Source of the DNA: Acanthopleura granulata
Taxonomy: Eukaryota; Mollusca; Polyplacophora; Chitonida; Chitonidae
Reading direction: 5' to 3'
Assembly (NCBI GenBank): GCA_016165875.1
Contig: JABBOT010000015.1
Coordinates: 3,765,928-3,829,927, forward strand
DNA: 64,000 nucleotides
Shown: positions 1-64,000 of the stretch, piece after piece
How the letters are laid out: each line of letters begins with the position of its first letter
Numbering within the stretch: the first letter of the stretch is position 1
Position numbers and translations under genes: made by a program
Notes under the pieces: model-generated
What the model was told of the DNA's origin: nothing
Database searches by the model: none
What the model saw: the letters and a program-made list of their open reading frames with translations, nothing else

Positions 1-2371
1 CGGAGTTCTCTTCCACATTTCAGCCTGCAGGACCTGGGGGTCCACCAGGAGGCCCAGGGGGTCCGGGGCCACAGGGCCCCGGTGGCGGTGGGTACGATCA
101 GTATGGACAACCGTAAGTTGCGTTTTGTTGCTACCTGCCATTGAAATTTGAGCTAATGATTGAATGGAGACTTAGATCATTGGAACTCATCAAGTCAGCC
201 GTTATGTGTGCCTAGGAACTGTGTTTGGAGTTTAAAACTGTCAACTGCATTGGTGAACATCGTGTACAAATAAAACAGGGTTTTGAGTTATACAAAATGG
301 AAGTCAACAACAAACTGAAGCACAGAGAATAACGAGCCTTTTTTTGTATGGTTAATGCAGCGTTCATTTCACACTCCCTTTCCATGTTCTCTCCCCTTCC
401 CTGCAGACAACAGCCCCCGTCCCCCCAGAGCTACGGTGGTCAGGGAGGCTGGCAGCAGAACCAGTACCAGCCCTATCAGCAGTATCAGGGACAGCAGGGA
501 GGACCCAGCGACCCAAGTAAGTTCACAGCTCTTCACAGGACAGTCTGTGAACAGAGAGAAAGGCCAGGCGAGTAAAGCAAAGCGAAAAAATGGGGGGATT
601 AGTTTAAATTAAACTGTAGCAGGTGTCTTTCTAGCCGCATAATACGGGAACATTTATAGTTGTAGACAAATTTTGTATTGAGTTTTCATAAAATAAATAG
701 TTCTTGATACATTGGTGATCAAAAAAAACTGTTTTCTGATTTGTTCGTTTGAGTTTCTAAAATGAAATTGGTTAGAAAAACACATGCATCAGTCACATTT
801 TCTTTGTGATGCGTAGGCCATTTTGAGGATAATAAAAAAAAAAATGTTAACACTCTTATAGTGATGTGAAGTGAAATGTCTTGGCTAAATTGAAAACGAC
901 TGTAAAGACTTAAAAATTTCAAGTTACAATTATTTATGAAAATTCAGGCAATCATGGTGATCTGATTCTGTTAGCACCAAAATATTTCTTTTGATTTTGG
1001 GTGGATTATTTTTCTCTCTTCCACAAGAAGTGGTAGTGTCTTAATTTGACAGCCCAACCCTGAAGAAAAGAAGCTTTTTCTTTTTTCTTCATTAAAGCCT
1101 TTTCCAGATTTACATTTTAGCATCTTAGCTAAGCCTTGGTCTTAGGTGATTACATCAGTCATTGTGCAATATAAGAATGTTCACAAGTTAACCGATGAGG
1201 CTGTCATACCTGTTTTCATATTGCCTCACCAGGTAAACAAGCGGCGGACAACGCGGCAGCGTGGGCGGCCTATTACTCACAGTACTACAACCAGTACGGT
1301 CAGCAGTACGGCCAGTATGGCCAGAACCAGCAACAGCAGCCCCCTCAGCAACCACAACAGCAGCCGCAGCAGGCCCAGCAAGCTCCCCAGCAACAACAAC
1401 AACAGCAACATTCATACCCGAGTCCAGGTAGGTGGTTTGAACCATGTGCCACTGGCTTCCTCTCCGGCCGTACGTGGGAAGGTCTGCCAGCAAGCTGCAG
1501 AAGGTCATGCGTTTTCCTCTGGGCTCTGGCTAACTTCCCCTCCAGCCTTATGTGGGAAGGTCTGTCTGCAACCTGCGGATGTCTGCGGTTGACCATGGGT
1601 CTACCCCCGGGCCCTGGCTGGCTTCCTGTCTGGCAGTAAGTGGAAAGGTCCGCCAGGAACCTGCGGGTGGTCGTGTGTTTCCCCCGAGCTCTGCCTGGTT
1701 TCCTCCCACCATAATGGTGGCTGCTGTCATATAAGTGAAATATTGTTGAGTATGGCATAAAACACCAATCAAATAAATAACCAAACAGACCAGCTGTCAC
1801 TTGTGCCCGAGACAATGTGGACAAGGGACCCATGCCACAAGGCTGTTTAGACTTCAGTTGAAAAAGAAAAAGTTTCTACATTTTGTGAAGTTTTACATTA
1901 AATTTTGACACATTCGTCTGGATACAACATATGAGGTGATCCAGAAAATATCTGTATAATCATGTTTTTTACGACTTAAATCTTAACTTTCATTTTCAGT
2001 AATTATATATACACATATATACACATATATACACACACACACACACACACATACTCACATATATACATACAGTGAATGAAACCTTTGTTTAAAGAGGCTC
2101 TGTCAAATTGTACAATTTGCTTTTCCCAGAGGCCCTCTAATATAAGTGAAGAACTTGAAGTATGGCTTTGGGCATCCATCAAATAAATCTGTGTTCAAGT
2201 ACTGATTATTTCCCCTTGGTTTCAGCTATCAATCCGCAAACAGGACAGCCGGACTACTCCGCAGCCTGGGTGGAATATTATCGTCAGCAGGGCATGCATA
2301 TGCAGGCGAGCATGATCCTACAGCAGGCTAACCAGGGCGGGGCTCAGCAGGGGCAGCTCCCGCAGCAGTGA
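1..2371 (+). CDS. FUBP: Far-upstream-element-binding protein (FUBP/KHSRP family), C-terminal exons, 5' partial
   Basis: Four terminal exons: about 1-112 (the true 5' edge may be 24, after a TTTCAG), 407-516, 1233-1427 and 2226-2371, ending in TGA. Phases match at every junction (2/1, 1/2, 1/2). The product begins with a Gly/Pro-rich stretch, continues through a Gln/Tyr-rich segment, then AAAWAAYYSQYYNQYG, a poly-Gln tract (near 1327-1410), and finally QPDYSAAWVEYYRQQ and a short Gln-rich tail. The paired tyrosine motifs of the form AAWxxYYxxQ are the hallmark of the FUBP1/FUBP2(KHSRP)/FUBP3 C-terminal transactivation region. The KH domains that bind single-stranded DNA or AU-rich RNA would lie upstream, outside the window. 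Family members act in the nucleus on MYC-type elements and in mRNA decay and splicing. Family assignment is strong; the paralogue cannot be decided. Confidence 0.9.
1437..1787 (+). repeat. SINE copy with internal triplication
   Basis: Ends in the family tail (ATAAGTGAAATATT, AAAACACCAATCAAATAAATAA) preceded by TTTCCTCCCACCATAATGGTGGC. The central block around GGAAGGTCTGCCAGCAACCTGCGG is present three times in diverged form (near 1478, 1555 and 1645), so this copy is longer than the others. It sits just downstream of the FUBP exon at 1233-1427. Confidence 0.75.
2008..2070. repeat. AT/AC microsatellite
   Basis: ATATATACACATATATACAC units followed by an (AC)n run, in the last FUBP intron. Confidence 0.85.
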
Positions 2372-5040
2372 GGCTCTCGTAGGGGCAAGCCTTGTAGACA
2401 GTTAGCCTAGCTGAGGTAAATATAACCGGTGTTTTTGCCCATTTGTTCCAATCTTGTTACTTACAGGATGCCTGGAGTGGGATGGTGAGGAGGTAGAGAT
2501 GAGGATTCTGACACCCTGGAGGGAGATGATTGGAGGTCATTGTTAATATAGCTTGTCAGATAGTGTGAATATTATTTCAGCTCCTGTTGAAAAATGATTG
2601 TACAGTTTTGAACGGAAATATCAGGGACTAAATTTTTACACATGTTCGTTGTTATTTGAAGTTGGGGGGGGGGGGGGATTTCAGCTGTATTCAAAAAGTA
2701 ATCTAAATCATCGTTTAAATAGGAAAAAAGAATTCCTTGATGGAAATCCACCAAAGTTTTATTGGAAACAAAATTGTATAAGAAAAGTACTTGCAAGCTG
2801 TGGTAGGATAAGGATTTTGATAAGGGTCGGTTCAAATCAGACAGGTGTCAGTTTTGACCCATGCAAACAGACACCGTCCTTGCAGCAGGTAAGTATGATA
2901 GGTAAATATTATCATAAGCCTTTTTGAGATGAATTAAACATGTGCATCGGTTTTAGTGAAACTAGTTACCTATTTTATCTTCAAAACTACAACAGTGAAA
3001 TATAATTAAACTCGCACGGATTTACTTGTGTTTATTCCCATATGCAGTTACATCATAATCTAGGCTGGTTAACTTTTGTGAGCAGTGTCTCGAAAACTGC
3101 ATGCTGAGCAATAATGTCTCCTGTCTGAGATAAAGACACTAAGTGTCTTTGAGCTTGGGAGGGATGTGAAGGATGGTTTTTCAGTTTTGGCGTGGAGTAG
3201 ACATCTGATTTCATTCTGTTAAGTCTTGCATCATCAAGACTTAAGTCATGATCATGCTGCACATGCGCTTGTAAAAATGGTCAGTCTCTTACAGGGATTA
3301 TCTGGATCTAGTACGAAGTTGTCATATCCAGATGTTTTGTTCAGTCCCAGTTTTGTTGAGAACTTTCCCTGACGTGTAATGGGGGGTGGACAGACCTGTG
3401 AGGCACTTAATTTACACTTACAATTTGCCTGAATAATTACATTTTTAGAGGCAAAAGTGATAAAAAAAAAAACGTTGTTTCTTTTGTGCTGAAACTTGAT
3501 GCTGCAAAATTGTTTCACAGAAACGAGGTTGGTAAACCACCATTCCAGATGAGATGGTTGTCTCCCCTTACTGTGTAACCTTTGCTTTCGCAGGAGTTCT
3601 CTGCCCCTGGTGATGCCAGCCCTTGTCTGTTTTTGTCTTTTCTGTGTAGGTTTGTCCACGAAGACTGGATAAGAGCCCCACATCAGATTGAATGTTTGAT
3701 TTATTCTGTATTCTTCACTTAGTACTTACTCGTTTCTGACTTGTTGCTTGCCAAGTGGGTTTCTCTGAACGCATACTACACGACCGCTGAAGTTTTGTCG
3801 ACACTTTCACGATGGCGTCTTTATTCTATGGAAAAGGTTTGAAGTTCGAGTAGGATTATTTTAAAGGATTGCCTCCAACACTTATTTTCATGTCGTTCGT
3901 ATGTTTTTTTTTTTTACCTACATATATTCCCCAAAATGTTACTTGTATTGTATTTGGTGCACTAAGAGTATAACCAGTTTTGTGTTGCTTTTTTGTACAT
4001 AGCTTATTCTAGGTGGGAGAATTTCTTCCGCAGACTCCGAACATACGGACTTAAGTAGAGAGCAATTACGCACCTCTGCCCAAAGCTCATATGACTGATG
4101 ACAATTTTTTTTTGAAACGTGTAATATTAATCAAGATATGATGAAAAACTACTGCATTGATATTTAATAATGGGTTTAGAGACAACTGGTTGAATTATTT
4201 TTGTTGCCTATGTTTTTGTGGAATAAATGACAGTTACGTAAGTTAAATTAATAAATGCCTCACTGTGTAGAGTATCAGTGACTACAGTATTAACATTTTT
4301 GCATCTTTTCTCATTTTGACATTCCGTACTCCCAAACCCAAATGCCATGTTTGTATGAAAATTGATCCCTTGTATTGCGTTTCTCATAATATACCATAGT
4401 TATGTATTATAACAATAAACAAGGGATAAACAACTGATAGCCCCAGATTTTGAAATGATAAACGCTTGAAATGAAATTGTTTTGTTTCCTTTGAGAAATT
4501 GTAATTAAGTTGTGTATTTAGGTCTGAGAAAAAAATCTTGTATTACTTGGTTTACTGTGTACAAAGTGCGTGTACTATTGATATGTTTTTTACAGTGATG
4601 TCCTGTTATACAGCCCAGTCAAATGGTTTTCAAAGAAGTAAATGCCACATCGTAAAATCTACACATAAATGCCCGTTTCTACTACAATTGTCACATCGTA
4701 CTATAGCCTTTGTATTGATCATTCTTCTACTTACCAATGAGAAAAGAACTGCTCTTCGTATTTACCGTTATCAATAATACATATTAACTTTGTGTATTTG
4801 TGTCGTTTTGTATGTTTGGACGCAAGCACTTGTGGCCAGCAATAGCCAGAGGTGAAGTGGACCCTTTATATTGCACTACAACACTTGCAGTAGATTTTCT
4901 TTGATATCATTGACTTTGTATGCAGAAACTGTTACATTATTCTAGCAAATGTTTGTTCACTTTTTTTGGAACCGTGTGTTTGAATTATTGCTTGTAGAAT
5001 AAATCAGTATTTTTGGACACTATAAATACTAAGTACTCTT
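2372..5040 (+). other. Probable FUBP 3'UTR and downstream flank
   Basis: AT-rich sequence following the FUBP stop, without another convincing coding exon. Polyadenylation hexamers AATAAA occur at 4222-4227, 4414-4419 and 4998-5003, so a 3'UTR of roughly 1.9-2.7 kb is plausible. A 14-G run lies at 2664-2677. The UTR extent is inferred. Confidence 0.45.
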
Positions 5041-7465
5041 ACTGGAGCTATTTTAATGGCCGGACTGCTCTTACTTCATGTTGTGGTATATATATATATA
5101 CATATATATTATAAATCTTATCGGTGGCTGATTATATGTACAGCCACCGTGACCACTTTAGTCAGATGTGTGGATGCGTGTAGGGGTTTGTCGTGCCGTG
5201 ACCTTTTGACCTTGAGCAGGTAAGGGCCCATGAGTTTGTGTCTTCACCAGTGTACTCTCGTCAGTTATCGTAGCCTCGTACAGTAACTGTAGGTGGTTTT
5301 TATTCTTGGGGTTTTTTTTGTTTTTTTTTTTTCTTTTTCGCAAAAGATTTAACATGCTTATTTTCTTTGTCGTATTATTCATAGATATTGACCCTTGCAC
5401 ATTCTGGGTACAACTGCTTGATACTTGAGGAAACACTCAACTGTTTTATCGCTATTAAAGAACCCTGTTGATATCTTTGTTCTACCATGTTTTCTTGTTG
5501 TCATTTTGAATAACCAGTCTATTGCAGACACCGGTGTGTGCACTCGCTCAGGCGGCTGTTCTTTTCACCTCCCTTGTCGGTTGCGTGCGGCTGTTCCACT
5601 TGGTGGAGGTCCCCCCTAGACAGTTGGTAGGAATGGCAGTATCAAAGAGTTCAAAAACTATGACTCTTAATTGCTCTTTTGATAATCACACTGATTGTTT
5701 CAGTTTCGTCAACGGTTACATTTTTTTATTGACATGCCCATTTTTAATTTGCAATGATCGTATCTTCATGAAAATTTTGCCTTGATATGTCCACTTTATA
5801 ACATAGTCGTTTGTCTCAGAGATTCACATTCATGATGAAATTTGCTTTAGCATATGTTTGCCACCTTTTTGTTGCCAAATTTGAAATCCCAATGTGCGTT
5901 GTATTTCAGAACTTTGCAGTCAAATGTGGGTTGAATTTTGGGGCAAGGGGAGATAAGTGTCTTAAAATGAGTAGTATTTTTTTATTGAATCTTGGTTTAA
6001 TATGTATTGAAACACTCATGCATTCGCTAAATATGGTCGATGTTGTTTTTTCTTTGCCATAATATGCATGCCGGTGCCCTTACAAGGTGTTTTTTTGATT
6101 GCAATTTCTTTGCCATGTCATGCAAGAAAAGAGAACTCGTCACTTAAATGCGTCATGCTGCTTATATACATCCATTCGTCATTGCATTTAGATGACCATA
6201 TTCAACTTGCCATTTGCTATTGAACATTGATGACCATTGCACATGCCCTACGTGAATACTGTGTATATGACTGTTTCTCCTCGTTTGGGCGAAGTTTTCA
6301 AGCCCTAAGGGACACAGGGGGGACACGAGGATGTCAACAGTAAATTTATTGGTGACGTCCTCAAAATGAAATTGACATGCATTTGAAACTGATATATGAA
6401 ATGATCTAAAACAGTGACTATTGTACAGTTCCATATATATACATACTATAGCTGCAAGCTGTTTTAAAAGTGACACTCTTGGTGCCTGCACTGGGGACAA
6501 CTGTTTCGTAGAGCGAGTTATTCCACACCCACGATGCCTGGGCGGCTGGCTCGGAACAGTGGGATTGCGCCAAAGACTTTACCCCAGAGACATTATGTGT
6601 GGTGCCTGCAGCCTACAGTGCATAATCTGTGGTTAGGCAGGAAAAACAAAAACATGGACTACGTGAAACAAAGCAAGCAGAACTGGCATTTCTTCAGGGT
6701 TCGGGGACGGGTGATTTGTCTGTTTATGCTGCCAATACGACGCCCAGTGGTACAGAATATTATTGATGCCTACTCTAATTTTACCCCCTGAATTGATCTG
6801 TATGTTTAAATATGCCCTAACCCATTGACTGCCATTGAATTGATATGAAACTGAAAAAACTTTCACTTTGTGGTATTTTAAAAATCCAACACATAGTTTT
6901 TGTTTTTAATTTTTCTTATTTCCGTTTTTTGCGTCCTGTATTTTGAGAGGTATATTGTATAAAGAGACTTGGCTAAACCTTGTTCATTTCTCCCCGTGTT
7001 TTTCTGTCTGGCGTTCGCTCCTGGATTTAAAATCGTCTTTTAAAAATAGTGTTACTATAGTTAAGAGCGCAATCAGCTTAACCCCCTTTGCTCTAGATTT
7101 GCATGCTCTGCGACTGCGCTGGGCGATTTTTCATCCGTGGAAAGTGCCGCTGAAGTTTATTCAGTTCTTGGAAATCCATTACACCTTGCAACGGAGATGG
7201 GTGGACACGAATAAATTATGGCAAACGCGAATCTCGGCTTAAAGCGTTTAAGAAAGTGCACTAGCTCTTTATTCTCACCCAGCCAAGTCCATCGTGCTAG
7301 TAAAAACTTCCCGATCATGACATTAAACAACAAACAAACCTTACTCACACTGAGCCACGTCAGAGAGGTTGTGGACACCCACAGACACGCGCAACCCGTC
7401 TGCGACAGTATTGCACAGGTGATGGTTCCATCCAAGCCTCGGACAGAATGACAGCATTGTTTTAA

Positions 7466-7722
7466 GGGGCTCCGTGACCGAGGTGGTTACAGTACTATCA
7501 CAGGAGCAGTGACCTAGGAGCCTCTGACCAATGTGGTCATTGTGAGTTCAAGTGGGTCACAGGCTGGCTTCTCTTCTGGTTGTAAGTGGAAAGGTCCACC
7601 AGCAAGCTACGGATGGTCGTGGGTTTTCCGCCCAGCACTGTTGAGTTTCCTCCCAACATAATGTTGCCACCGGCGTATAAGTGAAGCATTCTCGAGTGCG
7701 GTATAAAATACCAGTCCAATAT
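7466..7722 (+). repeat. tRNA-derived SINE, near full length
   Basis: The head reads GGGGCTCCGTGACCGAGGTGG, followed by GAGTTCAAGTGGG (B-box-like), the GGAAAGGTCCACCAGCAAGC centre, the GTTTCCTCCCAACATAATG block and the tail AAAATACCAGTCCAAT. The layout matches the other copies in this window. Confidence 0.75.
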
Positions 7723-8107
7723 TATTTATATTCTGTTCTAGGGTATCGAATAGTGTCATTAATTGAAATCGCTGTCGGTGAAAATCATCTACCCGTCGTA
7801 CCTTTGTCGCAGGTGGGAATGCCGAAGGTATTCGATTTCCACCACCCATGAAACCGTCGGAAATATTGTCGGGAATTTGGGCGTACTTAATGTTGTTACC
7901 TTGTTTTGCACCTGGTTTCCTCTTCTGGATTTGGTATCGAGGTCCGATGAGTTCTCCCGGGGTGTTACCTTCAGAGTAGAAGTAAGGCATCCATGCATGA
8001 ACCTTACCGCAGCTGCTGCATATGGCGAAAGCATGGGTCCGTGTGGGGTAAAACACCATAGAAATCAAGAAATGCTGGGCTATCTGAGAAAAAAAAATCT
8101 CTTATTT

Positions 8108-8236
8108 GAGGGATATTGCCTTTCCGTTGATCTAACGGATTAATCCTTTGCCGATTAAGCTATCAGAGACGGATTAATTCAAGAACTTACGGGAACGAAT
8201 TTATCCGTTAGATCAACGGAAAAGGCTATCTGTAAT
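8108..8236. mobile_element. MITE-like element with GATCTAACGGAT inverted termini
   Basis: Terminal inverted repeats: left arm near 8117-8142 (GCCTTTCCGTTGATCTAACGG), right arm near 8201-8228 in reverse complement. The core is about 70 bp and non-coding. A related element lies at 58551-58667, which supports a dispersed non-autonomous DNA transposon family. Confidence 0.65.
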
Positions 8237-9209
8237 GGATTTATAATTATCGGAAGATTTTGGGGGGGGGGGGGGGGAGGGAAGGGATGCAAAAGGTGTC
8301 GACCTATTGGTAGCAGATATTGTACGCCTTGCACGACCGATCACTAAGGAATTGCAACTGTCACAAGAAATAACTGTGGCGACACTCTTTACTTCACAAA
8401 TGGGAAGAAGTCGGCCTATTGAAAGGCGGCAAGCTTCTTACCTTGGACGCAGATGGCATTCCTCAGAGACAATGGTGCTCCATGCAGTAAGAACACGAAA
8501 ATTTTAGGCTTTCTTCCTTTCTTTTTGTACGTTAGTAGTTAGGAAACAATCCCATGAACTCTCAAATGTTGAATGTAAAAAATGTCTACCCCCAGCTTAA
8601 AAAGAGGAGAAAAAAAAAAGACCTAACGTGCTGTGTTTCGCCTCGGTCTTGTACTCTTAAGTGATAAACTTCGCTCGGTAGGCCTATCGTCACGCAGACA
8701 AAATATATGGGATACAATACATATTTTGCGAAAACCCGTTTCTTAATGAGAGTCACCTTAAATAATCTAGTGTATCTAACAATCTACAAATCTCGCTTTA
8801 AAGCTTGTTTCAACCTGCGAATGATCGAGCGTTTCCACCCATGCATCATAATACCGGCCGCCCTTGTACATAAATGAAATTTATTCTTGGATACGGCGCA
8901 AACCACCAGTCGAATTGAAACTTGTTTTCGTCTAGCTGGAATTTTTCTCCTAAACAATACCGTAATTCCACGATCACAATGTAACAGGTACACTCGGACA
9001 ATAATCTGGACAACTGAGATCCCAAATCATACTTTTTTTCCACTGGTATACACATTTACATGAACTCGGCCTTGAGGGAACTGATAACCGCATGAACATT
9101 GTCATTCGGTGCCGATTCCAAATGTCTTCATTATGTTTTTGTCTGATTGCTACGTCTACGCTCTGCGTGAATATACATGCGGCGCTACATCATGTATCTG
9201 TATTCAGTG

Positions 9210-9300
9210 TTTATTTATTTATTTGATCGGTGTTTTACGCTGTACTCAAGAATATTTCACTGATACGACGGCGGCCAGCATTATGGTGGGAGGAAACCGG
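9210..9300 (-). repeat. SINE 3'-end fragment
   Basis: TTATTTATTTATTTGATCGG, GTGTTTTACGCTGTACTCAA and the GCCAGCATTATGGTGGGAGG block are present; the tRNA-like part is missing. Confidence 0.75.
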
Positions 9301-11408
9301 TGGGTTGTATTCAATGTGGTAATGCAAGTTACAGTATGTTTAGCAAGAGATTGTGACGTCACTGCATGCGCTTCCGCTTGTTCAGTACGTGGACTCCATT
9401 GCGGATGTATATTACCGGTATCTGGCGGATATTTCTGTAAACCATTTCCGTAAAAATTATGTTTTACAAAAAATTTTTATCTTTATCACGTACTTAGTGC
9501 TAAATTAGCTTTGGTCCTAAAAAATATTTTGTCTGGAATGCTGTCTTTCATATTTATAAAAAAAAACTGTCGATTTTCGATTTCTAGAATTACTTTATTC
9601 AATCATATTTCCGGTATCATTTTAAAAAATTCTGTGATTTGCTGTCGAGAGGATTCACGTAAGTTATGACAATGTAAAACATGTCATGTGCAGACTGAAA
9701 CCAATTAAACAGGATTAAAACCCGCAAAACAGATGATCGACTTTCGAACGCGAAACCTTCCGAGACACGTTTTCGTTTTTCGTTTCCCTTCACTTCCACG
9801 GTACCAGGTCGAATGAATATTAATTACTATGGGTGTTGTATATTTCATCCATCCGGGCAATGCGACCATCCCTCAATCTTTTGTCCCTGAAATGATTTTG
9901 AACTTGCGCACGCTTTTCACTTTTCCGTGGGATTAAAGAAGTAGTTGTTGCCCAGGTTTTCCCCATGTGCTAATAACCACAAAAGACAAACTTTTACTAA
10001 GGTCTTGTCTAAAAATACGAGGCGTATAACTCATGCACTCTGCAGGGCTATTACAGTGTACACTCTACACGGCTTACACCAGTTATTTGAGATCCCGCTC
10101 CCCCCCCCCCCCCCCCCCCCCCCCAAAAAAAAGAAATCTCCCTTTTCGACGAATGGCCGCCTTTTTCTGTCCTGGACTGACGGACTGGATCCGATGCGTT
10201 TAAATACATTATGCGAAAGACATTTCCCGGTACCAGAACATTTTGTTCAACTACTACTACTAAATGTGGGTTTAAAGTCTGATTTGTCCGTCACTACGGG
10301 GGATTTTTGTTTTTGACCATACTGAAGAAGCTATATATGAAGCACAGTGAGATCACTGATTCTGTTTTGCTGTCAGAGTTTAACTGTTACATTTCCACAC
10401 TGAACAGACATACAGGTGTGGCAATACATATACATATATATTCATGCTGAACGTAACAATATACATGTAGCATTCAGAGGTTGTTGAGCAGTTACAATGA
10501 AACTATTATATGATATAATATTAACCATTAACTATTAAGTTATTGTGCACGAGCTTGTTTAATAGGGGTCATCTGTAGAAAGTCGATCTGTACTTGTGTT
10601 TTATTAATGTCAGAAAAATATGAAAGAATAATCATGATGACATTACTTGGAATCCGCGCGATATGGTCTTTCAGATGATGCCTGCAGTGTTTTATCTAAA
10701 GGCGATCTGCTCTCTTTTGGGGAAAGAGCAAGTTGATCTGAGTTAAGTGAGTTGTCCAAGGGAAAAGTCTTGGACACATGCCAGTAAAATGTTCCGGGGC
10801 GACACTGCTGCGGTAAATTAACAGAAAGCATTCGACTGGACTTGTGCTGATTGACTGATTGAAAAAAATCTCCGGTAGGCCAAGTCTATATTTCCCCCAC
10901 CACCTCTAGCAGTGGACAAACAAATTGGCAAGTAAGATCAAGCAAGCAAGATTTCACCAATCCAAGGGTACGGTGTTACGCAGGAACCAAACAAATATTG
11001 GTACATGTATATTCACATTTCACGGAAATGCCACTGGTTACGTCAACTCAAGACCAAGGTTTACTCAATATTTAGTAATAACTGGCACGCGATCAAAGGC
11101 AATCGATACCGGTACAACTATGAGACAAATACGTGAATTTTATTTTGTTAAATTCAACTGTATAGCCTAACACTACATATATAGCACTTTTCTCTCGTTT
11201 TGTCATATAAAATACAGAATTCTTGTGGAAAAACCGGTACAAAGTGAATACTGCGAAGGCTAACAATATCAAACCCAATGTCCTGGCTGCCTAAAGAATC
11301 TATATTGAAGAGCAAAATACATTCGGTCTGTTTCACTTTAATGGTGCATGCAGTGTTATGTGCACGCGGTCGTATACAGTTGCGCAGAGCTGGATTCAAA
11401 CACAGCCT

Positions 11409-11560
11409 TATTTATTTCTTTGTTTATCTGATCGGTGTTTCACGCCATAATCAAGAATATTTCACTTATACGACGGCGGCCAGCATTATGGTGGGAGGAA
11501 ACCGGGTAGAGCGATGGAAACCCACGACCATCCGCAGGTTGCTGGCAGACCTTCCCACGC
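11409..11560 (-). repeat. SINE, 5'-truncated copy
   Basis: Tail plus central domain to CCGCAGGTTGCTGGCAGACC; the tRNA-related head is absent. Confidence 0.75.
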
Positions 11561-12065
11561 AACACACATATAGTTGCAACGGACGTGTCCCGTCCAACGT
11601 GTTTAAGACTTCATCGAACTTATGTAGGAATCTTTCTTCCTAGATCACATAAGTTATCAATTGTCACTTTTCACAGAATTCATTATACCTTTTATTTCTT
11701 TTGAAAAATTGGTTGCCAATCATACTATAATTTGTCACAAACAAAATATATCAGGTGACAAACTGTCATGTAACATCGTTAACAGCATTCCAGTTCTAAC
11801 AGTATGATTTAAAATAACAGGTAACACCACAGACATGCCCATGTGGTTATGTACAATTATTACCAGAGATTATCGAAACACTAAATGTAACTACCGTAAC
11901 TACATACAATATTTCAGTTATAACTTCATTGAATATTTGACCAGCTAATTTATAATAAGCTGTTGTAAAAATCGGTGAAAAATCATGAAAATAACGAACA
12001 ATTATAACTGGGACGTTTTTACCAACTAATCATTCCTCTTTACTACATTATGCGATAGCAGTGAT

Positions 12066-12279
12066 TAATTTCCATGAAACATTCCATGAAATTACGTGTG
12101 AATGTTGTATCATCTTGCTAAAGCTCTTTCCAAGCCTAGCTTGTTCCTGACCATCATTCTCGTAACGTATTAATTTCCATGAAACATTCCATGAAATTAC
12201 GTGTGAATGTTGTATCATCTTGCTAAAGCTCTTTCCAAGCCTAGCTTGTTCCTGACGATCATTCTCGTAACGTATTAAT
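12066..12279. repeat. 105-bp tandem duplication, two copies
   Basis: TAATTTCCATGAAACATTCC and the following sequence through CTCGTAACGTAT are repeated at 12066 and 12171 with almost no differences (one visible C/G change in CTGACCATC/CTGACGATC), indicating a recent duplication. No coding content. Confidence 0.9.
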
Positions 12280-12293
12280 CTGGAGTTCAGAAT

Positions 12294-12589
12294 GGTATCG
12301 TCCTACATGAACTCCACTATCGCTCCGATATTTGGATGTGGCTATACAAGTTTAGTACCACAAGCTTCCATTTAATTTCGGCGGTCTGACCATTCATTAT
12401 TTAGGTCTGACCGGTCCAGCTCATCGCTCCATGTTTAAACAAAAACGACTTTGGCAGGGATATAAGATAGGTAGCTGAGTTGCGAGGCGGCAGAACTCTG
12501 GGATTAAATGGAAGGTTGTGTGACTCCACGGGTATAGCAACATCCAAATATCGGAGCGACGGTGGAGTTCATATAGGACTAAGTATGGT
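12294..12589. mobile_element. MITE-like inverted-repeat element
   Basis: Left arm 12294-12346 and right arm 12533-12589 are imperfect reverse complements sharing CGCTCCGATATTTGGATGT and ATGAACTCCAC. The 190-bp interior shows no reading frame. Confidence 0.65.
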
Positions 12590-12867
12590 GTATAGGTACA
12601 TGGTAGTGTGCAGTATATTAGCTGTTACATAAACATGGTGCCAACGAAAAAGTGGGCGTGAAATTCATGTAAGCAGAAATCATGCATTTGAACGAGATCT
12701 ACGGGTGATCAGATAGGCTCGTGTTCACGTAAATTCACGTTGAAAAGCGGGATTTACATGCATTACATGAATTATATCCCCAGGAGTGGGAAAAGTCACT
12801 TGTAAATACAGTTTTTAATATTTTCTTCGGTGTTTCTGTAAAGATAAAAGAACTGCGAATAATTTTT

Positions 12868-13085
12868 GCAAGGTGAGTATTTGGGACCAGTTCTTGGTAA
12901 ATATGGATGCAAAAAGTGTTCAGACTTTTCACTTAGGCCAAATCAGGTCTTTTCTCCTGGCAAACGTGTTAAACCTGAAATTCTGTCATATTTATATTTT
13001 TATTATGATTCTAAATATTATCATAATGCATACTGAACGAATGTGCTTAGATATAAACAAATTTAGATTTGAATAAGTTTATTAT
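12868..13085. mobile_element. Relic of the GTATTTGGGACCA repeat family
   Basis: Begins GGTGAGTATTTGGGACCAG, and its interior, read in reverse, resembles the element at 28469-28784 (shared AAATTTGTTTATAT and ATGCATTATGATAATATTTA patterns). The right boundary is unclear. Confidence 0.45.
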
Positions 13086-14639
13086 ACACGCATTACATCC
13101 TCATCTACAATGTTGTTATTGTACAAAGATGATCCACTGATGTGAAATAGGCATTGATTTTAATACCGTTGCCGTTTTATTACCGTTGATTGGCTGGGGA
13201 AGGAACCTGATAGCGTGTGATGTTACGAGACTACACATCCAAACTGCCAAAGATTAATGGTGGTGCGAGAGAACATCTAGAGACGAAAATATTGAGACTT
13301 TTTCACCGTGCACATGTACAACCGCACTGTAGCTCCGCGGTTGGGTATTTTTTGAAGGAAAGAATATTTTCTTCGAAAGTTTTCAAACTTCAGAGAGGCA
13401 AAGCGGCTATCACCCCTACAACACCAGGGGCAAACGGGCAATCACAAGTCAAGCGCGGGCTGGACTTTAAATTGTTTGAAATGTTGCTTGACTTGTGTAA
13501 AAGTACAAATGTAGTTGAATGTAGGATGCTTTCGTGAGCTGATCTTTGATGAGGTGTTCTTATTACGCAGAATGAATTAACTTTGGTGATGAAATCTCCC
13601 AGATTACACTAGATCCAAGATGGATGCGGAGTCGGAACTCCAATGCCGGCAGTAGACAAATCGAAAGTTTGCAAGAGACGGTGAAAACTTTTTCACATCA
13701 TAAGGTTACAAATAACTTTTCACATCTTTTCATCTGAAGCCTTGCATCATTGTTTTCTTCTCCTTTACGAATACTAGAACCCCTCGTAAGCAGAATTTCA
13801 CATTTTGCCTTCTGTAGCCCAAAATATTGATCAAATATGACCATATGTATATATATTCTGAAAGCCAAACGACTGCTGACCCCAAAAGAGCTTTTAAAAT
13901 TTACCTAACTTCAATATTAACCAAAATAAAGAGAAACCTTGAAAAAAAAACTTCAATTTTTTCTGTCAGAATGCTATTTTTTGGACCAGTTTTCCAAATT
14001 TGTCAATTGTTTTTTTTTTTGCTAAGTGGCTAATTTATTATTTAAACTAAAACACGATCCCACAGGGTTTTAATATTCATCATAGATTGTTCTGAGTGAT
14101 GTTAAAAATGTAAGGAATTTTTGTCAGATTTAAGGCATTTACAGCTTGAATTTGGAATTCATCTTCAAGTGAGAGGAAAGATAGAATGGAGAATAAGAAT
14201 GTGAAATAAAAAAAATTGACAAGACTTCACTCCTAAGGGCTTCTAGTATCCTTATGTCCAGAGTAACTTTTGTCTTTAATATACCATTTGACAATCGAGT
14301 TTACAAATTATGACAAACCTAACAACCGCCTGGCATACATGAAATCTAAAATAAAGCTGTAATACACTGAACAAAGTGGGACCTGAGCTGGGAGAGTTTC
14401 ACAAGACTACCCAACACAGCACCCTACTTCAACCTACTTCGCATGATACCTGTGTGAAGAGAGAATTCTCAGTAAGATTTACACGCCTTTTAATTTGATT
14501 TTGGAAACAGAACTGCAAGTATGAACCGGCTGATCTCAGGATTTCAGAATCAGTCTACACAGAATATACACTGCAATAAGGTTGAAAAATCAGTTAGTAG
14601 AAATTGGCATTTAGTGTGTTATACTGTGCAATTTATAGG

Positions 14640-14835
14640 TGCTCAATAAGAGAATTCCACTGCCCAACAAATTAATTCCACTGCTCAATAAGTCATTTCC
14701 ACTGCCCAATAAATGAATTCCACTGCTTAACATACGCATGCTACTGCTCAATAAGTGCATTCCACTGCTCAATAAATGCATTCCGCTGCTCAGTAAATGT
14801 TTTCCACTGATCAACCTTACTTTGCCGCTACTCAA
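14640..14835. repeat. 24-bp minisatellite
   Basis: About eight diverged units of the form ATTCCACTGCTCAATAAGTG plus four bases. Scattered weaker relatives (TTACACTACCCAACAGGTGG) continue to about 15120. Confidence 0.8.
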
Positions 14836-15365
14836 CAGTCGTCGTAATCATACTGGTTTTAATGTGGAGCACTACGCTACTCAGTAGGTGCCATCATCAG
14901 ATACTTACACTCAACTACTTTGGAGTAAGAATCCATTTTTAATCCATTACACTCCTCAACAGGTGATGTAATAAGAATCTGGCCATAACTTATTACACTA
15001 CCCAACAGGTGGTGGAACTGCAACCTGTGTTTAATGTATTACATGTAATACTTCTAGTTGGTGTACATGTAGCTTTTATCTATTACACTGCCCACTAGCT
15101 GGTGTAATAGTATGACATAACCGATGGTACTGATCATATGGTAAGTAAATGCAATATTAAATAATAATTTGATCAAAGAATTGAGTTTATGTATATCTGA
15201 CTAAAGATATACATGTAAACTACTATATTTCATCTGTAACGTCAGCACTGTTCAAGTGATTCTGACTGAATTAACTAACTTATAGGTCCACGTACTGGTA
15301 TGATTTTTTGGTGATGTTTAATTAATTTCTTATCCCAAAAAGAAAAAAACTTAAGTGTTGCCAAC

Positions 15366-15400
15366 AAAAGTATCATTTTAAGGCCTTTATGTGCTTCTTA
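15366..15400 (+). repeat. Dispersed repeat AAGTATCATTTTAAGGCCTT
   Basis: The same sequence, extended by TATGTGCTTCT, recurs near 39585-39612 and, inverted and diverged, near 30558-30582. Family unknown. Confidence 0.55.
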
Positions 15401-15519
15401 AGAGAGCATTTTTACATTGCTGAACTACAGGTCAAATAAAATACTGTGTTACTTTCTAAATCAAACTGACAAAAACCCACAAAACTTGTTTCTCTAAAAT
15501 CAAAGTATACCCATCTTCT

Positions 15520-15855
15520 GAACATACATACAGCAGTAAGTGGTACGGTATGCCAGTGGTGGTATCTGAACATACAGCATACATACAGCAGTAAGTGGTA
15601 CAGAATGCCAGTGGTGGTATCTGAACATACAGCATACATACAGCAGTAAGTGGTACAGCATGCCAGTGGTGGTATCACGTAAGTGCAAACAAACATGCAG
15701 TGCACCACACAAGTAAATGTTACAGGACAACGTATGTGGTATGGTACAACACGTGGTATGGTACACGTACAACACATACGGCATGGTACAATATATATGG
15801 TTGTATGGTACAAAATAAGTTGTACGGTACAACATACGTTCAGTATATGGTATAA
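15520..15855. repeat. 55-bp tandem repeat and GGTACAAC-rich tail
   Basis: Three copies of a unit containing CATACAGCAGTAAGTGGTAC and GCCAGTGGTGGTATC between 15520 and 15677, then a degenerate (TGGTATGGTACAACA)-type tract to about 15855. Confidence 0.8.
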
Positions 15856-16394
15856 CACAGCTAGATTTGTTGCAAGGACATTACAGTGTTACAAATCGCT
15901 TTAAACTGATCATGCCTTATCCCATACAATTTTATTTGTAGCATGTAAGTGAAATCCAGTGGCGTACAGCATGTTACAGTTTGCTTTTTTGGAACTAAAA
16001 GTCACACACTGTATATATATATATGACTGGGATTAAAAAATGTAATATTGCTTGTTATTTCTCTTATGTTTTTTAAAGAATAAGCTTAGGGCAGTAAAAT
16101 ACACAAAAATATCAAAGTGACAAATGACTAATACGAAAAAGCACTATTAGGACATATAAACATACATAATGTGCCACACAGTAAAATTTGTAAATTCCAC
16201 TGACACAAGATAAAAAATCCCCCCTAACCCTCCAAAAAAAACCCCCACCACAACAACAACAAAGGCCATACTTCTGTCAAGTAATTTTCAACAAGTGACA
16301 AAATTCCCATTGTTTCAATGTACATTCTCCCATGTTTTTGACACATCAACTCTTCATCACGATTTTGTTTCTATGTAATCCAGTTTCATCAACA

Positions 16395-19300
16395 CTAGGT
16401 CTCCTTAATAGTAAATGTGCCAGTCTGGGTTTCCGTAGTGCCATTGTCCTTCTTACTCGCTTGTACAAGTAAGTGTAAGTCATTGAGCTCCTACAGAAAA
16501 AAAGGACAGAAAAAATAGTATTATCAAAGCTACTGTCTTAGCAAATTATCCAAATTACAAGTTACTATTTGCTCAGAGCACAAGAGAAATCTGAGAGAGT
16601 GCAATAAAAAGCAGAAAGAAATCAAGAGAAGCCAGAGAGACCACAAGAGAAATCAGGCAGAGTGCATTGGAAACCATAAAGAACACAAGAGAAGCCATAG
16701 AAAGCACAAGGGAAGCCTGACAGAGCACAAGAGAAGCCAGACAGAGAACAAGAGAAGCTAGACAGCCAGAGTGCAGAGAAAGCCCAAAAGAACACGAGAA
16801 GCTGGAGAGAGCACAACAGAAACCAGGCAGAGCACGAAAAGTTATACAGATTGCAGGGTAAATCAGAAAGCACAGAACAGGAGCCTGTCAGAACACTGGA
16901 GAAAGCAGACAAAACACAAAAGAATACCAGGCAGTGCTGGTAAAACCCCATGAAAAGCAAGGAAAACCAGAGAGTGCACAGGGAAAGCCAGAAGAGTGCA
17001 GAATGAACCTGTCAGAGCACAGGGAGAGTGCAGAATGAACCTGTCAGAGCACAGGGGAAAGCAGACAGTACACAAAGGCATGTCACACCTGGGTCCGAGC
17101 GAAATCCACATAAAACATAGGAAACCAGAGAGATCAGGGAAACAAAATAAAGTGCATGGGAAACCAGAATCAATGCATGAAAAACACACAAGGGAAACCT
17201 TACAGATCCCCATACCAGCCATTTGAGCTCTTCAAATTCTGACTTACTTCCCAGAGACTGCAAAAGCTTCCACTGACCTAGCTAGGGTTTAATCTTGGGA
17301 TGTGATAAAGAAATTCAGAATAAAATCACCTGCTCTTCTTCAGGGGTCAAGGCTGCATTGAGATCAATGTCTGGGTCAAGGACTGGTCCAGACTTGGTGA
17401 CAATTTTCTTATTAGAGGGCCAAGGTCGTGTCCTGCTGGATGTCGGCTGCCCAGTGTGGTTAGACGAGGTTTCCAGAGACGCATTCGGAGGTTTGCCAGT
17501 TTGCTGGGAAAAAAACAGGAAGTTTTCTTCTTTGGAAAAGTTTTCTGATTTTTTTTTTTTTTTTTTTTTTTCAGACAGATTAGATACTGTGACTGTTGTA
17601 TTTCAGTATTTATTTGAATGATATGTTTCACTGATATATGAAACCTCTTCACATGAAGTTGAAGTTAAAACCTAAACACATGACAATAATACAGAGGAAA
17701 GTGAAAGCCTTCTTTTATCTTTTTGACTCACTGGTGATATGTGTTTCCCTATTCTACTCACCAGTGATATCTGTTTACCTACTCCACTCACCAGAGACAT
17801 AAGCTATCCTAGTCCACTCACCACTGATATATGTTATTCTATTCATCACTGCTACAAGCTTCCTCAGTTCACTCACCACTGACATAAGTTTCCCTACTCA
17901 ACTCACCAGTGCTATAAGTTTCCCTAGTCCATTCACCAGTGCTATAAGTTTCCCTAGTCCACTCACCACTGACATAAGCTGGCCGCCCTCTGCTCACCAG
18001 TGACAGATGTTCCCCTAGTTCACTCACCAGTGATATGTGTTTCTCAATGGCCTGTAGCTCACACTGCAGCCTCTCCTTGTCACTCAGTTCCCTGGTCGAG
18101 TTTTCCCTCATGTGGATCTGGTGTTCTACCAGGGCCAGTTCATGTTTCAGCCTGTCCTGAACTGTTGGAGTGCCTACTGACGGAGGATACATCATGTCTC
18201 GACTGCAACAAACAAGGCGGTTCAATGGTGTTTTACGCCATACTCAATGATATTTCAATCATATGACAACGGCCAGCATTATGGTGGGAGAAGACCGGGA
18301 AGAGTGTGCAGGGAAACTCACGACCATTCACAGATCGCTGACAGACCTTACATATGATCGGAGAGGAAGCCAGCCTCAGCTGGATAAACTCACAGCAACC
18401 GCATTGGTACGACAAAAGTCGTTTATATATATTCAATGGTACTTAATAATTTCTAACTTACATAAGAGTAGAAGGAGGCTTTAGAGTGAGAATACCACAT
18501 TGTACATGTATGTGCAATACTAATGGCTTTTTGCTTCACTGTGTGGTTGTGGTTTCACACAGAAGCCATTAGTATCTTCAGTCAGCATTTATAAGGAGGC
18601 ACAGTTCAACAAACGATATCTATGTATGTAGGTCAACAACCTACTGCAAATCAAAATTTCCCAGAACATGTTTTACATTCTGAGATTAACTTCAACATAT
18701 ATTTAATATTTCTGAAAAACACTTCATTTAAGCAGTTTGTTAAAGACACCTTCAGTAGCGGACAATTCTACAAAACCCATCAAAAAAATGTAAATGTTCA
18801 ATACCTGTGACATCTCACAAAGATCTGATGTCATCTTGCACTTTTGCTAAGTGGATGGTAGGCGTCAATAAAAAAAATTCAAAACTCTGACTGACAGATC
18901 AGTAGAATGAAAAAGTCATTAACAGGGCTTCTTGTCACAGCCAAATATTGCATTACCTTTCCCAGAGCGTGTAAGGTTGTGACTTGTTGCTGGGTTCCCC
19001 CTTAAGGTGTGTTATGGGGGGCATGGCCACCATGCTAGTGAAGGGCTCTGCATTAGGGAACAGCTGACTGGGCACGCTCTCCACGGCAAACCGGGACGGC
19101 GTCTGTACAGAGACCGGATACGGGCGCGTTGTGGGTGTGACAGCTGTGACTGCGGTAACCATGTACGAGTCCTGCCAAACAGAAAGAGGGATTTCTTGTC
19201 AACATACTAGAGAATATTTTATACATGTGCACACCAAGGTCTGTGTTATGGGTGGAGAAAGCTGGAGCCTCAGGAGTAAACTATCTACCTTTGACAAGTA

Positions 19301-22300
19301 AATTTACAGACAATACTGCACAGTGAAGGCTGAATACCATAAATATTGTTCGAGTCAGAGGAGGAAATGATAATCCACCAGACGCAAAGCATCGAATGGA
19401 TTATCATTTCGACCTCTCACGAGAACAATATTTATGGTATTCAGCCTTCAATGTGCAATATTCTATTTATTATTTATACCCTAACAGTATCATGATTTTG
19501 TGTACTTTAACAAGTTTTCAGTATTTCTTCCATCCGTAGGCTGTCACACACATGCCTACAGCGTGATGTCGTGTACATGACATGTTACATGACGGTGTAT
19601 CTCCTTGCATGACGTGAGAATGTAGCCGTTGAGTGAACTTGCATTATGAAGTCATTCCCTTGAGATCAGATTGGAACTTTATCAAATAAAATGTTTCTTT
19701 TTTGACATAATGATGCCTGGATGTCAAAATAACACATTTATCACTGAAGGAAATGCTGGGATTTCACTCATGTATAAATAATAAATTTGTTTACCTATTT
19801 GACTGCTGTACTGAAGAATACTTCACTTATACAATGGCGGACAAGCACATGTACAACTGCAGAGGAAGCCAGCATGGACTGGACATAAACTCACAGCGAC
19901 TGCATTGGTGAGAGGCTCCTGGGCATTTACACTGCTCTAGCACACTAACAACCTCAGGCACGAAGGTACCACATGTAGGTACACATTACTCACCAGCTTA
20001 AACCATCAAGCATGGGAACAACGGCCACAAAAATGTTGTAAATCAATCAGAGCTGAAATATATCTGACCCTTTTAAATTAAATGTGGTTTTGGCACTTCT
20101 TACAAGCTTTTACTCTTTTATCATTGTGAGAAAAAGTCTAAAATTTATAAAAAGACTGAAGATTCCTGTATTTGAAACATACATCTGGATCCTGCAGAAA
20201 AATAATGATCGCTTGGTTGAGTGATTTGCCAAGAAAACGGCCAATGTCATGGGCAGATGAAACAGGGATATGTCTGAGCCAAACCAGCCACACCTGTGTG
20301 TGTTAAGCCCACCTATCAACTGAGCTAAGTTGCCAAGAGGCTGGATTACACCAGTCGCACGTGACCATTTGGATTGCTGTGTGACTGTGTTAACTCACAC
20401 TCTTTGCTGTCACCAGAACAGGGTCTGAACTCTTCAGTTTAGCTTTGGATGTTCTTGATATCGGACCATATTTAGACACAATGGGCGGGTCGAAGGGGAT
20501 GAAGTAGGCATCGTCCAGTGAAGACGCAGAAGACTTGGTACAACCATCCATACTCCTGAAAAGAGCATATACGATTACTCACTTCCACAGCAAATTACAT
20601 GTTCAAGGTGTAAAAAAGTGTTTCCAGCTAGAGTTTTACGGCACATTATCAGAGCAATGACAGATATTAATATTTGTAGCCACATTAAAGACAGCTGGCA
20701 GTGTAATGTTTATTTCAGAAGAATAATGTTAAATGTACTTGCACCTAAATAACTGACAGTAGAGGATATGCCATTAAACAAGCAAGCTTGCAGAAAAATT
20801 CAAAGCAATTTGCTGCAAACTGTAATGTTAAAAAAACCATGCAGTGACACACACAATGGCATTTAACAAACAATTTGCGAACAAATTCATGTCACTTTTC
20901 AGCGAACTGTAGTGGTGTAAAATTTAACTGCTGGGATATCTGCCTTGACATTTAAAAAGCAAAGCTTTTCAAGTTACATCATAGTACTCAGAACATATTA
21001 TCGTTCAAGTCACTGGCCATTTGAAAGAACATTGTGAAAATAAACTCTCTTTTTTTGTGACACCAATGACACGGGTAAGGCCGCACATGACAGGGCTTGC
21101 ACTGCTCCACATCCTGTGAGAGCTCCTGACACAGGGTAGAGCTTCCCTTTCTGACGGTGTGGCAGAGGGACTGCTCCACATCCTGTGAGAGCTCCTGACA
21201 CAAGGTAGAGCTTCCCTTTCTGACGGTGTGGCAGAGGGACTGCTCCACATCCTGTGAGAGCTCCTGACACAGGGTAGAGCTTCCCTTTCTGACGGTGTGG
21301 CAGAGGGACTGCTCCACATCCTGTGAGAGCTCCTGACACAGGGTAGAGCTTACCTTTCTGAGGGTGTGGCAGAGGGACTGTTGGAAAAGGACTTGGACAT
21401 GACACGGCTGGGACTTTCCGTGTTCTGTGAGAGCCCCTCACACCGGGTAGAGCTTACCTCTCTGTGGATGCGGCTATGGAACTGTTCCATGTTCTGCGAG
21501 AGCCCCTAGCACAGGGTAGAGCTTACCTGTCTGTGGATGTGGCTATGGGACTGTTCCATGTTCTGTGAAAGCCCCTAGCACAGGGTAGAGCTTACCTCTC
21601 TGTGGATGTGGCTATGGGACCGTGGGATAGGGCTGTGGACATGACAGGGCTGGGACGCTCCATGTTCTGCGAGCGCCCCTGACACAGGGTAAAGCTTACC
21701 TCTCTGAGGGTGTGGCTGAGGGACTGCTGGATAAGGACTTGGACAGGACACGGCTGGGACTTTCCATGTTCTGCGAGAGCCCCTGGCACAGGGCAGATCT
21801 TACCTCTCTGTGGATGTAGCTGAGGGACTGTTCTATGTTCTGCGAGAGCCCCTGGCACAGGGTAGAACTTACCTCTCTGTGGATGTAGCTGAGGGACTGT
21901 TCTATGTTCTGCGAGAGCCCCTGGCACAGGGTAGAACTTACCTCTCTGTGGATGTGGCTGAAGGACTGTTGGATAAGGCCGTGGACATGACAGGGCTGGG
22001 GCTTTCTGTGTTGACATCTCTCATCTGATCTGACAGTTCTTTGTATAGGTCGAACTCCTCCTCAGTTTCTGTTTCCGAATACTTCTGCAAAAACAAGAAA
22101 ACAGCACAATGAGGATGGGAAAATACAAGAAATCACACTGAGTTTCGGGAGTGATTGTAAGTTGGGAAGAGAATGACCGGCCTAGTCTTGTACATTTTGG
22201 AGGAAACTCTAGCATTTGGAGTCAATTGGCTGAGAGAAATTGTGAGTGATGCAGAATGCGAAAAATAAATTTTGGTGGCTTATGATGAAAAAAAAAACAA

Positions 22301-25300
22301 CATGTTTATACAATGTAGGAAAAAATATGGATTTCAAAGAAGTTTTGGCTAAATTTTTTTCAAAGGAGTGTTGTAAATCAAAGATAAACTGTTTAGGTTT
22401 GGATTGACTCAGAAATGAGAACTACGGGTCAAGAGGTAGGGATGGAAACTCGCACTTCCTGTCTGACATTGAGACAGAATCAATATTAAGTGTCAACGTC
22501 ATGACAGATTTTGGAGTGTTCCAGCCTGTAATTTCTGGGGCTCTGGCCTAGATGTAAAAATGATGTGCTAAAAAATAATTGATGAGAACATGGATAAACT
22601 ACTTCCATGTAAGTAAGGTCTGGCAAAAACTTATCGGTCATGGTTTGTTCTAGCATTGTGGGAGCTCAGAGGTTAAGTAATCTATATAATAAAGCATGAG
22701 GATTATGAGACAAAAAATGCTGAGTCACCAAATATGGTACTCCAGTCCTAAATATCACTCGACAAATCTAATATTCCAAACATAAATAAACTAGCTAATA
22801 ATATACAAATACATAAATTATTTATCTAAAACCTCATCACTGTACATCTCAGGTAATCTGAAAGAAAGGCAACATACACACATATTGTATGACCGACATA
22901 CACATCTGCTTTAGCCAATCAAGAAGGCTGATTACACCTACTTTGCATACACTTTGTGAGAATACCAGTACCTGCATCTGGCCATGTGATTCAATCGACC
23001 AATGAAAATGCTGTTGATCTGGGTCTTCTCAGCTTGATCGACCGCTTTAACATTGCAACTTAGACAGCAGAGTAACCGTGGTAACCACATGAAATAGATA
23101 ACACCCATATTAGGCCCTCCTCTTACACAGATCTACTTGTCACCAGCCTCAATTTTCTTTCTTTTTTGGCTTTCTTAATTTTTGAGACAGAAGTCATTTT
23201 TCTCTCCTCGTGTTTGTTTTTGGCTTTCCTTACATGTACATTCTTTTAATCATGGTCTACGGGCAATTTGGTGAAATATTGCCTCTATCCTTCTTGCAAA
23301 AGGACATGAAAATTCCAAACCAAACAATGAAAATTCCAAACCAAAGACAGAAAAGCTTGGTGAGCAAGATCTCTGCAAGAGAATAACAGAGTACATTGAA
23401 TAAGAAAACAGTCTTCAGACATCAACCTTTGATTTTACAAAATACAGTATCAAAAAAAACATGGCTTGTGTTTTACCTCTTGACAGAGAAAACATCAAGA
23501 TCAACTGCAAAGCTGTGTTACAACAATTGAGAAAACACGGTGACAGTGAGAAGAAAAATTTCATTGCTTACAATGTGCCTAATAAACTGCCTCTTTCTGC
23601 ATGAAGAGGCCAAGAGCACAGGGTTCAGTTCTTCACATATCCAACAGAAACTTTACCTTTACTTTTGTGATGCCAGAAAAAGAAATTCTAAGCTTTACCG
23701 TTCTTTCCCCACCCTCATCTTGACAGGCTTTGCAGTTGACCTTAGCACAACTGACCCACCCGCCACTCCATGTACAAGTTCCTTCCACAGTGTGTCTTGG
23801 TGGCAGAGTGCTCTGATGTGGTCACACTCAAAACAGTTCTCTACAAATAAGACTACTAACTTGACAAGTTGTTTCCTTCAGTTTCACCCACATACATGTG
23901 TGCTGACTATTACGGAATGAGCGAAATATTCTTGAATGCCCAATAAAACACTGACTAAATGAATAGAATCTATAATCAATGAAATATCCTCATGGTTACA
24001 CTTTACCTTTGTTATCAAGGCATAACAACGCTGTCCCCTCACCTACATGTACTGCCTGTTCTGCATCAGGTACTTGGCTATTTCACGTGTACAATATGAC
24101 TGAGTGAACATTTTCACCTTTGAGATAGGTACAAGTACAGATGTTGATAAAATCACGAGATTTGTTTGGTTGAAGCCTTAAAGCTGACAGGAATCTGTCA
24201 GTGTGCAGTGGTTTCCTCCAAGTGCTGCTGGGTTTCCTTCAAGTGCTGCTTGGTGTCCTCCCAGGAGATGACTGGTTTCATCCAGCAGCTACATGGTTTT
24301 ATCGAGAAGCTCCTTGGTTTGCCTATGGAGCTATCTGGTTTCCTTCTGGAGTAATATGACCCCACCCCCCAACCCCACCCAGGAGTCACATGAGCTGCCT
24401 TGTTTCTCCTAGGAGCCGCCAGGTTTCAGCCAGGAGCTGTCAGGTTTCCCTAAGGAGATGTTTGGTTTCCAACAGGAGATGCCAAGTTTCCCCTGGGAGC
24501 TGTCTAGCTTTCCCTGGGGGCTACCTGGTTCATCCAGAAGATACTTTTTTGGTGTGCAAACACATAACAAATCGCTTGTGGACATTAACAGCTCGACTTA
24601 CTCCAGATGGTATTGTAGTGTAGATTTTAACATCGGTATCATGCCATACGTCTTGATAGTTATGTTTGAGTCTACACCACTACATCACCACATGAGCAAT
24701 TTTTTATATACCCAAAGTCCTATAAGTGAAATATTCTTTTGAGTATAATGTAAAACTAATTCAATGAATCCATACACATATTTCACTCACTTTATTATAA
24801 TATGTCCTTTTAAACTTGAACCAAGCTGCCACATCACATGTGTCAACTCAAAGGACAAACTGCTTGTCAAGGTCTGAAATGCCAGTACCAAGCAACGGAT
24901 AACTCAGGCCCATGCAATGTAGTCTAATGTCCATTCCTGTGTTCGTGGTGACAATTTGTGGGCAAAATGATCATTAGTGCTCATGTATTACAAGGGAGCC
25001 GTCATCAGTTTGGCTTATGCCCCAAGCTGACATTGACGCCTGACCAGGTATCTCACTGAACAATGATCCAAGATTTCTCATCAGAGCACACTGTCACTAC
25101 GTTGGATGTGCAAATGATCCCCTGGAATCCTCAATCATGAAACAAAAACATGAACCCAGTCCACTGAGAGTTCTATTGATAAGCATGTTACAAGAATTAT
25201 TATTCTTTCATTTCTAAATTCTTAATAATATGTACAATTTAAAGCAATAAAAAGCAACAAGTGGTATACAACATGTACAATACAGTAAATATGTAACATG

Positions 25301-28300
25301 TGTCTATAAAAAATATAACCGAATATTCCATGTCATTTTTCCAATTTTAAAATCATGCCGACATTCACACTGCGTGTGTAGGAAACCGTGTTTAGCGTTC
25401 TTTTATTAAAACCCAGTTTAATATGAATAATACGGTTTCAGAGCTTCGCGCAGTCTACCTATATCAATGCAAATATCAACAGGATTATTAAAATTTAATT
25501 TTAACATGAGATGAAATGCTCCATGGTAAGGTCAATGTAAGTTTGTAAGCCTTTCATCCCTTCATTCTGGTGTGATGTTAGAGTAAGATTCTCTTATATC
25601 CAAATACTGGGCTACTAATCTGAACTGGCCAAATGAGTCTGCACTTGCCCTTTAGGTGCGTTAGTTTGTGAGAGCCCCTCCCCCACTAACTTGCCTGAGC
25701 TTGCGTGAACCTGCAAGACTTCAGAGGGCTAATAAGCCCTCTGAAGCAAAGTCTGTTGACACGGTGAGAGCTGACTCGGCAAATTTCACAGATTTCTCAA
25801 ACTGCTCTATTTCCAAACCACAAAACGGCCTTAACATGATACTTTCTATGGCAGTTTTTCTTTCTGGCTCGTGGGTTGTACTTTTAAAAATGGGACTGCG
25901 ATGAAACTTGTGACCATTGACGATTTTTTCTTGTTGCTCTACGAGATGCTTTTTCTTAGGACAGTTCACACAAAAAGTGCAAACTACACTTTTCAGTCCT
26001 CAATTCTTTAAGGATGTTTTAGATCCCTTATTCCACTGGTTATAAAAAAATACAACAAATGCAACAAGCAAATGGAAAGCATGAGCACAAAATACAATGT
26101 ACATGTAGTTGACAAAACCAATACTGGTAACTACGCAAAGACTTAAGCGAGTCAAAATTTTGTTTTTTGAGTCATCCGGAACAAGCAGAATCTGAAAATG
26201 GACTTTTGGGGGGGGGGGGGGGAATTTTAAAGTACAGTATTTACACTAGTGATGGACTAGTACCAATGAGAGGGTGCCAATGAAGGTAGATGGAAACTGC
26301 AGGCTCTGCATGGAAATTTCCACTGCTGGGGGCTGTTTCTCAAAGCAGTCGTAATGTTAGGCCGGTCACAAGTACGAAGGCGGCGTATGCCGTAGTATGG
26401 GTTGTCGTAATGATTAAGCCGGCGTAACGTTGCGATCCCTTTAAGAGACAGCTTACGAAAGTAAAATACAGTCTGCGAACATACAATTACACGTAAGACA
26501 ACGAATGTAATGTGAGAAATGATCCGTTCTCCAAATGTCGGCAGAAAAATTCTTTTTCATAAAACTACAAGCTGTAATATGACATCAAAGAACATGACGA
26601 TTAATGAATTTAAACAAAAAACAGCCACTTGCTCTTCAAGTAAAGAAAAACAAAAGGACAATGTAAATCTCTTTGGTGACGGTTAAAAAGAGTAAGCCAG
26701 CAAATGTGATTGGATTACCCTTGCCAGACTGTCTCTCATTTCCATACTGTATTTGTAATTCTGCATGGCGATGTCACCATACATGCACTGATTAAGAATA
26801 TAGCCTGGAGACACCATATGTCACCTGGTGAAACCATGTGTGGTGCAATGACACCACACCTCTCCTGCTGACACCACATGTAGATTGGTGACACAACGTG
26901 TGGCCTGCTGACACCACATGTTACCTGGTGACAACCCATGGGACCTGTTGACGCCACATGGCCTATTGACACCACGTGGCCTGTTGACACCACATGTAGA
27001 TTGGTGATACCACATGTAGATTGGTGACACTACAGGTGACCTGTTGACACCACGTGTGGCCTGTTGATACCACCTGGCCTGTTGGCACCACACGTGGCCT
27101 TGTGACACCACATGTAGATTGGTGACACAACATGCGGCCTGCTGACACCACATGTAGATTGGTGACACAACGTGTAGATTGGTGACACAACATGTAGATT
27201 GATGACACAACATGTAGATTGGTGACACAACGTGTGGCCTGCTGACACCACATGTTGCCTGGTGACAACCCATGGGACCTGTTGACGCCACATGGCCTAT
27301 TGACACCACGTGGCCTGTTGACACCACATGTAGATTGGTGATACCACATGTAGATTGGTGACACTACAGGTGACCTGTTGACACCACGTGTGGCCTGTTG
27401 ATACCACCTGGCCTGTTGGCACCACACGTGGCCTTGTGACACCACATGTGGCCTGGTGACACTACAGGTGACCTGTTGACACCACATGTCGCCTGTTGAT
27501 ACCACGTGGCCTGTTGACACCACATGTGGCCTGGTGACACTACAGATGGATCAACCACAATACATGTAGACCAACAGCAGCACATGTCTATCACATAACA
27601 TTATAATTTCCTAACATGGAAAACTGGTAACCACATAAGGACATTTCCACTTGAAGTAAACTTTGCATGAGGCTTTCTACGTAACAAGCAATCAAAAATT
27701 AACAGAATTAAAGGCCTGTTTAGCTACAGTGGCTCACCATCTTTCAACATACATCAACATACTTAACAAAAGCCAAAAAAACAATACAAGAAAAACAACA
27801 ACAGAAGATAAGAAGTTCTATGTCAAAGAAATATGCAGAAGTCAATATGGAATTGTTCATCTGGTGTCTTTGCCAAGCCTCTCCCTTGGCTCCTCCTCGA
27901 TTTGCCCCTTCCCTATCTCCTCCCCCTTATTATCTGATTGAGAGCCCTCACTAACTGTAACTACCTCAGTGTCTTTGCCAAGCCCCTCCCTTGGCTCCTC
28001 CTCGATTTGCCCCTTCCCTATCTCCTCCCCCTTATTATCTGATTGAGAGCCCTCACTAACTGTAACTACCTCAGTGTAGGCGGAGCCTCTGGTGGACGTG
28101 TCAACTAGAATGTCAGAGGTGGGCGTGTAGGACTCCCCGGTGGACCACGGGGTGTACGCCTTCCCCTCTCGGCTGGGCCGGCTTTCCTCAGAGCCTGGAA
28201 ACAGTCAGCAAAAGGAGGAGGGACTGGACTGAATGGATAATTGACAGATCATGTGCCTCAAATCAACATCACAAGTTATTACTTCAAAACCTAGTGTGTT

Positions 28301-31300
28301 AAGGATATTCCATCAAATGCCTTCACTCTAAGTTTCTTACAGGAGAAGAAAACATAAAAATGAGGTCAAAATTAGATTAAAAAACGTCAAAACTTATTTG
28401 CAATTATGGTTTTTAATATTTTGGGGGCCTTTTTCAGGAGAAAGGGGTACTTGAAAATATTTTTGTATGGTGCGTATTTGGGACCAACTTTTGGTATTTA
28501 TTGTTGTTGCATAAGAATGCTCTAAACAAGGAGGTGATGAGTGTCTAATAAATTTATTTGAATGTAAATTTGTTGTTTATATACAAACATATGCATTTAA
28601 CCTAAATTATGATGATATTTATGAACATCTTAAAAATACAAGTATTTTTCCAAATCTAGGTTGAACACATTTGTTAGGAACAAATTCTCGTGCAAAAATA
28701 TTCATTAAACCTGTGTTACATTCTCACTTATCACATTGTTACACAAAGACTATAAATCCCAAAAGGTGGTCCTAAATAACCACCATCCAAAAATTATTTT
28801 CAAGTGTCTTTTTCTCCTAAAAAAAAAAGTCTCAAAAAATAGTAAACACCACATTTCAAAATAACTCTTCAAACTCTTTCACATGAACTTTATGTCATTT
28901 TTGTGTTTTCTCCACCCTTAAATTTTACGATGAGTAGGCCTCTCTTGTTGGTAAATACAGGCTTAGTGTTCTGAATCTCTGGGACACTACTTCATATGTT
29001 CATCGTGTTGAGAGTGACTGTCACGGATATACGAACGTTCGCAATCAAAGAGCAACTGCTATACATATTTGATTATAGGCACCATGATATATACTGGTAC
29101 ACGTTTTGGACACTGATTTTATTCATCTGCCTTAAACATTCACTGCGTCTTTTTGTCATCACGGAAATCTGTTGACTGCTTCTCTCTGCACGTATGCATC
29201 CTAAATTTTATATATTTTCTTAGTTCTTCGGTGATTTGTGTTATTTGTCGTTTCTGGACATTGGTCTTGCGATCACTGGCCCAAAACGCATATTTTATTT
29301 GATGCCTGGTATACGAATACCGGTATCGATGTCTAGGTCCATGATCAAGAACTGTGCACCTTCAACCATTCAATCTTGAACGTCTTTAACATACATGCAC
29401 AATAGATTACCCATGTTACTACAACGAGGCTGCTTAATTTTATAATCGCTTTATGCCACATACAGTGAACAACACTACTTCAGCTACATTTTGGCGACCA
29501 CGGCAAAGAAGCTCTCTTCTTATAATTTATTTATTTAATTAAAGTGACTGGTGTTTCACGTCATACTGAAGTGAAACGGCGGCCAGCATTATGGAGAGAG
29601 GAAACTGAGCACAATCCGTGGAAGCCCACGAACATCCGCAGGCTGCTGGCAGACTTTCCCGTGTATGCCTGGAGAGGAAGTCAGCGTGAACTGGGCTTGA
29701 ACTCACAGCAGATGGTGAGAGGCACCTGGGTCATTGCACTGAACTAGTGTGCTAACCCACTTGGCCCCAGAGAGGGCCCACACCCATCTTTTTACAAGGA
29801 TTAAGGGCAAATAGCCCCAGGAGAAAACCACACCACTTACTCAGACTAAGTGTGGACAGGGACCTGGAGGCATTGTAAGTATCAGTGACGGACTTGGCCA
29901 GTTCATGGGAAGACGGTGGCCGTCTCTCGAGTGAGGGCAGCGTGATCCCCGAGTCGGACATTGGCACAGGCTTCAGCCTGTACACCCCCGAGGAACTGAC
30001 GCCCTGGGAGACGGGGGAGGGGACAGGTGGTGGCCCCACACCGCGGCGCTCCACCGGGGTGGAGACAGGAACAGGGGCACGGTTCAGGTGGACCAGGATT
30101 TTTTTTCTGCGGTGATGTAGGTCGTCCAAACTCTCACGGCCAGACTGCAAGAAGACACATTTATCCGTTTACTGGACTGTTTTTCACTTTCTGCACAATG
30201 GCAGTCAGATATGTATGTCCTTAAACTGGTTGCCATGATATACTCTATTTCCCCCTGAAGTTCAGCATCCTCCACCTGCCGCTTTACTGACAGATTCATC
30301 CATGTTGTAGAACCACTTCAGAGTTTGTTTTTTTTTTGTGATGTCCGGTTTTCTTCTTATCAGGAAAATGTTGGCAGCAAATGCATCATTCCAAGGCCTT
30401 TAAGTTCTTTTGAAAGTACTTTAGGTGAAACACATGGAGTCAAAAATTCTTGAGTATTGAATACAATTACTAAATGCAAGGATTACGAAAAAAACACCTG
30501 GACTAAACTTAAGAACATTCTATTACGCTTAAAGCTAAGAGTGTAAAAATGCACTTTCAGATACACATAAAGGCTTTAAAATGATATTTTAGATGCCAAT
30601 TTATTAGTTTTTCTGAGACTATTATATATTAATTATGCTGCCAAAAAAATCTCTAAAAGTTCCCTATAAAGTGGATGAATCAAGCAGAACCAAGCACAAT
30701 CAGTCACTTGAAAAATGTCAACCTTTAGGTCAAATTCAGCGATTTAAAGATTTGCCCCAAAAGGTGCATATTTAGTGGCGAATAAATGTCAGAAAATACT
30801 TTGGTACAGAAAGTTACATTATTTTTCCTGTAAGATTGTATCCTACCAAACAAACATCCAAACCCTTTGTAAGATCAACAGAACTCTCAGAATCATGCAC
30901 ACCGAGCACCTTTGACAGTGATGCGTGAAACTTTGTATATCATTTACCACATCTGCTCTTGCCAGAGTTTGAAAATCTTTCCCAACAAAACTGAACTTGG
31001 CTCTCACTTGTCTAATGTACAAGATTACATCATCACAATTGAAATGTTCACATAAGGCCACAGCATGATTCTGTAAAATCTCCTGACGTATTTAGCATTG
31101 TTTCCAAGGCCTTACCTGTTCTGGGTGTGTAATATGAGGTGTGGGGGCATATCTGGGAGGCAGGCTGTGTGGGTACTGGGTTTCGGGGCCCATGTAGAAG
31201 GGCATGCTGGGGGGCCAGTTCTCGTAAGGATTCTGGCTGGGGTAGCAAGGTTCGTAGACACCCATGTAGTGTGGGGCATTGTACGGGTTGTGGCTGGGCG

Positions 31301-34300
31301 GTGGGGTATGGTAGCCCACTGCCCCGGGGTACTGCCCGGGCACGTCCGTGGTAAAGCTGGCGGGAAACGTTGACACTCCATGCTGGGGATAGTAGACCCC
31401 TGAAACGTACATCCGCATGGAATTAATAAATCTGGCATATCAGATGTGGTTACTGTGAATGACTGATTGATTTGTTCATTGGTGTTTCATGCTGCACTCA
31501 AGAAATTTTAACTTATAACATGTCAGTCTGGTTTATGGGAGGAGAAGCTCCCAGGGAAAGCAACAGGCCTTCACCACGGACCTGACAATCCGCTACATTT
31601 ATACTCCGATCCACAACAGCCAGAGCTTGATTCAAACATTTGACCTCCTTGGTCAATTGCCCTACAACTGTAACCAACCAGCACTTAAAAACCACAGAAT
31701 CCCCTAAAATCTGTTTAGCTATCACAGCCTTGTGCATGGTACCAGACATGGGTTACACTCTCATGTTTCACAGCCTTGAGCATGGTACCAGACATGGGTT
31801 ACACTCTCATGTTTCACAGCCTTGAGCATGGTACCAGACATGGGTTACACTCTCATGTTTCACAGCCTTAAGCATGGTACCAGACATGGGTTACACTCTC
31901 ATGTTTCACAGCCTTGAGCATGGTACCAGACATGGGTTACACTCTCATGTTTCACAGTTTTGAGCATGGTACCAGACATGGGTTACACTCTCATGTTTCA
32001 CAGCCTTGAGCATGGTACCAGACATGGTTACACTTTCATGTTTCACAGCCTTGTGCATGGTACCAGACATGGGTTACACTTTCATGTTTCACAGCCTTGT
32101 GCATGGTACCAGACATGGGTTACACTCTCATGAATTTGCAAACAGCAAATCCATGTTACAGATTCTGGTAAAAAGCAAATCACAACAATAAAGGCCTGAA
32201 CCTACCTTCTGCCATGTAGGGATGGTGATTATAAGGGGACACGCTGGGCACAGTCTGTGTCTGTAAGTTAGCAGGAACATAGTCCTCCCTCGGAGGCCCC
32301 GTGGGATTATGGTAGGGCATTCCCCCCGTGTACATGGGAGGCCCCACCCTTGAGCTCATCATGGAGGGAGGGGCGATCATTGGCGGCAGGGGCGAGGCCG
32401 TGGACACTACACTCTGAGTCAGGACTGTCTCCACAGGGCTGCAGACAAGAGAACAACTGACAACAAGGTATATATCTGATCAGCACAGAAAAGAAAGCCA
32501 GTTATCGGCTCAATACGGTAAACAGTTGATCTGCACAGTACAGAAAGCAGGTTATCTGCTCAATATGGTAAACAGTTGATCAGCACAGTACAGAAAGCAG
32601 GTTATCTGCTCAATACGGTAAACAGTTGATCGGCACAGTACAGAAAGCAGGTTATTGGCTCAATATGGTAAACAGTTGATCAGCACAGTACAGAAAGCAG
32701 GTTATTGGCTCAGTATTGTATACATCTGATCAGCACAGTACAGAAAAAGTTGATCAGCACAGTACAGAAAGCAGGTTATCTGCTCAATACGGTAAACAGT
32801 TGATCAGCACAGTACAGAAAGCCCATTATTGGCTCAATACGGTAAACAGTCGATCAGCATAGTACAGAAAGCAGGTTATCGGTTCACTACAGAAAACAGT
32901 TGATCATCACAGTTTACCGTAAGCAGATTATTGGCTCACTATGATAAACAGTTGATGAACAGCTGGGGGTTATCCCCATCCACAGGCCGCTGGATGACAT
33001 CCATACAAAACACGCGTGCTAGTTATTCATCAGGAAAACATTCGACTTTGGCCAATGTTTGCCAGAACTGAACCTCTTAGTATTACTCTCTCAAGGGTTG
33101 AGTGTCAGTGGGTTAACACTTCAATTTAACACATGCCTGATAATCAAATGTCATTCATGTTTCCACCAAATTACACTGAAGGCACTGGCGAGTAGGCCTT
33201 CATAAACTTTTTGTTTGTGTGTGTTCTATAGCATATATGATCAACAGAGTATGGCCATTTTCTTCAAACTGTCTATTGCATAATACTGTTCCACCTTATT
33301 TCTGAGTGTGCGGCATATTTGGCCCTGCATCTATATGTACCTGATATACACTCACTGTGTTCCTCATATTTATACAATTCTTCATTTCCATGATATTTTA
33401 ATACCAAACGCACTTCATTCACTGTATTCATCATATCGACACTATATTATCTGAACTCACCCACTGTCAACCTCTCCGTCTATGGTTAGATCCGTACTCT
33501 CACTCCTTGCTGTCCCGACGCCCTTGACAGACTTCGTCAGGTTTGGGCTAGGGGTGGGGTCGCTACGCTCTCCCCCCTCTGAGGTCGACACCTGGCTGGG
33601 CAGAGCAGGGGGAATCAGCAGCCCAGGTTTAACACCACTACTCTTCTTGTTACGACCTCTCGCCCTGATGCGCGCACAAAGGAAACTTCCATCAGTAATT
33701 GTTTCATATTTAGCCAAAAGGACCTAAAATTTCTACCATGACTCAGTCGCCCTTTTTCTTTCGATTCTGAGAGTTTTATTGATGTGTTTTTGAGGTTTGT
33801 ATGGATAGAAAGATGACATGCCATCGGAACACATTTCAGCACAATACTTCACGACAAAAATTTGCCTCAAAAAATGTAAATATCTCGTGAGGTTCTATGT
33901 CATTTACAGTATTTAACGTGTTACTTTGATTCAAAAAGAAACTATGGTTTGAAAGAGTTTATGATGAATAACACTGTTTGACCCCTACAACTCAGGAGTC
34001 ACCGAAAACAAAATGTGAATATATACTGCACTTAGTGTGACATGATAATATACAAATTACCACATGGTTCTGAGTGGAACGTCGTGATTTGTCAGCTCAA
34101 CGCAGTTTGATGTGCAAGAATGCATACTGAATTGAACATCAACTATCAAAAGCTCTGTTCCACTCCGCTGCAAGCCATATCTGTTTTACAGGGGCGCTAC
34201 GTAATATTTTTTATGGTAGTCTAAAATAAGTTTCACAAATTTAAGGTAAATATGGCATTCTAACCAGTTTTCGGTTTTGCAAATTGCAATTATGCACACC

Positions 34301-37300
34301 TACGGTGTCCTGTATGGCAACCTATAAGTTTCCTTTGTGTACCGAAAATGTACTTTCAGAGACTCAGACAGGATATTAAAATGTTCTCCAACCTGAATGA
34401 AAGGATTAAATTGATATTTTTTTTTAATTTGGAAGGAAGGAAAGAATGAATGATTGAGGGTTAATGAAATGTCGTCAGTTTCTCCGCCATACAGTGGCTG
34501 TTTCGACCAGGAAGTCATTTTAATGCAGCGAGCTTCAGTCGCATGTGGGTACAAATAACCAGTGCATTCTGCGTCACAATTTTAATCTCATAACATTACA
34601 TCCGTCTCTACGTCAGCCTGTCGTAAGTGCTTATCCTCATAACCTGACTCCAACCTGACAAGAACTGGAATGTTTAACCACATTCTGTCTTAAGTTTCCT
34701 GGTCAAACTCAATCTCCTTTCTACCATGTCTTGAGAAACTACGACTGACAGTAAAATTTCCAGGACGAAGAATTTCCCTCCAATTCTCTGCCTAACTGTT
34801 GCACAACATAAGCTTTTCCCTGATATTTGCATTTTTCCAGCAATTTTCTAACAGTAGGTGACCATCATCAAGCCAGAAATCTCTAACCACACAGACTCGT
34901 ATCTCGTCAATGTATATTTATTATCTTAGCAAGAAACGAGGCCAGTGTAGTATGGGACTTTTGGTGGGGCAAGGGAAACTAGTACTAGTTCATCAGCTGT
35001 ATTCACTACATGTACACTAACATGTACACCTGCCATATGAACAAATAAAATAAGCAACGTAGAAATACCACCACGCCGCCAGCAGTGATTCTCCTCTTGG
35101 TTTTCTTTAACACTGTTAAGAATTTATGGTCAACGATTTTGTTTTTGTCGTAACGGATAACAGGTTGCCTGAGTTCAGTTTTGTGATTCAACCTATATTG
35201 AGGAAACTGACTCAAATATTAACACTTTGAACATGTACACTGCCTAACCTAAACCCATTTCAATAAGACTAAACACATTCAACTGAACCCAATCACATCC
35301 CGATGTACCATTTAAATGCGTTCTTCCTAAACACATTCAACTGAACCCAATCACATCCCAATGTACCATTTAAATGCGTTCTTCCTAAACACATTCAACT
35401 GAACCCAATCACATCCCAATGTACCATTTAAATGCGTTCTTCCTAAACACATTCAACTGAACCCAATCACATCCCAATGTACCATTTAAACGCGTTCTTC
35501 CTAAACACATTCAACTGAACCCAACCACATCCCAATGTACCATTTAAACCCACTCTTCCTAAACACATGCAACTGAACCCAACCACATCCCAATGTACCA
35601 TATAAACGCGTTCTTCCTAAACACATTCAACTGAACCCAACCACATCCCAATGTACCATTTAAACGCGCTCTTCCTAAACACATTCAACTGAACCCAACC
35701 ACATCCCAATGTACCATTTAAACCCACTCTTCCTAAACACATTCAACTGAACCCAACCACATCCCAATGTACCATTTAAACGCGTTCTTCCTAAACACAT
35801 TCAACTGAACCCAACCACATCCCAATGTACTATTTAAATGCGTTCCTACAAACTCTAACCACCTTGTCTATTCATTCATCTCTCCTATCACTTCATGCAT
35901 CATTTAAACACAATCCAGTTACCGTTCCAACTCCTCCTGTGAGTGGGCAAATGTACAGTTAGCTCCCCTAGGGCAGGAGTTCTTCTGGGCGAAGTCACGG
36001 CACAGGCTGGTTTTATACTTGGTGCTGTGGAGTGCTGGCAGTTCTGGCTTCTTCTGACTATGGAAGTGGAGGAAGTCTACAAGGCCCTGTACCACTGTCC
36101 TCACCGCCTTCAGCACCGCCTCCAGGTTCTCCCAGGTGGGAGGCGGCGCATCTGCAGGTGGGAGAGACAAAAACAGTACAGTAGACAAAAGTGTGACACA
36201 GAAAAACCTCCCTCAAGGTTTGCAGGTGAATTTTGTACAAAAACAAAGGCATTACCAAAGGTATTATATTATAAGGAGAAACAATAGTAAAGCTGGCAAT
36301 GGTGTGATACAACTGTACTTTCAGGTTTTTCCCTGCTGGGAGCGTGGGTATCTGTTGGTGGGTAGATTAAAACAAAAGACAAGGCATCTGAAAAAACCAA
36401 TGATCTGGAAGTATGATCTGAGAGAGTACAGGGTAATACTAACCAGTGCAAATTACTCGCTAATACCACTGTTTGGTACAAAGATACAAATGTGCATCCC
36501 AAAACAAAGATTACGTTTTTCAGGGAAATGCAGAAACACCCTGCGAAGCAGCAGTTCCAGGTGGGGGCATATACCTGGGGAGGCATCACCTACCTGAGCA
36601 GGGTGTACATACCAGCCTGGTGACAGGTCACCACGTACCTAGGGAGGGGTCACATACCTGGAGAGGAGAGGAGAAGTTCCTGGTCTGGGGCCACCACATA
36701 CCTGGGGAGGGGTCAGATACCTAGGGGGGAGTTGTGTCTGGGGAGGGGTCACACACCTGGGGCGAGGGGTCTCATACATGGGAGGAGTCAAGTGTCTGCA
36801 GAGTCACGTACCTGGGAAAGGGTCACAAAATTGGGGGGAGGGGCATCACATACCTGGGGATGGGTCAACATTGGCCAGCAGCTCAAGGTGGGGGCATAGA
36901 CGAGCCAGGTTACCCACGTCACCAGTCCTCTGTAGGGCAATGACAAGCTCGTTAACGCTCTGAGCAAACGACTGAGGAGTCTGCAACTAAAACAGGCAAC
37001 ACCTTGTTGTGACTGATAATATAGAAAGTAACAATAATATAGTAACCAACTGATATTTTATCACTCCTGGTATGATCACGTTACAATGATCCATACTGTT
37101 ATGAAAACAGTAGTCAGATTGTGACTGTGTCAGTTTTATCCTACTTCCCTATGGGAGAGCTGTGATACGTTTGTCAGGATACCTTGGCTGAATTCCTATA
37201 TTTTTCTTATTTTCCAAATCTCTCCCATGTAAAATTCATCAAGTTGAGGTGTCCCCTTTCCAATTATTCTCCTATTTTCTCTATCTCTCCCATGTTGTCA

Positions 37301-40300
37301 GAATAGAGCAGCTGAATTCCAATAATTTTCCTATTTTCCCTACCTCTTCCATGTTAAATTCATCAACATAGGGTGTCCCATTTTCAAATTTTCTCCTATT
37401 TTAACTATCTCTCACCAAAGACACTTAAAACAGGCCAACAGGCTAAATCTCAGTCCAGTACAGCCTTACCTTGTCAATAATAGACTGCATGTGCGACTTG
37501 TGGGCGGCATCACCATACAACAGTGAGGACCATTGCTCTGGTGCAATTCGTAACCCCGCCTCTGTCGCAATCTGAACCACCTGTGAGTCGTGCTCGCGCC
37601 GTAACGACTCGTACGTCCTGAAGTCTTCCTTTAGCTGCATTAACGAGGATTCTTCCTCTCGTTTTGTTACCTGGTCAAAAAAGAAAAAAAAAAACACAAA
37701 TTCATTGTTGTCAACAGTTTCTAGGACATCTGATAAAAATATTTTTCTTTGCTCTCAAATAAAAATCAAGAAAAATTTTTCTCCACACTGACTTTTACTG
37801 TTTTAATTTTGTTGTTTGTGATTTACACTGCAGCATACCCTTTCATATTTGAAGGGTAAGGAAGAGATTGGCTCCACTTTTTGTTCAGCAGAGGTGTTTA
37901 CTCAGTCAGATGTTTTTATTATATTTAATTTTTTTTATAACAACTCCTAGCTCACATATACCTGGCAAACTTTTCCTACAACAAAATGTGTCCCTCTAAA
38001 TGGCATGATGGGGGAGCTGGCATAATTTTTTAATCCCTTTGGGTGGCATTAACACGATATATTTATTTATTTATTTCATTGCTGTTTACGCAATACTCAA
38101 AATATTTCACTCATACCCTGACAGTTACCACTGCAATATGATGACACGGGACACGGCCCAAGGGAAAACCATGACTATCTGCAGGATGCCGGCAGACCTT
38201 TCCACACACAGCCAGAGAGGAAGGCAGTGTGAGCTGGACTTGAACTCACAGTTACCGCATTGGTGAAAGGGTGCTAGTATGAAGTAGTATTTTGAGACCA
38301 AAGTCTATAATGTTACTACAGCACATGTAACCTCTTCCAGTCTTTAACATGATGCTATTACGAGGATATTGGAAGGAAATAATCAACATCAATAATATGG
38401 CATCAAATCCTAGTGCCGCACGCTTGCTGGGTTCCCTTACTGACAAAGGTGTCTCCTGACGGAGAACCAACCTTGAAGCAGGATGCCCTGTAGAGGAGTT
38501 GAACCACATGACCGATGGCGGTTTTCGAGGCTTGTGGGTATTGGCTCTCCAACCGCTGAACCACAAACAGCACGAGGACCTTCCGAGACAAAGGCGAGCC
38601 ATCCTCCAGAGCAAGGAGGATTAACTTGAGGACTTCTTCCTGCATGGCTGAAGAAAACAGAGAATGTGATAGGTTTGCGGATTAGCTGATAAACATGAGG
38701 TATTTCAAGATTCAACCATGACAGAAAACATATGGATGAGGAAAATTGGTGAAGACCTTAGGGAACAACCACCAAACCTCATCATGTGTATCTTGTTGGA
38801 TAAATTTTCAATCTTTTCTTTCAGCTTATTCTAGATCAACATTTTCCTGTATAGCAGTAAAAAATACTACAATTCAGTACTATAGACAAAAAAAAATACT
38901 TTCATTTACAACAAAATTGCAAACACAGAAAACAAAGAATTAAGATCTCCCGCTCCCCCTCATATCTCCCTGAAACAAAAAATCAGTTCACTGATTCTCA
39001 AATATTTCTATTCCAACTGAAACACACAATAAAATACATGATTGCAATTAACATCCAGAATTAAATTTACATGTAGCTTCAAATATAACTGTTTATTCCG
39101 TCCTCCTTAATTTTAACGTTGTTGTATAACTTTGGATGCCTGTTGCTATGATTACCTGGTCCCAGGAACTGGCATCCTCTCGCTCTAATGGCTGCCCAAA
39201 GATTGGTGGACAGCTGAGCAGGATTCTGGTGCTGAAGGATGAGTTCCGTGACAGAGCGCTCTCCCAGTGAGCGTGCTGCTCTCATGGCGCGCGAGCGACC
39301 TTCCTCCTCCACCAGCTGACAGTTGATCAAGGTCACAAGTTTTCGCTGCATCGGTCGACTCAGCAAGCTGTTCAGCTGGCCCATTCCTGCAAACAATGAC
39401 AAGTTTCAAGAGCTCCTCCAGCTTCAAGCACAATTTTTAAATTACTGTATTTCATCTAAAATTTAGCAAGTTTCAAGTAACATACTTTGTCTGATTATAC
39501 TTGATTTATCTACCTCATACTATAGGCCTACCTAGGACTTCTTTATAATTTCTCAGCCTAAAAAGTTAAGTGATGGCATCAAAAGTATCATTTAAGGCCT
39601 TTATGTGCTTCTGTAACTATGTTTTACCAACTGAACTTTAAGTGAAATGTAGCACGTGACGCAGCATTACAGAAGATAGCTGACTTAATGGTTCAAAAGA
39701 CTTACGATTTACAACATAAATCAACTTATCAACATTCTGATTCAATAACTGAGATATCTTCAAACACATAATCTCTTAGAGTTTCTCCCTGTGAGGTGTA
39801 CACCAGTTTGAGGTAAGGCTGAACACAACCAATTTATGGTCAACCCGATTACTGCTTAGGTGGATATGTTTATCTAAAATGTTTACATGTATTTATCTCA
39901 CTGGGGCTTCAAGCTACATGACAATGGTCAGGAAAATCTGAACTCAGTAACTTAGTCAGTGCACTAGCGTGGCGCATTGACCAAGGGAGCCTCTCACTAA
40001 AGCAATCGCTGTGAGTTCAAGTCCAGTTCATGTTGGCTCTGCCTAGTTTCCTCCCACCATAATGCTGGCTGCTGTGATACAAGGGAAATATTCTTGAGTA
40101 CAGCATAAAACATCGATCAAATGAATAAAGCAGCCGATGACTGGCATATGATCAACCTAGACAACACTGATGAAGACTGCTTCTAAGCCATCATCCAATC
40201 CTACCTGTAGCCAGACACTTGAGATGTGAAGCCAGATCTCCGATGCATCTTCTCGCCGAGTCGTAATACTTGAAGTTTTCTGATATACTGCTGATACTGA

Positions 40301-40550
40301 TGATGTCCTGTTCAGGAATCGTCGCACCCACCAACTGGAGGAGCGCCAAATTCACAGGGAGCTCCTCTATAGCGCGCGAAATTACAGCCTGGTCGAACGG
40401 ACATTTCTTCTGATGGAGCTTCGAGAGACAGGCTTTGCAGACTGTGTGGCCGCAGCCGAGGCTTATGGGTAACTCCACGGAGTCATTAAACGTCTTGTAG
40501 CAGACAGGACAGGAAAGGAACTCTGTCCATTGTGGAGGCTGGATTGGCAT
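16395..40550 (-). CDS. RC3H: Roquin (RC3H1/RC3H2 orthologue), complete, 17 coding exons
   Basis: CDS exons from start to stop: 40550-40205, 39386-39156, 38647-38472, 37670-37470, 36986-36854, 36151-35923, 33664-33461, 32438-32206, 31399-31116, 30144-29841, 28194-28070, 22084-21942, 20555-20399, 19171-18957, 18202-18028, 17503-17330, 16490-16395 (TAG). All phases match, giving about 1141 aa, close to vertebrate Roquin-1. The RING has C14, C17, C33, H35, C38, C41, C50 and D53 ([14 protein letters not shown]). The HEPN/ROQ region (about 90-400) includes [43 protein letters not shown] and QWSSLLYGD. The CCCH finger is C413-x8-C422-x5-C428-x3-H432. A Pro/Tyr-rich region (about 500-700) and Glu-rich coiled coil (about 1000-1050) follow. 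Roquins bind stem-loop decay elements in 3'UTRs and recruit deadenylase in the cytoplasm. Exon 7's acceptor and exon 11's donor are the least certain. No frame breaks. Confidence 0.93.
16575..17205. repeat. About 22-bp purine-rich minisatellite in Roquin intron 16
   Basis: Degenerate units of AGAGCACAAGAGAAGCCAGAC type, about 28 copies. The strong strand asymmetry gives long open frames by chance on both strands. No clear relation to either flanking exon. Confidence 0.85.
17549..17571. repeat. Poly-T run, 23 bases
   Basis: Lies about 45 bases upstream, in transcript order, of the exon 16 acceptor (a poly-A run on the transcript strand). Confidence 0.95.
17726..18028 (-). repeat. 30-bp array of Roquin exon 15 donor copies
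   Basis: About ten units with a period of 30 bp. On the transcript strand each contains a form of ACTGGTGAGTGGACTAGGGA, matching the true exon 15 junction CACATATCACTG|GTGAGTGAAC at 18028/18027. Most copies keep GGTGAG; one reads GGTGAA. Read in the exon 15 frame, the array is open for 52 codons with [14 protein letters not shown] decapeptides before a stop at 17869-17871. Confidence 0.85.
18222..18407 (-). repeat. SINE abutting Roquin exon 15
   Basis: GGTGTTTTACGCCATACTCA, GCCAGCATTATGGTGGGAG and AGAGGAAGCCAGCCTCAGCT are present. The end nearest the exon lies about 20 bases from the acceptor at 18203. Confidence 0.75.
18517..18577. repeat. Short inverted repeat
   Basis: ATACTAATGGCTT near 18517 pairs with AAGCCATTAGTAT near 18564, with GTGTGG/TCACAC further in; hairpin of about 60 bases in an intron. 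Confidence 0.6.
19312..19462. mobile_element. MITE-like hairpin, about 60-bp arms
   Basis: GAAGGCTGAATACCATAAAT on the left is matched in reverse complement by ATTTATGGTATTCAGCCTTC on the right. The arms extend to GAAATGATAATCCA/TGGATTATCATTTC, leaving only about 25 bases in the loop. It lies in Roquin intron 13, about 140 bases from exon 14. Confidence 0.75.
19785..19965 (-). repeat. SINE with internal deletion
   Basis: Tail-side TGAAGAATACTTCACTTATA joins to AGAGGAAGCCAGCATGGACT and a tRNA-like end, TGAGAGGCTCCTGGGCATTT; the middle of the element is missing. Confidence 0.65.
21073..22010 (-). repeat. 69-bp array of Roquin exon 12 donor copies
   Basis: About 13 units at 69-bp spacing (for example, junction motifs at 21801, 21870 and 21939). 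On the transcript strand the unit contains CATCCACAGAGAGGTAAGTT, which matches the true exon 12 end GAGAG|GTAAGT at 21942. About seven decoys retain GGTAAG or GGTAAGC. The distal units near 21140-21300 read GGGAAG at that position and have lost the GT. Reading through in the exon frame meets TAA at the first junction. Confidence 0.88.
24195..24545. repeat. 24-bp minisatellite in Roquin intron 11
   Basis: Diverged GGTTTCCTCCAGGAGCTGCT-type units in two blocks separated by a C-rich segment at 24359-24383. The period is a multiple of three, so short open frames are expected by chance. Confidence 0.75.
24715..24772 (+). repeat. SINE tail fragment
   Basis: CCTATAAGTGAAATATTC, TTGAGTATAATGTAAAACTA and a CAATGAATC end; only the 3' part remains. 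Confidence 0.5.
26772..27545. repeat. 20-21-bp minisatellite
   Basis: About 37 units of GACACCACATGTGGCCTGTT or GACACCACATGTAGATTGGT type, with a higher-order duplication (27030-27110 resembles 27360-27440). The minus-strand frames stay open because the unit lacks stops; I do not consider these frames genes. No splice-site relation to exon 11 or 12 was seen. Confidence 0.9.
27861..28075 (-). repeat. 105-bp duplication spanning the Roquin exon 11 donor
   Basis: Two nearly identical 105-bp units (offset checked between 27961 and 28066), then a diverged end. The junction motif CACTGAG|GTAGTTACAG occurs at 28070 and 27965. Both are in phase 0, so donor choice would add exactly 35 codons ([18 protein letters not shown] is part of the insert). 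With neither donor used, the frame runs to a TGA near 27860. Confidence 0.85.
28469..28784. mobile_element. MITE-like element with about 25-bp imperfect termini
   Basis: The left end GGTGCGTATTTGGGACCAAC pairs with right end GGTGGTCCTAAATAACCACC in reverse complement. The interior is AT-rich and non-coding. A related relic lies at 12868-13085. Confidence 0.6.
29525..29766 (-). repeat. SINE downstream of Roquin exon 10
   Basis: Near-complete: TTATTTATTTAATT tail, GCCAGCATTATGG, CCGCAGGCTGCTGGCAGAC, TTGAACTCACAGC (B-box in reverse) and the tRNA-like end CTAACCCACTTGGCCCC. It lies about 75 bases beyond the exon 10 donor. Confidence 0.75.
31467..31680 (-). repeat. Degenerate SINE
   Basis: ATTGGTGTTTCATGCTGCAC, TCAAGAAATTTTAACTTATA and TTTATGGGAGGAGAAGCTCC resemble the family tail and core but are strongly diverged. 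Confidence 0.5.
31715..32130. repeat. 46-bp minisatellite in Roquin intron 8
   Basis: About nine highly uniform units around CTTGAGCATGGTACCAGACA and GGGTTACACTCTCATG. The uniformity suggests recent expansion. It starts about 75 bases beyond the exon 8 donor; similarity to that donor is at best weak (GGTACC versus GGTAGG). Confidence 0.9.
32450..32960. repeat. 50-bp minisatellite next to Roquin exon 8 acceptor
   Basis: About ten units around GATCAGCACAGTACAGAAAG and CAGGTTATCTGCTCAATACG. It abuts the polypyrimidine side of the exon 8 acceptor (exon start 32438) but contains no recognisable exon sequence. Confidence 0.88.
35240..35845. repeat. 58-bp minisatellite in Roquin intron 6
   Basis: About ten units of TTCCTAAACACATTCAACTG, AACCCAATCACATCCCAATG and TACCATTTAAATGCG. 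It ends about 80 bases from the exon 6 donor at 35923. The relation to that donor is not clear. Confidence 0.9.
36545..36870 (-). repeat. Irregular array of Roquin exon 5 donor copies
   Basis: On the transcript strand, about ten units (spacing about 19-25 bp) contain variants of GACCCCTCCCCAGGTATGTG, matching the true exon 5 end GACCCATCCCCAG|GTATGTG at 36854. The most distal unit also carries TATGCCCCCACCTGGAACTG, a copy of exon 5 coding sequence about 40 bases before the junction. Reading through reaches TGA directly after the junction. Confidence 0.82.
37195..37410. repeat. Two-copy repeat, about 125 bp
   Basis: CTCTCCCATGTAAAATTCATCAA, then GTGTCCCCTTTCCAATTATT, recurs as CCATGTTAAATTCATCAACA, then GTGTCCCATTTTCAAATTTT, in Roquin intron 4. 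Confidence 0.6.
38055..38272 (-). repeat. SINE in Roquin intron 3
   Basis: TTATTTATTTATTTCATTGC, CGCAATACTCAAAATATTTC, CTGCAGGATGCCGGCAGACC and TGGACTTGAACTCACAG. Confidence 0.7.
39958..40128 (+). repeat. SINE with internal deletion in Roquin intron 1
   Basis: tRNA-like start (GCGCATTGACCAAGGGAGCC, GTGAGTTCAAGTCCAG), then a direct jump to TTTCCTCCCACCATAATGC and the tail AAAACATCGATCAAATGAATAAA. Confidence 0.7.
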
Positions 40551-40625
40551 GATTGAGACAGGATCTACTGTTTATCAATGTGATAAATAATAGAGTACAC
40601 CACTTCAGGAGAACGCTGAAGCCAA
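40205..40625 (-). other. RC3H: Roquin start-codon exon with 5'UTR acceptor
   Basis: Going 5' from the ATG at 40550, the exon extends to a TTTTGCAG acceptor ending at 40626, so 40625-40551 is 5'UTR. The ATG is supported by N-terminal family similarity ([17 protein letters not shown]) and by the RING starting at residue 14. Confidence 0.7.
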
Positions 40626-41754
40626 CTGCAAAACAAAAAAACAGTTCGATGATAAACAGTAAACAACCTACCTGTAACATTTCACCCCAAACAAATTTTT
40701 AAAGGCAAAATATCATAAAATACATGTAAGCAGGATTAGCTGTTCTGTGGCTCAACTGACCTAACAATTCTTTATTTTTTTCGAACATCCAAATGATCTG
40801 CAAGGAGCTGGAGGTGACAAATAACATTGCGTTAAATGGATGAATGATGATGTTTGCCGATTTTTAAAGTTTACTGAACTGCAGGTCACTAAAACTGTCA
40901 TACTTGAAGGTTGGGCAAATTCTGATTAGTTTTATAGAAAATTTTCTTGTCGAAAAGCTTTATTTTTTTTTTTTCATTTTTTTAAAGAAAAATCTTACTC
41001 AAGGGCTACCTCGCCTGGGTAAAATTTGCTCTGATTTCACCTCCAGTAGTCTAGTCAAGTGAACTAAAGACAGTGCTGTTGATTGGCTCACAGCTGCATT
41101 ACTGCAAATCTACGAATATGGTGTTGGTGTACTCTGCAATCTGTAGAACAAGCTATATTTTGAGGGCAATGCCAGATAGCATGAAAGCCATGCTTTAAAA
41201 TGAACTGAGGTCAATTATGAAACAGCGAGCCTTCAACACATGTGTTATATTAACAATCAGCGATATTTAACAGCTGTCCACATATACGTTTGCTTGCAGA
41301 CAATGTGTCATTCCCGGTCAACTCAGCCTGTCAACTGTGCCAGTTTAGTAATCAAGCATTATAATTTGGAATTCAGCCACTATATTATATGTTTTACACC
41401 AAATGGGTAAAACGTCGGACAAATCAGTGGGGTGTCAGGTGGGAGGCTTCCTTGAAAATTAGATTGTGTCACATGGAAATAAAACATGTGTTAGGTATAC
41501 TTACCCCAGGTCTCTGCACAGGTAAATGTGCAATGATCCAAATACCTGAAACTTTTCACCTCCCTCGATCATAGTAACAACTGTTTTACCCGACTGACAT
41601 CACGGTGTAAATCCAAAATATTTTCACTTCATTAAAAATACTTTAAAGATGTTAGTAACTTTGGCCACATTGACAGTTGCCATTTTTGATAATCTGATCA
41701 ACAATAACAGCACTTTGTCCACAGAGGCTGTTCTTTCCATGCATTTCCACTTAC

Positions 41755-41830
41755 TATGTCCTGTTCTGGGAGAGTGAAAGTGGGCTCCGGGTGCCGCCAT
41801 GTTACCGCGCAAACAGATAGGACAAACATC
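41755..41830 (-). promoter_or_regulatory. Putative Roquin first (non-coding) exon and YY1-like site
   Basis: On the - strand a TAACATGGCGGCACC stretch (+ strand GCCGCCATGTTAC near 41793-41806) matches the YY1/TISU-type motif. It is followed by a good donor, CATA|GTAAGTGG, at 41755/41754. Splicing to 40625 would join it to the ATG exon. The ATG in this motif opens a frame that overlaps the Roquin start in another frame. Transcript ends are inferred. Confidence 0.4.
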
Positions 41831-42245
41831 GGCGGAAGGCACGGACTTTCAAATGGCCTACCATCAACACGAAACGATATTCTTCTAGAAGAGATACTAT
41901 GTATTTGTCACAAATTGTGTCTTTAACTGACTCTGTATTTATTAGGCGCAGTTTCACAATATTCTCAAACTCTGTGTCATGCCTACATGCGTTGTTGTTG
42001 TAGCGATATGGTAAAGTTACAACAATATGCATAAAAATTTAATGGCAACCTCTACCAATAAAGCTTTCTGTCTGGTTAACTTACCGGTACTTTCAAACAC
42101 CTCTCGGTGCATTTAATTTCTGTCCAGTCAACTTCTAAATAATCGAAGCTGCTGCAATATAAGATGGATTATTTCAGCTAACGTCCATGGTTGCCCTCAG
42201 CATTTCCGGGGAGCCCCTGCTTGGAGTTATCTCCCCATTTCCAAA
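41830..42245. promoter_or_regulatory. Presumed bidirectional promoter, Roquin and NUBPL
   Basis: Roquin (-) and NUBPL (+) are head to head. The putative Roquin first exon and the NUBPL ATG at 42246 are about 415 bp apart. No TATA box is obvious in a suitable position on either strand. The role is inferred from gene orientation alone. Confidence 0.45.
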
Positions 42246-45200
42246 ATGTCTGCCTCCGTGGGGAGAGTGCTTTGCGCATTTGCGAGTTGTAAAACTCGAC
42301 CTGTAATTATTTTTTCCAGGTTTTTATCGTCCAGCGGAAGTACAGATGTAAGAATTTTGTGTTTTGGAACGATTAAGTGAAGTCATGCATCTTGCACTCC
42401 ATGCAAAACTGAAAAGTGTTGTACTGAAAGTCTGATTTGATGAAAAGGACTAGTGTCCAAGGGGAGAGCACTCTTACTTCTCTTACTTCTCCCGTTACAT
42501 GTAAATAGCTTTGACACGTTGCTGAATGGGAGGTATTCTTTTCCAGTGGCTTCATTGATGAGGTCACTTATCCGTGTATGCTAATGAATATCTGACAAGC
42601 AGATACTAAGCGTGCGAATTAGTGACGACATGCGTGAAGATACAGGAAAAGAACGAATGTGTTGCACAGTATTGGCTTTGTGCTTGGTGTATTTTTTTTT
42701 TTTTTTTTTGCAGATACAAAAGCCTCGTTTTCAAAATATGAACAAACTGGCTTAGCCTATCTCTTAACATTAGAGTGAGGACAATGCCACTGACTTCTTG
42801 CTCTTTTCTTAGCTACTTACTAGAACATCTGTTATTTCATAAACATATTCATCTGCCTTTCCTAGCCAAGGATCTCGGCTGTGATCTTTAATATGGGGTT
42901 AGGCACAGCTGAGGAGCTATGCAGGTTAAAATAGTGGTATAGCTTAGCACATCTAAACTCTGCACTACGAAAATCCGTGCAAAATGAGCCAAGACATGCA
43001 TGAACCGGGTAAAACTGAGGTAAACTATCTTCACCAAGACATTCCCTGTTCTTCTGCCAATTTTTTTCACATTCTGTAGCTTTTGTGACCAGTGAATCCA
43101 TGCTAATTCACATTTGTGACTTACACTCGCATACGTTGTCGACAACTTGACCTAAATAAACTGGGTTGTTGCTCTGCATTCATGCGCATCTGTGGTCTAG
43201 GCATAGATTTGTTTAGTATTGATGTAAATTTCTACATATAATGTCACAGAAAGGTCAACCCGCACTAAGCCTGCAGACCTCGTTGGTATAGATTGTAAAA
43301 AAAACATGGCAGTATGTGCCATCTGACCATATTTTTCGCTGCGGCTAAAATTTACAAGGGAATGGTTTGGTAACACTTTGTAGAAATTGTGGCCAAATGC
43401 GCGCAAATGTTTCAGCTTTCAGAATTTAGGTGCTATTTGTGTATACAGGGAGAGTCTGGCACACGTGAGTGGAATTGAACAAGAGGGTAGCTTCTTGCAA
43501 GCTTTATACCAACATCGTGTTCACATAGCGCTCGTGCTAAGGTTGACCAGCGGTCCCCGTGTATCAGTATATTTAAGCTACCCTTAGACCCTGATCTTGG
43601 GCTACTGCCTTTCCGTAATCATACATCCAGGAAAAAAACTGAAGTAAATAAGGTGATGAACACCAAAAATCCAGCTCTGATCTGTTCACTCTAATGTTTA
43701 AAGGTGGGCAAATCTCGTTTGTATATGTACTTTTAGAAAATAAGACAATAGGTAGTCACGCATGTGCCTTGCTGCTGTGCTTGACGTCATGAGGTGGTTT
43801 ATTGATTTTTATTCCATATATATTTGCCAACGCTTATTACATTTTAACTCTAGCGTGTCTGTCAAGATAGAATGGTTGTCTTGCATAATGGATACTTAAA
43901 GGGGAGATAAATCTATTGTACATTAACATATTACAGTACCATAATCCAAAATGGAGATAACATTCAGGTCATCCCAGATGTGAAGAATTAATCAGTACTG
44001 TTTATAATCCAGACTTTTCCATTTTACCAGACTTCTAAATCCCAGTTTGAAGGGAACCCTAAATTCACAATGCGGCAAAAAGAACAGATGTCCAAAGGGT
44101 TGCCAAAGAAGTTACCTGTGGCAGATGTCAAACACGTGATCGTAGTGGCTTCTGGGAAGGGCGGGGTTGGCAAATCAACCACTGCAGGTGAATTTATTTT
44201 TTTCAGCTGTGCATAGACTACCATTGCCTACTACTGTGATCTGTCTACAGTAGATGGACTTGGGGTGCTACCGTTATTTAAATTTCCAATGTTCAGAAAA
44301 GTAAAATTTTGAGTCCATCCATGGCTCTCAGAGAAATCACCCCACATATCTGAACACATCTCGATGAAGGTGTTCTCAAGTTCATTTTTATGTTCTTCTC
44401 TGTTCAGTTAGATTACATAGACTGAAGCTATGCCTACAAACAGCAATAAAAAGATATTTCTGATGTTCAGAAAAATAAAATTTTGAGTCCCTTTATGGCA
44501 TGTACACCTACAAACAACGATAAAAACATTTTAGCTTTCCGGATGTTTTCGATGCCAGTTACATTTTGGAAAAAAACAGGTGTGTTAGGTGACTTTTTTA
44601 AAATGGCTGTCAACAGCAAGCCATGCAGTACATTTGATGTTCTCGCAGCTCACATGACCACAAGACAGCTCGAGTGAATTAGTTTAATCAGCAAGATTAG
44701 TAAATTAATAACATGGTGGTTGAGATTCAAATGGATAAAAGACAAAGAAATGGACAAAAGTAGAGTGTTGGAGTCCCACTGGTGTTATTTGAGTTTGTGT
44801 TCAGAAATTCTGAGTGATTTTTTTGAGAGCCAGGGATGACGTGGTCATCATATCCTAAACATTTCCATCATTCATTTCATCATTTGCTAGCCACTGCTGC
44901 AGGCAAGAAAAGTTCCAGGATGTGCGCCATTTCTGTTAAACAGTGGTTCATCTCTGGCAGACACACTCCAACAAAGAATCTAAACGAGCAGAAATGAATC
45001 CTTGTTGACAGCATATGCAACATGATTTTGTCTCTGTGAAGACAAATTTGTTGTGCATTTAGACTTGATTTTAACTATGATGTCATGACTTAATTTTAAT
45101 TTCCAAATGTTTCCATTTTCTTCTTGTTTCAGTTAATCTGGCATTAGGGATTGCTTCCAGTGATACAGTGAGTAGACGTGTAAAAGACGGTATTTAAGTA

Positions 45201-48200
45201 GTAATAAGAGGAGCAGGTTGTGGCCGAGTGGTCAGGGTTCTTGAGTTTCTAGCCTAATTCACACGAGACGAGATTTCATTCCAGTATTCCGAGAGGGAAT
45301 TTTCTTGATTCCACCACTCTCATTGTACTCTGTGCAGTCTTGTCCACATGCTTTTTGTTGGTGGTTTTTTTTCAGGCAAATAAATAAATGAGGAATAATA
45401 ATAAGTAGCTTGAGCCATGCCTGTCATATTTTGGTGATAATCCAGTCAGCCAGTCATGACTGAAAAATAAAAAAATAACGTTGTGTTGGTCGTAAATTAA
45501 AGTATGTTATTATTTAATAAAGGTAAGTGATGATTTTGTAGTCTACACTGAGTTAATTATACATAGAATTGGCATTTTAGCTAAACTTTCTGAGGACCAT
45601 GTTACGAAGTGTGTGTATTTTACTCATCTGTGAATAATTGCAGATATGTGCTCGCGTAATATTATTTGTATCATTGAGAATGATAAAGAAAACCTGTATT
45701 TGTCTCCCTTTTGTCTTGTTCTCAGTCTTGCAGGGTGGGTTTGTTGGACGCTGACATCTATGGCCCCTCCATACCCAAACTGATGAACCTGGGAGGAGGG
45801 GTGGAACTCACAGAGCGTAAGTCAAATATGTGAAAGTGAAATTGTATGTTTTTTATTTATTTTGATTGGTGTTTTACACCGTACTCAAGAATATTGCACT
45901 TATACGAAGGCAGCTAGTATTGTGGAGGAAGGAAACCGGGCAGAACTCCGGGGAAACCCACCACCATCCGCAGGTTGCTGGCAGACCTTCCCACTTATGG
46001 CCGGAAAGGAATCCAGCACGAGCTGGATTTGACCTCACAGTGACGGCATTGGTGGGAGGCTTCTGGGTCATTGCGATGCGATGGCACGCTAACTGACTGA
46101 TCCACGGAAGCCCCGAAGATGAAAGTGCAATTTTCAGAGTGATTTTTGTACCTTTTTAATTTGATTTTTAAGACAAAACTACATTGGCTGGGTTTATCAA
46201 GTTCACAGCTTCACAGAATGTAGTATTTTATCAGTGTGCACAGAATAATGTAATAAGAGTAAACATCTTACAAACATGGCCTGGCCCTGCGGTGGAGGAC
46301 GTTAGGGTGCTAGTGCTGTACAGTGACCCTGGTGACTCTCATTGATGTGGTCGTTTGGAGTTCAAGTCCAACTCATGCTGGCTTCCTCTCCAGCCGTATG
46401 TGGGAAGGTGTGCCAGCAACCTGTGGATGGTCTTGGGCCAAATGAGTTAATAATCCTAACCACATTATTTCACTTTGTAATAAACAGTAACATAATGTTT
46501 TACAAGGATTCCATTCTCACCAATTATATGTTATGGCGAAAGAAAGAATTAGTTATGTTTGATGCTGTTGCCCTATGGTTTTGCCAGTGTAAACTGCTGA
46601 TTTCATTTCGGAAATTTCTTTCATTTTTACAGAGCAGCTGATGAAACCATTAGTTAACTATGGCATTAAGTGGTAGGTAGGTGTTGTCATTGTCCAGAGC
46701 TTATACTAATGTAGACACAAATTGTCCTATTAAATTTCTACAATATAGACACAAAAAGTTCTAAATACTTTTTTCCTTTTATATTTATAACTTTCGCATA
46801 GTAAAGTTTGAAAAAGTAAAGGGTTGCTCCCATCCCTACATGTACGTCCTATTCTCTTGATTATTGCGATACATGATATACCCATAGACATATTTTACTC
46901 ATGTGTCAGCTTAGTCTGTTGCTTTCAACATGTCTGCAGGCTTTTTGGACTCCCATATTATCAGAATTGTCTGTTGCTTTCAACATGTCTGCAGGCTTTT
47001 TGGACTCCCATATTATCAGAATTGTCTGTTGCTTTCAACATGTCTGCAGGCTTTTTGGACTCCCATATTATCAGAATTGTCTGTTGCTTTCAACATGTCT
47101 GCAGGCTTTTTGGACTCCCATATTATCAGAATTGTCTGTTGCTTTCAGCATGTCTGTAGGCTTTTTGAACTCCCATATTATCAGAATTGTCTGTTGCTTT
47201 CAGCATGTCCATGGGGTTTATAGACTTGTGTATTTGCAGCATTTTCTGTTGCTTTCAGGATGTCTTTGGGGTTTATGAACACCTGTATTATCAGCATTGT
47301 CTGTTGCTTTCAGCGTGCCCATGGGTTTTTGGACTGCTGTATTATCAGCAATGTGTGTTGCTTTTAGCATGTCTGTGAGGCTGGTGGACTCATTTACCAG
47401 ACTCGCCACGATATGGCTGAGATATTGCCGATGTGGCGTTAAGCCATAATCATTCATTCATTCATTTACCAGAATTGTCTGTTGCTTTCAACATGTCGGG
47501 GAGGGGGGGGGGTGTGGACTCATGTACCACCATTCTTAGTTGCTTTTAGCATGTCTCTGAGGTTTTGGACTACTGTATTGTCAGCATTGTCTGTTGCTTT
47601 CAACATGGGTGGGGGGTTTTGGACTCATGTACCACCATTGTCAGTTGCTTTCAACATGTCTCTGGGGTTTATGGACTACTGTATTGTCAGCATTGTCTGT
47701 TGCTTTCAACATGGGTGGGGGGTTTTGGACTCATGTACCACCATTGTCAGTTGCTTTCAACATGTCTCTGGGGTTTATGGACTACTGTATTGTCAGCATT
47801 GTCTGTTGCTTTCAACATGGGTGGGGGGTTTTGGACTCATGTACCAGCATTGTCTGTTGCTTTCAACATGTCTCTGGGGTTTATTGACTCATGTATTGGC
47901 ATTGTCTGTTGCTTTTAGCATGTCTATGGGGTTTATGGTGGACGAGAAGTCGCCTATTGTCTGGCGTGGCCTGATGGTGATGTCTGCGATACAGAGACTA
48001 CTCAGGCAGGTAAGAAGTTATTTCATTGGGTAAGGAGGTTACTTTGACAGGAATAACTGTAACCTATTTTACAAGGCACTGTATCTGTATAGTAGAAGGT
48101 TATTCTTTAAACATATATGTAATCATTTTGTTTAAACAGAGCAGTGTTTCAGCATAAAGAGAAAACATGAACCATGCTTATATGTGCAGATTGAAACTGG

Positions 48201-51200
48201 CTGAGGGGTGAAAAATGCATGCCTTTCTGTCACTGTGCGAGGTGAAGGCTAAAGCCCTTCCTTGCACAGCGAATTTTCAGATTTTTCTTGGCTGTCAGTG
48301 ATCATGAGACATTTGTGTCAATAAGTGATGGACAGGGTTCATATTGCCATTTCAGTAGTGTAACGTTCTTTTGAGACCATCGATGTAGTGTGTATATGTA
48401 TACTTCACATGTGGAAAAGTTGGTCATTAACTTACCAAAGGTTGGTGGTTTATACAGGGTACACCACCTTCCTCCGCCCATAGAAACAACTGCCATTGTA
48501 TATAAAGTGTGAAAGTCTTGGGTATGACTTAAAGCAGCAGTGATAAAAATAAATAAATATATGGGTAACAAAAGCACCTTTCCAGCGCTTATGCTTGCAG
48601 AGTTTAGATGGGGATTTCTCGTTGGCTCAATTGGTGGAAGACTGGACTTCTACGGTGAAGATCAGCTGGTCTGAAATCCCACGGAGTAAAACTCTTCATT
48701 CATTACACATGTCAGGAGGCAGGACTGTTTCAGATAATACCTGTCAGTCATGTTGTAGGTGGCGTGGGGTCCTTTAGATTACCTGGTGATTGACATGCCA
48801 CCAGGAACTGGCGACGCCCAGTTGACTCTTTCCCAAAATATCCCTATTTCAGGTAAGGAAATGCAAAAGAACATGTAAAAGAGGGGACATCTCTGATTTA
48901 CACAGTTTCACGTAGCACTGTACGTAGGGTGTAGGTTGTGTATATGTGGTACAGTATCTCCTGATTGCTCTGATCCTCTTTCTACAATTGTGGGAAACTA
49001 AAGATCTGACATTTTAAGCATCTTGATCTGTGAAATGTAAGTTTAATGAAAACTTGTCTTTCAAAGCTCATTCTTGTACAGAAAAATAGCTGTCACTCGC
49101 ATGACATTTACAGTCACTTCTATCGCAGTGTGCATAAGGTGCACTGACAAATTTTGACATTATGCAATGAATCTAGTGAGGAGATACTAATTTATTTTTG
49201 TTGTGTGTAGGGATGCTCCATGAAAACATACTCAGAACAAAATCTATGAAAAGTTTGTGTTGAAAAAACAAAACCAGCTAATATTCATCTCATTGCAGTA
49301 GTGAGTATTAGATAAAAGCAGGGACCTCTGTGGCCAAGGGGGTTAGCATGGTAGAGCGGCACAATTACCCAGGAGCCTCTCACCAATGTAGTCATAAGTT
49401 CAAGCCCATCTCATGCTGGCTTGCTCTTCGTTTGTATGTGGGAAGGTATACCAGCAACCTGCAGTTGGTTGTGGGTTTCCTCCGAGCTCTGCCTGGTCTC
49501 CTCCTACCACAATGCTACCCTTATGTGAAATATTCTTGAGTACAGTGTAAAACACCAATCAAATAAATAATTAGATCAAAGGTCTTCTGAAAAATAGTGG
49601 GAAAAATGTGGCATTTCCTTGTAGAAAAAAAAATGATAGCGAAATTTTTAAATAAAAATTTTTTAAATATTTTTAAATAAAATTTTTGCATGTGCAGGCA
49701 TGTACAATGAAGAAATATTTGTTTATCTTTATTGCAAAATTTTTATAGAAAACCAACAAATGTTCATCTCGAATAGCTGGAAAAATGTCTATGAACTTCC
49801 TGCCATTCAGTTGTTGAGTACAATGTAAAACCCAAACACACAAACACTGAAAAAACGTTTCTATCTTTTGCATGAAAGCCTAGAAAATGTAATACTATCC
49901 AGATTTTTAATGAAAATTGTTACATTTTTCCTAGGAGCTGTTATAGTGACCACCCCTCAGGACATTGCCCTGCTGGACGCTCGTAAAGGGGCGGAAATGT
50001 TTCGTAAGGTGGAGGTCCCCGTCTTGGGCCTCGTTCAAAACATGAGTGTGTACGTTTGCCCGAAATGTGGACATCAAGAACATATATTTGGGGAGGGAGG
50101 AGGTCATCGTGTGGCTCAGGACATGGGACTGGATGTGTTAGGTATGTGTGTTTGATATCATCAACTCAGTTGTTGTTGCATGATATATTGTCGCTGTGCA
50201 TGTCTGTCTGTCTGCTTGTCTGTCAGTATACATCCATGCTGGCACATTTGGGCAAGGATAAGGTGATTTTGTAGCTAAGGACCTGTAGGTTTGATGTGTT
50301 AGGTGTGTGTGTATTTTATGTCTTGTCAGTACATGTGTTTATGTTATCAGCCGAGTTGTTGGGACATGATATATGGTCTGTCTGCTTGTCTGTATGTCTT
50401 TGTGTATAGTGCTCATTGTTGTTAAAACTGTACATGTATCTGTTATGGTTTGTTTCTGCCATTGTGTATGCAAGGTCCAGGTGTGGTGATATCTAAATGC
50501 ATTGTTATATTTCCTGTCTGTCAGTCTGTCTGTCTCAACAACACCATATACATGTTTATCTGAGAATAGCTTCATTCCTTGTTAAGGAGCATTGTTGTCG
50601 TTTGCTCCCACAGTTCATGTTTGTGACATTGTTACTTCCATTTTAATATTGTCGATAACATCAGTTTCCACATTTACTGTCCATGGAAGAAAATCACTGT
50701 TGCTCATGTGACCAGTAGTGGTTAGAGAGTCCGCCTCATGGTCAGGTGATCCAGGTTCAAGTTTGGGTCATACCAAAGACTTTAAAGATGGTACTTGTTG
50801 TTGCCTCGTTTGGCGCTCAGCATGGTGTTAGGACTGGTTGGGCCGGCATCAGTATAATGTGACAGGGTGGGGTGTCATGTCTGGTGTCTTTGGCAAGATG
50901 TTCCAGTGGAAGCAGCACTTTGGCTGCATTTACTCGCTCTACCACAAGAAGACACACTATATGCACACACCAGAAGGACTCCTTGTCGTCATATGACTGA
51001 AATATTGTCATGTATGACATTGAACCCCCAAGCACTGGCTCACTTACATGACCAGAGTGTCATGCAGGATAATGATTGGGTTAAACAGGGTGCACTAAAG
51101 AGGGGTAACTGTTAGAAGGTTTACTTGAAAGATGTCAGATCAAACCTAGACCTCCAAAAGGCTAGAAAACAGACAACAGTTTTTCAGTGAAGCTTCACTA

Positions 51201-52236
51201 CCTTTGTAATATCATAAAAAACAAATTTATTTGATCGCTGTTTAATGCCATACTCAGGAATTAATCACTTACCTGTGTACAACAGTGGTCAAATTTCCTC
51301 ATGTATGAAGTTTTATGCTGTTTCATCTGAAGTCACGGCCGTGTTTCTCCAGGTGATGTCCCTCTCCACTTGAGCATCAGACAGACTTCAGACAGCGGGA
51401 AGCCCATAGTTGTGTCTGATCCAGACAGTCCACAGGTTAGGCAGTCAACATCTCAGTCAGATCTTTTGTATGTATGTATTGATTTGATTGGTATTTTATG
51501 CAGTACTCAAGAATATTTCGCCTACACTATGGCACTCAGCATTATGATAGGAGGAAACTGGACAAAGCCTGTGACCATCTTCAAGTTGCTGGCTTATGTA
51601 GCTTAGTGAAGTATGCTGTGGTTGAGTGGCCAAGGTGCTTGCCTTTCAGTCCCTAGGACATACCAGGTGCAGGTTCAAACCCAGCCTTGGACAGACAGTT
51701 TGTAGATTCTTCTGCTCTGACTTTTCTTTTGGGGCTCTTGATGACAGTAAGCAGGCAATAATGTTTGCCTGGCTGTTCATACAGCATTAGCTTTGTTGAA
51801 GATGTCTTGGCTTGTACTGAAATGGCATGAATGGTGGCACAGTCCTGCACAAGAGAATGAAACGGCAAAGCTGTCCCAATTAATATTCAAGGAGTGCATT
51901 GTCTCTCTTGATTTACTGGATTTCATAGATTAGTTTTGTGGTCAGACAGTAACCTTATTTTGCTTTTGTGGAGTAAAAACTTAGAAAATTTCCACATTCA
52001 AAAGAAATTCCATGACAAGTATTTGGACATTTTAAGTGTTAAGTTTTTTTCTTGCAGAGATATCTGAAGTTTATTTAATGTATGCTACACCTGCTGCCAT
52101 TATTTGTTTCTACAGTTGTCATATTGTGTGTATATTTTTTTCCTGAAGGGAAAATGTTTGATTTAATCTTCAGGCTAAAGAATACAGAAGCATTGCAGAT
52201 GAGACTATCAAGCGATTACCTCCCCCTTTGCAATGA
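42246..52236 (+). CDS. NUBPL: NUBPL (IND1), mitochondrial complex I Fe-S assembly factor, complete
   Basis: Ten exons: 42246-42347, 44031-44187, 45133-45167, 45726-45816, 46633-46672, 47919-48009, 48759-48852, 49935-50141, 51353-51435, 52174-52236 (TGA). All phases match; the product is 320 aa, against 319 in human. The N-terminus ([20 protein letters not shown], then FSRFLSSSG) is basic with few acids, as expected of a mitochondrial presequence. The deviant Walker A motif GKGGVGKST is at 76-84, [10 protein letters not shown] follows, and DMPPGTGD marks the Walker B/switch region. C245 and C248 (VCPKCGH) form the CxxC that holds the bridging 4Fe-4S cluster in Mrp/NBP35 ATPases. NUBPL delivers Fe-S clusters to respiratory complex I. 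All key motifs are intact. The start is the ATG at the head of a presequence-like peptide. Confidence 0.95.
42692..42709. repeat. Poly-T run, 18 bases
   Basis: In NUBPL intron 1. The rest of this intron (42348-44030) shows no supported feature. Confidence 0.9.
44285..44545. repeat. Two-copy direct repeat in NUBPL intron 2
   Basis: AATGTTCAGAAAAGTAAAATTTTGAGTCC and, about 170 bases on, GATGTTCAGAAAAATAAAATTTTGAGTCC, both followed by CCTACAAACAACGATAAAA-like sequence. Confidence 0.6.
45850..46114 (-). repeat. SINE, near full length, NUBPL intron 4
   Basis: TTGGTGTTTTACACCGTACT, GGAAACCGGGCAGAACTCCG, CCGCAGGTTGCTGGCAGACC, and the tRNA-like end TCTGGGTCATTGCGATGCG...CTGATCCACGGAAGCCCC. Confidence 0.8.
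46277..46437 (+). repeat. SINE, 3'-truncated
   Basis: Starts GGCCTGGCCCTGCGGTGGAG, has GGAGTTCAAGTCCAACTC and GGGAAGGTGTGCCAGCAACC, and stops before the CCTCCCACCATAATG block. Confidence 0.7.
46905..47918 (+). repeat. 55-bp array of NUBPL exon 6 acceptor copies
   Basis: About 17 units, the first nine at exactly or nearly 55-bp spacing (46921, 46976, 47031, 47086, 47141, 47196, 47251, 47306, 47360). Each contains CTGTTGCTTTCA(A/G)CATGTCT. The true junction is the last unit: CTGTTGCTTTTAG|CATGTCTATGGGGTTTATG at 47918/47919. Roughly six upstream copies keep AG; many read CAACATG and so lack the acceptor AG. A foreign SINE tail interrupts the array at about 47395-47466. Confidence 0.88.
47395..47466 (+). 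repeat. Second SINE family, tail fragment
   Basis: CGATATGGCTGAGATATTGC, CGATGTGGCGTTAAGCCATAATC, ending in (ATTC)n. It differs from the main SINE tail and is inserted in the NUBPL exon 6 array. Confidence 0.55.
49318..49574 (+). repeat. SINE, full length, NUBPL intron 7
   Basis: GGACCTCTGTGGCCAAGGGGG tRNA-like head, ATAAGTTCAAGCCCATC, GTATGTGGGAAGGTATACCA, TCTCCTCCTACCACAATGC and the tail AAAACACCAATCAAATAAATAA. Confidence 0.8.
50708..51050 (+). repeat. Distinct tRNA-derived SINE, NUBPL intron 8
   Basis: The head GTGGTTAGAGAGTCCGCCTC with GATCCAGGTTCAAGTTTGG resembles tRNA A and B boxes. The body (TCTGGTGTCTTTGGCAAGAT, CACAAGAAGACACACTATAT) is unrelated to the main family. Confidence 0.6.
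51220..51290 (-). repeat. SINE tail fragment
   Basis: TTTATTTGATCGCTGTTTAA, TGCCATACTCAGGAATTAAT; just upstream of NUBPL exon 9. Confidence 0.45.
51475..51595 (-). repeat. SINE, 5'-truncated, NUBPL intron 9
   Basis: GATTGGTATTTTATGCAGTA, CTCAAGAATATTTCGCC and CAGCATTATGATAGGAGGAA. Confidence 0.7.
51608..51880 (+). repeat. tRNA-Leu-like SINE relic
   Basis: GTGGTTGAGTGGCCAAGGTG, then GTGCAGGTTCAAACCCAGCC: A- and B-box-like blocks at tRNA spacing, but no cloverleaf that I would call a functional tRNA. A similar head (GTGGCCGAGTGGTCAGGG) occurs near 45220. Confidence 0.5.
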
Positions 52237-55100
52237 TTGATGATTGGACAAGCCTGTTGGTGACCTTGAGTGCCATATTTGTGACCTTGAGTGCCATATT
52301 GTGACCTTTGGTGTCATATTGTGACCTTTGGTGCCATGTGTAGGCATCAGTCCTGTGCAGTAGTTCAAAAGAATGCTGACTGTATTGTATAGTAAGATTC
52401 TAATTTTTCAGGATGGGGGCGAGGCCATTTTCAGAGAATTTGTTATTACAGTCAGCCTTCAAAACTGATGTAAATTTTAAAATACATTAATTATTGTTGA
52501 GAAAATCTCTGCAGTTAACCCCGTAATGAAGACTGGTAGTGAATGATCGGGGATATTTTCTCTTGTCCTGAAGGCAGCTGTAATCCATAAATATATCAAT
52601 AGAAGGTACATTTTATTTTACAGACATTAAGGTACCGTGTAAGTACTGGCATTACCTGGGATATTGATAGGAAGAAAAGATGCGTCAGTATATGAGTTTA
52701 GTAAGAGGGACTAAATTTTATCTAAAGCTTTTGTTTTCTGCTTTAAAACAGCAATGTTAGAAGGAGTCAATATTGTATATAAAACCAGCATTGATATTGG
52801 TGGATAATGGTGTCAGAGATTTGCGATGTTGCAAGACTTAAAATTGATTGAATGGCTAAATAAGATTTTCAGGATAGAAGAGGAAGCCTACTTATAACAA
52901 AACAAAATTAATTATGGCTCTTTTGTTTTTGACAAAGGCATAAGCCCATCCTGTCTTGGTTAATAAGTCTCATTTTTGCCATCCATGGCAAGTGGCAGTT
53001 TTTATGATGTGTAACGTACATAATGGAGGACGTGTGTATGTAATCATATGAGTGCTTGTATACCAAGGCACCAAATTTCTTAAACTCCATCAACCAGTTA
53101 GCGATACTGATACCAATGGATTTCTTTGAACTGTATGTACTCTGACATTTAAATATGTGATTTTAAATGTTTGGAATTTAGCAAGCCATGAATGTGTAAG
53201 TTATGTTCATGTTGGGCTATATGCAAATAACTGCCCTAAATGACCTAAAATTTTACCCCTGAAAAAGTGCATTTGTGGAGGCAAATTTATGTTGTAAAAT
53301 ATTTTTTTTCGGAGCTGAAACTTTCAGTTTTACCAGTACAATATCATCCAACCTTTCAAAGAAACCTGAAAACACCATTCCAAAATCAGTAGGACTCTCA
53401 GAATTCATTGATGAAATTTTAGGTCATTTAGGGTTCACTTGAAACATAAAGCTACTTTTACTAGATTTTAGCTAACTTCCTAGCATCAAATTCAATCATA
53501 TTTTGAGACACAAGTATGAGTAGGCATATATGGACTAATTAGGACAAGATATGGTGTAAATGACCTAAACAGTCACTTCAAATAAGTATTTTTTAGGGTC
53601 AAATAACTGTCATACAATATCTTTTTGATGCTGAATCCTACATTTTGCCAGTAGCATTTTATACTACCTCCAAATAAACCTTAAAACAACTTTGTTAGAT
53701 CGGTAGATTTCTCAGAATAAGGCAGAACGAGCAACTTTTTCATGGATGAAATTTTAGTTTAGTTACAGATAATATTAATTAAATGTAATTATTGGTGTAC
53801 ACTGTTGGATGGTGGATTTCAGTGTTGCTGGCAACTGATAGATCTCATTTGTTTGGTGCATTTAATTGTTTATGCATGTCCGCTGTTAAATGAGTGATGT
53901 GTGCTGTTGGAAGACATGTTTTAATTAGTGTACTGTTTGAAGAAACACACATGTAAAATATTTCAGAAAACATTTGTTTTTATGCTTCTTTAATTTGTTT
54001 TCTAAGTTTAATATAGGAATATATGTTGATGAAAAGTATTTTAAAAAATCTTCAATAAAGTGATACGTCTAACATAATATCAGATGTGGTCATTTCTTGT
54101 TGACCCTAGGCATTTTTCAGGGTATTGCATTGCTGACAGTATATCACTTCATTTGAAGTGTGTGTTGGGCAACCATAGCTGAGAGGTTTGCAATCCCGCA
54201 TAGCCTCTCCTCAATGCTGTCTCTGTGAGCTCAAGTCTAGCTCTGGCTGGGTTCCTCACCAGCCGTCCGTAGGAAGGCCTGCCAGCAACCTGCGGATGAC
54301 AGTGGCTTTCCCCTGGACTCGGCCCCGTTTCCTCCCGCACTCTCATTCTGGCCGCCATTGTATATAGGCCCCAGTTTGAAATATTCTTGAGTACGACATA
54401 AAACACCAATGAAATAAATAAAATAAAATAAATCATTGAATGTATGAACTGCAGTGTACATGTGTTTTCAGTCCGGTATCTTGTGAAAGCAGTGGGTTAC
54501 AAACACCCTGGAAACTCCCGTTTCCTGCACCAGTAAACCTTCGTGGGCCTGTAGGCCTGTAAAAAATGAAAACTTCATGAGTGTGGTCGCAAAACAGTAG
54601 TCAGTTACATTTAAATAACTACAGTGTAAATGGACTTTGTCATGGTTCCTGATTGAAGAAAGTCATTTTTTTTGCTATGCTTCCGGCCATGTCAGCTTAT
54701 TTCACTGCCCACATGATGTATATAAATTGTTACGTGCATGTTGGCTGGGTGTATTCCGCCCACCTGAACTCTACCTACATTAGTGCCTTTACACGTATCT
54801 TTTTATTCAAATTTGTCTTCTCTCCGCCCCCCCCCCCTGCCCTCCCTGTGTCTGATTCCAAACACATGCAAAAGTGGCCAGTGGACCAACCTTTAGAGTT
54901 CTAAGGAAATCTCGAGATTCGACCGCAATTTACCTTTACGTATACATCAACGTTAAAGAGGGGCAATAACTCTCCACGCCCAACTCTTTTGTGACGGAGG
55001 CGAAAAGTGGTTGTTTTGGTGTACCTAGCAACGGGGAAGCTAGTTTCACTTTGCCGCACGCGACACCATCCTTGCTTGAAATTTCACCAGTTATCCTCAC
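52237..55100. other. NUBPL 3' flank and intergenic interval
   Basis: AATAAA at about 54054 is followed by a spacer. A diverged repeat with TGACCTAAAATTTTACC, GAAACTTTCAGTTTTACCAG and GACTCTCAGAATTCATTG fills 53220-53770; part of it resembles 3440-3550 and 30860-30990. One SINE follows. No coding exon was supported. Confidence 0.5.
54165..54433 (+). repeat. SINE, full length
   Basis: GGGCAACCATAGCTGAGAGG head, TGAGCTCAAGTCTAGCTC, GGCCTGCCAGCAACCTGCGG, GTTTCCTCCCGCACTCTC and the tail AAAACACCAATGAAATAAATA. Confidence 0.8.
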
Positions 55101-55128
55101 CATACGCAGTTCTATCACTTGAACAACC

Positions 55129-56262
55129 ATGGCCAGCGGGACGGATTTTGTTGATGCTAAAATCCGGCAAAGAAAAGTTCTCTTATTTTCGAAATCGTAC
55201 TCGCCCGACTGTAAACGAGCCAAAGCAATCCTCGACGAATACAATCTGAAAGAGTCGGCCTTTGAAGTGGTCGAAATTGAAAGGCGTCAAGATTGTACCC
55301 AAATACAAAATTATTTCCAGATTTTGTGTTTGACAGACAACAGATCGGTAAGTTCTGTTTTCTCACTCTTCTTCAAGGCTCATTAATATTACTTTTTACA
55401 ATACCGGTAGGCCTACTTAATTCTTCCAGCAAAATTTAACGATAGTGTCCGAGTCCTACATGTAGCCTACTTGAAATCCAAAATGACAACTCCCGACTTT
55501 TGCCCTGTGTTGTGCGGAAGGAGACAAAAATTATAGTGAGTTTAATTATGTAAGAACAATGATGATTTATCCCCCACCGCCTTTCTTTGCGAATTTTGAA
55601 TATTAATAGCTGCCAGTGGAGTTTGTTTGTCCCGCCTGGGCATGAGAGAGATCCAAGCTTTCGGGCAAATGAAAGAGTTTATTCATATTGACTATGCTGT
55701 CGTCATTGTTTTAAATCTGATGTGATATGATTTTTTTTTAATTTTTTTTTTTTTTTTGACCACACAGGAACAACCTACGGAAACAAAATTAATCTCTTGC
55801 ATTTTTGCCTGGTACAACGACATTTAAATAGGCCTATCGACTTGTACATGTATGCGCCATTTCTCTTTATTCTTGCCGTATGCCGACATCTTTAGTCAGT
55901 GCTTCAAAGGCCTGCATATTATGGTTTTCTTGCAATACACACACATGTACTTCAAGCAGATTAAAATTCTACACATGCATGACAAAGTCACTCATGTGGT
56001 GTGTTAAGCATGATTAAAAACTGATCGGAAAATTGCAATTACCCGGGCCTTTAACCGTAGTTTTTACCATCTACTTGAAGGAGGTATGACAGGCCCCCAG
56101 CTTGAATGTGATTGATGCCTCTATGCATTTTACCGTGTTTATGCTCTGCAGGTTCCGCAACTTTTCGTCAAAGGAAAATACATAGGAGGCGAAAAGGAAA
56201 TACCCATTCTCCACGACAGCGGAGAGTTGAAAAGACTATTTGCAGATGCTCGTGCCTTGTGA
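55129..56262 (+). CDS. Glutaredoxin-like protein with SPDC active site
   Basis: Two exons, 55129-55347 (73 codons) and 56152-56262 (TGA), phase 0, giving 109 aa, the usual single-domain glutaredoxin length. VLLFSKSY at 17-24 leads into residues 25-28, which read S-P-D-C. The first, nucleophilic cysteine of the classical CPYC site is serine (codon TCG) while the second, C28, is kept. The cis-proline is P75 (SVPQLFVKGKYIGG) and the glutathione-binding Gly pair is 85-86. Dithiol glutaredoxins reduce glutathionylated proteins through the first cysteine, so classical activity is doubtful. Two further cysteines, C56 and C67, could contribute. The start ATG has favourable context (AACAACCATGG) and precedes the first beta strand by about 15 residues. 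No targeting peptide is evident, so cytosol is likely. Family assignment is firm; function is open. Confidence 0.88.
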
Positions 56263-57697
56263 TATATACTGAATCGTCTACTTCGTGCAGATTTACCTCA
56301 GGGACTTCAGTTTACGTCATGTTTACGCCAGGACGGAGGGAGTTTATTACTGAGGTGACGCTGAATGGTTGGATGGGTGTGATTGTAAAGGATGAAGTGA
56401 ACACAACGATAACTATGAAAGTGAAATTCTTTTTATTTACAATGGAAGTCTGTATGAATATCTGTTGGTTATATACAATGTATGGTATATCTATATATAT
56501 TTAAGATGCACTGTTTTTTGTTGTTGTTTGTTTGTTTTTTTAAGTACATAGAAGACACCTTCATTTAATGTCAACATTTTAACGTTTCTGTCCTTTTCAC
56601 GTTGTTGTGATAATTTTTATGTCATGGGTTTACGAAAACGTTGAGAATTTCCTGACATGAAACTATACTCCTTTACAAAATAATAAAAATTTATACGTTG
56701 TTCTAGTTGGCATCGTATGGAAGAAACCAAATCGCGATCATATTCTTGAATACGGCGTGTGAATACATGTATTTACAAAACTATCCGAATACATGGAGTG
56801 ATTGGTACACACTTTTTGCGTTGCTTTTTATGGAGCAACGATAGAACATACGTATACATATAGATTTATCAAGCGAAAGCCTTGACGTCATGTTCAACGC
56901 ATCTAACATACTCGAATTTACCGATTCGTGATTTCAGCGGTCACAAATTCCATCTGAACTGGGTTGATTTCGGCCTACCTTCGTTTAAAAATCATCCAGC
57001 GCAAAAAAGCATCAAATATGCATGCTTTGTATAGATGAAAATATTGGACACCCACCGTGAAAATATACCATTAAAACAGAATGTTTTTTCCTTTGATTTT
57101 CTCAACAAAATAGACGTTTTCGACATAAGCTAACACATGCGCAGTGCCTTACGCTGTATGGCAAAAGATAGTTCCGCAGTACCTGATCCACTTAAGATAC
57201 CAGAAGTGGGCCAGTTACTACCATATTAGGCTAAAGATGGCAAAAATAGCCAATATAAATTTTTTGTGACTGTCGAGGCAATTTTGTAGCAAAATAACAG
57301 TTCTGTTAACTCTGATCTTACAAATGCAGCCTGCATCATAACGCGAGGCAACAAAGAAGCACCGTCAGTGCCGTGCAAAATCGAACAGCTTTCTACGCTT
57401 GGGTTGTTCTGTCGAACTTGTCTTCATTCCTGTGTATGTGGCCGCGTGTGCATAGACTGCAGCATTTACATACTTTTCATAACATACAGCGCTGAGACAG
57501 TGTAACAGATTGTGACGCCCTCCCCCTACTGTTCCCACGCGTACGATAAAAGGTATAATATACACCCAACGCCAGGAAAAGAGGAAGTATTGAGAACGTC
57601 ATCTGCAAACTGATCCCTCAAACATATTTTATTTGAGGGACTATAGTATTTAATGACTTGACTGATAGTTCACCACGGCCATCTAGGTAACCAGATC
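56263..57697. other. Intergenic between glutaredoxin and SLC5 gene
   Basis: AATAAAAATTT near 56681 is a candidate glutaredoxin polyadenylation signal. The hairpin TCCCTCAAA...TTTGAGGGA at about 57612-57640 lies just past the SLC5 stop on the - strand. Nothing else was recognised. Confidence 0.5.
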
Positions 57698-60600
57698 CTA
57701 ATGATAGAAGGCAATTAAAAAGACGGCTACGGCCAGTAAAATGACGGCGTTGACATCCAGTAGTATCCGAGATCGTCGCTTCTCCCGAATATTTGTCAGC
57801 CGTTTGATTTGAGCCGCCATTTCTTCTGCCGTCAGCTCTGCCGATTTTACACCGGACAGTCCACAGCATGTCTCCAAAACCCTCCGCCATCTTGGTTTCT
57901 GTCGAGGCGTGGAATCTAAGTTAATGTAAAAGGGAAATAAACTAGGATCGTTTAAAAAAATTCATGCAGATTACATGTACGTGTCAACATTTTATGAAAA
58001 GCTAATACCCATGACTTACATGCCTCTAAAGCAAGGTATATATATATATGTATGTATACATATAATGGCTATTTACTTCTATTGCGGGCACTCCGCTCGC
58101 AAGCACAGACTGTAATGAACAGATCCCTTCCTTTATGCCGATGGGACAACAAGAAAAAATGCAGTGAGTCTTTTCCACAAAAATCCATGATGTATATAGT
58201 TTTTTCAACACACATACCAATAACGACTATATCTGCAGCGAAACGTTGGTTATCCGTCCTGATAATCTGGAAAATACAGTTAGACTGACCAGGCACGTAA
58301 AGCTTTTCAATAAATGTACAGCGTAGATTAAAATATTTCAGAAGCTCTGAAAAGCTGCGCCTAAACCAAACCCGGTGCGCAGCTAAACAGAAGTACACGT
58401 ATGATCACACGAAAGAATGTCTTATGGCAGATCGCCGAAAGCAGCAGAGTGGATTAATCATACTCCTGGACTGAACAGATGGTTCCTGGGGAACAGATAT
58501 AATGCTGCTGATGTTCCAAAGAGACATACATAACACATACCCCCTACAAAGATGACGGATTGCATTTTCATCGATCTAACGGATTAATACTTTCCAGAGT
58601 ATGGATTAATTCGTTACAACATACAATGCAGTATTTCGTTAGATCATTGAGAAAGCAATCCGTCATCCTTCAAGTAACGAGCTCAACGGAAGATTTTTTT
58701 TTTAAAGGTATATGTTCTCTATACTTACCATTCTTACCACCGCTTCTCTCCTCTAACCAGTCTGTGTCTTCATCGTCAACAGGCATGTCGCGTGAATGTC
58801 GCGTCCACCACGTGACCCGATGTAACTGTGGAACAAAAACACGACAAATTTGTCAAAATTCTATAATACCGGTTCAGTTGCCGTGCAAATAGTCATAGAT
58901 TTTGTTCAGTATCTGAGTGGCACTGGTGACTGTTTCCCTTTGAATTTGTCCAGTCTACACTATGCAACTTTCGCTCCCATATTTAGATGTCGATTCTCAG
59001 TTCTATCGTCTCGCAACGCCGGCACACATCCTGTCTCATGTGAACATACAGAAAACATTCCGTGTCCCCCAGTCTTACTCCAGCCAATATTTTCCATGGT
59101 GTCTATATATCAGTGTAGGAGATCATATCTGTCTGAACGTACAGACCTGCACAAATGTGTGCGCTGCAATTTCGGCGGCCCCATGGTCATTTCTTTGTAG
59201 CCTACATGCCTTAAAGACCATAAATGTCTGAAGGTTATTTACATCTAACATATTTATTTATTTATTTCATTTGAATTTTACGCCATACTCAAGAACATTT
59301 CACTTATACGACTGCAGCCAGCATTATGATGGGAGGAAACCTGGCAGAGCACGACTGAAACCCACAACCATCCGCATGTTGCTGGCAGACCTTCCCACGT
59401 ACGGCCAGAGAGGAAGCCAGCATGAGCTGGACTTGAACTCACAGCGACCGTGTTGATGGGAGGCTTCTGGGTCGTTACGCTGAACTAACGGGCTAGTAAC
59501 TGGCTACAAAACAGGAAAAAATATTTTCCAGTCCAACTAAACAAAGACCTACAAACCAATTGGTTTTCAGGCTTCCTGTAGCCAAAACTTGGAAACATGT
59601 ATGTTTTCTGATTCACACATCAATGTAGAACTGAGTGTGTCAGCGTTCGAACGAACGTCATTTGGTTGAGATTGGAATATTTCCAGACGATTCTGTCACC
59701 TATGTCCAAGATCATCGCCCGATGTTAAAACGAAACCTTCCCCTGGTGCTTTTTGTTTGGTACTAATGCGGTAACACCATAGCTTTCAATGTGAAATTTA
59801 GAATTTAACCAAAATAACTAAATATTATCCTTAAGTTTAAAAAAATGACTATTTACCTTTTCCGGAGACCGAGCTGGAGTAAAAAGACTGATGATGAGAA
59901 TTAGTATGGCTGTGACAGCAATCTCTGTAGCGGCCACATACAGGAAGTGAACCTTGACCACGAATGGTCTGTCATCCGAGACGTCACAGGCCGGGGCCGG
60001 GTAGACCACGGACAACACCAGACGGGTCACACCCACAAGCTGACCAGCGATCATCCCGTAAAACGCCCCCTATAGGGTCAGGGAATAAAATCACAGTTAG
60101 AGGTAGACATTCGTACATTTGTGGCAGCTGTTCCACGTGGTCTGATTTTGGTTTCTAAAGATTGCGATTGGTCGCAAAATTGGATCGTACATGGAGGACA
60201 CATCTCGTCGTATACAATGCTCCAGATAAGCGTTTTTATGGTAAGCTAAGTATTCAAATGACAGTTCAGGTCGTCAACCAGTGAAGAAGGATTTGATTCC
60301 AAATCGATACATAACAGTTTAGAAACCACAACGATTTTTTCCAAAGTTGTAATGGATAACCGAAGCCAGATTGTAGACCAGAAAGACAGTGAAAGGCCAG
60401 ATTATCGTCTTACCTAGCAAATAGACAAAGTATAGATTTTGTTTACCGGTTCGGTGGCTCGTTTCCAAAAGAAGCCTAAGATGAACACTGTTCCCCAAGG
60501 TGGACCCACACAGGACATAAGCATTTGCCAGTACTGCCACAGTTCTCCCCCTTGGGCAGCTTGCATGATGGGAATCCACAAGATGGCGCACCCAACCAAT

Positions 60601-61712
60601 GCCAAAACAACAACCCTGCATAAATGGTTATAAATATGTTCAATTTTTTTGGGACATGTGAAGAAAATTAATTGGTAATTACACCTTTTTTGAACCAGAC
60701 ATAATTCATATATGCAACATTACTCACAGTCCATAAAATGATTTATTTAAGAACATTATCCGTATGATGTTTGTATAAAAATATTGTACCATTAGGCTTA
60801 CATTTTTTTTTAAATTAAGCGAATTCCAAATATTTATTGGAATACAATACAAACTGTTTAACATGCCCTTTATTACGGCATATATAGCCCCTCTATATTT
60901 TTCTAAAGGCCTATATGTAACTGCCAGTGGAACACATAGATAAGCTAACTGAGGACAGAACAGTTCTAAACTGCCGAACTAGGAATACTTTTGCTCAGCT
61001 TGTGTTATGGGAAGGTTGTCAATTCAACCGTCAGTAATTAATGATTCTCACTCGCTGGTGTTCTTACTACCTGTGTCATCTCACCTGACAACAATAAACA
61101 ATTTCCACTCACGCTGTTTGCTCCATGTACATATATCACCTTATCTGCCAACAATCAACGATTGCTACTAGCTAACGTTCTTTCTACATGTATCACCTGC
61201 CAAGAATCAAAATTCCCACTCGCTGGCGTTCTTTCTACGCGCATTCCAACTCCCTGGCGTTCATTCTAAATGTATCTCTTTACCTGCTAACGATCAACAA
61301 TTCTCACTCGATGGCGTTCTTTCCAAATGTATTACCTGCCAACGATCAACGATTCCTACTCCCTGGCGTTCTTTCTAAATGCATCACCGTACCTGCAAAG
61401 ATTAGTAATTCCCACTCGCTGACGTTGAGTCTTAATGTATCATTCTACCTGCCAATGATTAGCAATTCCTACTCGCTGACGTTCATTCTAAATGTATCAC
61501 CTTACCTGCCAACGATTAGCAATTCCCGCTCGCTAGGGTTCTTCTAAATCTATCACATTACCTGCCGACGATCAACAATTCCCACTCGCTGGCGTTCTTT
61601 CTACAACGTGTCCAGAGGTCCATGGTAAAAATACTACTGGCGCTATTGAAGACTGACGTCAGGGTACTCATGCAAGCGGCAAACAACGCTGCCAACATTA
61701 AACCCCGAATAC
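57698..61712 (-). CDS. SLC5-family sodium/solute cotransporter, C-terminal exons, 5' partial
   Basis: Five exons: 61712-61562, 60615-60447, 60069-59857, 58825-58729, 57915-57698 (TAG), phases consistent, about 282 residues. The first exon has [20 protein letters not shown] and [11 protein letters not shown], the conserved SLC5 stretch that contributes to the Na2 site (paired serine/threonine) and leads into later helices. Then [41 protein letters not shown] and the extracellular RPFVV segment. LTWWTR precedes a charged linker. The last exon carries the membrane-proximal CCGL motif and a final helix, [20 protein letters not shown], ending at His. Length and order match SGLT-type members (SLC5A1/2/9-like): plasma-membrane sodium-driven sugar or related transport. 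Substrate cannot be deduced. The 5' exons are past 64000. Confidence 0.9.
58551..58667. mobile_element. MITE-like element, 117 bp
   Basis: Ends GATGACGGATTGC and GCAATCCGTCATC are perfect inverses over 13 bases, with inner ATCTAACGGAT versus TTCGTTAGAT. Same family as 8108-8236. It lies in the last SLC5 intron, next to the exon at 58825-58729. Confidence 0.75.
59249..59505 (-). repeat. SINE, full length, SLC5 intron
   Basis: TTATTTATTTATTTCATTTG, GCCAGCATTATGATGGGAGG, GTTGCTGGCAGACCTTCCCA, TGGACTTGAACTCACAGCGA and tRNA-like end GGGTCGTTACGCTGAACTAA. Confidence 0.8.
61040..61600 (-). repeat. 57-bp array of SLC5 exon/donor copies
   Basis: About nine units, mostly 56-57 bp apart (junctions at about 61335, 61392, 61448, 61505 and 61561). 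On the transcript strand the unit contains AGAACGCCAGCGAGTGGGAA and TTGTTGATCGTTGGCAGGTAA, copies of the end of the exon at 61712-61562 and its donor GTCGGCAG|GTAATG. At least seven decoys keep CAG|GT (GTAAGG, GTAGAA, GTACGG, GTAATA, GTAAAG, GTGATA). Read-through hits TAA at the junction. Confidence 0.88.
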
Positions 61713-61737
61713 CTGAAAGCCAATTTGAAACCTTTCG

Positions 61738-61835
61738 ATTTATTTATTTAGTTGATTTATCTTTTAGGCTATACTCCTAAATATCTGACTTATTGCACGA
61801 CGACTAGCATTATGACGAGAGGTAACTGGGCGGAT
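61738..61835 (-). repeat. SINE 3' fragment
   Basis: TTATTTATTTAGTTGATTTA, TATACTCCTAAATATCTGAC and AGCATTATGACGAGAGG; diverged and truncated, immediately upstream of the SLC5 exon at 61712. Confidence 0.55.
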
Positions 61836-62897
61836 ACGCAGGTCATCAGCGTTTCCTCCTTGTGAACAATACACCAGCGATACTTGACAATGCTCAAACC
61901 TACTTCCGCATGTTGTCGGAAATATCAAACAATGCGCCCTGACTGTTAAGAATACACTATCTATTGCTTAGTTTCTTGCGGAATGTTGCTACGTACTTCT
62001 CCTGAATATTCGTGGACAATTCAATATTTCACATTCCAGACTAAACGTTTTCAATAAGTAATTATTTCTCCTCTCCGCCTAAAGTAATTAAGGTTTACGC
62101 CGTGTGGTCAGTTACACATTCATGCTTTTGCGACGACGTGTTGTGAGAAATTTGGTAACATATACCCATCTTTAGTGAGAGAACAACGATCAGTTCAACT
62201 TAAAGGGGCATGGTAGCCCAAGTGTTAGATATTTTAGTGTCATTACAGAATGACTTGAGTATTAGGTACTTTTCCCAAGAAGTAAAAATTAGTTTTTGTT
62301 GTTAATCCAACCACCAGCATTGTATGTTAAGTGAATGTTTAAAAATAACCAAAAAAAACTGAGACCTGAAAAGCCTGCCAGAATATTTAAATGAGGGGTT
62401 GTCAATTGAGTGGAACTGGAGCATGCGCACAGCGCTCGATAAACTTCATATGTAAACGAACATGGCTGATGACACGCGTAAGAGAAAAACTTACGGCTCG
62501 CCAGAAAGAGGCGTAAAAGAGAGCTCAGGAGGTTGACAAGCAAGTCTAGAGTTGTATGTTGTGGTATTTCAGAAAAGGATAAACACAGAGAGGGTGCAGA
62601 TGAGGCACCCTGTATTCTGGTTATTCGTACAAGTTTACGTGTACATCCTTCACTGTTGCCAAGCATGGCGGAGACCCTCACTCGTACCATACTCACTGGT
62701 GCATTTACAACGTGTACATTGTGTAAGACACTACATTCCCCTCGCTACAAAAGAGCTTCCTTTATAAAACAAGAGACAATAACTGTATTTGTCCTTAAGG
62801 CTGAAAAAGAGCATATAGTGTAGTCATAATCAACAGAACTCGAACAACGTTGCCTTTTTTCAAACGCTACTTGTTAAAACAACCAAAGGCATATAAA
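61836..62897. other. SLC5 intron or flank, unannotated
   Basis: No exon, tRNA or clear repeat was supported here. Short open frames on both strands at 62289-62823 lack family features. Confidence 0.4.
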
Positions 62898-63790
62898 CTA
62901 CTCTGTTACAATGCTGAACAACTGGAAAAGAAAATATTCCCAATATCTGACATAATCTCGCATCCAGACAGGCCGATTTCTGGTCCGTCTTGATCTATTA
63001 CACTTAGTTACTGCCTGTTGTGCTACATCAGATTCACTAAAATGATGATTAACATTTTGATTTGGATAAGTAAGGGAAGAACCTGAAAACTGAGCTAATC
63101 TCTGAACATTCAATGTTTTTACATCAGCAGTTAGGTAAGTGTTTGGTCCAACTTTCCTAGTTATCTGTATGGAACTGGAAAATTTACTTTCACCCTTTGG
63201 AACATGTCCTGGTCTTTTTACTGTAACTAAATCACTTGGTTTGACGGTTTGTGATTTTGCATCTTTGCGTTTGTTGGTGTATGTAGTGCTTTTTTCTTGT
63301 TTGGATTCCACGCGTTTGCGCACCATCCTGTCTTCATTAAAAACAGAAGATTTAGTAGCATGGACAATGTCTAACTTAGTTTTTCATGTGACGATCATGG
63401 AGTAAGACAGAAGGTTCAACTCCAGTTGTGAGATGGGGCGTGCATCAGTACACAGGTAAAAAATCTCTGACTGACTTTTTGATTGGTCGTCCTAGAATCT
63501 TAACAGTTTGAACAGCTTCACTGAGAACTTTATTAAAGCGTTCAATTTCTCCATTTCCTTCGGGATGACAAATGGCAGAATGAGTGTGTTTGATGTTTCT
63601 ATCTTTAAGAGACGTTTCAAATTCATACGAATCAAACTGTGGTCCGTGGTCGGTAACAATTCCCTCTGGGAATACCTCGCGAGAAAATACAGACGTTAGA
63701 AAGTCAATTACCGATTCTGTTGTTGTACTTTGTGTCAAGCAAACTTCTGGCCATTTAGTGTAATAATCTATCAATGTAATGGCAAACCTA
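62898..63790 (-). pseudogene. Ty3/gypsy-type integrase fragment, disrupted
   Basis: The minus-strand frame from about 63790 has IDYYTKWPEV, then TDHGPQF and a Glu 36 residues after that Asp (in GNGEIERFN). This is the D,D-35-E catalytic arrangement of retroviral-type integrases in Ty3/gypsy elements. A second frame, 63326-62898, carries the basic, Lys/Pro-rich C-terminal part. The two are separated by an in-frame TGA at 63447-63445 (a CGA-to-TGA change would fit the family) and a one-base frameshift near 63371-63386. Reverse transcriptase, protease, gag and LTRs were not found; the left end of the coding part is truncated. It lies on the strand of the SLC5 gene, presumably in an upstream intron. 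Confidence 0.8.
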
Positions 63791-64000
63791 TTGGCAAACC
63801 AGAGTGAGCCTTTGTGAGCGAAAAGTTATTTTTCCTTAAAATAAACATACTTATATTTATAGGAATAAACAAATTACTTTTCGAAAAGTTTAACCCGGCT
63901 AACGGACCCACCTGGTTGGAGAATCTTCAGCACAAGTACCGGATATGCAATGTTTGAGCATCCAGCCCGGTTACCACATATACACTCACAGGCCACGGGA
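63791..64000. other. Right edge, unannotated
   Basis: AT-rich then mixed sequence. It does not continue the integrase frame and shows no SLC5 exon. Confidence 0.4.

Follow-up and report, generated by a model that had tools for sequence, protein, structure and literature searches.

Tandem arrays at exon junctions in the window

The window, which is the whole 64-kb stretch of Acanthopleura granulata DNA that was analysed, carried the genes Roquin and SLC5 on the reverse strand and NUBPL on the forward strand. The NUBPL of the window was 95% identical to that of the chiton Liolophura sinensis. Six exon junctions in the three genes adjoined a tandem array whose unit contained the splice site of that junction together with exon bases (Table 1). 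All six had been proposed in a first-pass annotation, and all six were recovered by TRF, by reading of the sequence and by extraction of the copies. The affected junctions were five donors and one acceptor, the latter at NUBPL exon 6. The unit periods spanned 19–105 bases and the TRF match rates ranged from 61% to 99%, most being below 90%; the two copies at Roquin exon 11 matched at 99%. The sequences and periods were unrelated, which argues for a recurring process rather than one repeat family, as the annotation had held, and the same kind of array was also found in genes far from the window. A weaker seventh case was observed at the donor of NUBPL exon 8, where the copy scored 37, whereas the highest score among 234 null pairs was 26, and was not reported by TRF.

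Table 1. Coordinates, units and splice-letter retention of the junction arrays; positions are those of the window unless a contig is named
Feature	Position	Strand	Repeat unit	Junction	Splice letters in copies	Placement of the junction
Roquin exon 5 donor array	36695..36867	−	TRF period 19; junction copies 42–64 bases apart	Last exon base 36854	GT in 5/5	Spliced protein alignment, agreed by 4/4 full-length reference proteins
Roquin exon 11 donor array	27864..28077	−	105 bases, 2 copies	Donor 28070	GT in 1/1 (measured at 28057, within the array)	Reading-frame continuity only; spliced alignments give 28057, 27952 or 28070 depending on the reference
Roquin exon 12 donor array	21101..22000	−	69 bases, 10 extra copies	Last exon base 21942	GT in 7/10	Reading-frame continuity only (exon 22085–21942)
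Roquin exon 15 donor array	17726..18043	−	30 bases	Last exon base 18028	GT in 7/7	Spliced protein alignment, supported by 3/4 reference proteins
NUBPL exon 6 acceptor array	46914..47934	+	51–55 bases, two blocks (46914–47375 and 47506–47934)	First exon base 47919	AG in 6/17	Spliced alignment with the Liolophura protein
SLC5 donor array	61243..61603	−	57 bases	Last exon base 61562	GT in 6/7	Spliced alignment with a human SGLT1 segment
SLC5 exon	61562..61712	−		Donor position common to 10 paralogues		Homologous to part of human SGLT1
NUBPL exon 8 donor (weaker seventh case)	50114..50319	+	Degenerate copy, lag of ~160	Last exon base 50141		
Unconventional myosin gene, three junction arrays	C17		43 bases with 12 copies; 31 bases; 80 bases			
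Chaperonin gene, one junction array	C8		90 bases			

The real splice site had been described as lying always at the exon-side end of the array. Four of the six junctions were placed there by homologous proteins, and the reading of exon 5 continued into exon 6 as in human Roquin-1; protein homology at these four junctions agrees with splicing at the exon-side site. The remaining two, at Roquin exons 11 and 12, were placed by the reading frame only. These exons encode a poorly conserved part of the protein, in which the junction between donor 28070 and exon 12 was in frame, and the exon 12 peptide matched none of the 359 proteins with which it was compared. The exon-side position is partly a matter of geometry, because whenever a junction-spanning segment is copied in tandem, one of the copies remains attached to the exon.

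The further statement that each gene presents a run of near-identical sites held for the donors, where GT was present in 26 of 30 copies, and failed for the NUBPL acceptor, where AG was present in 6 of 17 copies and in none of the six nearest to the real acceptor.

Other features were also observed in the window. A Roquin intron contained a 20-base array (26803–27544, TRF) rich in CACATG and CACGTG motifs. An integrase-like open frame (63448–63825, reverse strand; Pfam rve, E 2.1e-10) represented a retroelement remnant upstream of the SLC5 exons. A dispersed recurrent element, probably a SINE and recognizable by the chance translation ...AASIMVGGN, occurred on both strands at many sites (e.g. 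11469–11640, 45860–46090, and 59280–59480).

Junction arrays outside the window

The chaperonin and myosin-head families were chosen blind to repeats as an outside sample. A total of 142 exon edges was placed in them and 132 were tested; of the ten that were dropped, eight lay at four matches on C10 and C83, taken for processed or non-genic copies, and two at a duplicated C14 locus. Each anchored edge was picked by its splice-site score near a protein-profile match and needed 400 known bases on the intron side; as a consequence of this choice, some edges are misplaced by up to some 50 bases. A junction-crossing copy scoring at least 30 was found in the adjacent 400 intron bases at 8 of the 132 edges. 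When exon edges outside the window were compared with the intron of another gene, a score of 30 was reached in 0 of 526 comparisons. The junction-crossing matches were more than chance similarity. At control positions in the outside loci, copies of score 30 were found at 4.2% of 1,352 intronic and 1.9% of 264 exon-interior positions.

Sequence reading of the eight matches gave four clear cases, three donors and one acceptor with units of 31–90 bases. Three of these were defined by TRF at the junction and one was not reported there. The genes concerned, an unconventional myosin and a chaperonin (Table 1), were named by reading of their translations. Of the four matches that were dropped, one reflected a muscle myosin gene in which an entire exon is duplicated, two came from acceptors that had been misplaced, and one was weak.

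De novo exon prediction served solely to search for additional cases, and predicted exons with more than 40% of their length in arrays were excluded from the counts. Of the 66 exons predicted at the chosen cut-off, 44 had an edge that was also anchored by homology. The 26 predicted edges in the window included three positives, at 50141, at 18028 and at 36151, the acceptor of exon 6. The match at 36151 (score 32) was set aside, being probably a chance match between C-rich stretches as judged by eye. None of the 28 predicted edges in the 120-kb flanks had a junction-crossing copy, and the single positive among 46 new predicted edges elsewhere lay inside an array already counted.

Three further features were seen in the outside loci. 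In the C2:21748252 region (L014 and L015), a whole myosin exon was present twice, ~390 bases apart and each with its own splice sites, which likely represents a pair of mutually exclusive exons. A reverse-transcriptase-like open frame on the reverse strand of L006 (6662–7558; E 2.4e-4, below the Pfam cut-off) may be part of a Penelope-type element. The region L012:2800–8500 contained dense long open frames on both strands, three of which were compared with Pfam and gave no match; it may be a large mobile element or a virus-like element that has integrated.

Frequency of arrays at junctions

Around the window, arrays with a period of at least 12 covered 12,966 of 184,000 bases; elsewhere they covered 9,237 of 139,115 (~7%). 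Since a many-unit array holds only one real junction, a fair null is obtained when one unit per array is placed at random in the sequence from which the extra copies have been removed. For this blind placement, the outside sample of chaperonin and myosin loci amounted to 139 kb and contained 41 arrays and 132 junctions; the raw count was five junction-containing arrays against 1.78 expected (P 0.029). Two of the five rested on misplaced acceptors; by reading of the sequence, the arrays ended 4 and 9 bases short of the acceptor (C8:7198043 and C9:20282964). The corrected count of three does not exceed chance (Poisson probability ~0.26). In the window, where the 49 junctions of Roquin, NUBPL and SLC5 were used and other genes at the window ends were left out, six junction arrays were found, with an expectation of 1.25 (P 0.0002). 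Where Roquin is poorly conserved, the reference proteins disagreed on several edges, and one position was taken for each. The window had been chosen for this feature, which weakens its excess without removing it. When arrays that crossed or touched a junction were compared with those that started 13–200 bases away, the former looked 1.9 times as dense outside the window and 2.5 times as dense with the window included (zone of ~60 bases). The cases were clustered in single genes: Roquin had four, and a single myosin gene accounted for three of the four found outside.

The arrays are thus real and recurrent, and junctions show no sign of being spared. A preference of arrays for junctions, roughly two-fold, may exist. 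The suggestion of the first-pass annotation that junctions seed arrays was not sustained, because the outside count was close to expectation and the window had been selected.

Splice junctions might be favoured birth places of arrays, e.g. through replication or repair slippage at nascent RNA, at R-loops or at short repeats flanked by GT or AG. The excess in the window, the uncorrected outside count and the roughly doubled density of array starts point in this direction, and position-blind seeding does not predict clustering in single genes unless local rates differ. Against it stand the corrected outside count, the 0 of 28 flank edges, the 0 of 10 SLC5 paralogue donors described below, the choice of the window for the feature and the concentration of the cases in few genes. 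Favoured birth at junctions is considered unlikely on this balance.

Donors and acceptors

Strict cases comprised eight donors (five in the window and three outside) and two acceptors (one in each), from 24 donors and 25 acceptors tested in the window and 66 of each outside. The two-sided binomial probability of this split was ~0.11, and the donor excess is suggestive only. Besides the two arrays that ended short of an acceptor, two others started 0 and 8 bases inside a donor. Since such near misses occurred at acceptors and donors alike, they do not separate the two ends.

A more elaborate proposal is that exon edges, donors above all, would be hot spots of minisatellite birth in this lineage and that the order of transcription would decide which arrays survive. 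Decoy donors would be made after the real donor and would be harmless, while decoy acceptors would be made before the real acceptor and would have to lose their AG. The split of eight donors against two acceptors and the absence of AG from the six NUBPL copies nearest to the real acceptor are compatible with this proposal, which is regarded as unlikely.

Retention of splice letters

When the three outside donor junctions (GT in 17 of 19 copies) were added to those of the window, GT was kept in 43 of 49 donor copies. In an offset test on eight arrays, retention of the splice dinucleotide exceeded the average for the remaining offsets in five and fell short of it in three. In each of the eight, between 34% and 81% of the remaining offsets equalled or surpassed the splice dinucleotide in retention. 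The test treats all unit offsets alike and used few copies per array, so that a weak effect could be missed. Splice letters were not kept detectably better than the other letters of the unit, and selection for spare sites is therefore unsupported.

Selection for redundant sites had been offered in the first-pass annotation as a possible mechanism; the copies would then serve as spare splice sites or in regulation. The GT counts and the five arrays above the mean agree with it, but the offset test, the low AG retention in the NUBPL acceptor copies and the lack of the SLC5 array in all ten paralogues fetched argue against it, and selection of this kind appears very unlikely.

SLC5 paralogues and the age of the array

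Ten SLC5 paralogues of the same genome were taken from 89 family matches, where a match ended at the position of the window donor or a match broken by a stop spanned it. The intron position of this donor was common to all ten. A junction-crossing copy was present at none of the ten paralogue donors (scores 12 to 22); one paralogue contained an array deeper in the intron. Three other matches of the family (profile 291/292–396) had one open frame through the position and therefore no intron there. As the ten paralogues share the intron position without the array, the SLC5 array is younger than an intron common to eleven genes, and thus was not the origin of that intron.

This bears on the idea that introns are born when segments of exons are duplicated in tandem (Rogers-type intron gain, with AGGT segments), which has been proposed from the lancelet mirages (PMC3087553, as far as the consulted part of that report goes). 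The units in the chiton do carry exon bases and a splice site, as this model requires, and the three SLC5-family matches without an intron are in line with it. The model would have the intron absent where the duplication is absent, whereas at SLC5, the one junction with such a comparison, the intron was present without the array in ten paralogues. Intron gain is judged highly improbable.

Least probable of all, and scarcely credible, is an artefact in which false tandem copies arose because the assembly was wrong or haplotypes had been merged. The assembly published for Acanthopleura granulata, in the portion of its report that was available, used MaSuRCA together with optical mapping and had to deal with heterozygosity (PMC7850002), and the exon 11 copies are nearly identical, but assembly errors would give near-identical copies, and most of the six arrays match at less than 90% and many copies are present.

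Origin of the arrays

The junction arrays probably arose by ordinary tandem duplication, blind to position, that happened to straddle a junction, and were then likely tolerated because the exon-side site stayed intact. Duplication of a donor-spanning segment would give the order exon, site, intron piece, exon piece, site. The exon-side site would remain where it was, so that no change in the messenger is required. Additional copies would arrive within the intron, added by slippage or unequal exchange, and would then drift, and the exon-side site would presumably be the one used in the RNA. The survival of junction-spanning duplications would be roughly equal to that of duplications confined to the intron, and duplications within coding exons would be removed. 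The arrays are real, and their position at junctions is probably accidental, a by-product of repeat-making.

Comparison with known systems

To our knowledge, junction-spanning minisatellites have so far been described mainly in lancelets. Like general intronic minisatellites and VNTRs, the chiton arrays have the same range of periods, arrays making up ~7% of this DNA; they differ in that splice-site copies arise only where the unit spans a junction.

The lancelet (amphioxus) "mirages", according to the sections available of two reports (PMC3087553, PMC3902484), are minisatellite-like tandem duplications across exon-intron boundaries, at donors as well as acceptors. They are described there in Adh3, the globins BflGb6 and BflGb9, and troponin C, with similar repeats in PGBD5. 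Many, not all, of their units keep the AG or GT, and the unit length varies by gene, with 10–72 bases in Adh3 and 150–160 bases in the globins. In the same sections, regular splicing is given as undisturbed and length instability is reported.

When the chiton arrays were compared with this description, their units likewise spanned the exon-intron boundary, and cases were found at the 5' and 3' boundaries of introns (five donors and one acceptor in the window, three and one outside). Many but not all of the units kept the splice letters (26/30 for the window donors and 6/17 for the NUBPL AG). The units of 19–105 bases in the window and 31–90 bases outside fall within or between the two lancelet ranges. 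The chiton differs in being a mollusc, in having six or more such junctions in one 64-kb window, and in that tests of density, paralogues and retention accompany its arrays. Splicing and length instability have been reported for the mirages, whereas the chiton arrays are known from the sequence of one haploid assembly.

In human segmental-duplication genes, variable minisatellites with units of ~30 bases occur, some of them at exon-intron boundaries, and are associated with modifications of exons and introns between recent paralogues and with alternative transcripts (PMC2812944, in the part of the report consulted). The exons of conserved genes in the chiton, unlike these, are unchanged in length wherever a homologue is available for comparison. 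Among the matches listed in the open-licence literature, a scope outside which most subscription papers lie, no molluscan report of junction-spanning repeats was found, and the words "tandem" and "intron" were absent from the main text of the chiton genome papers examined.

Junction-spanning minisatellites occur in several genes of a chiton. The outside rate of 4 of 132 anchored edges (4 of 216 with predicted and paralogue edges) would, by extrapolation, mean thousands of such junctions genome-wide. The arrays would be likely to trip gene annotation and the mapping of short reads across splice sites. Furthermore, each array places between 1 and 17 natural copies next to a splice site that works, and together they would allow the rule that the exon-side site wins, and any difference between donors and acceptors, to be tested without constructs.
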